Shown in pieces: positions 1 to 64,000 of a stretch of 64,000 nt of DNA. The notes beneath the pieces were generated by a model. It did not search any database, was not told the origin of the DNA, and worked only from the letters and a program-made list of their open reading frames with translations. Each line of letters opens with the position of its first letter. Position 1 is the first letter of the stretch. A program made the position numbers and the translations under genes. The DNA comes from Phytoseiulus persimilis (Eukaryota; Arthropoda; Arachnida; Mesostigmata; Phytoseiidae), in contig CM075101.1 of assembly GCA_037576195.1 (NCBI GenBank), forward strand, positions 46,004,001 through 46,068,000, read 5' to 3'.

Positions 1-3000
1 TCGACGCTCGAGCTTGGTAGTCCGGACCAATCCAAGAACTTTTTGCCATCGGGGACAGCGAATGCATCGAGGACGCGTTTTGTCAAGAGGTCAGCTCAAC
101 GTCAAGGTTGAAACGATCGTTTGACCTCCCCACAAATCCTGAGCTAGAAATCTGGAGTTGTTGGGCGTTTGAGCAGCCTCCTTGGCAACCTTGGCACTTC
201 CGAATTCGATCGGTTGACTTCCGAAGTTTGTCGATCAGTTTTTTGAGAAAAGTTGAAAAGGAAAAAAAAAACAATTTTTGAGTCGAATCACGAAATCTAA
301 TTTTTTTTTTTACTGATTCACGGAAAAGATGCGCCATTCTTCCAGTCATCGAACGTCTCAAAAATTCCAGGATCGAATGGTTTTCCACCGATTTTTGAGC
401 AAGAGAAGAGAGAGTAAGAAAGTTTCCGACTTACGATGACCACCCTGTATATACGGATATTTAGTATGCATACACAATACTAGATGGTACTTACATGAAT
501 ACATAGAAAAAATACATGTAAGAGACAGACACATGCACAAACATAGATTTAACTCTCCTGGTTGATGGCCGCACCTTTTGAGCGTTTCGATACTTATTCC
601 AATGAAGACTGCACCTGTTTTCGGTTGTCATGACTCATGAGCTTCGTTCGCTGCGTACAAAGACGATGGCCACGCCCCCATAACGCGGCCATAGACGTGA
701 AGAATGAGGTGGAGTAACTTGTCTGCCGTGATCCGACTCAATCCAAGAACATGGATCAGTCATTGAGACAGTTCCCTTCCACAGTTTGGAAAAGAGCCAC
801 TGGATTTCAAGGAGCATTCCGGGACTCCGGCAATGAACTTGTATTTGTCTAAGATACGCGAACGGGAACCCATACCCGATGATCTTCATGAAGAAATCTG
901 GCGACACAAACCTCGAAGAGTCCGAGAATACAAGGTGAGAATACAAGTTCAGGTAGAGCCGTCACTAAGGCGAAGTCAGGCGGTTCGCCTCAGGCGGCAC
1001 TCCCAGTAATGAAGCATTCTCCCCGTCATGGTCTTCGTGAACCCAGAAACTTTCCGCTAATTGTGGGGTGATTAGAGGTTGGCGATACACCTGACGAGCT
1101 CAACCAGCCCGTACACTCCACGTTCACGCCTCTCCGAGATCACCCTTTCTTGGAGGGAAGCGCATTTCAATTTCAATGTTCTGCCTCGGCCAGAACTTCG
1201 TCTGGTTACTCGAGTCTGAAGCTTCCGTCTCCAGCTTACTTACATGACTAGGGTTGCGGATGATATAGGCTATTTTGAGAAGGCAAGCCAAGAGTCCGGT
1301 TCGAGGGCATTTATAATGCTCCAATCGTATGATACACGTTTGTGCCGCGAAAACAAGGGCGTATCGTAGGTTAGAACGGGCTTGGGAGCAGTTCTCGAAG
1401 CCATTGATAACCTCAGCGGGAGCCGGGGAACCAATTCGAATCCGATTTGATCCACCAAACAAGTTCGCATGCTGATTAACGCATGAGATACTGACTCAAG
1501 GTCCTGATATTTCCCTCCGTTACGCAGGTGCCGAAACATCCACATCCTCACGCGCATTCCCATTCGGCTTCTGCAACCAAAATCAGCACCGAATTGCTCA
1601 ATTCAGAGGAAGCAGGATCCTGGACCTCATGCATTTTGCAGTGATCTCAGATGAGGAGTTAATTTTCGAGAGCATTTTTGACCTTTGTTCCTCGTAAAGT
1701 TTGCTCAAAGTCCGCGGCGATATGCCAGTCGCCTACGGGACTCGTCTACCTTCTCCCGACTGTCATCATCTCCAGGGTTTGAATGAACAGGCTCTGAACT
1801 CTCCTTGATAGTACTTCCATGATATCAATATCGACAGGATGAAAACTCGGAGCGATTTCAGGACTACGAGGCTAGAGGAGGAGTTGATTCGGGGTATCCT
1901 TGATGACCTCTGTTAATTCTGATCGAGGTAATTCGATCCTAGAGGGCACCTCTACAAAAACTCGACATTGTGTCCTCCTGAGATCGACGGAGGCGAACGA
2001 GGTCAGAGAATCTCGGTTGGGGCTCGCTTGGATCAGCTCTCCTCGGGTTTCGTTCCGCTCCTCGGCTGTCGCGAGAAGTTCATTGAGCCTAAGACTCGGT
2101 TTCTATGGAATGGCGTTCGACCTTAGAGATATACTCTGGTATTCACTGGAAGAAATTTGAACTACTGCAGCAAAGGAACCCTTCCGAAGTAGCCGGCTGT
2201 CGATGTTGGACATACCTTTACGTTCCTGAAATTCGCTGGAGACAAGATCAAGGTAGAAGTTCAGCTCACAACGCGTCAGCCGGTGTCCGACCTCGGCAGT
2301 CATCGTGTCAAATTGAGGCGGTGATAGTCCTGATGCTCCACGTTGGAGTCCAATTCAGCCGTGTAGTCGAAGATCACTCCTGCATGGTTCGGGTATGACG
2401 TGATCGGTCGGTTTGAATCTCGCAGTAGTCTGCCGAACACAATCAGTTACAGCACCCGTATTTTTGACGGATGTTCTCAATGCGACGCCGACGGAACCCC
2501 CAGGTGCATGAGGTCTAGAATAAACATTTTTTTTTTTCTCAAAATCGAGACGTTTCTCTCCTCACATCTCAAGTTTCCAAGTAGGGCAGGCGTGTCGAAC
2601 AGCTGAGCAATGGGCAGAAGTTTGGAAGACATATACAAACACTTACATAAACTTTCGGAGTCCGTCCTCCAGGATTTGAGGAGGCGAATCGGGGTCGTTC
2701 CCGGGGACAAGAGGGCGGGGGAGTAATTGTTGCAGACGATCTCAATCGAGGTGCAGAGGGGCAACGAGGCGGCAGTTAGGGGATCGCTCCCTGCCGGGGA
2801 CCTCCTTGCCGGAATAGGCCTTCGTCAACGCGCTCGTTCTCATCGTTCCATTGAATAAAAGTGTTTTATACAAACATGGGCTGCGGTTCATTAATGTGGC
2901 AAAAACATGCTTAATCTGACATCGGCCAAAGAAACTGCAGCGACCGAAAGGAGGATCTCATATGCGTATTTCTCGATAACACCAGAGCATATGATCGAAT

Positions 3001-5356
3001 CGATCGGTCCCGGCTATGGCAAACCCGAGAAGAAAAAAAATAGGAAAGGGGGATGAGCTCGAGTTCACTGAGCTCATCCGAAACCTGTACGAAGAAACTT
3101 TCATCTGCATAAAACAGGGGTATCATAGCTTCGAAGAAGTACCCGTAACGGTCGGGCTTCGTCGAGGAACTTCGTCAACTCGGAATCCGAGATTTTGCAT
3201 GAAGCCCACGGAGTCTTTGAATCCACGGTCAACGAACAGAGCGTCGTTCGGACTTAGGAGGAACAGGAGAGCGGGGTTTCTCAAGACAGCCCTCACGATC
3301 GTCTGGCTCAGCGATTTCCGCAGTCTTTTGAACATCTCAAGCGCGTTTGGGTCGAATTTCCGGACTCCAAAGTCGGAGAGGGGTCTGGTCGGTTACCTAC
3401 TCGGAGCGAAAACTCCGAAGGCTGAGCTCCGATTTGGATGGAACTCCTTGAGTAGGAATATGGTACTCGGGGCTGTCCTGGACTTCGCCGATTTTTGACC
3501 GGCCCGGGAAAGGTATAAACCATCCTAATTGAGAAACTCTCGATTTTTCGTGCCTCTGAAATCATGCGATCTGATCGAAAGATATCCCTCGAAGACAGCT
3601 TTCCGAAAAAACTGTTGTTCGACGCTGTACGCTCAGCGGTTCTCGAGATTTAACGATTTCAGGTTTGCTCTCGACCATGCGGATTCAAATGAACTATTTT
3701 TAATCAATGTTAATAGGCTGAAAACTTCAGAGATACGTTTTTTGACATGGGGAGCATGATCTTGCTGTTTTTAGGAACATCCGTCGAGATGGGGCACCTA
3801 ACTTCACCTTATCCGGCTAGAACCTTTTAAAACTCAGTATGAGCTCGAAGATCTCAGACTGACCAGAAATACACTAAGCAAACCAATGTGGAGCATGTTC
3901 CTTAGAGAACACAAAACGAGAGTGCGGGATGAGTGGGACTTACGACGAAATGAACGAATTGGATGGAGACGAAATATGGAGTCCAGATCCAGATTGACTG
4001 TTTATCCACAGTGATGAGACTCGAGGTTTCGAGATGGAGCTCGAAATATACCCCGCGATACGATATTTCGCGGGGCAGTCGGTTGTTGGCGCTAGTCACA
4101 GCAGGAATGCTGAACACCAAGAGCCTACAGAACTCCCGGAATCCTTCCATAGGTATGAAATGCGCTCGATTTGAAGCCGCGGAAGCTGTCATTCCTGAAT
4201 GCGAGGAAGGTTACCGCCCGTGGATGGTAAATAATCCAAGACGGAATTCTCGTGCTGACTAGGATCTCACCCTGATTCAACAACGAGAATCCTGAGAAGG
4301 ACGATGGATATCCCTAGGCGATGGGAGTACACTGAAGTATGATCTGTGAACGCAATACAATTCACCCCTGAAATCAGAGGGAACACATGAGCATATGTAA
4401 GATCCAAGAAAATCGAATCAAAAATCAAAGACTCCACCGCATCCATAGTCTAGAAGGAGGGCGGACAAACTGGCAGACTGACGAGCTGACAGACTAAGCG
4501 GATAATATAAAGTGAGGACATGAGTCGTGAGCATTGGTTCAACATCCTGAGCAGTGATCAATGGATAACCATCATCGGTATACTGTAACCCAGATTCTTA
4601 AGTGTCAGCCAATGGTTCAGGATGGGATTTTTCTCGCAGCAACTTGTGATCGCTCCAAAGTCCGTATGTTCTCACAGCCGAAAGAATCGTGGAATTAAGC
4701 TCCGGTGCCAAGCTCTTGACGAAGCAAACGTTCCTGCACGCAGGTTGAGCCCGGTAATAGTCACGGTACCGAACCTATTGAGTTCCTTGCCGTTCGAACT
4801 TGGATCCGATGACCTCTCATGCTTTCGGGTCGAATATTCGGTTTGAGAGTTCAGCCGCCAAACTAGTTCTTCCGACTCGAAACGTTCCCGCGGAAATGAA
4901 TGGTTCTCCGAACTGCAGTTGATCACAGCTGCGCTACGATCTCGCAGTCACGCTGAAATTGCATTGGAGGGAGAGCGCTTTGCAACCACCAGGGAGCAGA
5001 ACGCGACAGCTCCGCCCGAAACCCAACACAAGGAACTCAGATACGGTCATGATTGGTGGAATGCCCGCTTCTATTATAAAATGATGCCGTCTGGAACTCA
5101 ATCCTACGCGGACAGTCGGGCGGTCTTACAGAACCCTATTTTCGTTGCAAGGATCAGGACTAAACGTGTTTGGCGCGGTACGGAGTCTTCCCGTCTCGAT
5201 CGATCTGGAATCGGAAAAACGCGTTTCCGGAGACGATCAAGAGCCATTCGCGAAATCCATGAATGATTGTAAGCCTTTTCTTGGAAACCAGAGCTACCAG
5301 TCATACATCACCGTGTCTTTGAGACCTTCAGTCTTTCCACAGTTCCGATCTCGGTG
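1..5356. other. Stretch without a supportable gene
   Basis: Open frames here are short and on both strands. The longest on the plus strand is 3016-3498, 160 codons, and shows no recognisable domain. Its N-terminus is basic and the rest is rich in Arg, Ser and Leu, as expected of a chance frame. I see no signal peptide, splice-linked exon series or retroelement protein. Poly-A/poly-T runs occur near 270 and 300. It may hold regulatory DNA or untranslated exons that cannot be recognised by eye. Confidence 0.6.
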
Positions 5357-5420
5357 CTGGTGGATAGGGGTCGCAAAAAAACGGCCAAGGGGAACCACGA
5401 AACCGCGGTTCTGGCCCGGA

Positions 5421-5545
5421 GCCGCGATTACCCGCGGGTAGCCGCTGCGAGCCTGCGGTTACCTCCGGTTCCTAGGGATTACCCGCGGGTAGGCGCTGCG
5501 AGCCCGCGGTCCCTGGCGTTTACCCGCGGGTACCCACCAGTCCGG
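5421..5545. repeat. Palindromic GC-rich subterminal repeats, left side
   Basis: The palindrome ACCCGCGGGTA occurs three times (5430-5440, 5481-5491, 5522-5532), each time embedded in similar GC-rich sequence with GCTGCGAGCC after the first two. Subterminal short repeats are often transposase-binding sites in hAT elements; that role is inferred here. Confidence 0.75.
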
Positions 5546-6059
5546 TGGCTACCCGATGGTCTACGAACTCATCTCTGGCGCCATCATCCATGAAGCGATC
5601 ACAAAACCCTCTCTTTAATCGCTCATATGAGCCTCATGAAATCGCTCGTGCCTATGGAGAAGCACGGAAAGACAGACCTGATTTTTCTTCCGGAACGTGC
5701 GCGTTGTATGATTGACAGACCGAAAATGTATGGGATCGGCGCGCATAATTTATTATTTTCGAGTCGCTCGAGTCGTGAAACTAAATCGAGTCGAACGAAG
5801 TTCTGATCCAATACAATTTCGCCTCGAGTTCTCAGTGGCCTTGCTAGATCGCTTTGTAGTCGAAGGCTTTCGGAACGATGAAGATGTCGTCTAAAGTCGA
5901 CTGCCTCAGTCGTGTGGGATTTTTGCCGATGACAAAGTTCAACAGGCTGAACGCTCCACATCTTGTGGAAGCTGCTAGAGACCAAGCTGCTAGACAAGGG
6001 GGCGTTGGTCTATAATACTGAGAACAAGCCGTCAGTTGCCAGGCTCCCCAACAGACGGG

Positions 6060-6230
6060 AACCTGAAAACCGCGGTCTGCGGTCGCGGGTGCCCGCTCGG
6101 AACTGCGGGTAGACCGCGGGTACCCGCCAGGACCAGCGAGAACCCGCGGGTTGCGGGTATTACCCGCGGTCTCGAGGGAGGTCCGCAACCCGCGGGTCAT
6201 ACCCGCGTCCAAAGGAGACCTAGCGGTCCC
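6060..6230. repeat. Palindromic GC-rich subterminal repeats, right side
   Basis: A cluster of CCGCGGGTACCCGC-like and AACCCGCGGGTT-like motifs fills this interval, mirroring the cluster inside the left end of the same hAT-like element. The repeats are inverted relative to each other and could pair into a stem. They end at the GCGGTTCCGC that begins the right terminal inverted repeat. Confidence 0.72.
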
Positions 6231-6272
6231 GCGGTTCCGCTTGGCGTTTTTTTTGCGATTCCTACTGGTGGG

Positions 6273-7521
6273 CTCGATTGCTGTGAGGACCAGGTACTGG
6301 CACGTATGCTGGTCGAAATTCTGAATCCGTCCGAGGTACAGTATTTCGCCGATGGGCTCCCTGGCTCCGAGGGAGCTTCAGCCCTATCCTTCTATGAAAT
6401 CTTTCTCAACTGGGAATTTCAGGATGCCGATGCCGAGAGCCCAACTCCACACTTCTCTCTGCCTGGTCTCCATGAGTGTCTGGTGTCTCGTCGACCCTAT
6501 TACCACTACATCGCAGTAGGTGAGTTGCCATAGCTTCTCAGAGGACTCGGAAATTCGGAATAAACTGAATCTCCAGCGTTTTCGGATTGCACCGTTTGCC
6601 TTCCCTGTCAATTTCTCCCTCTGTTGAGAAAAATAGTCGGTTCCGGCCAATAGTTCGATTCCAATAGCGCCATATGATCATGCTGGCGTTGCTGTAGAAC
6701 TACTACTCGAGGAGAACTCTGGGGTTTGTCTTGTTTTTGGAATATTCTTATTTTCAGAGTCAATACGAGGTCTGCAACTCTGGAACCGGATTTTTTTTTG
6801 GAAAAAAACATTATTTATGCAGACTACAGAGACGATAGCGGCATTTTTGAAAAAGAATCTGGTTTCATAGTTGCAGACCACAAGTGCTCGTTGTAACAGA
6901 CCATATCGTAGATTCTCCATTACACGTTGGTCCTCAGACTCGATGCAGAACTCTGCTTCGGGGGGAGTGGAAAATTTCCCTCTCACAAAGGATTCATGGA
7001 GCTATTGGTGCTTTCAATTGAAACGATTGGTGAGTTCTCCCGCGCTGTTTCAGTCCAGTTCGTCTCACGCTCGTTCGAGGTAGAGAACATGAGCTGTTCG
7101 TGAAACTCTGGGGCTCCCGATACGATTCATTGAATGGGACGTTCTATGATCGGCGATCCTTTACGATAGAGGTGCCTCCAATGCGGACCGCAATACATTC
7201 TGCTTTTCGAAGTCTGAATAGAAAATTCCTCGGGCGACTCAAGACAAGCCGTTGATTTGACCCGATGATAATGTTCTCCAAAATCACAGCTTCGGCTGGA
7301 AACTACAAGCAGCTTTGCGTCAAATTTGCTGTGAGTCACATCAAACACCGGCGGGCGAGGGATTAGTTTGTTGATCCTCTCCTAGAGACCTCTGCGCTCC
7401 ACACGCTCGAAAACACGACTTGGGGAGAGAGAGAGCATCTTCGATACTGTCCAGGAGTATCCAAGGCAAACTTCCCGAAACTAAGTCACAGAATTTTCGG
7501 AGCCTCAGCCGAAGAGCCACT
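6273..7521. other. Upstream region of the first SLC46-like gene
   Basis: No supportable coding region. A poly-T run at 6791-6798 and an A-rich run at 6800-6806 lie close together. The interval should contain the promoter of the gene starting at 7522, but I cannot name a TATA box or initiator with confidence. Confidence 0.5.
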
Positions 7522-10500
7522 ATGAATGATCGCGAGGACAAACTAGCCCTGTCAGACGATCAGCGAGGGACTTTTCCGCTGCAAGATCCGCCGCTAGAAT
7601 CGGCCAACACGTCAGATCATCATCAGGTGAGTGGTCTGCTCCGCGCAATCACAGCCGCACAGTTCGCTCCTCGGCTGTGAGCACGCGCTGCCGTCAACAA
7701 GCCCTTGAAATTCATACTTGCGTTGGGGGAGGGGGGGTGGACATGTCGATGATTAAACCCTCATGGTCATGAAGATTACGAAATCCCTGCATCAAACAGG
7801 CGTTCATTGTTCGACCTGTGAGGACGAATAGGGCGTGTGGCAAGATCGATATCTCGGCGATAGAAATGGAGATAAAAGTCAAGGTAGAGACAGTCGAATA
7901 TATTGGATTCGAATATGAGCAGACGAGGACCAAAAGAGCTGACAAAGTCGCCAGCAGCCTCCAAAATAGGCCTACAAGTGATGAAACTCCCCCCGAGGCA
8001 AGCGAACCCGATACAGCGGGGGCTGATGAAGGGACAACCGAGCAACAATCTCAGAACGAAATCAGTCGGAAACCCCGATTTCCGTATCCGAGTTCTGATT
8101 CCGCGGCATCATTCTGATGAAGTTGACCACTCAGAGCAATCGTCGCTACCTAGAATCGTTATTCGATCCGTGTGTCGGGGTGCGGAGAGTGGAGTTTCAT
8201 GAATCTGCTGCTGGCCTCGGCGCCTGCCATTGTGACAGCTTTCGGAAGCATTCATGTCATTGGGATCGAGGAGTACAAGCGCGTTGAAATTCCGTAGGAT
8301 GCCATTTGAAATTTTATTCGCTGTCTCCCGATGGCCTCGTGGAAATGGCCTCGTCCCCTGCGTAGCGCGAGTTTCATTCCGCGGATTGCACGGTGATTGT
8401 GATCGACGCCAGCAGTTGCTCGTATGGAATGCGAATCGGGCGAACGTTTCCAAAGCGTAAGCGCCAGGCCCGATCGCTTTGGTAAAGGGTCGACCCAGCC
8501 CCAACACTCTGACCGACGACCGGAGAATCAACCCCTGAGATAGTGAAGTCCAAGCCTGCGGATTCGTGGAATTCCTATAATTATGGTTCCAAAAGTAGGG
8601 AAGATATTCTGCGGACAACTTCGATATCACAAGGTTGGCATACGGGGATGTGCTTCATTCTGAAGCGGACTTAGCGCTCAAGATAGCGAAGATACGCCGA
8701 CGAAAATCGGCGTTTGTGGTGCTTACCACTCGCCATCACGTCCCCCAGGCCATCCCGTCAGGCTCCATAGAGATCCTCGGTAAGCCCCTCACGTGCAGAG
8801 ATATCTACGTTTGAGATGGAGCTCGTTCGATTCGTTGACCGTCAGATCTCTCAGCAAATCAATTTTATTTCGAACAAGCACCCGCCATCCCTTGGGAACT
8901 CTACGACGGGCAGATACGTCGATTCCGTCAACTCCGATCGGTCCGATTCGTTTCAGGACATCTACGATGGAGCAGTGGACAATGAGGCTGATGATCCGGA
9001 AGAGGAAGCCCGGGTGGAAGCGTACCAGTCGCAGCCCTTTTTCCGGAGATACTTACTCGAGTGCATCTTGTTCCTCTACACTCTTGGAACGAACCTTTAT
9101 TTGACTCCTTTGGGCACCTTGATAAGTGTGAAAATATGCGTCTATAACTATCACCACGAGCAGGAATTGTGCGATCACTTGGAAAACGCCACTGAAAGCA
9201 TAAAGAACCCTATTCTGGATGATGCTCAATTATATGGCTTCATCAACGACGCCGTGATCAACGTTCCCGGTTGGTCGATCTTGCATGAAAACCTCGGTTC
9301 AGAGTTTGCAGGACTCATTCACCGGTCCTTCATTCTAGCTGGCCAGAGATTGAGATTTTGAAGAAGGAATACGAATTTCCAGGGGCCTTGGCTGCATTGA
9401 TATCAGGGAATTACGTCACCAGATATGGCTTCCGCACGCCCCTTGTTGTCACACTGGTCGGAGCTGTCGTCTCGTGCTTGTGCCAATTCGTCACTGTCCT
9501 TGTGATGCCGGCGCCTGTCTACATGAATACCCTCGCGGAACTACCGGGAGCGATAACGGGTTTGTTGCGCCTATACACTTGATGACAGCATATTAATTTC
9601 CACCAACCACCACAATTAAATACCCTAATTTCCAAGTGGAGCCTTCGGCAATCGTATTTCCAGGTGGCAGCGTTCTGATGCTGACAGCTACTTACTCTTA
9701 CATCGCATTGCGAGTTCCTCATTCGCTCCACCTGCAGCGAATCATGCTGGTCGGCGTCTTCTCGGGAATCGGTCTCTTGATCGGTGTTCTCACCGGGGGA
9801 GCGCTCGCAACCTGGATCGGCTATACGTGGCTCTGGATTATCTGCTTAGCGTTTGTCATTTCTACGGCCGTTGCCGTCTTCTGCTGTTTCGAAGATATTG
9901 GTCAGAATCTCCGGTTTCTTTCAGTGGGTTCCTAACCGTGATTCTCGGCGGCAAACTGACCCTGTATTTTGAACTTACAGAGACTCCACCGGAGCACAAG
10001 AACGATACCTGGGGAGACGCCCTGTGGGTCAGCGCAAAAACAGGCTTCAGTACCGCTCTCGCTATACTTACGGTTGAGAGACCACAACGGAAACGCAAGC
10101 AGATGATTGCGATTCTGGGTTGTTTCATCAGCGCGTTTTTCGGCTTGGCAGCTGGCAGTAAGTCCAAATCTCACTTGGAACACCTGATGCAAGTTGTATT
10201 CCGCAGATTCATCAGCGAAAGTTCATAATTCCGCCTCCCCCCGACAGATGGCACTTTTGCCTTTTCTTACGCGAGAAGCGTCCTCAAATTCAATCAGGCC
10301 CAGTACGGGTTGTGGAACGGGGTCGGCCTCGTCCTCGTTTTCGTTCTGTTTTTCCCGCTTCTCGAGATCATCCGCAAACTGAAATTAAGCCATCCCACCG
10401 TCATAGTCGTCGGCTCATTCTGCTTCATGCTAAAGTTCGCCATGCTCAGCCTCACGGAATTCTTCAATTTCCTCTACTACTTACGTAAGATTCTCCACGT

Positions 10501-10938
10501 CCGATTGGCTAACTTCTCCCATTCATTCAGGAACTAATGAGACTCCTATCCTTGCAGAGCTAGTGATCGGCATACCCTTCTACGTGTCGCTAGTTTCTAT
10601 GCGATCATACGCCACTGATCTGTTGGACGTCTCCGATGTGCCCGTAGTGATGGCTCTGTTTGCCGCCATTGAGAAAATTGTTCCCGTGATCAGTGGTGTC
10701 GTCGCCGCTGCTGTCTATCACTTCACGAACACTTCGTATCCGGGCTGCGTTTTTCTCATCATGGCCGTGAATTACATCATTCCAATGGTGTTAGGACTGT
10801 GAGTGAATTCTACGTTATTCTCTGAACGAGAGATGAGGGCACGAAACAGAGCACGTTCTCGACAGTTGCTTCATTTCCAGGTACTGCAGAATCATCCTCA
10901 AGCGTAACAAAGATGATATGCGAAGGAATCTAGCTTGA
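7522..10938 (+). CDS. SLC46-like MFS transporter, array copy 1
   Basis: Likely plasma- or lysosomal-membrane solute carrier of the SLC46 (proton-coupled folate transporter-like) branch of the major facilitator superfamily; substrate not predictable. Exons: 7522-7626, 8957-9269, 9383-9559, 9664-9900, 9981-10157, 10248-10484, 10558-10798, 10881-10938; 514 residues. Exon 1 is a short acidic N-tail (MNDREDKLALSDDQRG...) joined in phase 0. Exon 2 carries the conserved acidic stretch, the QPFFRRY motif, TM1 and two Cys of the first extracellular loop. Exon 3 spans TM2-TM3 with loop motif GNYVTRYGFRTPL, where the usual motif-A Asp is Thr. Exons 4-7 carry the remaining helices, and exon 8 is a short basic tail. 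All donors and acceptors are GT-AG and phases match the other three copies. An alternative start is the Met at 8816, in frame with exon 2, which would replace exon 1. Family call strong, first exon moderate. Confidence 0.9.
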
Positions 10939-12665
10939 ATAGTAGGAGCGGTGACCAGCCTGGAAGAGGGGATGGACGATTATTCCTGAACGGGTGTATG
11001 GTCGCTTTGGGAATACCATTGTTAATCCACTACAGACAAAGCAATCGAAGAATTCTATCGGGCTCCGTATCAGCGAATGATATCCGAAATTACGATCTGT
11101 TCGGGAAATAACATCTTAGAATTGAATTTGCGTTCTCGCTGCCGCAGCGTGATGAATAACTCTGAATCCCCGGATGGGCAGTTCTGGTCCCGCCAGTTAT
11201 GTACCGAGTCAGATATTCGGTTCAGCTCCATGCTCGCCGCATCCATGTATTCATGATTGTTTCAGTGATTATCCGTCGTAGGAGGGCAATGATGTAGGAG
11301 TGCTTGCAGGTTCTGTGAGCAGGAACTTCTCTCACAGTCAGGTTGTTGAAACTGTTGAGCTCGGAGAGCTGCTCGATATCTCTCGGGAGCCGAAGTCGTT
11401 GTTCACTGGACTCCTCACGCCGCCCAATGAAGAATCGTTCAGCGTTTCAGTTGGGTTGCAGGGAAAAAACGTGCGGCAGGGAAGGCGACACGTATTAAAG
11501 GGGATGGCAAGCTCACCCTCGTTCGATAATGGACTTCGTGAGCCGCATGGACCCTGGAGAAAGTTCAATGTTCACAATGGTACTTTTCCGATATCGAGAT
11601 CCCAGAAATGCCATGCACAGGGCTACTTGGGTGAACACGAGAGGATATGGTAAGTCAAAGCGGAGGAAGGGAAAATTCTCACTGAAACCCTGTGACCTTG
11701 GAACATTGAGGGGGACAGGGACTTCTGGAGATTCCGTCCAGCTTTTGTTTGCCAGGAGGCTCCGGCGAACAACTAACTATTCGAAGCCAAGGGCACGAGG
11801 GCCCGCCATACCTTGTTATCCAATACGAACCTCGTTCCTTGGGAATCCATCTCAATCAATCTGGTCGGCAACGGCGGCAATAGCCGACACGGCGGTGGCC
11901 GGAGATAGATGATCACCGGAAACTCATTTCCCGAAACAAGTTCAAGGAGAGCAAAAATAAATCATGCCCTCAGACACCAACTCCTCGCTGAAGAAAAGGC
12001 CGAGCGCCAGTGAACGCGTCGCTCACTGCAACGATCGGAAAACGATTCTCCTTGATCTCACAGTCAAGCCTAGCTTGGATTCGGTACCTAGCTCAGGAAT
12101 GCATGGACAGGCTGACAGATTTTCGTTGGAGCCATGCAATTTTGTTCGAGAAGCGTAGGGTGTCGTGTGCCGCCAGAGAAGCCGGGGAAGCCGTTATCGG
12201 TTTCAAATTGAACAGATTCAAGAAGTCGAAAATTCAGTCCACTGACCCGGTTTCCATTATGTGTTCGTGGCAAAGAGGGAGACCAAGAGATCCACAGCAT
12301 AAAGCTGGATCAATGGGGAGCCAAACTTGATACCGCTTTAGAATCCATACAGCATCAAACTTACCCAAGTAGTGGGTACAACCAAAATGGAAGAGTCTTG
12401 ATGACAAGAAGCAGTCCTGACGATGTTGACCATGGCGAACGTGTTCAGAGCTTGAAACCTTGGGATGGAAAATACATTTCTGCGCGAAAGCATCCCGGGA
12501 AATCTGAGCAATACGGCTTGGGTTGCGTAAGGTATATACGAAGAGATGTAGACGAGATCCTCGAGCTGGAACTGAGGGAAGAATGGCCGGGAAAGCTCCC
12601 GATCGCTAGAGTGGCTTTCGGAATTCGACCCAACGTCGGCCGCGTGTCGGGTGGTCCTAAAGGAG
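10939..12665. other. Gap between SLC46 copy 1 and the minisatellite
   Basis: No exon series recognised. The longest plus-strand frame is 11529-11912 (127 codons), with no domain I recognise. It contains a consensus-like donor (GGATATG followed by GTAAGTC, near 11650), so it could be one exon of an unknown gene, but no partner exon is evident. Confidence 0.45.
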
Positions 12666-12825
12666 GCCATCTCCAGGTTTCAAAAAGTATGCTCAGATTG
12701 TTCCCGGAATCACTCCTTCAGGTTTCGAAAAGTATGGTCAGATTGGTGCCAGGATCACCCCGTCAGGTTCTGGAAAGTGAGGTCAGGTTGGTCCTGGAAT
12801 CACCCCCATATATTCTGGACGGAGT
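12666..12825. repeat. Minisatellite, about 44-bp unit, free-standing
   Basis: Three diverged tandem units built around AAGTATGCTCAGATTG, then TCCCGGAATCACTCC and a CAGGTTT spacer. The same unit is found in both orientations in the loops of the foldback elements at 23856-24760 and 51525-52525, and once at 53205-53262. The units read as an open frame (12398-12838), which explains that ORF. Confidence 0.8.
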
Positions 12826-13009
12826 GAGGACAAAATGACAGACGAAGCCGATCATATATTGTTGGAGATTTCCACTATCACTTCGAATTAAGACTCTCGG
12901 TATCCATGAAGAACCTTGCACCTGTGTGTTTATTCTGTAGAGACTTTGCTTTAACAAGCTTCAAGTGGACAGGGTTATGTGAGCTCTAAAATGACACTCT
13001 GGGCTACGG

Positions 13010-14555
13010 GAAATATATTCCGCATACAGGGTGTGTTCTTTGAGCTGCAACATTTCCTTGGCCCCCATGTTTTGAGCTGTGTTTCAGTCAAATTTTGTCC
13101 GATCTGGGAATTTTTGATCGAACGCTCCTGAAGCGGGGCATCTTTTTGCCTTCCATTTTCAAGAATCAGATCATTGTTGCGTTTCCCAGAGCTCGTCGAA
13201 GCATTCTCGAATTCAATCCATGGCCCCTAAAAGAATCTACCACGGAATAGCGGATTCTCAACCGATTTCGGAAAATGAAGAGAGGAAAAATTCCTCTCGA
13301 TCCCAGCTACCGAACGCTCGCGATCATGCGGTCGGAGAAACGGCATTCGATGCGAGATACCCCTAAATTGAGGCCTCCAGACTAGGTGTCGGAGAAAAAC
13401 CGCCAAGCGGAACCGCGGTTCCCTGCGGTTCCTGGGGGCTACCCGATGGTCTGCGAACTCATCCCTGACGCCATCATCCATGAAGAAAACCCAAAACCTT
13501 CTCTTTAAACGCTCCTATGAGCATCATGAAATCACTCGTGCTTGTGGAAAAGCACGGGAAGGCGTACTCGACTTTCTTCCGAACCGTGCGCATTGTATAA
13601 TTGACTGACCGAAAATTTATGGGATCAGTGCGCTCAATTTATTATTTTCGGGACGCTCGAGTCGTGAAACTAAATCGAGTCGAACGAAGTTCTGATCCAA
13701 TACAATGTTGCCTCAAGTTCTCAGTGGCCTTGCTACATTGCTTTGTAGTCGGAGGCTTTGCGAACGATGGAGATGCCGTCTGAAGTCGACTGCCTCAGTC
13801 GTGTGCGGTGGAGTCCACACCCCCTGCCGACCACTCCCGTGAAGAACCGCTCGTAACCCCTCAGGGGAGCCGATTTCGGGAATTCCACTGATGGTAAAAG
13901 TTTGTCATTTCGAGCCAAACTACCCGGAAACGGAGTGATCGGGTCGATCCGATAACTTTTTTTCCACCTCGAAAGTTCGTGGGCGCTCGTCTCATATCCC
14001 TGCCTGAAAACGCGCCGACAACTCGGCCTCGGCAGCAGAGTGGGGAAAGTCATCGCCGCAAACGGTTCGAACGAAAAACTTTGATTTCCCGCGACTCTTC
14101 AGAGCTGTCATTCGTCGAAGCCGTCATGACCTCTGCTGAGTTGCCGGCGCGTTTTCAGGCAGGGACATGAGGCGAGCGCCCACCAACCCTTGAGGTGAAA
14201 AAAAGTTATCGGATCGACCCGATTGCTTCGTTTCCAGGTAGTTCGTCTCGGAATAAGAAACTTCTGCTACCTGTAAAACTTCCGAAATCGGTTTCTCAGA
14301 GGAGTCACGGGCGGTTCTCCACGGAAGAGGTCGGTTCAGGGGTATCTCGTATTGAATACCGTTCCTCCGATCGCAACCGATTCGCGCGTTCTGTGGCTGG
14401 GATCGAGAGGAATCTTTCCGAGATGCGCCTCCTCAAGAGCTTTCGATCAAAGATTCCCATATCGGACAAAATTTGACCGAAACACAGCTCAAAACACGGA
14501 GGCCACGGAAATGTTGCAGCTTAAAGAACACATCCAGTATATAGTGAGTATCCCG
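13010..14555. mobile_element. Foldback element, family 3, carrying a nested hAT-like copy
   Basis: Long inverted arms. Left-arm sequence at about 13030-13375 (for example GTGTGTTCTTTGAGCTGCAA, then GAGCTGTGTTTCAGTCAAAT) is matched in reverse complement at about 14330-14545. The arm continues at 13835-14015 against 14145-14325, including GATCGGGTCGATCCGATAAC in the left arm. The arms diverge by roughly 10-15% by eye. The left arm is interrupted at about 13370-13826 by a copy of the hAT-like element. No transposase frame. The outer ends are not precise because similarity fades, and no target duplication is clear. A FoldBack or MITE-like non-autonomous element is the simplest reading. Confidence 0.75.
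13383..13808. mobile_element. hAT-like element, copy 2, partial and nested
   Basis: Starts with TAGGTGTCGGAGAAAAACCG followed by CCAAGCGGAACCGCGG, matching the left end of the element at 5365. It then resembles that element's core (about 5552-5930) from GCTACCCGATGGTCT to CTCAGTCGTGTG. The palindromic repeats between terminus and core are deleted and the right end is missing. It sits inside the left arm of the family-3 foldback element, so it inserted after that element existed. Confidence 0.8.
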
Positions 14556-15757
14556 AGTGGTGCCTCCCAGGAAGATTCCAAAGATTACTGGCAACGATCG
14601 GTTTCAAGGAATCACTCACTCCGGATGTCCTTATTAATCCAGAGAAAAGTCGAGTCTTCCCTCGCACCTTTATTCGTCGGCGTGGTTGGCGCAGTCGTTC
14701 CCCAGTGGGTCAGTTGTTCAGAACGTGTTTTCGCGGTCAAGCCACGGGATCGTGCATCACTAGGCAAAGCAACCGAGAACCGCAGCGGGTAAATGCCGCA
14801 GCGTGCCGTTGCTCTTTCAGCCATAGAGACTTTGAATCTTTCTCCTGTACCGACAGTTAGATATCCATTCTCCGAGAGACCTCGAGAGATTCCAGATTCC
14901 TGCAATGCGATGCTGGAGAACGCTATCACCTGGTTCGCTGCCTCAGCGGAGAACGGAATCTATAAATCAGAGAATATCCGAACGATCGATGAGGATGGCG
15001 AACGAGCAAGGTTACCCTTGAGCTGATCTATCCATGCGAGCCGGACAAAACCTCATGGAGCGCTCTCCAAAGCTCAACAAGCACACATGTGAAGTCTGCC
15101 GCAAGGACCGCAAGAAAGTTTCCCAGCTGCGGTGGCGCGGAATCAAGGGGTTTAATAACGTAGAGCATAAGAAGAGCTCTGGAGCTGCGGTGTTTTTCGC
15201 CTTGACCTTCGTCGGGAACAAGGGAAATGTTCCGATCTCGAAAGTTCAGTAACGCGTAAAGTCTGAGAGGGCTTGATACTACCACCCGTCCCAGGGCGCT
15301 TCTGATGGTACCAAGTGTGGCGGACAGTTTACTAACCAGCGTAGGAAAAACTCACCCAAGGCTAGCGCGACACTATTGAGAAAAATCAAGCGAAGACACC
15401 GGGGTGACTTTAGCACTCGTGGAACTTGTCCGCGCAGGGGAGCGAGTTGTTCTCGTCTGCTCGGTCGGCGGTCTCGAGAGAGCGTCTCCATGGCGTCGAC
15501 TCCGGCGGATTCCGTATGACGTCATGACCGCCAACCGAGGCCCGTGCTGGATGAACCGATATTTTATTGCTTTAAAGCTGCCTTGGGTCTCCTGCGGCAC
15601 GATACATTGACATAAAGTGAATCGTTGGAACTACAAATTTGAAATGGGTCCTCTATCGCCGACCCGTGTCTCCTCGATTCTCATGTTACTGTGTGTATTG
15701 TGTGGTGACTGAGTGATAAGCTGCTCCAAGCACAACGGAGCCTTTGTTTGCCACATT
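14556..15757. other. Stretch without a supportable gene
   Basis: Several overlapping frames of 60-105 codons on both strands, none recognisable. A frame at 15034-15252 contains CEVCRKDRKK, a single Cys pair that is not enough to call a zinc finger. Confidence 0.5.
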
Positions 15758-15776
15758 CCCCCCCCCCCCCCCCCCC
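15758..15776. repeat. Poly-C tract, 19 C
   Basis: An uninterrupted run of 19 cytosines immediately beyond the stop codon end of the BEL/Pao relic (whose stop is at 15827-15829 on the minus strand). Such runs are replication- and sequencing-unstable, so the exact length is uncertain. Confidence 0.9.
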
Positions 15777-15826
15777 GGAATTCTGTATGGACGACGTCTT
15801 CAGAATTGGAGTCCCGACGTCGAACG

Positions 15827-16545
15827 TCATCGGGAGTGCTCGATTGGGTTGAGGTTTTTGATGGGCCGGTTGAGGATTTGGCCTGTCGCTGTTTCGATTA
15901 TGCGGGATCGTGCACTGGCCGGGTCGACTCCTCCGGGGAGAGCTATCACTCGGCATAACGGCCAGACCGCTCTGCTCGAAGCGGTGTCCTCCAGTAAGCA
16001 GATGTCGCCCAGCTGAAGGGGTCGAACCGCAGTTTTTGCCTGCTTATGAGCTGTCTTCAGGTATTGTAAGTTTTCTCCTTGATATCGTTTCCAGAATGCG
16101 TTCAGGAGGCCTTGTTGGTATTTGTATGGCTACGAGAAGATTAGTTTGTCTTGGCGAGCTTTTGAATTTGGGGTCATTGTTTATTGAGGCAACACCGTTC
16201 CGCCCTGAAATCCGCGAAGCAGATCCAGCGGACTCAGCGCTATCGGCTCATCGGCGTCTGTTGTCCCCGTTGTAACTGGTCTACGGTTAATCGCTAGTTC
16301 AATTCCGCTCAGGATGATTTCCAGATCTCTGAAGTGAGGGATCGAAGTTCGGACGATTCTCCCGAGCGGGCCTTTAACACATTGGACTTCGCGTTCAAAC
16401 CATCCTCCGAACCAGGTTGCCGTTGGGGTGTTGAAACTCCATTTGATGAAGGTATCTGCGAGCATTTTCTTCACTGCTCCGTCCCGAATTTGTTCATACA
16501 TTGCTTTCAGCTCTTTGGGAGCCATCTGGAAGGTAGCCCGTGTGA
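15827..16545 (-). pseudogene. BEL/Pao retrotransposon pol relic: integrase end and DUF5641
   Basis: Read from 16545 downwards. The integrase C-terminal half includes WFGGWFEREVQCVKGPLGRI and ELAINRRPV, typical of BEL/Pao integrases. It runs to a stop at 16181, then in other frames continues as LLNAFWKRYQGENLQYLK (near 16090-16040) and GDICLLEDTASSRAVWPLCR through LNRPIKNLNPIEHSR to a stop at 15827. The last two parts are the DUF5641 domain that ends BEL/Pao polyproteins. At least two frame changes and a premature stop show it is dead. No LTR recognised downstream, only a poly-C tract. Its own RNase H would be expected farther upstream on this strand; instead an RNase H segment lies on the opposite strand. 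Confidence 0.85.
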
Positions 16546-16554
16546 CGAAAGACC

Positions 16555-16770
16555 TGCAAAGAGCGACCAAACAAATATTCATTTTAACCGACGCGAGCCT
16601 TCAGGCTTACGGAGCAGTGGGATATCTACGGGAATTCCGCCAAGATTCAGAGCCGAGGATACACTTCCTTATGGCGAAGTCCAGAGTAGCTCCGGTCAAG
16701 CCAATGACGGTGCATCGCCTACAGCTCCTAGGAGGCCTGATCGGAGCAAGAATGCTGAACGGGAGCCTCC
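16555..16770 (+). pseudogene. BEL/Pao RNase H fragment, opposite orientation
   Basis: A plus-strand frame (within 16428-16883) encodes IFILTDASLQAYGAVGYLRE and later AKSRVAPVKPMTVHRLQLLG followed by LIGARMLN. This matches the BEL/Pao RNase H signature in which an Asp-Ala-Ser motif is followed by SKSRVAP and RLEL motifs; here the conserved Glu of RLEL is Gln. It meets the minus-strand integrase relic at about 16545. The head-to-head layout means either two insertions or an inversion within one. Part of pol only; not functional. Confidence 0.82.
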
Positions 16771-19715
16771 GTTTGCCACACCAACCTTTTCTAGTTTCCA
16801 TGTCGATTACACACTCGAGTCTCTCTCGATTTCGGCTCTCCGATTCTACGTTTCACACGCTGAACGGGTCGGTGGATAGATAAGTTGAGGGTAAGGGACA
16901 AGAATACTATGAAAACAGAAAAACGTAAATATTCCCTGAGAAAACAATGTCCTAGACTTGACAAATGAAACATTCCGTGGATGAAAATATCTCATCGGAC
17001 CTGGTCTGGGTCAGACAGGATTGTTATGAACCCATGATCATCCTTCTGTTTTCGACGAGACTTGCAGGAATATCAGAGCTTGTTTGGGGCTACATAGAGG
17101 CGGATTCACCAGAAGGCTGAAAAGGCTATGGAAGCATGGGCGGCCGCTTACCGGGGGCAGCACATTTTCGAGAAAATGATTCTCCGAAAACGGCAGATTT
17201 TCGTACACAGCAGTTTCACAAGGACAGTGGATCGTCTGGATCATTGAGGTCCACGCCGATTCGCTGACCGACGCCCACACAGAGCCTCAACTTCGAAGCA
17301 TTCCAGATTATCCCTACATCTTGCGAATTCGCGAGTCCACTTCGAGCGGGATTGAACTATTCCCATCCTCCTGAATTTCTTTCAGGTGACAATCAGGCAG
17401 GCTCCTCAATTAGACTTTCTCTCACTTCGCATTTCTTCCCAGAATCTTTCAGATTTCAGGCGTGTCCCCCAATCAGCACTGGGTTGGTATATTCGAGGAA
17501 TCTCACAATTCTGTACTGACACTGCCGTGCGCCAGTCACTGTGCTGTTTGACACATTTTTGAACGAAAGTATGATAGATCCGAAGTCGCCGTGGAATCTT
17601 CGAAAGTGGGGCTCATCTCTGCGGATGTGCGAGACCCGCCCGTCTGTCAGAGTTCGCCGGTCTGATTGAGTTCGCCGTGCTTCAGAAATTTAACAGTAAT
17701 TGGAACGACTCCAAGCCTAAATGTTCGCAACAATGGTGGTGTCCCAGGAATCTGGAGCAAGTAGACTTCAACAGCCTCAGAGACCAAGTATCTGCGCAAA
17801 CCTCGTGAAGTTTCCTTCAGATATTATTCTGAGGCGTTCCGATGAGTGAGTTATAATCGAGCAGCTGACACGGGATGGCGACCCCTGCCCATAAAATTTC
17901 GTCCCGTTTCTCCCACGTACTGGCTCTCCCGGGAACGGGTTATGCTTGAAGAGCGTGCCAGCTCTTGACCGAGTCAAGAAGTCTCGCGTGACCCAGGGAT
18001 CAGTCTCCCTGCCTCAGAACCCCGCTCGTCTCAACGTACCAAAGCTGAGATTTCCGGAAACGGCCTACCATTGCATCTCTGTCCTGCGTCGGACGACGTC
18101 CAAGATTTTTTTTTTTGAAGCCGTTTTCGCCTTACTCCGAACATCCCCTCGTTCATATCCTGGATGGAAAAGCCCCCAGAGACATATCGCAGTTTATCGA
18201 CGCAGCGTATATCGCCGAGTTTTCTCGGTGAGGGGGTCTAGCTGCGATGTACGTGCACGTTCTTCGGGGTCTCAAAGTCGATCGACGCAAATCTCGGCTC
18301 GGAGGAGCAAGTTCTACGCCGGCCGCTTTTTCCCATAAAGCAGCACGACAGGTAATCATGTGACTAGCGATTCGATTCCCCGGTTTGGGTAAATCGGGGT
18401 CTTAGATTCCGAGTCTGTCAGCCGTTCCTTAGATTCAGCTCGTATATTTCTGTCATAACGATTCTGTGGATTTTCGTGATGTTTCTCCGCGAGCCCTCCT
18501 TTCGACTTGGACCCTCCGAGCTTCTTTGAGGGGTTCCGTGGACCGCAGAAAACAGAGAGAAGGAGCTCCCACATGGCAGTGAGAGGTTCGCTCAACTGAG
18601 CGTCACGGCTTGATTCATCGGAGTCCGTCACAGCTCGTGGCCTCAAGGTTTCGCCTCCTAATCGCCTGTGAGTCCACAGCTTACGGTTAATTCCGATGAT
18701 TATCCGTTTCAGCACGTCGCAAAAACAAAGGAGGATTCGAGTGAGGGCACCAATGTTCCATAGAAGAGGGCATGAGATCGCGAGGATTTCATAGAGTTGC
18801 GGTGCAAACTGAATCAGTTTTCCGATAAGTTCAGAAGCGAGTGCAGTGCCGAGCTCGTCGCAGACCGATTCTTCAAACAGGATGAGCGTTTCAATCGAGC
18901 TGAAAAACCGAGCTAGGTCTGAAGAGGATCCAGAGAACATCCCGAACGCTGAAGGAGGAAATGTCAAGAATGGTGCTGTGAAAGTGAGCATCAGTATCTC
19001 CTGACTCTGAGACAACCTTCACGTTCCGAGTTGGGGCAAATATTCTGAGCCGCACAGTGAGATGGAGCGACGAAACTAACTGGGAAGTGCGAAGTCCCAT
19101 CCGCACATTCACAACCGGATCTCGGGGGCGGGTAGGACGGAAACCTCAGCCTTGCCCCGAGGAAATGTGTCACACTGAGGGTTTGTGGCGAGATTCATCC
19201 TCTGCGGAAATTTCCTGGGGCCGGGCTTTCCGCGGCATGATTTCCGCGATTTCATTTCGTGCTTCCATTTCGTGAGCTCGATGGCAGAGCGGATAGGCCC
19301 GGAATCAGGTGAAGAATTCACTCTTAGGTGAACAGCGACCGTTGAGAGCGTCTCGGGTGTGACTGATCCGGGCTCATACCTCGCTTCCAAAATAGATGAT
19401 CTTGGGGAATTCACGGTCAGTGGGGGCAACAAAAAAGACTCACTGCAACTGAGTCGTCTGACTTTGCTGCATTCTCTGTTGCGATTGATCCACTCTCCGT
19501 CTCTGAGCTCAGCTCATGAGAGCGCTCCCCACAGCTTGTTCAAATGCTCCAAAGCTGAACTTTTGGTCTCTCTGGCCCCCGCGCTGCATGGAGTGAGATC
19601 ATGAACGATTAGATCAATCTGCGAGATGATAATTGGAGGAAGTCGCTTGTGGTACAGCGGAACGTACATAGAACTAGGCTTTGCCACCTTCCGCAACGCC
19701 GTGACAGCCAGCAGC
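16771..19715. other. Interval before SLC46 copy 2
   Basis: No exon series linked to a known family. It contains one long minus-strand frame, described separately (18356-19015). A poly-T run lies at 18107-18115. The promoter of SLC46 copy 2 should lie at its right end. Confidence 0.5.
18356..19015 (-). CDS. Unrecognised long open frame, possible exon
   Basis: A 219-codon frame, longer than the neighbouring background. It is hydrophobic at the N-terminus (ILMLTFTAPFLTFPPSAFGM) and again around ALTRILLCFCDVLKRIIIGI, while the C-terminal third is hydrophilic and rich in Ser, Lys and Glu. The pattern could belong to a multi-pass receptor exon, but no signature residue lets me name a family, and no upstream exon is evident. 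A chance frame is quite possible. Confidence 0.2.
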   Translation of the reverse strand: MSQSQEILMLTFTAPFLTFPPSAFGMFSGSSSDLARFFSSIETLILFEESVCDELGTALASELIGKLIQFAPQLYEILAISCPLLWNIGALTRILLCFCDVLKRIIIGINRKLWTHRRLGGETLRPRAVTDSDESSRDAQLSEPLTAMWELLLSVFCGPRNPSKKLGGSKSKGGLAEKHHENPQNRYDRNIRAESKERLTDSESKTPIYPNRGIESLVT

Positions 19716-22288
19716 ATGAATGAGGTTATCAGAGGACTCGAACGTCGGCGAGCGGTGTCAGTAGGGAAACTCGGTCGGAATGAGTATGGAATAGTTTCAT
19801 CAGAGGATTCATGCGAAAAATCACCCACAAGGGTAGAAGCTCTCTACCTAGCAGTATTGGGCAGAACCTAGTCGAGCATCAATGAGCAAGGACTACGCGG
19901 AATATCAGTGAGGAAAGCGCGATTTCATCGTCGAAAAGCCCGCGGGGTGACCATAATTTTCTCTAAGCTTCGGATTTATTTCGCAATGGATGGATCAGAG
20001 CTGGATGCCGATGAGATTCATGACGACGGCGTTTGAACTATTCTAGCGGACTGCTGATGAAGTGGACGATGATGAAGATCCGGAAGAAATAGCGCGGGTC
20101 GAAAAATATCAATCCAGACCCTTCTTCCGGAGATTTTTCCTCGAAAGCATCTTCACACTGTACACCCTCGCGGCAGCTCTCTACGGAGTTCCACTGAACA
20201 CCCTGATGCACGATAAATGCTGCACATACGTGTTCGGTTACAACGCGAGTGTGTGTGAAGAGCTCCACGAGGCGGAAGATGACGTAAAGAATCCTGTTCT
20301 CGCCTATACCAACACCTACAGCACGGTTAGAGATATCGTGCTGAACGTTCCGGGTGAGTCTGCAGAATATCTTCCTCCATTTCACAGAAGCATCTCCGGA
20401 AAAGATCGATAGCCCATCCGTCATCTAGCCTCCAAACGAGGAAGAGTTGGATAATTGTTTGTAAAGGGGGCCCTTGAACAGCGGGACTCGCTGCCGTGAT
20501 TGTTGGAAATTACCTCACTCGATACGGATTTCGAACACCTCTGCTCGTCGTGCTTGCTGGAGGTATCATCACCTGCGTCTGCCAACTCTTGACGGCTCTG
20601 GTTATGCCAGCGCCGCTGATCTTCAACGCGCTCGCAGATATACCAGGATCGATTGCAGGTTTGATTCCTTTCTTAAACGTCCTCCAAATCAACAATGAGA
20701 TTGGAATTCCGGTTCTGAAAGAAATCGTCACTGTCGTGTTCTATCCGCAGGCGGTCCCATCGTAATCACGACGGCGGCCTACACGAATATCGCTTTGCGA
20801 GTACCCCGGTCACTTCATCTCGGCCGGATAACGACGACGAGCCTGTGTGCTGGGGTTGGAACCCTGATCGCAGTCTTCTCCGGGGCGACATTGGCCGAGG
20901 CGTTCGGGATTGAGATACTCCTGGGCCTTTGCATTCTACTTCAGACGACTTCATTCGTTCTGGTGGTGTTGTTCCTCGAAGACATTGGTGAGGGCGGTTC
21001 AGCGAGTCTCGAGAAGGTTCTTACCTTCTGACTGTGTCTCATTGAGTTGTACCCGAAGCTCGGCGGCCCAGCTCGACAACAGCTTCCATTCACCCATTCT
21101 TGAATAACGAATTCCAGATGTTCCCAAGGAGAACAAAAAGGACACGTGGCGTGAATCGCTCTGGCTCAGTCTGAAAAATGGTCTGATCACCTCCATCAGA
21201 GCCGTCTCGCAGAAACGGCCGTTGCGGGGAAGAGCGCAAATAATTTGTGTGATCATTTGTTGCGCTGTGGGCTCCATCGGCATGACAGCCACAAGTAAAT
21301 TCGCTGAGCTTCTCGTATTGGAACAGCGGCGCGATTAACGACTTATCATATGAACGGACATTTCGAATGTGGGGATGCTGGTGGCTCCAGGAGTTCCAGG
21401 AGTGGGCTACAGCCGAATCTCCTTCTCGGCGACCCCCGGCCGGAGTTCCAAATAGTCCCAGGGCTCTATGAGCTTGTTCTCCCGGAGCAATTCCGAATTC
21501 GGGACGTTCGCTCGCATGGGAGCTGCATGTACTCACAAATTGTTGTTCCTTCGACAGCGGGTTCCTTCGCCATCGCATACACGAGGAACGTTATGAGCTA
21601 TGATCCTTCTCAGTTCACCCTGTACAGTGGGGTTTCCATGCTTCTCGCTTTCGCCTTCATTTTCCCCATGATCACGATTTCGAAAAAGCTCAAATGGAGC
21701 CAGCCGGTGATGATAGCCGTAGGGTCAGCTTTCTTCGTATTGAAGCTCGCCATGCTGTCGCTCACAGAGTTCTTCCCCATCTTGTTCTACATACGTGAGT
21801 GATCGACGAACTTCACGAGAGAGTAGCAGACGAACTCGGCTCCTCACAGAATCATCATTCCCAGGAGTTTTTCCAGAAATGGTCGTGGGGGTGCCGTTCG
21901 TCCTCTCTCCCCTATCCATGAGAGCTTACATGACCAGCCTGGTCGAAAACTCGGAGGTCTCTGTGGTCATGGCCTTGGTATCTCTGATCGAGAAGTTCGT
22001 TCCTCTGGTTGGCGGCTTGCTCGGATCTTATATCTACACATTGACCAGCGTATCGTTCCCAGGCTGTTTCTATCTCATTCTCTCCTTCATCAACCTCATC
22101 CCTGTGGGCGCAGGCCTGTGAGTATTTACCGACTAACAGAAATCGAATACTAGCAGCCAATGAGCCGAGGAGACAGATCGAATTCCCACCTTCGGAATCG
22201 TGATGGTATTCGATTCATGTTCCGCAGGTATTGCAGGATGATTCTCAGCTGGAACAAAAAAGACAAGAAAGAATTTACTCACCTTTAG
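19716..22288 (+). CDS. SLC46-like MFS transporter, array copy 2
   Basis: Multi-pass solute carrier of the SLC46 type; substrate unknown. Exons: 19716-19832 (tentative), 20047-20353, 20482-20658, 20751-20987, 21118-21294, 21558-21794, 21877-22117, 22228-22288; 517 residues if exon 1 is right. Exon 2 opens with an acidic run (DEVDDDEDPEE), then QSRPFFRRF and TM1, and has Cys residues in the first loop at CCTYVFGYNASVCEE. Exon 3 has GNYLTRYGFRTPL, lacking the motif-A Asp. The protein ends YCRMILSWNKKDKKEFTHL. Exon 1 is chosen because its Met-initiated frame ends in phase 0 at a GTAGAA donor 214 bp before the exon 2 acceptor; that donor is weak. The Met at 19986 was rejected, since it hits a stop before any usable intron. 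Close to copy 3 in sequence. Confidence 0.88.
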
Positions 22289-23855
22289 CATCGAATCGCG
22301 ACCACATTCGGGGGTCCGTTGCAAGATCGAAACCAGCCTGAACTTTGACTGGTAGCATTTAATGCCTCGGAACGGAGCACAGGGCCACTGGGGAGCTATG
22401 TTCGGCGAATTTGCTCGAATCATAGGCCGCAGAGAGATAGCTCCTCATCCCGATGCTGTCATCATGTCTGGTCCGTCTTGAGCTTCATAGGCTCATGGAG
22501 CCACGGTACGAAATCGTCGTTCAGAATCATTTAATAAACATACGGGAAAGATAAAGAGTTCGATCAATCGATGTGACGTCGCGGCATCCTTGGAGAGGGT
22601 TCCGTCGGTCGAGAGAGACGCGTCATCACAAAGCTTCGTATTCTTTGGAATCGACTGCTGTCCCGAGGACTCCAAAGGATTTATTCGGGAGACTCATTCA
22701 CTTCCTCACTCTGAGACTCCGCTCGAGGAAGACAGGAATTTAAATTTCGAATTTCCGGAGACCCGGGTCGAACCTAGTAAGAGGACCGCTGCCCTTGACT
22801 CTTCTACTACAGGGACCGAATGCGCGGTTCTCCGAAAGTTGATTTCAGGATTCAGAATAATTTCAATAGATGTACAACGAATTTTGAAGAGTCATTGGCG
22901 GGGATGTTCTCCACTGCCCACTGTGAACGGCACCCGGTTGAGTTTTCGAGCGATCGGAGAGGACTGATGACCTTCCCGCAAGATGACGCGGAGTATCGAT
23001 GTGAACAGCTTCCAGTAAAGCTTTCTCTAACAGATAACGGAGCTCAGCAGGGGATCTCGAAACGTATAGAGTCCATGGTCATGAGATATTTTTTCTTAAC
23101 TTGAAAACTTGGCTCCCCGGGACCACGCTATAGCTTGATCGCATTTCGTCGTTCTACAAAACTCCAAAATTCAGCCTAAGCCGAAACTGTAATTTTCTCC
23201 ATTTTTATCAGGAGACAAACCAGATAAAACCTTTTCGAACCGGCTTCCCGAGTGACCCTGAGCGCAGGCTCGCCTTTCAGAACGACTGCTGACGGAGTGC
23301 AAGTCTTCCGGGAACGCTTTCGAGATGCTCCGAGTGAGGTGACCGCTCTAAACACACGTTTCAGGTTAAATACTTGGGTAGACTATACGAATAGTTTCTC
23401 TGAGGATGGCCCGACTCATCCGGGGACCCTCAGAGAAGTCGAGCATGGAGATTCGCAGTACCCCAGTTCGAACAGGCGATCTTATGAAACGAATCGTAGT
23501 ACAAATGTAGAAGTTGTGATAGTCTGTAGCTGATCAAAACTTTGAGCCCGATAAGTTCAGGAGTTGAGAGCTTTCTGGTTGTGTATTGGTGTGGTTTGCA
23601 AATCCCATGAGATCCCAAATATGAACAGGCTTAGGAACATCATCACCTTGCGTTCCATTGATCCGTCTTCAAGGACTCCTTTCACGATAGAATTCTCAAT
23701 AAGGTTTCAAGGCCCCGAAGGAAGATGAGGCTTCACAGCCTGAGTTCATTCTTGCCATGCAGCAGTCTATCATCTCATGACGGTCACGGCTTCGACAAAC
23801 GTCAGGAGGAAAGTTAGTGTACCTTATTTGTGGTCAATCCGCAGCTGCCATTTCC
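22289..23855. other. 3' region of SLC46 copy 2 and following gap
   Basis: Begins with the probable 3' UTR of copy 2, then short frames on both strands without recognisable domains (longest 22590-22967, 125 codons). Nothing else supportable. Confidence 0.5.
22533..22538 (+). terminator. Possible polyadenylation signal for SLC46 copy 2
   Basis: AATAAA 245 bp beyond the stop codon of copy 2. The position is reasonable for a 3' UTR, but the hexamer is common by chance. Confidence 0.4.
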
Positions 23856-24760
23856 ATGAAAAGGGCCTGGTGGGATAAGCACCCCTCCATAAAGAGCGAT
23901 TTTCGGAAACTTAAATTGCTCATATCTCGGGAACCAGGGGAGCTACGGTGCCAATAAAAAAAAACGTTGTGAAACTCTTTTCAAAGGCTATCGGACGCCG
24001 TACGCAGCGGGTCCCGGGAACCACTCTTCTAGTCGAGGAAAATGAAAAAGTTGGTTGGTTCACCCGGAAGGAGAAGGCCGACCACTCTCTCAGATATCGC
24101 GAAAAGTACTGCTATCCATCGTCTACTCGCAGGGCAAGTTTCATCCCGATGCGAGTTTGCGGGGCCGAGATATCAACAGTTTAACATCGGCGATGAAGCG
24201 GTTTTTCCCCAGAACTCGCTTGAAACCCAGCATAAAAATGGATAGAAGTCATCGAATCAAGCCATCTTTCTGGAAATCATGGTCAGATCGATCCGAATCC
24301 CCCTCCCAGACTCGTAAAAGTATGCTAAGATTGGTCCCAGGACCACCCTTCCCGACTTGGAAAAGTGTGCTCAGAAATCGTCCCGAAATCACCGCGATCG
24401 ACCCCCAGAAGTATGGTCAGTGAGTCAGTATGGTCAGGGACCAATCTGAGCATACTTTTCCGAGTCTGGGAGGGGTGTTTCCGGGATCGATCTGGGGGAA
24501 ACCCGCTCCACCGCCGATGTTCAACTGTTGATATCTCGGCCCCGCAAACTCGCATCGGAATGAAACTTGCCCTGCGAGTAGACGATGGACAGGAGTACTT
24601 TTAGCGATATCTGAGAAAGTGGTCAGCCTTCTCCTTCCGGGTGAACCAACCAACTTTTTCATTTTCCTCGACTAGAAAACTAGGGACCCTCCTACGTTCG
24701 ATAGCCCTTGAAAAGAGCTCCACAACGGTTTCTATTATCGGCGCATCTTTGCTTGACAAT
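23856..24760. mobile_element. Foldback element, family 2, copy 1
   Basis: Left end AAAAGGGCCTGGTGGGATAA matches the left end of the copy at 51525. Inverted arms: the sequence around 24040-24190, including GCAAGTTTCATCCCGATGCG, is repeated in reverse complement at about 24510-24690. The arms include AAGTTGGTTGGTTCACCCGG and its complement. The loop (about 24290-24490) holds minisatellite units of about 44 bp in both orientations. No transposase. The right end is degraded compared with copy 2. Frames here, including identical-looking products from both strands, are artefacts of the inverted arms. Confidence 0.82.
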
Positions 24761-27700
24761 CGAAAGAAGATGGATGATGGATACCGGGAGGCTTGGTTTT
24801 TGAACATTTCGAGGGGTACCAGCATCAATGGGTTCGGAGGAATCACTCACACAGAAGAAGCCTCCGGTATTTACAGCTAAGCTGACGTACTGACGCAGCG
24901 GTGGTTGTGGTGGTCCACGGGAGCGAGTCAAGTCTTCCCCGCCCCATAGTTTCCGCCGGAACAAATTGCGGTGATCGTCTGCTCGACCCGAGAAGCTCCA
25001 GCACCGGGTTCGCTGTCGTCTTCAGGTGGGCTCGTTGTTGATAACGGTTGGCAAATGTTTTCACGGACTTGGAAAAAATCCGTGGCAGTGCTGGGGAAAC
25101 TCGACTCAAGAGGCCGGATCACCAGACACAGCGGCGAGAAGATACATCGCTCGTTGTCCTACCACAAACAAAAAAAATGGCTTCCTCTCCAGTGCCGACG
25201 ATAGGCTTTCCGTTTTCCAATGGGCCCCGATGGTCACAATTCGCTGTTATGCGATGCCGGAGGAAGCAGCCGGTGACTGCCAGACCCCCGGACGGGGCAG
25301 GCAGAGGGGGCTCGCCCCCGGACGCGAAGCTGATGGGGCACGCAGTTACAGGGCGTAGAACCATTATTGATTTTGAACGCCGCAGAGACCTGAGGGTCGC
25401 AAAATCGGAGTTGGAGTTTATACATAGTCGTGTCTGCATTGGAATCTCGCCCCAGAGGACTTGAGGGCGCGAAGCTGAGGGGCACGGACGAGATGAAGTT
25501 CTATGAATGTCTTCGGCTGCACTGAACACTCGCCTCATCTCAGGCACAGGAACATGCACCAGAGGGCTAGGGGAGGCACGACTTCGGACTTGCATCTCTA
25601 TCTCTCGAAGGGACGAAGGTGTAGACAAACGGATTCGAAGTTCTGTCAAGCCCCTTCAGCGGAGCAAATTTCAATCCGAATCAAGAACAAAATCGCGACC
25701 CATGGAGCGGAGGGGCGCAGAACCAGAGTTCCAGTCCGATCTATAGGAGAAACTCCGTAAAGAGATGAAGGACTGTGAAATGTTGGTCCGTGCCAGTGAG
25801 CATGCGCGTATGGCGATTCCAGTGGGACTCCTAAGCTTCATCATCCAATACGATGATGGGAGCGTGTTTCTGGACCCGCGCGTTGCCAATTCTTGCCATC
25901 GCCGTTTCAATGGCGAGCTTTGACAGATCTTCCTGCGAGTAGGATATTAGCATTTTTGAGCATTGAGAGACGAGAAGGAACAAAAATTGACCTTGGAGCT
26001 TTTGAGGCACCTTGAACGATTCAGATCATCTTAGGTAACATTGAGTGAGCATGACCTTGCCGGAGTACAGAAGAAAAACAAGCGCTGTTCCATGAGAACA
26101 CCTCCGAATGCAGCGCTGGTTTCCCGCCTTGACCTTCTCCTCTTCTCATTAACACGTCTCTCAGGTACACAAGCATTTTCCAGTTTTGTTGACCACAGGA
26201 CTTCATGGAGTCCGGCGAATATGGTTTCGAGCTCTGGGAAATCCGTGACGAACATCACGGACGTTGTTCTTTCAGTAACAGAAAGCATGAATGTTTCAAC
26301 TATACTGACAGTTGGCTCCCCATCTTCGGGGTGACCCCGACAGATTCCGAAATCCGGCAATACTGGATGCCCGGGCCCGCTGCATCAGCGAAGAGCCCGA
26401 GATGGCTCAGAAACTATGACCCGTGCCAATGCGCTTCCGATTTGTTATGAGATCTGCTCGATAAGGCTAAAACCACTGATGAGGATCATCATTCTAACTC
26501 TGCCCATTCTACCAGCCGCTCCCAACGATGATGTATCCCACGTTCGGCTGCTTCAATCTGGTGATTGAACACAACCAGGCTTTTTTCCAAGACTTGACTT
26601 CTTTTAGGGGGTACCTTACTTAAATCGCAGAATTCACAGGTTCCACACTTAGAGGGGTGGGACTATGACCATTAAGAAAGGCACCCGCGATGATCCCCAC
26701 AGGAGAAAAAGAAAACCCGCAATTTTTGTTGTCTTCGATTCGATGCCGAAACCGGTTCCAGAGCAAACCACGCCTACAAGTTCCGCGGGACAGGTGGCTA
26801 TGTGTGAAGGAGAGGAGGGGGTGAGTGCGTAAGTATCTGGAATTTGGATTGAATTTTCCGAGGACTTCTCACGGAGTTGAGATTCCGAACTACGGAAAAA
26901 AATCACGGCTCATCCCATAAGGCCCGATTTCGAGGCCGGCAATTCATTAACCTGAGCGGAATAATCCGGAGTTCGATACCTTCGCATCAACCCTCCACTA
27001 TGCTCTCATTATCTTGAGAAAAATGGTGGCAATCGGTCGCGTAATTTTCCCAGGAACCTGTTCTGGAGATTAGCTGGAATGCGATTTCCACGGACTGAGA
27101 AAGAGGCATTCAAAATTTTGGAATCCTGGAACATCCGAACGAGAGAATTGATTCCGATCAAATAAGTAGCAATAGACTTGTAATCCAAGAGACTACAAAA
27201 TTCTTGTCGGTATCGGAACTTCTGCAGACGACGAAGTTTTTCCTCTCAACGCGACAATCATCGTCACGAGATTAGTGAACTTGGTACATGTCAGTTTGGC
27301 GGCCTCCACGCGAGCAGCCAGTTTCCAGAGGCTGGGAAACCAGCCCACTACAAGCCGCCAGCAGGGCCGCGAGAACAGGACACTCGCGCGCCCCGAACGA
27401 TCGGCTCGGCCGTGGCCAAATGTAGATGGTGACTTGACACTGGAAGGCTCTGAAACTAGGAAAGATTTCCGTCTCCCGAGGCTTTGATCTGGTCGTGGGA
27501 GGCCACATTTGTTTCAGAGTGGACTGTGGAATGCCTCCGAGTCGCTGGATTCGCACTCGCTCGGAGTCAGACGTAAGCACCAGGAGTTAACAGCGTTTAG
27601 AAGCCTTGAGTTCGGAAGTGACCACGGCGCCATCTCGAAAAATGCGTTCATGCGCTGCTGGCTCGTTTCCAAATTTCCGCGTGCGGATTCTCAAAGGTCC

Positions 27701-30290
27701 CTCCTACCGAGATATGCACAGAACAAAAATCGGTGGGGTTGACGAAAATATCGATTTCCTCAGTGAGGTACCCCCTCAAAGCAGTCGAACGAGGAATTGC
27801 CGCGAGCTCAAACTTGATGTGGTGCCTCCACACGAAGTCCGGATAACCCAGCAGAATTTCCAGCGAATTCCGTGAATATCGACAAGAGTTTCCCAGTCCC
27901 TCCTTGAGAGGCTTAGGACCCGTCTTAGCGTTTTTATCTATCTCCACGAGCCAGCGCATATCATGAGGATGATGCCTAGCTCAACGGAATCTCGCAAGCC
28001 TTCCGGAAATTCCCGTATTACAGTCGAATTCTCCCCGTTTGCGATAGAGCGGCCCCGGATGCGGTTCGATGAACTCCAACAATGACAGCGGTTTGGGAAA
28101 TCGCGTTTGTCACTTTTCGTTCCCGCGTCTGAATGCGTTCGCTCGGGTGGCTGGCTCACGAGCGATTCACGAGAATTCAAAGGAATGAAAATACGGGCAT
28201 TACCGAACACTCTATGCCGGACGGAATCTGATGCTGTTCATGCGTGCTCTCCAACGCGAGCGCTGATGCGGTTCCAGGAGCTCCATCCGACGTCGCCCAT
28301 CACATCATGGTGGAGTGCTCGTACCGGCAATATTTTCCGCTCGGATGACAAGGTTCTTTGAGCTCCCTAGAAATCACGTTCTCGGGACCATCGTATCTGT
28401 CGCAGCTCCTGAGGTGCGTGAGAATCTCGCAGCGCTCTGCGAACTTTTTTAGAGGGCAGCACATCGGTGAAGCTTCATGTTCCGTCGTAATAACGACGAT
28501 AAGCCGTCGAACGAGAATCCACGGCACCAACAGCTGCATATGTTCTTCTCCGAACGTCAGCTGCTGCTCTGCTTGATGATCCTTGGTTTCGGCGCGCACT
28601 TATGTGGCCGCCTCGAGCGTCCAGGTCAACTTCCTTCTGCCACACATGTCTTCTAACGTGTCCAATGATCTTCATCAGTTCCACTCCTCCCATTCACGTA
28701 GCTTCTGCGCCAAGAACTGTTCCGAAAGGGTGGCCGTAGACATTCTGTTCGGATGCCCTCCGTGGCAGACTACACACCCGTGGCGATCTTCCGCTCCAGG
28801 CGACGATATTTTTTGAATTCGAAGCGCGCATGCCGTGGAAACGCTCCCCGATCGCCGATTTGAAGGTGAGAGACCAACACTGCAGCGGCATAGTCATCGC
28901 CTGCAACGACTTGATACATCGCTGGACCCACGTAACTGAGCGCCGGCTGCCTGTGACGGCGTCTTAACCTCTAACTTATGGTAATGATCGGATCCCTCAG
29001 GGATTGCGCTTCAATGTGTTCTTGATCTCCTTGTCTGCTGTTAAGTCAGCCGGAGCGATGCGATCCGGAAAGCAGCGTCGAAAATACCCACACAGATGTT
29101 TCGTCGAAGTTTCCGCAAACAGCGAATCGAGGGAACGAGAACTCATTCGACTGGGAAGCCAACCCGCGGCACAGCAGAAATCAATCCCCATGATAAACAT
29201 AAATAAAACCGTGAGCACGCTCGTGTCACTTCAAATAACGCCCTCTCTCCGATGGCGATTTCTCGAAGGAATTTTCCTTGGAGATATCCCGCAGTTTCCC
29301 TGCCGATTCCAAGAATAAGAACGACATCAAGCAAGCGTTGAGAGCCTCTCAGTTGACGCGCAGGACACTAACGAGACGGGCCGATGTCCTAGACACCCAT
29401 GTCTGTCAGCAACTAGGGCATTTGAATGAGCCATGAGGCACTGCGACTCGACGAACCCGTCGATGTGACGGATTCGGCTCAAATGCTCGTCTTCGTGAGG
29501 ATGATTTTCCCCGAATTCTCCTGCGGGGATGAACTCGATCGCATGGAATTCCTGAAAAGAGGAGCGCAGTCAAGGAACTCATTGGAAATGTTCGACCGCC
29601 ACTGCAAAAACTCGCGTCCATCACCACGGATGGTGCCGTGGCCGGGACTGGAGGCACCAGTAACCTGTCACTGCGCCATACATAAGCAGATCCTCGCGAG
29701 CAAGAGATTGAATACGGGAACCGTCATAAATGTTGCTCTCAGGATAGTCAACTCAATTCGCTCAACGAATCCCTGCGAAGACGGCTTCCAATGCGGATCG
29801 AAAGAACCGGAGGGTGATTGAACTTCCTCATCAAAACATTCGGATTTCTTGGGAAGGCGACACGAAAGGATGAACAGAACCCTTGAGCTTTTTCGACTGT
29901 CCGCCAATTCCCACGATCGGCCGGGATCTCGTTTGTTGCAGACGAACCTCCGTTCTCCCTCGTGCAGGAACGGCGCAGTTCTTCGAATTCACGGCTGCAC
30001 TGTGACCCCCAGGAATGAATCATGTTCACCATCCTTGACAGAGGCTGTCACGGCTTACGAGCGCAAAGAAGGCATGGCTCATCCACCGGATGTCCGAGCC
30101 TGAGGGCTTCATGTTGAGCCCGACAGCAATCCCTGTGGAAACCAGAGATCTCAAAAACAAAACAAGTTGCAAAGAGAGAGAACCCGCGCTCTGCATGCAT
30201 CAGTGCGAAAGTTATCGAGGTGATTAGACATCGACTCAAATCCCTGTCCCTGTTGAATGCCGTGGGTGTGACTCCCCCTTCCTCACTAAG
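24761..30290. other. Long stretch without a supportable gene
   Basis: Many overlapping frames of 60-176 codons on both strands with no recognisable domain. Around 25280-25500 there is a weak duplication of GGGGCACGCAG/GGGGCACGGACG and GACGCGAAGCTGATGGGG/GGCGCGAAGCTGAGGGGC. A minus-strand frame ending at 28997 encodes a hydrophobic N-terminus and HLCGYFRRCFP; see the rejected list. The interval is upstream of SLC46 copy 3. Confidence 0.5.
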
Positions 30291-33200
30291 ATGAAAATTT
30301 CTTCCGAAATGGAGAGCCATCATGTACCCGACGTGAAGAAGGAATCCTTTTTGATGACCTCAGAAGATGTCGACCGGAAAAATGAGGTAGGCAGTTCTCT
30401 CTTGTCCCCGATTCTGGGTCAGCCGACCTGGGTGTGTAATCCAAGCGTACGGAGACGATCACCACCGGGAGCGGCGAATCATGCCCATCATGCGAGAGAG
30501 CGCGCGAAAGTTCTACCCCCCCCCCCCCCCCCTCAGAGACTTCTGCCCTTCGAAGCTTCCGTTGAAACATTCGAAGAGCCGCAGGGGCCTCCTCCGCCTG
30601 GCGAAGACGGGCAGATTCACGTCTAACAACTTTTGAGATTGAGTCGAGATCTGTTCCTACGGATATGCGGTGCACGTGTAAACGTGGAGCCTCAAGGGCG
30701 TTAGACCACCATATTTTATGCCGCACGCTCCGTCCAGTGCGGTGTGTCGACCGTAGTTCTGCCGTCACTGTCGTTGCTCGACGGCTTCCTCGAGCCGCAT
30801 CTTTTTGTATGACATGCACCTCTCATACCTGAATCACCGTCGGTTTCTACTCCCAAGCATTTCCGACGCGCCTGGGATCTTTTCGTTGGGGCGCGATCGT
30901 TTATTCCAGCGCTGCGTCTCAACAAAACTCACCATGAATGTTTGTGGGATCCTCAAGAAGAGACTTCCGATGGACTCCCGTGTCCTGAGCCACCTTAAGC
31001 CTCTTCAAACGTGGAACACCGCCCGAATCCGCAATAAGTCGTGGTGTGGGCTTGATCTCGCGTATCAGACGCGATATTATTCGTTCCTGAGCAACTCGTC
31101 TAGAGTCATTGATCGCTAGATACATACTCATCCTACCTGCTTATACCGATTGGACAATATCCCTGTCATGGGTTTGTGCAGGTGTTGGGCGATTGCAAAT
31201 AACCGCTTTCCGATGGATTTCATCGACGGTTCTGTTTCCAACACATTTTGTGAGAGAAGACTTTGGCCGAAGTTTCCGCAATGTTTCACAGTATCGTCAC
31301 ACCTCTGATATTCAGCGCGGAAAAATGGAATCGTATAACAAACCTCGGAACGGGGTTGCGTAATCCGTGATCTCAAGAACATCGGAACCTCAATGAGACG
31401 CTCTGGGGCACAACTTGGATGATCCCTCTTCGGGACTAAGGGGCTTCCGGTGGGCCAGAGTGGAGGCTCTTCGTCGCATCGAGGAACTGTTGGAGCTTGA
31501 GCTGTGTTCCAGGGCCCGCTCGAGGGAACTCAGAGCGTTCAAGATAACTCTGATGGCCTCTGTGGTTTCTCTCCACCAACGCTTTGATGAAGATCTGCAA
31601 CCTGCTCGCCTGACCGAGTGACTTGCGGTCCGTTCTCTGGCCAACTAAGAGGCCGAAGAAATTTTTCGAGGAGTGTCTCAGCCGCAGGCCGCCGAGGGGG
31701 TTCATTATTTCGTTCTCACAGTGCTTTGAAGACTGTCTCTACTGTTATCATAGATGTGTTCGATTATTCCACGATCTTCCTTGAAATTGGATAGTTATCT
31801 TTTCCGACATACTCTTATTTCCGGAGTATCTTCTGCTTATTCCTCGTAGCTTCTGAGACTAATCATGGGCTCGTCGGGTAATAGTTCTTTCGAGTCTTCG
31901 CATTTGGACAGTCTCTTGACCTGCATGATTCTCTCCTTCAGTGAGGTTTCTTCCTCCGTAATCTTCGGTATGGGGTTGATCGCTTTTCGGCCCCTGACTC
32001 CATTGATACCGCTCCTTCAGGCATAGTGGATGAGTTTCGCTTTCGTTTCGCGTGCCTCTAAGGGTGACCATTCTACCATCGCAGTCCCATGTCTTTCCGA
32101 AAATTCCGATACTATATGCAATAGCTTTTCCATGTTTTCTTATGGATTGTGCCATCAGCATCCGGTCGTCGGCAAATAATGATGGGCCACTTTTATCAAA
32201 GGCTGTTTTAGATTGGAGACATTTCCTTTCTTCCCGACCTCGAATCAAGCTTTGGTTTGCTCCAACCTTTTTCTCAGGTCAGAGATGTATGGAATAAATA
32301 GTGCTTAACTCATTGGACATCCATGTTTGAGTCCTTTCCCGCTCGGAAACATTTCAGATATGCAGGTTGGTTTTTTTTTGTCGAGAATTTTCGAGCCCGA
32401 TCCCGTTTCGGTCATTACTTTCTCAGTGTTTGGAACTTTTCGAAAAGCAAGGGGTGATTGATTGAGAATATAGGGGCGGTGAAATTGAGATGTATATGAT
32501 GAGAATTGCGGTCATTTTAATTTTAAAATGAGATGTTTATGATGAGAATCGCGGTTGGAGTTGAAATCAAATGGTTTCAAAAATCATCAAGTTTTTTTGG
32601 GGGTCCATAAAAGTCATCGTGAAAACGTCGATCTTCATCCGATCGGACTGGGGTCCGCGTTGGACGCGCGAAAGGAAACCGGTCATTCCCCCGAAAACCG
32701 ATCGAAGTTATCTCCCTTCCTCGAAAAACGGCAAGCGATAATATCAAGAATTCCCGTGGTGTCGAGGGTGAAGCGCGGAAAACTGAATAAGGGTGATCTC
32801 CGGTGAGAATAAATAATGGTCAGATCGACCTCGCAGCTCAATACTCGGATGATTCAGTCATTTCTCAGTAACTTTCTTCCGGAGAGTTACCTTCGATTCC
32901 GCCTCATTGAGGAGCCACGAGAGGAAATGCGAGGGAACGCGAAGAGACCGTTAGCCAACGGGTAGGCCCTTGAAAAAGAGTTGAATATGATCGGTTGCCA
33001 TTTGCCAAGGAAATGAGATAACTTCGATCGGTTTCACGGCGAATGACCGGCTTCCTTTCGCGCGTCCAACGCGACCCCTAGCGATCGGATGAATATTGAT
33101 GTTTCCACGATGACTTTTGGGGAGACCTCGGAGAATAAAAATTGGTCATTTATAAAAACCATCTCCTGACCGCAATTCTCATAACATCCATTCCGGATCA

Positions 33201-36200
33201 AAATGACCGCCTCGATATCCCCTATCCTTCTTCTTCATGATTTTCGGAAAAATTCCCAGGACAGGAAATGTTATGGCCAAAACAAGATCGGGCTCGAAAA
33301 TTTCCGACTGAAAAAGCCGCCCTTTATGTGCGCCTTATCGTAGGGTCCTTGTCTCAATTTGTCTGTACAGACGACGATTCATTTCCAGTATGGTTTCGGG
33401 GATACCTTTCCCCTCCAGAACCTCCCAATAACAAGTTCTGTCAATTCTAACATACGAACGCGTGTTATCCGGGACGCAGGTCACTAGTCCGGTTTTCCCC
33501 GCCTAGCAGCCTCTTGATTTCTGTGGTATACAGGGATAGGGGTTGTCAACGAGCGATTTTCACCCAGCAGGGGACATGTCAATTCGGTCATCCAAACAGC
33601 CTTCCGCTGCGTTCCCGATTCCTGCAAGAGGGTTTATACTGTGGACGACGACGTGAAAAGATTCCATGGTTCATGGGTGTTCTGGCATTTTACAGAAAAC
33701 CTCCACTGATTCGGCAGATGAGGAAGATCCCAGGGAAGCTGCGCGCGTAGCCGGATACCAATCAAGACCATTCTTCCGGAGATATTTCCTGGAATGCATC
33801 TTGGCGCTGTACACGGTCGCAACGGTTCTATATTATGTGCCCGTCAACACGGTGATGAACGACAAAAGCTGTCTGTACGTATATGGTTACAACAGAAGCC
33901 TCTGCGCAGAACTACAGAACGCCAGGGATGATGTGAAGAATCCTGTACTAGCCTACACCAACGCCTACAGTACATTCAGAGATTGTGTCATAAACATTCC
34001 TGGTGAGTCTTTTATGATGAATTAAAAATCCGAAAAATGATTCTTCACAGCGATCGGCTCTCCCAGAGTTTCGATTCATCACAAGCTTGATTTCGAGACG
34101 CGTTTCTCTCTCATCTTTCGTTGAGCGCCCCAAGGAGCCTTTGTTGAAAGCCCCTCGTCCAACGAGGTGCGTTAAATGAGCCGCTCTCGATCAAAGGGCG
34201 AGGGTTGACATCGGCGGCAGCTACATGCCGCAACGTTCGTATTGGAATCGAGCATTGCATCGACCCGCAATCTCTCACTCAGCCGCCCGCTCGAGAACAC
34301 GTGTTGGGCGCAGTCGATGTACTGTACTCAAAATGCACTCCACGAGGCGGAAGGCTCATCCTTCGGCGGCTACCGCTCGAGCCAATCGCTGGCTCGTGAC
34401 GAGCAGCCGATCCGACTGGTTCGACTTTCTCGGAGCTCGGAGCTCGGATCACGGTCTGCAGGAGAATCATGCTCTATCAGACCCATGAGATCAGGAATAA
34501 CGGCGCACTGCAAGGGATCTTCCGTGAGGAGAAGACTCCAGGCATTGCCGTCACGGAAAGAGCTGATGTTAGAAGAAATCAGTGGATGTAATGCGACTGT
34601 CCTTGAGAATCCGGCGTCGAGATGTTTCCTGACCCCAACTACAGAGTGGCGAGCAAAACTGGTCCCCTACACTAAGAAACTCGCTGTAACGATGTTTGTT
34701 CTCAAGGGAAAATTTAGGTATTTCATGCTAATCTGTTCGAATACGCCTTGTCACTCCGCGATCTCGTTGCACTGGACAAGTTTCGCAAACCCAATCGTTT
34801 CCGTACCGTGGGGTCATTTCATATCATTCCGAACGATATTTAGGAAGCCCAAACTATGATATTTCCTTCGATCGGAACGAAGAAGCTCGAAAAAAAACGG
34901 CAAGCAAAGCTTCGATTCAGGGGGACTCGCTGCAATCGTGGCTGGGAATTATCTCACCCGCTATGGGTTCCGAACACCCCTGATAGCCACACTCGCTGGA
35001 GGTACGATAGCCTGCATCTGCCAACTCCTGACGGTTCTGATAATGCCGACGCCAGTGGTCTTCAACGCACTCGCCGAGTTGCCAGGATCGATCCCAGGTA
35101 TTATTTTTTCCCCGAGAACCTGAGTTTTAACCGAAAAAGTGGATTCATTCATGAGTCGATCGGAACGGGATTGTTTTCTTCACAGGGGGACCGATTGTCA
35201 TTATGACCGCGGTTTACACGAATATCGCTTTCCGCGTGCCTCAGCCACTTCAGCTCCACCGGATAACAGTGACGAGTTTCGTCAACGGGGTCTCCGCTCT
35301 CATCGCCATTTTCTCCGGAGCGAAGTTGGCCGAAGTGTTCGGCATGGAAATCCTCATGATCTTTTGCGCGACGCTGCTGATGATTTCCACTGTTGTGGTG
35401 ATTTTTCTCCTCGAGGATATCGGTGAGACATAGCGGTCCAGCGAACGGCATCTTATGATCTCACAAAGTGGGGCCGGCCAAGGGGTTCACAATCCAATTA
35501 GAAATTGATTTCCAGATGTTCCTGAGAAAAATAAGGAAGACACTTGGTGTGAGTCGCTCTGGCTCAGTTTGAGGGATGGTCTCAAAACGTCGATCAACGC
35601 TGTTTCTCAAAAACGGCCCGAAAGGAAGAGGACACAGATAATTTGTGTGCTGATTTGTCTCGCATCGACTTGCAACGGCATTCCTGCAACAAGTGAGCCG
35701 GATGAGATATCCAAGATAGATCGGTACTTGATGAGCTCATGTAGACACTTCATTCCTCGCGTCTTCGGCAGGTAACGGCTTCGCCATCGCGTACACCAGG
35801 AGCGTCATGGATTACGATCCTTTCGAATTTACTTTATACAGCGGGGCTACCATGGTACTTGCGTTTGCGTGCCTGTTCCCGATGGTCGCTCTTTCGAAGA
35901 AGCTCAAATTGAGTCCGCCGGTGTTGATCGCTGGAGGATCGATATCCTTCTTGCTGAGGCTCGTTTCACTGGCGCTGACCGAGTTCTTCCGCCCTCTCTT
36001 CTACCTACGTGAGTACCCGACAATTCTCCCTAGCGGACCATCAAAGATCTCAGTTCTCCGCAGCATCAAAATATGTGAGGAAATTTCCAGAAATTATCCT
36101 GGGAACCCCCTACGTCATTGCGCCGCTGTCCATAATCAACTACCTCACCAGCCTCGTCGACAAATCCGAAGTCTCCGTGGTCATGGCTTTGTCGTCTCTT

Positions 36201-36474
36201 ATAGAAAAGTTCGTTCCTTTGGCGACGGGGTCGCTGGGTTCATATGTCTACAAGTTAACCAGCGACTCGTTTCCGGGCTGTTTTTACCTCATCCTCGCCT
36301 TCGTATACTTGATTCCCATCGGACTGAGCCTGTGAGTAGATTTTGTATTGGGCGAGTGAGAAGGCTGAACCCGTTTGGACCGAATTGTGGAATCTGAAAT
36401 CAAATTTTCACAGGTACTGCCGAATGATTCTGAGCTGGAACGAAAGACAGAAACAGGAAATGACTCACTTGTGA
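30291..36474 (+). CDS. SLC46-like MFS transporter, array copy 3
   Basis: SLC46-type transporter; substrate unknown. Exons: 30291-30386, 33696-34002, 34921-35097, 35186-35422, 35516-35692, 35772-36008, 36091-36331, 36414-36474; 510 residues. Exon 1 (SEMESHHVPDVKKESFLMTS... ending in DVDRKNE, then GTAGGC donor) is acidic, in phase 0 and resembles the first exons of the other copies in character. Alternative Met at 30309. Intron 1 is 3.3 kb because it holds a reverse transcriptase relic split by a foldback element. Exon 2 starts KTSTDSADEEDPREAARV after TTTTACAG, followed by QSRPFFRRYFLE. Exon 3 has GNYLTRYGFRTPL; intron 2 is 918 bp, the longest intron 2 of the four. Tail YCRMILSWNERQKQEMTHL. 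Closest to copy 2. The distant exon 1 needs transcript proof. Confidence 0.88.
30516..30532. repeat. Poly-C tract, 17 C
   Basis: An uninterrupted run of 17 cytosines 130 bp into intron 1 of SLC46 copy 3. It could fold on the G-rich strand; the length is likely variable. Confidence 0.9.
31859..33465 (-). pseudogene. Non-LTR reverse transcriptase relic, split by a foldback element
   Basis: Read downwards from 33465: IDRTCYWEVLEGKGIPETIL and EMNRRLYRQIETRT (palm/fingers region before motif B). Then, across the inserted element, SEMFPSGKGLKHGCPMS (motif B region, normally GCPLSP), LFIPYISDLRKRLEQTK, and FADDRMLMAQSIRKHGKAI (motif C, FADD). Several stops and frame changes show decay. The element at 32363-33324 interrupts it; joining the two flanks keeps the frame through KAHISEMFPSGKG. 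Clade not resolvable by eye. It lies antisense in intron 1 of SLC46 copy 3. Confidence 0.8.
32363..33324. mobile_element. Foldback element, family 1, copy 1
   Basis: A 962-bp element with long inverted arms (about 32363-32735 against 33000-33324). Outer ends carry GTCGAGAATTTTCGAGCCCG on the left and, in reverse complement, GTCGGAAATTTTCGAGCCCG on the right. The arms also share GTTGGACGCGCGAAAGGAA. It is flanked by TATG on both sides (32359-32362 and 33325-33328), a probable 4-bp target duplication, and removal leaves a continuous reverse transcriptase frame at the join. No transposase. Superfamily not assigned: 4-bp duplications occur in several superfamilies and the site is not TTAA. Confidence 0.85.
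34242..34859 (+). other. Open frame inside intron 2 of SLC46 copy 3
   Basis: A 205-codon frame that lies wholly within the 918-bp intron 2 of copy 3, starting ATGGAATCGAGC-like near 34242 and ending 60 bp before exon 3. Composition is Ser- and Arg-rich at first, then hydrophobic near the end. No domain recognised. It may be chance; intron 2 is about 95-130 bp in the other copies, so this DNA is an insertion specific to copy 3. Confidence 0.25.
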
Positions 36475-39400
36475 ATAACAGTTTCGCTCTACCGATTAGC
36501 TCCTTCGAGCTGGCTAGGACTCGTTTCTGTCGTACAGCTGGCTCGGTGAGCCCTGGAACGCTTGATCGTAGAAATCAGAGCACCGGAGTGATTTCGCGAG
36601 ATTTCTCTTACATTAGTTTATATTTATTAGATGATTCAAGATCTCCTCGTCCATCGCCGTTTTAAGCTCGGACCCTATCGTGGTCCCTCCCAGTTAACGA
36701 ACCGGTAGCACCTGCAGCCTCCAAGAGATACCTGAGGCCCGTTCGAAGTCGTTCCCGCGAGTTGTGCAAGAGTTTCAGTTCTGCTCTCCCGCGACTGACT
36801 CAAACCCGCGTGGCATCGACGGTGAGATCGTCGGGACCTTGGATCGTTCGCGAGATTGAAGGATGGGTCCGGGGATGCAACCAATTCATGCTCATCAATG
36901 ATCTAATTTATTCGTTGGGAAACGCGCGGGAGCATCGACGAAATAAAGCACACCGAGCGATCCCATGGATCAGAGTTTCTCAACGTTATCTCCCCTGTTC
37001 TCCTTGAGCAGGGTCAGTAACTGTGGAACATATGGATTGGAAACGGCGTCCCAGATATCCAGCTCGAAGAGGACACCGTTAACTGACTCAGACTTCCTGC
37101 TAACAAGCTCACATGGAGTCCATCGGTGATTATAGCTGCAGGGCCAGGATTTTATCCGTATCAAGGCTCGCTATGTCCAAGCTCAGTGAGTGATCCCACA
37201 TTCCCTTGTGCACACGTGAGTCGGCACAGACATTTAGGAAGGGGCAGCGAGAAACCTACCTCCTCGCGAGCTCAGGAAGCCATCTCCTATCGAGGAATTC
37301 TTCACCCTGAACTGATAGGAGATCAGTCCTGATACGCATTGTACGATTCTGTCAACATCTCGGGCCCTCTGAGAGCTCCTTTGAGATTATTCAGCTATTT
37401 TTCAGGATAGTGATCCAGAATAATGGCATTGCCACGGAAGGAACAAGAGTGGCACACTCCATTGATGTGACATCCTCGCGGGATCTCTTCCCCTGGAATT
37501 CGATGTAATCTTCGCATAGCTCCTAGGTGCTGACTATCCAGGATCTTTGGTTGACATTATCTTCAGCTTGAGGGAACTTTTCGGTGTAAATATGGATTTC
37601 TCAACAATCAGCACGATGTACCCGAATTTCGTCACGACCTTTGGACGCGAAATTTATCTTTTCAACGTCTCCTCGACAGCTCAACGGAGTTTTCCCTCAG
37701 TGAACTGAATCGAACAGTTATTCATGCCTTATGGTCTATGTCAACCCACTCTATCTGAGTCAAGATGAGTTTCCCCGGATGCAGCGCAGCGAATTTCATT
37801 CTGTTGCACGGTTTTGTTCTCTGCGTGAGTACTCCTCATCTTAACGAACTACAGGGTCTCTGAATAGAGGCAACCGTCCATTGCTGCACCTGTAACGGCC
37901 GGGAAGAAGAACGCTCTACAAAAATCAATATGCGAGTTCAGTTGGCACGCAGGCGGGCAGCTCAATGGGTTCGACTCCCCGAATGAAGCTGCGGGACAAG
38001 CAAGACATTATTCTTGGTGCTGATGAGAGGTTTCCCAATTTCATTATTAGATCCTCATCTGTATTCGAAAAGTTTCCTATTCTCGTGGAATGCACAAAAA
38101 TGTCCGAACTGAGCAACCCCCCTTCGAGAGATCATCCGTATCAGCGTCAGCCGCTTCCGATGGACTAGAGTAGCTTTCGGCTCAAAATAGGAAATTTCGA
38201 AGTCGCCCAAGAGTCAGCTCCCAATCATGCCTGAGAGAATCCTCGTTTGGCTTGTATAGCAAAGTTATTTCATCTGCCGTTTTGACTCCCCCGTGGACCC
38301 GACAAAATGCTCCATGATTGCTTCTTTCGGTGTTTCGTCCGACTCTTCGTGGTACGGCTCGAATAGCATAACCTCTGTATCCCAGAGAGGAGTGATGTTT
38401 CCTGGCTCTTGTGCAGAAGGAATTGACGCTGCAAGACACATAGCTGAATTCTGTGAAGATTTATTCTTGCCATGATACCACATACGTTGCCTTTTCTGGT
38501 TGACGTCCTCTAGCGACGGGTTCATCTGAGCTCTGTGGTAGTGCACCGTGTCGACCAAGAGCTCACCGAACGATACGGATTCCGATGTGCCCGTCGGCCT
38601 TCTCGATGCCCACCTACTCGACTGGATGAATATCAGACTGTGAATGTCCACCGACCGTTACTCCGCCTTTCCTTCCCAGATCGGAAACTTGTTCCTCTTG
38701 AACCTCGCTGGAGGCAATCAACCCTCAACCATGCTGGTCAGTACTATAGCATACATCACCATGTGATCGTCAGTGAAGTCTTCTCTCGACTTTCATCTAC
38801 ACCATTCGTCCACTTAACTTTTTCGTTGGAGATCGGCCCGCCGGACGCACGAGCATGAGTCGCCATGAGTCCCACTGTCCTCACGCGGTGCCTGTCGGAG
38901 ATGTGACGCCAGTCTTCCTAGTTGTTTTTGCTCTGTACAAAATATCACAGCACATTGAGTTCACACTCTCTATAATAGTAAGCCAGTGATACACTTATTT
39001 CATCGAATCTCTGTTTCTCATCAAAAGGTGAGTCTAAGGTGAGCAATACTTGATCCTCCGCCGGGATCACCTCTCCGAGCGGCCCGTACATTCCCTCTCG
39101 GACATTCTTGTAGTTCTCCGCCGTTCAGTGTGGGCTGGGGATGTATTTTGAAACATTTTCCCTCACCTTTGGAGCTTTCTGACGCAAGCTATGTCTGAGC
39201 AGAGGTCGGGTATGGATTTAACCGGGAGTAACCGAACAAAAATCAGTCAAAAGATAAGCTGTGATTCTATTTCGCGAATACAGCTCGGTTGAGGTTTTTG
39301 AGTTTTCGCCGTATCACTCAATCGAACCTCCCTTTTCTGAGTTCTCCTTTATTACTCCCGACCATTCACTCTGCATTCACTTCCATTAAAGATTCGGCAT

Positions 39401-40859
39401 TCGAGTCTCGATTGACATCATCTTTTCGACCCCATGGTGAGCCGCCTGTCCCGTGGTCAATAGTATCCCGCTATTAGTCCCCGCGAGACTCACTAATGCT
39501 TATGAGAATCAAAGTTCGGGAATATTCTCGGTGTGCGAGTGTTTCAATGCAGATTAACCTGAAGGCTACAATCATTTTCCAATGTTTCTCGCGTATGGCG
39601 CACCTGGAGCACAATAAATCCGAAGTAGGGAGATGGACCGAAAAAGTGTCAGTTACGAATGCTCTCACCTGGTTCAGTCGAAAAATAGAGCCATTCACCC
39701 TTCCTTTCAGGAATGCTCGGAAGACGTGGGCCTGGTCTGCCTCCAAGATCCGAGCTTGACTCATCAAAATAGAATCTGAGCTTTCTGAAACATTGGAGCC
39801 ACGAACATTTCCAGAACAGCTCGATGACATGTGCGCATGATACGAGAAAACACCCTACACGAATACCATACACCATTCGAGCTCACCATATCGAGTACGG
39901 AAGCCTGATCACCTCCCGACTGATACTCCGTGAGTCGAATGCAAACTCTACTCCGTTTTGGTTCCAAGATAGCCAGAATAATCCGAGATATTGGAGATGA
40001 GAACTCGCATTGTCTGTACTGGCGGATATTTTATTGTCCCTCTCCAATCATCTGAGCGGAATCACTCAGGGAAGTCCTTGTAGGAGTTCCATTACGATGA
40101 AGGTTTCTCCGAGCTGATGGGAGAGATCAATGGAGGTGGAGAGATGACAGGTCTCTTCTTCGCCAGCGTTGTCAACACTATCAGGGGAGCCGTGACCCGC
40201 CGCTGTTCACATATCCGGAATGAGGGAGTCAGGAACACACTCATGGCTAGTTAGCTGGCTATCTCTCATGCAAGATTACTTGATAGAGAGAGATCTCGTC
40301 GAAGCAGCTGGAATTCTCCTCATCTTTGTGCCCATGCTTGAAGTCAGCCCCTCAGCTCCAGAACTGATCTCCCCGGGGCCGTGTTAGAAGTGGATTCTTC
40401 TTGAATCATCAAATAAATATCTCCAAGAACGGGGCTCGGGCCTGAAATACGATTCAGGTGATTGTAATCAACTTCGTATCTCCATTCCAGTTGTAGTATT
40501 TTTTCGCGTAGACAAGGCTGACGCGAAGAATCAGCGTTCGGCGGAGGTTCGGTCTGGAATCTCTCAGGTCCAAGGAAATTCAGGGAGACCAGTCCGAAGA
40601 ACTCAACGGACTCGCTATCGATCCCGGCGTTTCCTCACTCACCGCTGACGGCGCGGGGAAGGATTCCGGGGAAGAGCTCCCTAATTCCAAGGACCATTTC
40701 GTTCCACGGGATTATTAGACGGCGACGACCGCTTCGAAACGAACAATCACAGCTCCGCATAGGATCGAGTCATTGAATCGTTGAGAAATGGTGACTACTC
40801 CGTGATTAGGGGCAAAAACGCGTTCTGTTACGAGCAATTCAGATTGAGAACTCGTCACA
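36475..40859. other. Gap between SLC46 copies 3 and 4
   Basis: Frames up to 129 codons on both strands, none recognisable. The first few hundred bases should be the 3' UTR of copy 3, and the last few hundred the promoter and 5' UTR of copy 4. AATAAA at 36942-36947 is a possible but distant polyadenylation signal. Confidence 0.5.
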
Positions 40860-43259
40860 ATGGAGTCGGAGGTAGATGTGGATGAAAAATCGCAAGAAAC
40901 GTCCAGGCTGCTCTCGGCGAGCTTCACAAGTTCTCAGGTTCGTTTGGAATTCTCTTTCCAAGTATATTCCTATGGAATTTCCGGGCGCTCTGCGCACTCT
41001 TCATTCAGAGAACTCATAGCCAAACGCTTTGACGAGAGGTTCTGGCTGGTTGAACTTGGTGTTGCCTCATCTTCCAGCGAGCTTCTTTTGGTGGGACTCA
41101 GGGATCCGAAGACGATGTCGAACGATTGGAAGAGAGGCTCCGTGTTGAGAAGTACCATTCGCAGAAGTTCGTCCGCAGATATTTCTTGGAACTGGTTCTT
41201 TTCTTGTACACTCTCGCGACACAGCTGCACCTCGTCCCTCTGATCAGTTTCATGGGAAAAAAGGCTTGTATCAACAACTACCACCTCAATGAAACGTATT
41301 GTGAAAACTTCGAAAACGGCGACGAAATGATAAAAAATTCCATCCTCGCTGACACTCAAGTTTACGGATTGTTCAGGGAAGCCGTCGGGAATATTCCAGG
41401 TGAGTTGATGTGAACAGGCTTTAGGAGCGGAATCGCTCAGATAACCCGGGAGGTGAACTCCCGTTGCTGATCTCGCTTTCTTCTCTCTATGAAGGAGCTA
41501 TAGCTGCCCTGGCGGCAGGGAGATATCTCACTCGGTACGGCTTCAGAGCGCCCCTGATATTGACTCTAATTGGGAGTATTTTGACTTGTATCGCTCAATT
41601 GTACTTCGTGGTGCGGATCTCCACTCCTCTGGTTTGGAATGTCCTGGCCGAACTCCCGGGGTCGATAACGGGTAAGTAGGCTGAAGAGATGTGAGTTCAT
41701 TTTACAAACCGTGGAAGTAGATTTTCCAAATGCTTCACCACATATCGTTCTCAGCAGTATTTTTGTGTAGTCTTTCATTCTATCAAATGATCGCGAACGC
41801 AATCCCACAGGGGGAACTATTATGATGTTGACTGCCGGCTACACCTATGTCGCAGTGATGGTCCCTCACTCCCTCTACATGTATCGGATTACCATGGTCA
41901 GTGTCTTCGTGGGAGTAGCTGTTCTCCTGGCAACCTTCATAGGCGGAGCTCTTGCCACGGCTATTGGAATTGCCGCCCTCGAAGTTTTTTGTGCTGTTCT
42001 TCTCGCGATCCCGACAATCATGGTGATACTTTTCTTCAAAGACATCGGTACGTTCCATGGGACTAAGACTCTCAGCCCCCTTCCTTCTCGACTGGTGAGA
42101 TCATCTTTTCGAGCGAAAATTGTCGAATTCTTCCAGATGTCCCGTCCGTGAACAGAGACGACAGTTGGCGCGAAGCGATATGGGTGAGCCTGAAAGAAGG
42201 TCTCAGAAACGGCGTGACCTCCGTCACGAAAACGCGCCCGGACAGGCGAAGAGAACAGATCACAGCCGTGCTCATCTGTTTCATATGCGCCTACGTTGGG
42301 CTCTCTTTATCACGTGAGTTCCAATAAGCTGATATCTTGCCTTAGAAGGGAGCAACTGCTTCGCGAGAGAATCAGGGGAGAATCCTGAAAGATCGGAGTT
42401 CCAGCTCAGTCCTCATGTCCACAAATGAGCAGAAGGCATTATGAGCATTCTTTGTACCGACAGACAACGACTTCGCTTTCAACTACGCTAGGAGTGTGCT
42501 CAATTTGAATCAAGCGGAGTTCGGAACCCTGAGCGGAATCTCATTAGGTGCCAGCTTTATGTTGGTGATTCCCGGCATACTCATAGTGCAGAAACTGGGA
42601 GTCAGTCACCCGGTCGTCATCGCAGTCGGCTCTGCGTTTTTCGTCGTCAAGTTTGCCTTCTTGACGCTCTCGGAGTTTGCCACGATATTCTACTACACAC
42701 GTGAGTTGATAACTCCAATGCTCCTCAGATTTCATCCAGAATCTGGTTCACATATGTGGCACCATGTTCCGAAGCACGTGGGAGCTCATCATGCTTCAAG
42801 AGCTTGCTTGAACTTTCGAGGGGGAGATTGTAACGGAAGCTCAATATTCTTCCCTAGAACTCGTCGTTGGTTTCCCGTTCTACATATCTTTGATCTCGAT
42901 GCGGGTGTACATAACTGAGCTCCTGGACCTCGAAGATGTTCCAGTCTTCATGGCCTTGCTAGCTTCGATTGAGAAACTGGTCCCTCTTGCCAGTGGTGCG
43001 CTAGCCAGCAGTCTCTTCTATGTAACCAGAGACACTTTCCCTGGCTTTGCTTATCTGATTGTCACAATGGTTTACGTCATTCCAGTCATCCTTGGAGTGT
43101 GAGTTAACCCCTGACTGAGTCGATATCACTCACCGTCTATGTTTGTTTCCAATGGTTCCGTACGTATACAGAGAAGTTTGATAATTGTCTCGAGCTTTTT
43201 CCAGGTACTGTGGATTAATCCTCAAGTGGAACAAGCGAGATGAATACGAGCAACTCTAG
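40860..43259 (+). CDS. SLC46-like MFS transporter, array copy 4
   Basis: SLC46-type transporter, the most compact copy. Exons: 40860-40937, 41102-41399, 41495-41671, 41811-42047, 42137-42313, 42464-42700, 42858-43098, 43205-43259; 499 residues. Exon 1 (MESEVDVDEKSQETSRLLSA...) is acidic, ends CTCAG at a GTTCGT donor in phase 0, and the 164-bp intron makes this the best supported first exon of the array. Exon 2: GSEDDVERLEERLRVEKY, then KFVRRYFLE and TM1, with Cys in the first loop at KKACINNYHLNETYCENF. Exon 3: GRYLTRYGFRAPL. Tail YCGLILKWNKRDEYEQL. It shares loop and TM features more with copy 1 than with copies 2 and 3. Same-strand neighbours point to serial duplication. Confidence 0.93.
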
Positions 43260-45794
43260 CAGTGCTCCTCTTCAGATCCGAATTCGCCTATTCTAATCGC
43301 CGGTGACGGGCCCCGGACTTACCTCACTCCACCGAACACCCAACCCATGTTCTGAACCCATTTCTGAGAGCTGCTCCCTTGAAATCCGCAGCGGATGATG
43401 AGCCACGAATTAGTTGATGTCTGCCGAATAAGCCGACGCTCATAAACTTATTTTCTCGATCTCTACTTGTATCCGACACTCCGTTCAAACACCCGACCTT
43501 GGTCGAGTCAGAATGGTTGGCTTCAGTACTTATCAGGGTCTGGAAACGCTTCTGCGGTGGATGAGGCCATCGATGAATAAAAGACCGGCAGAAGGCAAGC
43601 GCTCACTTTCGGCAAGATGTCTGACATGCAGGTCCGCGTTTTGGAAGATGAACATTCCCTCCCCGAGCGGAGTTGTCGGCATTTTTTGGCCGATGTAGGT
43701 CAACTTTGAGAATTCTGTCAACGGAACTCGCTAGCCTCGTTGTTCTTCTTCTGCTTCGCCACTATGAGGGTGCTCAACCAGATCGAGAGCGAATATTTGA
43801 TCACTTCCGAGCCACGGTCTAAGCGTGGGGCAGTACGGGAAGTACCTATTAGACCGGCGGACACGAATAAAATTCTTTTCAGTTTCTCCTTTTCCAGGGA
43901 ATCCCGATAAATGATGAGCTGAGCCAACAAACGAGCACTCCCGACGGCGAAAGCTAGAGAATTAACCTGGAAAATCGAAGATATGGCTCCACACAATATC
44001 TTCTGTACAAGCCCGTGAGCCACCACGACGCGCATTAGGAGACACAAGGATGAGCGCGAAGATGTCATGTTCAGAATTCCGGTCCCAAGAGGGTGCCTCA
44101 CCCGTTTGAGAAACCTTCGCGAGCCACGTTGTCAGCTTCTCTCACCTGTGAGCCGAGCAAACATTTCCAGAGCGGCCGCTGACCCAGTCACTAGCCATGC
44201 TGGTCGAAGTCAGGAGAGCACGTTAGGACTATGCGGAGGGAGAAAACCGTGGTCAATATTCGCGACCGCTGCTTGAGGACCAGAACTATATCGAGAAGGC
44301 CGAGATGACCGGAGTCGATAGGAAGCAACGCATTTACCGAATTTTTCCATGTAACTTTCCAGTGAGCCGCAGTTGGTTCACCGTTTTGGAGGAGCGTCCT
44401 CACAGACGACACTGAACTTCAGCTCCCTTCACTCCAAGCATTCGGCGGCAGAGGCGGCGTGGGAAGCATCGACAAGCACAAGGGTTCTCCGACGGTCAGA
44501 CCATTCTCGTGTTCGCCGACCTCTTTGCCTGGAGCCAGAAATAGAAGCCGAACATTCCTTGAAGCAAGCATTGGAAACTCGAGTCACCTCTCATGGAGTA
44601 ACGAAACATTCTCTGGGAGGGGGCTCACGAAAAATTCTCGAAGTCAATGACTTGATCGAGGAAACAAGAGAAGGCCTATTCGCTGTCATCGGTCAGAGCT
44701 GCTCTCGGGAGTATGCGTTTGCCATGCTCTCTTCAGCTCGTAAGAAGTCGGACTAAGGCGGCCGGGATCGGCTCGCCGACTCCTCCTTTGCGACGCCCCG
44801 ACACCACGCCGGCTTTGACCTGTTTCTTCCACCAGATTCCTTCTCCTGACGAACTCGACCGTTTCTAGATGAATTTCTCGGATTCGATCGCCTCCTTGAA
44901 GTAGAAGCCATAGTCTGCCGAGGAACGTCAATTGATTCTAGGACTCGCTTCCGGAAGACGCGAGCGCTCCTGGAAATATTCATAGGGTTCAAAATCCACC
45001 TCTGTTCTCAAAATTCGAGGTGCCGTTATTGGAGCTCTCCAGCGGTCGCCATATACCGCCTCAGATCCAAAACCATCTCCCATCGTGTTTCGAGGGCGAC
45101 TGAAAATATTGCGCCACCGGGTAACCGTGAATTCCATTTTTTCCGGAATCGTGGTGACCGAACAATTTGCGATAAATTGTGATTTGAAACTAGGAAGCTG
45201 TCACATAGGTTGGTGTGAGTAGAGGTCGACGATTGGGAATTTGTCAACCGTTTCTCCGAATTCGCTCCCATTTTTCTCCTATACACATCTTTCGGATTTT
45301 CTTGACAGGACTGTTCCTGGCAACAACCGTGTGTTTCGGAGCCACAGAGTCTGAGCTGGAGGGGATCGAGGGTCAGCTCACACACTCCCCGATTGGCAAC
45401 TGTGAACTTCCTGCTCAGCGACTGTCTTTCTTGATCTCTTGTAGTTCAGAGCCTGTGCCTTCATATGACACGAAACTCATAACAGGAAACAGTCCTGTCA
45501 TTGGTCTACATTCTCCCGAGTTCATGTTGATCTGGCTCACGCTGGAGCGGAGATGAGGAATCGAACAGAACAAAAATCACGGAAATCCAAAGAATCGATG
45601 TCAAAGAAAGAGTGGAGGAAGCTCGGAGAAACGGTCGAAAGATTCGGAATCCGCGACCTCGACTCACCCCAGCCCAGGTCACAGCTTCCTCCTTACGTTC
45701 CGGCTCTCGCGCTGTGTAACTCGCATGGCTCGAAGATCGAATCGCAACTTGAGCAAATCCGAATGGTGCTCCGGTCTCCATTGAGAGCGAACTA
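43260..45794. other. 3' region of SLC46 copy 4 and following gap
   Basis: After the probable 3' UTR, frames on both strands reach 127 codons. The minus-strand frame 43718-44101 has a moderately hydrophobic centre (FQVNSLAFAVGSARLLAQL) but no recognisable signature. No exon chain found. Confidence 0.45.
43576..43581 (+). terminator. Possible polyadenylation signal for SLC46 copy 4
   Basis: AATAAA 317 bp beyond the stop of copy 4. Reasonable location, weak evidence on its own. Confidence 0.35.
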
Positions 45795-46564
45795 CGGGGG
45801 GCATTCTTTAGTCGGGAATTTGAGAGCCCGATCTCGTTCTGGTCATACTCTTGTCAATTGTTGAATTCCTTCCGATAGGGGATTCCGAGGCGGTAACTTC
45901 AGTTCTCCATTGAAAGGAGCTTCATATGAAGGGAATTGCGGCCAGGCTTCGAGAATAACCTCTTCGATTTCGAGGTCTTCGTAGTATTTATCGGCAAAAC
46001 GTCAATTTTCTTCGGATTGAACTCGCCAAGCCGCTTGCGACGCGAAGATGGAAGCCGGCCGTTAGTCAGAAAACCGGCACGAGTCATTTCATTCCCTCGA
46101 AACATGGCAAGTGATCGCATCAGGAGCGCATCAAGAATTTCCCTGGTGTGAATGGTGGTTCACTGAGTGAGCTTGATTCCCGGTGAGAAAATCGTCGGCT
46201 CGACCCTGCATTCCAATATTGGGATGATTCGTCCATTTCTGAGTTGTATTCACTTAGGGAGATAGCTCCGAATTCGCCTCGTTGAGAAGTCACGACAGGA
46301 AAAGCGACGAAAGCGATATCAGCAAATAGGCACTGCCTCGGAAGGGTCCGAGGCGATCAGATTTGACGTTACCTCGATGCTTTTTGCAGAACCTCGAAAC
46401 AAAGGGATCATTTCAAAAGCCCTGGTCGCAATTCCCATCGTTCAATTGAAAACTGAAACGACCGCCTCGAAATCCTCAATCGACAACTCCTCGGAGAAGA
46501 ATGACGGAGTCATGGCCGAAACAATATTTGGCTCCATAGTTATCGATTAGGAAATGCCACTCTG
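45795..46564. mobile_element. Foldback element, family 1, copy 2
   Basis: The left end carries AGTCGGGAATTTGAGAGCCC, then sequence ending in GATTCCGAGGCGGT; the right end gives, in reverse complement, GGCCATGACTCCGTCATTCT and GATTTCGAGGCGGT. The middle (about 46100-46330) aligns with the middle of the copy at 32363: TCAAGAATTTCCCTGGTG, CCCGGTGAGAAAAT and GCCTCGTTGAGAAGTCACGA have counterparts there. So it is the same family, shorter and more diverged. Possible flanking TAC on both sides; not firm. Confidence 0.75.
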
Positions 46565-46899
46565 TACATCTATTTCATGCCGGAATCCGAGTCAGCATCA
46601 ACGAGTTGAACTGGAACTAGTTGTCCAGTTTCCGCCAAAATGGTTTCTCAAACTCATTTGCGTGCCAGCAAAGTATTAGGTAAGCATTGAGAAACATGAT
46701 TTCCCGAGTCATGCTCCCGATCTGAAGGTCCTTCTATGGGCCGACCTTAACCGCTACGCTGTGTTTGATCAGACCACCTTTTGGCGATCGGCAAGCCGAT
46801 AGAAGGCTACTATCGAGTGGATTGTGTGCTCCGGATCGATAATGGATCGTTCAAAAAACAGCGAAATTGTTTGAGATCACAGTGTTCCTCTGCATCAGC
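46565..46899. other. Upstream region of the secreted-protein gene
   Basis: No coding region. This should hold the promoter and 5' UTR of the gene starting at 46900. No core promoter element stands out. Confidence 0.5.
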
Positions 46900-48332
46900 A
46901 TGAAGAGTTGTGTGATTCTAGTCGTATTTTTAAAGTTCGCCCACTGCGAAGACCTAGGTTAGTTTCTGGAAAATGGAGAAGAGAGTGCTCGAAATTGGGC
47001 GCGTAACCTGTAACTGTACGAGACAATGTTTTCCTGAACTGAATGTTTCCATTGAGTGATGGTTTCCCCGTTCAAGTCGACGCCGACATCCGAGCTGCGG
47101 ATACATTCGTCGATGGAGTTCTCGATGAACTGCGGTACGATCCCGAGATGAAAGAAAAACTCGATCCGATGCCCCTGACTAAGTTCGGGGAGGGCTCGTA
47201 TGAGATAACGAATGGGAAGGTTTTCAACATGTTGGGCTTCATGCGGAGTGGAAGCAGCAGCATACTATATTCTGGTGACCGTGAGTATTCCGAGATTCGT
47301 TGCTCACTCGAAACAAAATCCGGCTAATTGGTACACCACTCAATACGTATTGATTGCTATACCAGCCGGATATTTCTCAGGGGTGTCGGTTGTCATATCT
47401 ACGCCAATCGCGGTGCAGGACGTGTTCTTCACCGGGAGGCACATGTATTCGAAAGCCTTCGTCACAATCAGAGGAGATATCGAAGCCAAGATACAGAAAA
47501 TAGACGCGAGCTCCATCGTAAGGATGCCTTTGAAAGGGGGAACATCAGCGAAACTGGAAAGTCTCATGGTGAGGATCCTTTCACGCCTCTTGATGACTTT
47601 TTTGTACTCCTCATATACCCTCATGCCACAAACACGACTCACAATGCTACTCTGACCATGTATCGCTCACAAGGGAATCGCACAACCTCCTGGTGGGATC
47701 TGGGGTTCTTTGTTGTCTGGTTCTTTTCTATGAGCTTTTCAAAAAATCTGTCGTCGAAAATTCCTCTTCCCGCTTCCCTGATCCTTCGACTGCAGTTCTC
47801 AACTTCATTTTCTCAGTCATCGATGATTGGGCTCATGCACTGAGCTTGCGCTCCACCCGCGTTAGTGAGGAATCGAAGTTGAGAACTGGAGTGAGAGGGT
47901 GATGGAGGCGGGGGAGGAAACTTTTGACAACGGATTTCCTCAGGATTCGATGGAAAAGTACTCGTTTACGTAGGTTCCGATATCGTGACCCACATGAGGT
48001 CGTGCCATTGCATCGTCAGCTCAATTGTTCATGGCCATGTTACCTCGCAGGTTCTGAAGATGCACGGGCTAGAAATCACCAAAATCACGGGCCTTTCTCG
48101 TGCTTTCAATTGGCTCTTGAAGATCCTAGCGAACCGAGTTGCGAAGCAGTTTCAGGAGAAAATCGAGTACGCGTTCGAGAAAGAAATCACTCCAAGCTTC
48201 GAGAAAACTCTCAATGGAAGACACTCTCCACCCATGAACGGCTCTGCAGAGCTGACGGAAACGCCGTTTGAGGGCGAACTCCACAGCGATAGCCCAAACC
48301 TCAGCATGGGATACGGGCCGTATGTGGGCTGA
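46900..48332 (+). CDS. Secreted protein, possible group 7 allergen/TULIP fold
   Basis: Probable exons: 46900-46957 (signal peptide MKSCVILVVFLKFAHCEDL), 47077-47280, 47381 to about 47568, 47944-48332. Exon 2 reads VDADIRAADTFVDGVLDELR directly after the signal in matching phase. Exon 3 has FVTIRGDIEAKIQKI, an alternating beta-strand pattern. Exon 4 has LEITKITGLSRAFNWLLKIL, then ANRVAKQFQEKIEYAFEKEI. A strand ending at a Gly-Leu followed by an amphipathic helix is typical of arthropod lipid-binding TULIP proteins such as the mite group 7 allergens (Grp7_allergen). The exon 3/4 join is unsettled: the strong GTGAGG donor gives the wrong phase for exon 4, while a weaker donor 8 bp earlier (AAA-GTCTCA) fits. 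The family call is by pattern, not by identity. Confidence 0.55.
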
Positions 48333-48993
48333 TAGTCCACCATGTTGGTCCTCTGACTCCCCAGAATCGGATAGAACACGATCCTGATAACGCTCGCCGT
48401 ACGGAACGAATAAAATCTCGAGGATAGCAACATCCATGGACACCTGCTCGATTCATCTCTCAGAATGGTGGAGACACATCTGATAGCCTCCTAACGGCAG
48501 GAGATGTGAAACTCATGGATAGGTACCTGGATTCGGGAGAGTAAAGCTGAATTTCGTAACAGCGGCATTCTTTGAACCTCGGGAGCCCTGGGAGTTGAAC
48601 TCCGAGGACGGATCAGCTTCGTGGACCCGCGTCGTGACTCTGGCTTCCACAATGGATAACGTGCGGTGAGACCTGAGCGCCGGCAAACCACAATTGCCCT
48701 CGGTCAGCAGAGATGGCAGTCGTCGCTACTTAGTAATTTGTTTCATGTTCCTCGAACAACGAAGCCTGTACCTGGCCGCTGAGAGCACCGGGTATGAGAA
48801 GGACTTATCAGATAGGCCCGGAGTGTGAGTGCATATCTGGTCCCAGAAAAACATCGGGAAAGTCGCAATGATGCACTATCATCTTAATTCTAACATTCGC
48901 CGAAACGTTTCACGTCTCCAAGACGCGTTTCGCGAGTTCCCTCAGGTCCCAGATGTTGTGCTCCTTTCAAACTTCGCAATCATTGCTTTGTAG

Positions 48994-50246
48994 GGTTCGG
49001 CCTCGAGAAAACGGATTCAAATAACTCGTACCAGGGTGAAAGTGAGAGCAAGGATGCCATCGGAAGCCGTCTGGGTGGTGGTTCAACGTCGACAATATCG
49101 ACTGGCAGCTCGAGTTCTAGCACAAGCATTAGCAGCAGCTCCACCACTGATTCCTCCGTCTGTGCTAGATCCTCGGTCTCTCGTGAGGAGTAGCGATCAG
49201 ATTATTCGGCTGAGAATGGCGGGAAATTGGCGGGAGCCGCAAGATAGCTTTGGATGATTATCCACCTAGGATCACCGCCAGCGGCACGATTCATGTTGCA
49301 GCTTCACGAAGTCCAGTCCCTGCAAGAAAGACAGGCAGGAAGTCCGCGCTGGCTCTCAGCGCGATCGTGCTCCTCGGACTCGGAGCTGCCGTCGCTTTCA
49401 GCTATGGGAAGCCGGAGAACAGGGACTCGAAAAACGGTATTTCGAACCAAGCGGGAGACATCTTTCAAGCTGCCTGACGGTTGCTCCATGGATTTGTTGG
49501 AACCATCTTTCTCTGACTCTTTTCCCGAAGGTTTGCAGAGCGTACGCGGAGGCCTCGAAGCAGAAGGGGCGCAGCCGAGAGATGGTAACAGCACCCGGAG
49601 TAGCATTGGAAGCGACGAGAAACACAAAGAAGTTGATGGGGCTTCTAAGGGGAAAGCGATGTTGAGTATCGCCGGGCTCGCTGCCATGACTTGGAACAAA
49701 GCAATGGCAAACACTTCTGCGAAGGGAATAGAGTCTGGAGTGAGCAGCAAGCTCAAAGCGATGCTGAATAAAGGCAAAGACGAGAACGCCACACTAGGCG
49801 ACTTGCTTCGCGGAATGGATTTGAAGAGCGGAAAAAGCTCCTCCACCTCGGGAACGTCCGAGCCCGGACAGGGTGAGAGCCATATGTCAAGAGGGGGCAG
49901 CGCGCTTGGCGCCGAGAAAGCGACGAACGCCTTGTTCGGAGCGAAGAAAGAATCTGTAGCGAGCGGAATTTTCGGTCGAATGAAGAAGGAAGGAGGCGTT
50001 CCGAGCTCAGGCAAAAAGAACCAGGATGGGAGAAGTTTTCTTGGAAACTTTCGCGCTCACGTAGAGAGGATATCTCTCGGCTTCATTAAGAACAGAGACG
50101 ATCGTTGGAAAAATACAGGACCTCTCGGCGCCGCGAGCGAGGAGGACCCTCGGGGGAGAGCAGTGGCGCGGAACCAGCTGTCTGGAAATGGGAGGACCGG
50201 ACAGAAGATCCATCCAGTGTTGGGAACACTTGAGGCGACGGGTTGA
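48994..50246 (+). CDS. Unrecognised Ser/Gly/Lys-rich single-pass membrane protein, 5' end missing
   Basis: Three exons join in consistent phase 1: 48994-49182, 49248-49436 and 49531-50246, with introns of 65 and 94 bp. Exon B is a Ser/Thr/Gly-rich stretch (STSTISTGSSSSSTSISSSS). Exon C has a basic patch (ARKTGRK) followed by one hydrophobic helix, SALALSAIVLLGLGAAVAFS. Exon D encodes 238 residues rich in Gly, Ser, Ala and Lys, with many Met and few aromatics, including GKAMLSIAGLAAMTWNKAMA, and stops at 50244-50246. No known domain is evident. The charge pattern suggests a short N-terminal side inside and the long tail outside, or the reverse; not decided. The start exon upstream of 48994 was not found. 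Could be a secreted or cell-surface low-complexity protein. Confidence 0.5.
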
Positions 50247-51524
50247 ACGTGGATGATTCGAGGCCTTCGTTTCGGGGCGGGCCGCGGAAGAAAACAAACT
50301 GTTGCTCATATCGGGTTGTTGGAGTTAGCTCATATCACTCGAGTCTCAACGCCGGAACTGGAGTCGACGCCCGTTGAAGGCGTTCGAGCTCTCCAACAAC
50401 AGCTCCGATCTGTTGTGGGAATGTTTCATTATTCGAGCTCGTTTGGAACAGTGCGAATGTTTTGTAATAATTCCGGAGTTCTCCCTCAAGCTTGAATATC
50501 AGACTTGCCCAATGGGTCCACGGATGCAATCGCATATGGATATTACTTGCTTTTTCGAAAGCTACCCAGTTCCTCTTTCTCGTCCTCATCTGTGTGAATG
50601 ACAACATGATATAAGCTTGCGCCGAATGGAGTGAAACCTCTGCTTCGGCGTACTCGGCTACAGCTTGCTGAAGAGCATTTGGAAGATTCGCGCTCGAGTT
50701 TATTTCAGCGTTTGCGAACGGCTGCGTCTCCTTATATGCTCTGGCGGACTTCCATGAGCCCGATGCATGATTGGTAGAGCTGCGAAGTTCGAGCGTTATC
50801 CATCAATCATCATCCATCAATCCATGGATCCATTGGTGGATGCACGGATAGATTGATGAATTATATATTACCGCCATGTGAACTGACGGACTCAGCCATC
50901 AGAAACGCTTCTTTCCATCCCCCTATATGGATAGATGAGAGGTATGAAATGATGATTGCCTGAACTGCCTTGCTCTAATGATCAGATAAAATCATTAATC
51001 AGATACCAACACGTGGAACAAACACTGAGAGCCGCACCCAAACAAGAACAACTCTCAGAGGAAGATCTCGGATCAGGTTCATTTCCACGCTTCGGAAGAG
51101 TTGGCGTGAGAATGAGGACCATATGATCCCATGACCTATGACCATACGATGGTTTCAAAGCTTTTTCGATCCGTGGAGACATACATATGTATATGCGTGG
51201 CTAAACCCTGCGAGAGGGCGGCAAGGTGGGCGAGAGCGAGCATAGTCGGAAAAATATGGTGTCGGGCTCCGGCAGATATCCCGCAAGACGTATGATCTGA
51301 CCTCATCACCAATGAATCTGACGACAGCCGATGAGCAATCGTTCGCAACCAAGGTCTTCGACTTGAGAGATTAGCGTTATGGTGTTATGGAACCTCTTCG
51401 AGTCCTACGAGCAGAGTCCGATACTGCTTCCCGAGGCAGCGAATCCGCTACGTATGGTTCCGCTCAGGCGACTTGCGAGGCGAAATCCGGAGTTTTTCCC
51501 TCCCAAGCAGCTAGCGAGGTCTCA
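50247..51524. other. Stretch without a supportable gene
   Basis: Contains a short CCATCAAT-rich imperfect palindrome at about 50797-50865 (CATCCATCAATCCATGGATC and TGGATGCACGGATAGATTGA) and nothing else recognised. Confidence 0.5.
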
Positions 51525-52525
51525 GGAAAGGGCCTGCCGGGATAACATGGGGGGCATCGACCCCACCAAAAAAAAACGATTTTCGGAAACTCAAAATGCT
51601 CATATCCCGAAAACCAGTGGGGCTACAGCGCAGATAAAAGAAACATTGTGAAGCTCTTTTCAAGAGCCATTGAGCGCCGTAGGCAGCGGGTCCAGGAAAC
51701 CTCTTCTTCAGTTCAAGAAAATTGAAAGCTCGTTGGTTCGCCCGGAAGGAGAAGGCTGACCTTTTTCTCAGATATCGCTGAAAGTACTCCTCTTCATCGT
51801 CTACTCGCAGGGCAAGTTTCATCCCGATGCGAGTTTGCGGGGCCGAAATATCAACAGGTGAACATCCGCAGTGAAGCGGGTTCTCCCCAGATCGATCCCG
51901 GAATCAACCCTCCCAGACTCAGGAAAGTATGCTCAAATTGGTCCCGGAATCACCCCTGACCATACTGACTCACTGACAATACTCCTGGGGGTCAATGGGG
52001 GTGATTCCGTGACCAATTTGAGCACACTTTTCCATGTCTGGAAGGGTGATCCTGGGACCAATCTGAGCATACTTCAACGAGTCTGGGAGGGTGATTCCGG
52101 ATCGATCTATTTCCACATAGATGACTTGATTCGATGACTTCTATTCATTTCTATGCTGGATTTCAAGGGAGCTCTGAGGGAAAACCGCTTCGTCGCCGAT
52201 GTTCAACTATTCATATCTCGGCTCCGCAAACTCGCATCGGGATGAAACTTCCCGTGCGAGTAGGCGATGAAGAGGAGTACGCTTGGCGATATCTGAGAAG
52301 GTGGTCAGCCTTCTCCTTCCGGGTGAACCAAAGAGTTTTCAATTTTCCTCAGCTGGGAAAGAGATTTCCGGGATCCGCTGCCCATAGCGTTCGATAGCCC
52401 CTGAAAGAAGCTCCGTGACGGGTTTTTTTATCGGCTCTATGGCTTCACTGGTGCTCGAGATATGAGCATTTCAAGTTTTCAAGAATCGTTTTTTTTTGGT
52501 GAGGCGCTTATCCCGGCAGGCCCTT
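51525..52525. mobile_element. Foldback element, family 2, copy 2
   Basis: The most complete member. The left end GGAAAGGGCCTGCCGGGATA is mirrored at the right end, whose reverse complement reads GGAAGGGCCTGCCGGGATAA; a run of A (left) and T (right) follows both. The arms share AGGGCAAGTTTCATCCCGAT (left) and its complement in the right arm at about 52225-52250. The loop (about 51895-52110) carries minisatellite units in both orientations around GACCATACTGACTCACTGAC. No coding capacity. About 1.0 kb. No target duplication could be defined by eye. Confidence 0.85.
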
Positions 52526-53204
52526 CCGATGAGCTGAGCAGCATGCCCAGATCCTCCCTCTCTCCTGAGCCTGTCATGAGGTGGTCATCGTATGTCGGGA
52601 ACTTCCTGACTCTCTCTCCTTCTGCTCATTACTCGGTGAAAAATTAACCGATTCCAAATAGATTTTCTGCGATTGATAACTGGAAAAATGGCAAACATTT
52701 TTGGCGAGTGAGAATCGCATTCATCAGAGCGGCACAAAAGGAGCCTATCCGTTTCTAACTTCTGCTGGAAAACCGGTCGAGTAACCCCTGAGGTCAGTCG
52801 ATTGAATTCGGAAAGGTCCGAATGCGCGTATGGGATGCTGCTCAAAGGCTCGGCAACTCCATATCTTCAGCTCAGGATCTGTGAGAAGGGCGAACGATCG
52901 TTTCGACGTCGACGTCAACAGCTGGCCTCTTGGAAGAACGCATCCTCGATGCATTTGCCCCGAATCTCCTCAGGTAAGACGGATTCGAAAAAACTCCCGA
53001 TGACCGGAAGTTCCAAAGGTCAAAACTACCCGACTACGAAGTTGCTGGGTCGATACGACGTTGTTCATACCCACCCAAAAGTTGGCCTTCTTTAGCTTTT
53101 TGCCCTGGATGTGGAAACTGGATGAGCTCGACCTTCGGGCGAAAAAAACCCGAATCCACCCACTAACCCCATGGACGGGTAGTCTAGTGTTCAGACTACC
53201 CTAA

Positions 53205-53262
53205 GACCGGGGAAAGTATGGTCAGATTGGTCCCTCAATCATCTCCCAGACCCAGAAACGAA
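53205..53262. repeat. Single minisatellite unit
   Basis: GGGAAAGTATGGTCAGATTGGTCCC-type unit (here GGTCCCTCAATCATC follows) ending in CCCAGACCCAGAAAC, matching the unit found in the family-2 foldback loops. It stands alone 0.7 kb right of one such element. Confidence 0.75.
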
Positions 53263-54915
53263 AAATGGAGGTCATCGCTTTTCCTAACAATATTGTCATC
53301 AGAATCAACATAAAGAAGCTTGCAGCACTCCTTCGACCTGTTTGCTGTTTTTTGCTGTGTACTTGGAGTGGACATTCGAGAAGGTGTCACAGAAGTTTTG
53401 TCGCTGATGTTAAAAAGAGCAACGTTCCCCGCGAAGCCCGCACTCGCAGTCCCAGTCTACCTCGTACCACCCTGCCGCTTGGGGCTCCCTGCTCCGAAGA
53501 TGGCGAATTTCACATTCGAAACACTCCCAGAAGTCGCTTGTCGTCGCCGCTCGGAATTCATGGGGTAATTCATGGATTCATGGCCTTCTCTGCCCTCAAA
53601 TATGCGGGCAGAGCCTCACAATTCGAATTTTGAGCTCTGTATGGCTTTTGTGAGATCTGGAGTCCCCTTGCACATTCTGAAGAGTACCGAATCTAAGGAT
53701 GCCTCCGCGAGATACACGGACTCGAATAGTCGTTCACACTCAGAAAGCAGAGCTCATCTGATGCAGCGTGGGAAAAGCATGGGGGGATATCAGTCAACGG
53801 AACAACCGATATCATAGGTGAAGGCGATATCCTGTGGAGTAGTATCCGCGGATCTCTGCAGAACAGATGCGCAATGTTTCACGGTCGACTCAAACTGTTT
53901 CCAGTTGATGGCTATCAAATAGACTCGCGAGACGCTATCCTCTAGGTGTGGTTCAGTGCATCTTCTTTTCGTAGCTTGATAAGGGGGAGCAGTGAGAGAA
54001 GAAAAGCAAAGTACATACCATATGAGCTCTTGCATTCGTGTTGCAACTTGCCAAATGAACGCATTGTTTCATTCAATGTAAAAGAACAAGCATACCATGA
54101 ACTGAATCACAAAGCGAGTTAGGGAATTCTTGAGAGGGCTGTATCCTATCATTGCGAATTTCTCATCTACAAGTTCTTGCTCAGATCATCGGTGGATTTT
54201 GATGGCTTCTTTCTTGCCGATTCAAACGCTCATCGGAGCATGAAAATATCGTTCAACTTTCCGGTTCGAGGCTCACGCGGTTTTCGCCGAGGATCATTCG
54301 CAAGATGCTAAAGTCCCGTTCGGGCTGAACGGAGGTTGGCGACATCGACTCCAAAATCTGATGGCACAATTTCAGAAGGCGGCCCTTAACGCCACCAGCT
54401 CTGAAAAGGGCGAGTCCCTTGTTCAAAGTCTCCTCAAGGCAACCTTTACCTTCAATGACAAGATTGGGGTCAGCCAGGGCTGCGATGAACGTATAACTTG
54501 GTCATATTCTGACAATGAGCCGGGTGCGATACTGATGGGATGTCATCTCGGACGAGCCCGAGCAAAGCCAGCTTACAGTCAGCCGTTGAAGCATTGACAG
54601 CTGCCTCTGAGCTACTGTGGCACGATAAAAACACACAAACAATTAAACGAAACGGAATCGGGCTCGAAAATTCCCGACTCAAAAATACCCTGTACGGCTG
54701 ACACCAGCGGGCTACAGAACCACGGGCGATAACCACAACAAAAGACAGGTAATCCGTTTTTGCCGTGCGACCATTTCCCCATGGAATTTCACGAATGAAT
54801 GTGAAAAACGCTGGAAGGCCCACACGTGACCCGCTCTTGCCACTCCCTCCCTCCACCGCGTTGCGACGGAACACCTTGTTAGCGTTGCTCTACCATCTCA
54901 GCCAGCTCCTACGCG
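53263..54915. other. Stretch without a supportable gene
   Basis: Frames up to 134 codons on both strands, no recognisable domain. Contains the lone foldback family-1 end at 54650-54692. Confidence 0.5.
54650..54692. mobile_element. Lone terminal fragment of foldback family 1
   Basis: GGAATCGGGCTCGAAAATTC followed by CCGACTCAAAAATACCCTG matches the right terminal inverted repeat of the element at 32363-33324. It is the least diverged version of the end in the window. No partner end is visible nearby. Confidence 0.75.
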
Positions 54916-55668
54916 ATGGACGCCATGGCTGACGACGTTCGTATCGACGGAGTTCTGAAAGGAAGTTCCACGGGGACTCACGGCTCGAAATACACTCCGA
55001 TGGAGCTATCCTGTTTCCGATTCGCGCCACTCACATCCACAAATGGGAAACGAAATTCCTCGAAGCTAAATGACACGCTCAGCGATTGGCGTCAGTGCTT
55101 CACCATTGAAAACTCTACAATGATGTCGCTGATATCCTACAACAGAAGTGACCGATCCGCTGGAGGAGAGCTACTCTTGGAACGCATGTTTTCAGTGCTC
55201 ATAATGCTCATTTTTAGCATTTTTAGTTTGCTTCCAATGCTTGAAAGTTCGGGCTCTACTCAAGCACGCTTCTCGCAGAGAGAGGCTTCGAAGAACTCCT
55301 CGAACAACAACCGATGGACCGAGTGGAATTCTCGACACGGGGACCACTCGATCAGATGCCAAGGTTTCATCGAGTGCGTCGTTGATGCCTTGAAGAAACT
55401 GTGCGAGATGTTCCCTTCCGCTCTCTCCTCAAGTTCCTTGATGTCCATACCTCATCTGAGAAGGAAGATTCAACCGCAACATTCGTCGTCAGTAGCACTC
55501 ACTGCGACAAGCTTTCCCAACCGCCATGACTCAACATGGTGCCAAGATCCCTCAAGCGTCAGCATGCGGGGATATTACTACCTGATCCGTTCGATGGGCC
55601 CATTCGATGACGGAACATTGAATGGAGCGGGAACAGATCTCAACACAGCTCAGTCATGCGATCGATGA
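54916..55668 (+). CDS. Unrecognised 250-codon open frame
   Basis: Starts MDAMADDVRIDGVLKGSSTG and stops at 55666-55668. It is Ser-rich, with one hydrophobic stretch (MFSVLIMLIFSIFSLLPML) about residue 95. No family recognised. At 250 codons it is among the longest uninterrupted frames in the window, which argues weakly for coding. However, local composition is ordinary and there is no clear splice context, so chance remains a live explanation. Confidence 0.25.
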   Translation: MDAMADDVRIDGVLKGSSTGTHGSKYTPMELSCFRFAPLTSTNGKRNSSKLNDTLSDWRQCFTIENSTMMSLISYNRSDRSAGGELLLERMFSVLIMLIFSIFSLLPMLESSGSTQARFSQREASKNSSNNNRWTEWNSRHGDHSIRCQGFIECVVDALKKLCEMFPSALSSSSLMSIPHLRRKIQPQHSSSVALTATSFPNRHDSTWCQDPSSVSMRGYYYLIRSMGPFDDGTLNGAGTDLNTAQSCDR

Positions 55669-57373
55669 GCAAAATACTGTCTCGCGTGCGTGGAAGCATA
55701 TCACTGATTCTGAGAGGAGTGGACCGGTATGCTGAGCGATCGATTTAGAGGAAATCAGATGTTCTGCCGGTGAAATCGGTGGAGGGGAGCCATCCGAGCT
55801 CTGCTCTGGTGTGGTTGCATCACTGATGTTCTCGTTCCCGAGGCCTGAAGGATGCCTGTACGTCTAAAATGCAAACTCTTATTGTATCAATTGATGGATG
55901 GGGAAGGATGAGCTCAGATGGTTGATCCATTATCACAACGAATCAAATCTCCGCTGGAGCGGTCGATATGGCGGTCTGCTACTCTCAGTCACCGAGAAAA
56001 AGAGCTCGCCAGCGCCTGAGCTCTGAGAAGCCGCATCCGGGTCCCTCATAATTCGGAATAAATGGATGGATGTGACTCCAGCGCCATCGTTCCGGACTGA
56101 CGATCCGGAGGGTAATGATTTCAGCTGAATGCGGTTAGCCGCGTAGTCGAAAAGTTTGATATTACCGATCACTCTCCCGTTCCTGCTATCGTAGAGATCA
56201 CTTCCGCTCGACGCGGTTCTCATCTATTCAGCGGACTGGCACTATGACAGATGGGAGTGTATTTTACGCACAGAGGCGGAAACCTGCAGCCGGAAACATC
56301 CGGAACTCATCGAGTGGTCTTTTCTGTTTCTGAGTTGAAAATTGCTCATCGGAAATTGTTGGTGCGAGCAATGTCTCAAGAGTGCGAGGCAGAGGTCTCC
56401 CCGGGGCACGGATTTGGCAACTCGTCCGGCAAAGGTTCTGCGTTACTCCTGACTCCCGGGTTTCGCGAGCCGCCGATTTCTTTCACTCATGGGAATCTTG
56501 CCGCATGTCAGAAGCGGACTGGAGGAATGATTCTATCTGCGGCTTCTTCAGCTCCTGGTGATCCTCCACTGCGCATCGGGAGCACGCGAGCGAGCTCCTC
56601 CTTGGCAAGATGGCGAATTTTCCAGATTGAAAGTAGCCTCCGCATGGGGTGGAATGCGGATCCAAAGTCAATGCGGCTGTGAAAAACTGGGCAGTAGATT
56701 GAGGATGTAGGATCAGCTCTATTGACTTTGGATCAGACAGAGTTTTTCAGTTCATCCCGTGATCGCCGGAAACGTCCGGTCGGATGAACAGCGAGCCATC
56801 TCCCCGAAGCTCTCCTCTGATAATTATGGCACTGTGGAAGCGCGAGTGAGGAGCGGTAGCTCCCCGAAAGCGGCAGGATTCAAGATTAGACTCTTGGCCC
56901 CGAATGCCAAAGTTCCAAACCCAAACGGGACCATGTGCTGAATCTGAATCCCTAATTCAGGTCGCGGGATCCATCCCTGTTGGCTGGCTGCTCTGAACAT
57001 CTGCGTTAAGGAGCAGTGAATGATGGTATCCGCGAACGGAGCAAACAAGTTCCTGCACCAAAATTACGCTCCCGATAAGGGAATAACTTATATTCTTCAC
57101 TTCGTTACGAGGATTTACACCGGATGTACACAGACATTCTGCGAGAAGGTTTCTTGCACACAATTCATCGGACGCTCCTCTCTTCCCGTTCTGTGCGATC
57201 AGGCTTCCAAATTTCGGGCTCTGACCACCGTCGGTGGTAACGATATACGGGCTGCCGATTCAGGCAGTACAGGAACGGTTCAACCGGGTCTTATCACTTG
57301 AACTCGATGCTTTCGAAACGAATCGGGATTTCGAGCAGTTCATCCATGCTTCATTTACACTCACTTTCTGCCG
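55669..57373. other. Stretch without a supportable gene
   Basis: Frames up to 143 codons, no recognisable domain. The minus-strand frame 55933-56223 has a plausible globular composition (DLYDSRNGRVIGNIKLFDYA) but no family signature. The right end should contain the 3' UTR of the minus-strand zinc-finger gene. Confidence 0.45.
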
Positions 57374-58018
57374 TCAACTGTTGAAGCTCCCGAGATGGAA
57401 ATACATTCTAGCATTGAACTCCGGAACGTGGAATGAGCTCAGTGACTGCTGAATCCCAGGCGGATACTGAGGGTTCCTCCGGGATCCTTTCAAAATCCGC
57501 TGAATTCCGTGGTGATTCCTCATATGACGACTCAGGGCGTCGCTCCTGGTATATCTGCCGGGGCACTCGGGCATGGGGCATCGATGCATTCGTTTGCTGT
57601 CGTCTCCGATGTGGGTCTTGAGGTGTTTGTCGCGGTGGTCTTTGCGTCCGAAACGCCGACCGCACTTCTCACATGCGAAGGGCTTCAGTCCGCTGTGGAT
57701 TCGCAGGTGGCGAGTGAGCTCCTCGTTTCGGGAGAAGGCTCGTCCACAGAAGCAATGGAAAGCTCGGTGCTGATGAGGGTTGCACGGGACATCGAAAGGT
57801 CTCCAGAGGACAACTTGGCGTTTCTTGGCTGGGAATTCACGTTGGAGGTCCGTCATCGTCTGTGTGCCGCAGCCTAGTTGCCTCTTCAACCGAGATCCAC
57901 GGCCTGACGGAATAGTTGTTAGCGGAGGGATTATAGGCTTAGCACCTTTAGCGTTGATCCTGGCTGACAGCCCGTTTGCCTGCAAGTGTGGCGGAGCGCA
58001 ACACTTTGCCGTCAACAT
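57374..58018 (-). CDS. EGR-like C2H2 zinc-finger transcription factor, terminal exon
   Basis: A nuclear DNA-binding protein by family. Three C2H2 fingers at about residues 85-165. Finger 1 (HCFCGRAFSRNEELTRHLRI) has an odd C-x-C spacing instead of C-x2-C or C-x4-C. Finger 2 (FACEKCGRRFGRKDHRDKHL) is canonical. Finger 3 (CPMPECPGRYTRSDALSRHM) is C-x4-C. The RNEELTRH and RSDALSRH helices and the SGLKPFACEKCG linker resemble EGR/Klumpfuss-type fingers. The protein stops 49 residues after the third finger. The frame stays open upstream of the Met at 58018 to about 58100, through a poly-Thr tract, so the exon may begin there after an AG. A minus-strand frame at 58276-58611 (111 codons) could be an upstream exon; the join is not resolved. 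Confidence 0.82.
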   Translation of the reverse strand: MLTAKCCAPPHLQANGLSARINAKGAKPIIPPLTTIPSGRGSRLKRQLGCGTQTMTDLQREFPAKKRQVVLWRPFDVPCNPHQHRAFHCFCGRAFSRNEELTRHLRIHSGLKPFACEKCGRRFGRKDHRDKHLKTHIGDDSKRMHRCPMPECPGRYTRSDALSRHMRNHHGIQRILKGSRRNPQYPPGIQQSLSSFHVPEFNARMYFHLGSFNS

Positions 58019-58275
58019 AGTAAACGCCGTCGTCGTTGTCGTCGCGGTGGTCGTTGTAGTAGTAGCAGCAGTAGGTGGTCCACGGACAGAGGCGGGCTAC
58101 CGCTCCGAGGAGCCGATGCGTCTGTCTGTTCTCCTCCTGCGCGTTGGATTGTCAGCCGCGTTGCCTTTGGGTGATTTGCCAACAGGTGTCGTGACATTTT
58201 GGTCGGAAATCCTGTGAGGACGGTGGCGTCGACGGCGGCGCTAGAGACTGCGATCTCCAGAATGGCCACGGGTGG

Positions 58276-58611
58276 TCATCCGATCCAATCGGTTGTAAGC
58301 CGGCTTGGAGGCGTCTCTCCGTTGAAATAGTTTAGTTCGCGCGAGGCTTCGTTCAGAGAAATCAGACGGGTTGGAGAGCTAATCCAACAGCTCGCAGCCT
58401 GGAAACAGGTGTTCACGGTGGACCCAAGAGCAACAACGGTGGATGCTTGCTGCTCTGGAGGGATACTAGTTTGAGCGTTTGTTGGCTGCAACGAAACATA
58501 GTCGTCTACATTGTCGGTCGGAGGATTGAACTCGACAGGAATCGTCGTGGAGGAATAGAATTGACGAAAACGCTCACAATGGGACTTAAACGGTTTCACT
58601 GTCGTCATCAT
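58276..58611 (-). CDS. Possible upstream exon of the zinc-finger gene
   Basis: A 111-codon frame beginning MMTTVKPFKSHCERFRQFYS, Thr/Pro/Ser-rich as the N-terminal regions of EGR-type factors often are, on the same strand and 260 bp upstream of the zinc-finger exon. The frames differ and I find no clean donor, so the link is only positional. Confidence 0.25.
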   Translation of the reverse strand: MMTTVKPFKSHCERFRQFYSSTTIPVEFNPPTDNVDDYVSLQPTNAQTSIPPEQQASTVVALGSTVNTCFQAASCWISSPTRLISLNEASRELNYFNGETPPSRLTTDWIG

Positions 58612-58639
58612 ACTGTTTCGAGAGGTCTCGGCCGCGAGC

Positions 58640-59920
58640 TGAATCAGTGGAGAAGATTTTCAATGCATCGCTCCGGATCGGCTCCGTTCCTACGGCCTGG
58701 AAACGATCATTCGTCACACCTGTCTTCGAATGCAAAGGGAAACGTTCGGACATGAATAACTGTCGTCCCATATCGATCACTGCAATCTCTAGCAAGGTTT
58801 TGGAAAAGATACTTGCAAATCGGATTATTAGCCACTGTGAAAACCATGGTCTTTTCGACCGTCATCATTTCGGCTTCCGTCCCAGGCGATCAACAGCCCT
58901 TCAGTTGGCTGAGTCTCTCAATGAATGGTTGACTGCGTACAACGACAGGTCTGCGAGGACCGATGTTATTTTCATCGATTTTCGTGCAGCCTTCGATGTG
59001 GTAAACCACCGCCTGCTTGTCTCGAAGCTTCCTGCCTTTGGCATCCCCCCCTTGCTGTGCCGCTGGTTTGCAGACTTCCTCACCGATCGCCAATTTTGCG
59101 TCAGGATTGATGAGTGCACCTCTGACTGGTACCCTGCTCCTACAGGAGTGCCCCAGGGTTCAGTGGTCGGCCCACTTTTATTTCTCTTGTTTACTACGGA
59201 CCTCCAGTTGGAGATTCCCGCTGGTGTTTCTCATCGGACCTACGCCGACGATACTAAGATCTTTGCTGATGTGTCTCAACCCCACGGCCGCACTTCCCTC
59301 CAGCAAACCCTTCGTAACATTGAGGATTGGGCTGACCGTTGGACACTACATATTTCCACCTCTCCTCCAAATCTGCAACCCTCCATGTACTTCATACAGA
59401 CTCATTCGAGTACGTTCTTTTTGGGGAAAAGATTCCCGAATTCGATCATGTCAAAGATCTTGGAGTTCTCCTTTCCTCTGATCTCAACCCTGAGGGCCAT
59501 CTTAAAGATGCCTCTATGCGTGCCGGCCGCACTGCCAATTTTGTTATCCGTGCGTTTGACTGTAAACTCCCTGGAGTTTATATCAGAGCCTATAATGTGC
59601 TCATACTGCCTTCCCTTCTGTATGGTTCGGAAGTCTGGAGACCCTGGCTTGCCAAACATCGCCGTGCCCTCAAGAACTTTCAGAAGAGTTTCATCCGTAG
59701 AGTGGCGCACAGATGAAGTGTGGATTCCCACTGCCTTCGGCTGCCGCCGATCTCAGTTTCACTCGATCTCAAGGATCGCAGGTTGTCCGCTCAATTCAGA
59801 TGCAACCCTGTCTTCATGAACTTCTTTGTAACGCGTCACACCCAAACGCCCTCTAAGCTCCAGTATGTTATACCACTCACAAGAAGCAATATTGTGGGAG
59901 GCATCCGTGGTGCGGTCTGA
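58640..59920 (+). mobile_element. 5'-truncated CR1/Jockey-like LINE with reverse transcriptase
   Basis: From EKIFNASLRIGSVPTAWKRS (start of the RT domain) through VIFIDFRAAFDVVNHRLL (motif A), TGVPQGSVVGPLLFLL (motif B) and YADDTKIFAD (motif C) in the frame 58647 onwards. Near 59340-59400 the frame shifts to one that carries DHVKDLGVLLSSDLNPEGHL, LPSLLYGSEVW and FQKSFIRRV to 59716. A third frame then carries LDLKDRRLSAQFRCNPVFMN to 59918. At least two frameshifts make it inactive. The endonuclease domain is absent, typical of incomplete reverse transcription on insertion. The start of similarity at 58640 abuts the zinc-finger gene region. Confidence 0.9.
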
Positions 59921-62900
59921 TTGCAACGAACTGGTTCCTATTTACCCTGAAGTGTGGGAGATTAGGGACTTCTTTTTCAACCATAAACATACCCAGACTT
60001 CACAGTCATCTATGGCATTCTCAGAGTCTGCTATTTTTCCGCAACAGACGGAGCGTTGTTGAGCATCGGGATTCACATGCTTGCGCACAAGCAAAAGTTA
60101 CAGTAATGTTTTCAGTCAAAGAAGTAGTCCCTTGTCTCCCAGACTTTGGGCTAATTCAATCTGAGCGAAGGTGGATGACCCGTCAGAACTGAATCATTTA
60201 TTTTAATGAGGACGAATTCTCATACTCTGTTTATATCTGCAAGCGCGTCGCAATCTTCGGAAAAGTCTTCGAGGAACAACAAATGAGCGCGTCGAAGACC
60301 GTACCCAGTGTGGCTACTGCGGAAACGGCAGCCCGCTCAGCTTTCCCCCTGCGTTAGTCTTATCGCAACACGCTTGTGCTGCAGACGAGGGCAGCGTCGT
60401 AACCGCCCGCGATTACATCGAAAGAGATTTTTCTCGATGCAATGCGGCAGCATGAACTGAGTTTTCAGTGCGCTCTCTCTAAGATCCGATAATTGGGAGG
60501 CGAACTCTCCGACGTTGGTGCGAATTGAAGTCCGCACCGTTTCTGAAATGGGAGTCTGATACAACCTCTCGAGGTAGAGCAGATCATACCTAATTATATG
60601 GCTCATGGCTGAAGGGAGTCTCCGAGCTCCCGAATGCGTCGGAGATTCGGTACCAGAAGCGGCTGCGTACCGTCGCTGGACGCGCACTCATCGTGACCCC
60701 TCTACCTCACTGAACCGCCGCTTATCTCACGAGCTCGGTCGAGCACGATGGTCTTCTTGCTAACCATTCGATCACGCTTCCGTTCTCGGGAAGGTACCAC
60801 GAGTCGGAGTATTAATTGCAAGTAAAGAACCGGTGGAGACGTGTAGAGGCTGGTAGCGCTGCATGAGAAGGAGTGCGTCAGTCAATGCTGAATGGAACGT
60901 GCCTTAGAGGTATACTCCGCGACCAGAATTTCAGAAACACAGATCGGGCCCAACAGTCTTCCATACTCGGAGCAGCCTCCCTCGCTTGGGGAAGGAGTGC
61001 GCCAATTCGGGAGGATATTTATCATCCCGTCGCTCGATCCGGGGGGAATCGATGTAAAATGAGACCGGTGAACCCTGAGGGCCATGAATTCGACTTCAAA
61101 CCCCGAGGGAATGGTCTTCGGAACATGAGTAGCTCCTTGTAGCCGACTTCGGGGGAATGTTCCGGTTTTCTTCCAGTACCCTCGTACTGAAGTTGACCCA
61201 GGTGATTCTGGCGGCGTTATTTAGGATTTATGGCGAGGATTCTCCCTTCCAGCACCAGTATCCCAAGTCCGGCATCTTCGATACACTGGCAGTCTAGATA
61301 AAAGAGTCGAGAACTTTCCTCTCCAAGTTTCGACAGCTTCTTCTGTGACGGCCTCGGATAACGGTTGTCGTGGATCACCTACAGAATGAGACCGAATCGA
61401 AACGATTTGCGAAACGATCCTCCGGCAAGAACAGCTACTTTTTCGTGGACTCAAACGCAAACAGTTGGAGAGTTCGCAGGTCCTGAACACCAATGACGCT
61501 ATGGTCGGGAATCGTTGGTCTACTGTGACGGATAGAGGCTGTTGTGGAATAGGAGAGTCTCCTGAGAATGCAACGATTCGAGAGCCTTTCGGCGAGCCCG
61601 GCGAGCTCTACATTCGGACGATTTCTCGAAAGACACTGATTTGTTGTGGTGATATCCGATATTCGCAGTCACAGAGCTGCTCCCTGCTTGCCTGGCGCCC
61701 TCGCTCTCAAGCTAACGGTCAAGAAAGCACTTCCACAAAGACTTTGGCGGCATCTGTAAGCTGAGCTCAAACTTGGATCACTCGCTGCTGCCGTCATCCA
61801 GAGTGGTCTATCTGCTGAGAACGATCGATCAGCCAACGTTGGTTCAGAACGGTTCTGAAGATAGGAGTCATGGTCCCGGTTTCTAGCAATTGACAGAGCG
61901 GAATCGTGATAATCCGAACAGAAACCGAACGGTACAGAGGTTGCCCTGATAGGTGAACTTCCAATCGGTGAGTTAGTTCCCGCACTCTATGCTTATCTGT
62001 TCCCTCCGAGGAGGCAGATCGTCGTACCTCAACCTCTGACGGACCTCGATGGCAAGCCAGGACCCATTCCCGAAATTCGGCGGCCCTATTGTCTGTTCAT
62101 GACCCATGAAGAGCAGCGCGTTTCGATGACCGGGCTGACATTCTGCGTTAACGATAGCGCAAAGCCACCATTTCGCAAATCTCTCCGATGGAATAGAACG
62201 CATGTAGGGAGGCTTCCATGAGAAGCGCTTCAAATTCGCCCAGGAGAACGTCAGGTTCAGTCGCCAAACGAAGTTCCTCGCCGACCTGACTTCCGAGGCT
62301 GAGCTCTGGTGGGAATTGTTGCGATGGGAGGAATAGGCATAAAGGAACCTCCTAATTGATCACATATGCTGAGAAAGCCTAGATATCGGAGTTGTGATTG
62401 CACAACTGTGCGATGTTAGCGGGACCGCATCTGTGTATTTCCTTGGGGTCCGCGACCGAGCTGTCGTGGGTTCTCTTCACCGTCACGTTCCACTCTGTGG
62501 GGACGGCTGTTAGGCTTCCCTTCCCAGTTTCAGTGAATGGCGGAGAGCTCTGTCCTGGTACACGTTCGCCACAGGAACGAAATCCATCGCGAGTCAACGA
62601 AGCAAACATTCATCACCCAGAAGGTGTTCTTTCTTGGAGATTTTCATCCGAGAGAAAAGGCCCAGATCTCACCTCGAGCCACGAAGGTTTGTGGTCGGTC
62701 TCGTCGCCCTCGGAATCGCATTCTGGGTTCTAGACTCTATCCGAGACGTTGACTTTCATCGTCTTCATTCTCGGAGGCTGCGGGCTCCTAGGATAAACAG
62801 GTCAACAGTTTGGCCAAGGTGTGCGGGCCGAATGTTGTTCTGTACTCTGTCTTGACCTCCAAAAACTCACCACAAGAGGATCTGATGGGACTGATTCATG

Positions 62901-63531
62901 GTCAAGATTCGTGCTTCCACTGAGATTCTCCATCGCTTTACTCATTCCAAAGCGGCTACTGTCATCATGACGTGCTTTCCGAGCCTCCGAGCGAAGAATG
63001 CTGACCTTAGTAGTATTGTTCCGAATCAAGTTGCGAACTATTACGCAATATACCACTCAACGCGGGATATTCGGTATTCCGGGTACCCAGTTCATGGTGT
63101 GGCCGATGGCGCTGACTGGCGCTCTGGCCCGGGAGTCCCTGAACGTGTTCAGGCTTCCGGATTCGCCAGAATCGTCTTCTAACCAGCGAGCTGTGGAGTT
63201 CGCGAAGCGACGGGATGTGGGTTACGTTTTTTCCATTTGAAGCTGGAAGTATTCCCGAAGTAACGGACTAACCTCTGCGTTGAGTCTAAAAAACTGCTAA
63301 GCTGTCAGGGGAAGCTCCCCTTGCAGAAATCACGATAGAGAGTGTCAGTCATCTCTGATGAGAGAATATGAGCCTCGTCCCTGATGGTGCCTGCAGTTTC
63401 GGGAGGTTTTCCTGTTGCTGATTGGGGCGCTGATGGGAAGCTGACCCCCAATAAATTATTCCGGTTCCAGATCTCCATCGGATAAATAAATTCCGTGCTC
63501 TGCTCATTTTCCGGGGATCCGTGTGGCCACC
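59921..63531. other. Long stretch without a supportable gene
   Basis: Apart from the inverted repeat, frames reach 116 codons on both strands with no recognisable domain. The right end should contain the promoter and 5' UTR of the gene starting at 63532. Confidence 0.5.
59950..60148. repeat. Short inverted repeat flanking a loop of about 130 bp
   Basis: GTGTGGGAGATTAGGGACTT (59952) is mirrored by AGTCCCTTGTCTCCCAGACT (60126 onwards), giving a stem of roughly 28 bp with mismatches. It lies just beyond the end of the LINE and may belong to its tail or to an unrelated small element. Confidence 0.6.
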
Positions 63532-63741
63532 ATGGACTTCGAGGAGGTCCTGTCAGTCGTGGGAGAGCTCGGGCGATACCAAAAATGGCTTTTCCTTCTG
63601 GTTTGCGTCCCCGCAAGCCTCCCCGCTGCTGTTACGATTTTCAGTCATATTTTCATATCAGACGTCCCGGAGCATCATTGCCACCCTGTGATCACAGCAG
63701 AGAAAGTTTCTCTTCTCAATAGGAGCTTGGCGGTCACAGAG
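63532..63741 (+). CDS. SLC22-like organic ion transporter, first exon only
   Basis: The Met at 63532 sits in an ideal eukaryotic start context (GCCACCATGG). The exon encodes 70 residues: MDFEEVLSVVGELGRYQKWL, then a hydrophobic first helix (FLLVCVPASLPAAVTIFSHI) and the loop motif VPEHHCHP, ending in phase 0 at a GTATGT donor. The pattern of an N-terminal amphipathic segment with GELGRYQ, TM1, then a P-x-H-x-C loop is typical of SLC22 organic cation/anion transporters. The rest lies beyond the window. Partial by position only; no defect seen. Confidence 0.8.
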
Positions 63742-64000
63742 GTATGTACTGTAACCATAACCATAACTGTGTGCCTGGCTGCCCATACACAGGGTTCGCT
63801 TTGTTCTGGATAATTTCCAATCATATGATTCAGCGATGATGATTGTCAGATCGGGTTCTGCTCAGCAGCCCACCGATGCAGTTCCTAGCCGGAGAAGCGG
63901 ATGAGCATTAGATTGCATCTCGCAATATGAAGCTCAGGAGCAAGTTGCTTACCCGAGGGAACTACACCTTACAGGGCTACCAAAGAGCGTTGAAAACCCT
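63742..64000 (+). other. Intron 1 of the SLC22-like gene
   Basis: Follows the GTATGT donor at 63742. No acceptor followed by a recognisable SLC22 exon before the window ends. Confidence 0.6.

Follow-up and report, generated by a model that had tools for sequence, protein, structure and literature searches.

Four homologous genes, here called A, B, C and D, lie on the plus strand of a 64,000-nt window (the whole stretch of DNA that was analysed) from the mite Phytoseiulus persimilis, extending from the ATG of A at 7522 to the stop codon of D at 43259 (Table 1). Exon frames from different copies match one another by BLASTP at E-values down to 5e-45, far above chance. In the rebuilt spliced models, exons 3 to 7 measure 177, 237, 177, 237 and 241 nt in every copy (exon 7 of B reaches 241 nt with an acceptor picked by similarity, 12 nt downstream of the one that would give 253 nt), and the intron phases after exons 2 to 7 are always 1, 1, 1, 1, 1 and 2. 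No stop or frameshift interrupts exons 2 to 8 of any copy. The original prediction had described just this: one orientation, identical phases, equal exons 3 to 7, and no lesion in exons 2 to 8. Exons 2 and 8 differ in length among the copies (298-313 nt and 55-61 nt). No fifth copy occurs within 100 kb on either side, leaving four copies in 264 kb. Transposon sequence, also predicted for the spacers, is present in one of them (A-B) as a fragment of a BEL/Pao element. Rfam and tRNA scans give nothing informative, NCBIfam returns only chance matches and a general multidrug-transporter model that stays under its cut-off, and a viral-contig search finds none.

Table 1. Positions in the window of the four gene copies and associated features.
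Feature	Position	Strand	Description
Copy A	7522..10938	+	8 exons, 514 aa, GT-AG introns, open frame (spliced model)
Copy A exons	7522-7626, 8957-9269, 9383-9559, 9664-9900, 9981-10157, 10248-10484, 10558-10798, 10881-10938	+	
Altered motif A, exon 3 of A	9406..9435	+	reads G-N-Y-V-T-R-Y-G-F-R
BEL/Pao retrotransposon fragment, A-B spacer	16338..16880	+	Pfam Peptidase_A17, E 2.4e-16
Candidate exon 1 of B	18882..18983	+	weak; one of two mechanical candidates within 2.5 kb upstream
Copy B, exons 2-8	20047..22288	+	478 aa without a placed exon 1 (spliced model)
Copy B exons 2-8	20047-20353, 20482-20658, 20751-20987, 21118-21294, 21558-21794, 21877-22117, 22228-22288	+	
Copy C, exons 2-8	33696..36474	+	478 aa without a placed exon 1; may start at in-frame ATG 33666
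Copy C exons 2-8	33696-34002, 34921-35097, 35186-35422, 35516-35692, 35772-36008, 36091-36331, 36414-36474	+	
Copy D	40860..43259	+	8 exons, 499 aa (spliced model)
Copy D exons	40860-40937, 41102-41399, 41495-41671, 41811-42047, 42137-42313, 42464-42700, 42858-43098, 43205-43259	+	

The 5' ends are less uniform. A first exon is modelled for A and D alone; the donor of D exon 1 is weak (GTTCGT), as are those of introns 2 to 4 of A (GTTGGT, GTTTGT, GTCAGA). Copy B needs an upstream exon, since an in-frame TAG stands directly 5' of its exon 2, while the possible start codon of C shares the open frame of C exon 2. A scan of 2.5 kb upstream for phase 0 exons running from an ATG to a GTRAG donor yields the two candidates for B and none for C, although the same scan misses the modelled exon 1 of D. 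At the other end, a polyadenylation-like hexamer (AATAAA or ATTAAA) occurs within 500 nt after the stop in B, C and D, and neither form occurs in the 500 nt past the stop of A.

The proteins belong to the major facilitator superfamily (MFS). All four match the Pfam model MFS_1 at E up to 1, the best being A (64.2 bits against a cut-off of 33.4; E 1.3e-17), and this general model is the only one that Pfam yields for them. Hydropathy peaks number 12 in B, C and D and 13 in A, in agreement with the roughly 12 helices of the superfamily. Like the proton-coupled folate transporter PCFT (SLC46A1; chicken structure 7bc6), with which they can be aligned over most of their length, the four proteins have a long extracellular loop 1 that carries an N-glycosylation sequon and a cysteine aligned with C66 of PCFT. 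The motif A consensus GxxxDxxGR(R/K) is altered in exon 3 of every copy, with threonine at the acid position and phenylalanine at the first arginine; in alignments with PCFT and relatives from the genome, the counterpart is G-N/R-Y-L-T-R-Y-G-F-R in the other three copies. Motif A varies in many MFS proteins, so the alteration leaves membership in the superfamily standing.

A distant kinship with SLC46 is probable: copy B matches a relative elsewhere in the genome (L035, C3:32053194-32054435) at E 9.5e-16, and L035 in turn has a single match in the Protein Data Bank at E up to 1, namely PCFT 7bc6 (E 1.5e-18). The direct comparison is far weaker: the array proteins are 14-20% identical to PCFT depending on the alignment, and sequence searches of the Protein Data Bank return no transporter, whether with the profile of all four sequences (E up to 1) or with A, B or D alone (E up to 10). 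An origin in some other major-facilitator family, with the likeness to SLC46 due only to the common fold, would also suit the low identity and the general Pfam assignment. The hhalign probability of the array against PCFT is 17.5, and in a control that method fails to separate PCFT (25.7, 26.7) from YajR (28.0) and MdfA (25.6, level with PCFT); by BLASTP, copy C is closer to YajR (0.004) than to PCFT (0.15). Against this stand the chain from the array through L035 to PCFT, an hmmsearch with the array profile that ranks PCFT (11.7 and 11.3 bits) over three bacterial carriers (2.3, -1.5 and -7.0 bits), and a weak match of human PCFT to exon 7 of L033, another relative in this genome (E 0.044). 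We regard an origin in a different family as unlikely. The predicted label "SLC46-like" is fair, with the qualification that the likeness is remote and that the array lacks residues that are critical in PCFT.

On contig C2, three genes (L032, L033 and L034) that are 22-31% identical to the array share its exon block. Exon 3 of 177 nt (which in L034 requires a GC donor), exon 4 of 237 nt and exon 7 of 241 nt are alike; the C2 genes differ in having an exon 6 of 243 nt and an exon 5 of ambiguous length (161-189 nt), so that equal lengths of exons 5 and 6 are confined to the array. Because exons 3, 4 and 7 are common to three dispersed genes, we reject the idea that their lengths are a sign of selection acting on the array; the "locked" pattern of the original prediction is largely inherited gene structure. 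Inherited intron positions, together with length changes that are poorly tolerated in a helix bundle, would account for the equal lengths, and no special mechanism is needed. An internal duplication as the origin of the 177-237-177-237 pattern is also rejected, since exons 3 and 5 are not equivalent halves: the alignments suggest that motif A and the next helix lie in exon 3, and that the middle loop and helix 7 lie in exon 5. Against the other relatives fetched from the genome by a census resting on the queries B and human PCFT, the array forms one clade in small trees from which most animal SLC families are absent and the relatives at C3:6362155 and C3:5203218 are left out.

Protein identity is 67% between B and C and 45-49% in the other pairs, and the four copies have 464 alignable codons in common, with the sole gap in the last few residues. 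For B and C, dS is about 1.4 (1.40) and omega 0.167; dS is saturated in the other five pairs. A single ratio over the four copies gives omega = 0.132, and omega = 1 everywhere is rejected (2dlnL 506), in line with the prediction of a family kept under selection; dN/dS near 1 with disabling changes in several copies was not found. Setting omega to 1 on single terminal branches is likewise rejected for A (2dlnL 13.3) and D (7.9) and, in tests that are moderate only, for B (4.9) and C (5.9); on the internal branch it is not rejected (2.4). In none of the six pairs do introns 2 to 7 show BLASTN similarity between copies, and identity between B and C is even over exons 2 to 8 (0.62-0.76). By these comparisons the duplications are old. 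The unrooted topology (A,D),(B,C) is favoured by 67 lnL units. The root falls on the branch of D (0.962) in a six-sequence tree with PCFT and between the two pairs in other trees, and this shift leaves the branching order unsettled: B and C group as sisters, and the joining of A and D depends on the outgroup.

These measurements bear on three other accounts of the array. Adjacent copies in one orientation with identical exons 3 to 7 might suggest recent duplication, or ongoing gene conversion keeping the copies uniform, but divergence at the level just described, the dissimilar introns and the even identity of B and C largely refute this, and we hold it very unlikely. A somewhat less improbable account, though still one to which we give little weight, is that some copies are decaying relics. 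The unestablished first exons of B and C, the weak donors in A and D, the missing hexamer after A and an isoleucine in C at the position where A, B and D keep an arginine aligned with R376 of PCFT could all be read as signs of decay. Decay of several copies is nevertheless rejected by the open exons 2 to 8 and by the tests on every terminal branch. Finally, the array could form a single transcription unit in which the first exon of A is joined by alternative splicing to the second exon of A, B or C, an arrangement that recalls clustered gene families with common first exons. Exon 1 of A does end in phase 0, exon 2 of all four copies is readable from phase 0, and the upstream candidates for B and C are poor or lacking; yet the scan behind that last point is limited to GTRAG donors in the 2.5 kb upstream and overlooks D's modelled exon, D possibly has its own exon 1, C has its in-frame ATG, and each copy ends in a last exon and stop codon of its own. 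Of all the accounts, we find this one hardest to credit.

Several functional residues of PCFT are replaced in the array. In alignments, D109 becomes T, R113 becomes F and E185 becomes G or S, and no cysteine aligns with C298. E185 too counts among the residues critical in PCFT; its acid is also absent from L035, L036, L039 and L040, so this loss is not particular to the array branch. The position of D109 is T in all four array genes and S, N and A in the three C2 genes, where the motif-A acid is likewise lost, and it is D or E in the six other MFS genes fetched from the genome. D109 is reported to be irreplaceable, and D109 and R113 to be critical, in PCFT (PMC11929075). With the motif-A acid and arginine missing from seven of seven branch genes (four in the array and three on C2), PCFT-type folate/proton symport by these genes seems unlikely.

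Taken together, the locus holds four intact gene bodies (exons 2 to 8) encoding proteins of about 12 helices, with an inherited exon plan and under purifying selection. The likely interpretation is that these four MFS solute carriers, probably functional, form an old tandem family in a divergent branch related to SLC46. The copies would have arisen through repeated unequal crossing-over and may have been retained through differing substrate or tissue, each working by alternating access on a small organic solute. Since all seven branch genes lack both the motif-A acid and the E185 acid, we think that the array genes are not PCFT-type folate:proton symporters; they might use another coupling residue or be facilitated carriers. 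The motif-A acid is believed to stabilize the outward-open conformation of MFS proteins. A bolder idea, which we consider improbable, is a separate carrier branch, with at least seven genes here, that dropped this acid while otherwise retaining the fold. Gating or coupling in these carriers would then be of a kind undescribed for SLC46 (e.g. uncoupled exchange), and the array copies would differ in the solutes that they transport.

Solute carriers commonly expand in tandem, and the array behaves as expected for such an expansion; it is mostly ordinary. Arthropod groups differ strongly in the size of their SLC46 family (P 8.6e-43 in Table 1 of Denecke et al. 2020, PMC7487162), so an expansion in P. 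persimilis would not be unusual; the available part of that paper names no SLC46 array and contains no analysis of exon structure or motif A. None of the listed titles or opening lines of abstracts is about such an array, whether for SLC46 or PCFT in arthropods including mites and ticks, for SLC46 with muropeptides, or for a phytoseiid genome, though one may be in print. What may be of interest is that, in this genome, a whole SLC46-like branch has lost a residue for which PCFT reportedly accepts no replacement, with the four array genes still under purifying selection. The branch could matter as a set of natural variants for testing the role of motif A, and it cautions against labelling such genes "folate transporters" on similarity.

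All-against-all BLASTP of the window's ORFs shows homologous exons in four plus-strand groups, at ~9-11, 20-22, 34-36 and 41-43 kb, and splice sites of the four corresponding tandem genes (A to D) were placed from the window sequence. The rebuilt spliced models bear out the original prediction of four same-strand copies with equal exon 3-7 lengths, equal phases and intact exons 2-8: exons 3-7 measure 177, 237, 177, 237 and 241 nt in every copy, intron phases after exons 2-7 are 1,1,1,1,1,2, and the frames of exons 2-8 are open throughout. Exon 7 of B initially measured 253 nt; an acceptor 12 nt downstream, a choice guided by similarity, gives the 241 nt of the other copies. Exon 1 is clear in A only (D has one with a weak donor; none is established for B or C). 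Across A-D 464 codons align with a single gap, among the last few residues, whereas human and chicken PCFT (SLC46A1, the proton-coupled folate transporter), 59% identical, already differ in loop 1 length. A tblastn search across 264 kb yields no fifth copy.

Genes and repeats discussed, by window position or by contig
Feature	Position	Strand	Remarks
Gene A	7522-10938	+	
Gene B	20047-22288	+	
Gene C	33696-36474	+	
Gene D	40860-43259	+	
L032, dispersed relative	C2		exons 3-7: 177, 237, 189 or 174, 243, 241 nt (phases imposed)
L033, dispersed relative	C2		exons 3-7: 177, 237, 174, 243, 241 nt (phases imposed)
L034, dispersed relative	C2		exons 3-7: 177, 237, 165, 243, 241 nt (phases imposed)
L035, SLC46-like	C3:32.05 Mb		
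L036, SLC46-like	C3:30.53 Mb		
RVT_1 frame	58590-59816	+	409 aa stop to stop, open; E 1.1e-29; 3' of array
zf-C2H2 coding stretch	57377-58096	-	three fingers matched; E 2.5e-11; adjoins reverse transcriptase
Dispersed repeat	5544-5916; 13434-13805		
Dispersed repeat	24027-24677; 51652-52412		
45-base unit, short tandem arrays	12674-12806; 51999-52100		mutually related, orientation inverted

The window (C1:46004001-46068000) belongs to a 181 Mb genome in 127 contigs, and its spliced genes, Pao retrotransposon fragment and reverse-transcriptase frame fit an animal genome. Copies or arms of its dispersed repeats are 81-94% alike; some form inverted pairs with a short gap between, resembling small non-autonomous transposons.

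Searching the genome with B finds relatives outside the array, three of them on contig C2 (27.12, 27.13 and 21.20 Mb) with the array's block order. With phases imposed, exon 5 of L032 can be 189 nt, which places a stop at the junction, or 174 nt, which does not. A second scan, with phase not imposed and GTR donors only, gives exons 4, 6 and 7 as 237, 243 and 241 nt in all three genes and exon 3 as 177 nt in two (181 in L034, where 177 requires a GC donor), with exon 5 ambiguous (best 189, 161 and 169 nt). Both scans score candidates against array exons, a bias toward similar lengths, so the departure of exon 6 from 237 nt in all three genes is the more telling. Even at 22-31% identity, then, exons 3, 4 and 7 have kept their length; a constant length of exons 5 and 6 is confined to the array. 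The idea that "locked" lengths are special to the array does not survive for exons 3, 4 and 7, which are common to the C2 genes. The pattern is one of inherited gene structure, probably joined by a helix bundle's poor tolerance of changes in length.

A-D are old duplicates. Pairwise codon models give B-C an omega of 0.167 at dS 1.40; dS exceeds 4 in the other five pairs, which are saturated, so that omega is untrustworthy there. BLASTN (E 1e-3) detects no similarity among introns 2-7 for any pair, B-C included. The original prediction proposed a dN/dS check, and omega proves far below 1, with no disabling changes in exons 2-8: omega = 1 is rejected for all six pairs (2dlnL 158-208), and on the four-gene tree a single omega, 0.132, fits, while fixing omega at 1 on all branches costs 2dlnL 506. 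There, free ratios bring no significant gain over one omega (6.1 for 4 extra parameters); omega = 1 is rejected on the single branches A (13.3), D (7.9), B (4.9) and C (5.9), and not on the internal branch (2.4). The unrooted topology is (A,D),(B,C), alternatives lying 67 lnL units behind. B and C remain sisters once outgroups are added, but the root shifts: PCFT as sole outgroup places it on the D branch (0.962), and inclusion of the C2 genes pairs A with D (0.79 and 0.60 by FastTree, 86 and 89 by IQ-TREE). In small trees A-D form a single clade beside the C2 genes (1.000 FastTree, 100 IQ-TREE).

In Pfam, A-D match MFS_1 alone; PCFT also matches MFS_1, and one PCFT additionally Sugar_tr. Direct PDB searches with array proteins find no transporter. 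L035, a single open frame, matches B (E 9.5e-16), and with the PDB searched at E up to 1 it hits PCFT alone (1.5e-18). In hmmsearch with an array profile, human PCFT reaches 11.7 bits and chicken PCFT 11.3, versus 2.3, -1.5 and -7.0 for the bacterial carriers MdfA, YajR and LacY; hhalign does not separate PCFT (25.7 and 26.7) from YajR (28.0), MdfA (25.6) and LacY (17.9). By BLASTP without composition correction, D matches human PCFT at 4e-13, A matches PCFT at 1e-5, B matches PCFT at 7e-6 and YajR at 2e-5, and C matches YajR (0.004) better than PCFT (0.15-0.35). We read the array's kinship to SLC46 as distant, short of proof. L035 and L036, 72% identical to each other, have one long open frame apiece and are perhaps intronless, in contrast to the eight-exon branch.

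PCFT requires D109, and G112 and R113 are critical too, as described in PMC11929075. Residue positions were read from a 17-sequence alignment; placements depend on aligning sequences that share 14-20% identity, and are firmest in motif A and least firm in the loops. The D109 position holds T in A-D and S, N and A in L032-L034, so that none of the seven has an acid; it is D or E in six other MFS genes fetched from the genome (L035-L040), both PCFTs, YajR and MdfA. The R113 position is F in all of A-D, M, V and M in L032-L034, F in L040 and K in L035 and L036. E185, which has a functional role in PCFT, is replaced in the same seven and in L035, L036, L039 and L040, and is retained by L037 and L038. 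A, B and D keep R at the R376 position; C has I there. PCFT-type coupling in A-D is improbable; they are likely alternating-access carriers for small organic solutes. SLC46 gene numbers differ among arthropod groups, as described in PMC7487162. Overall, A-D are an ordinary tandem family, well kept, on a slightly unusual branch.
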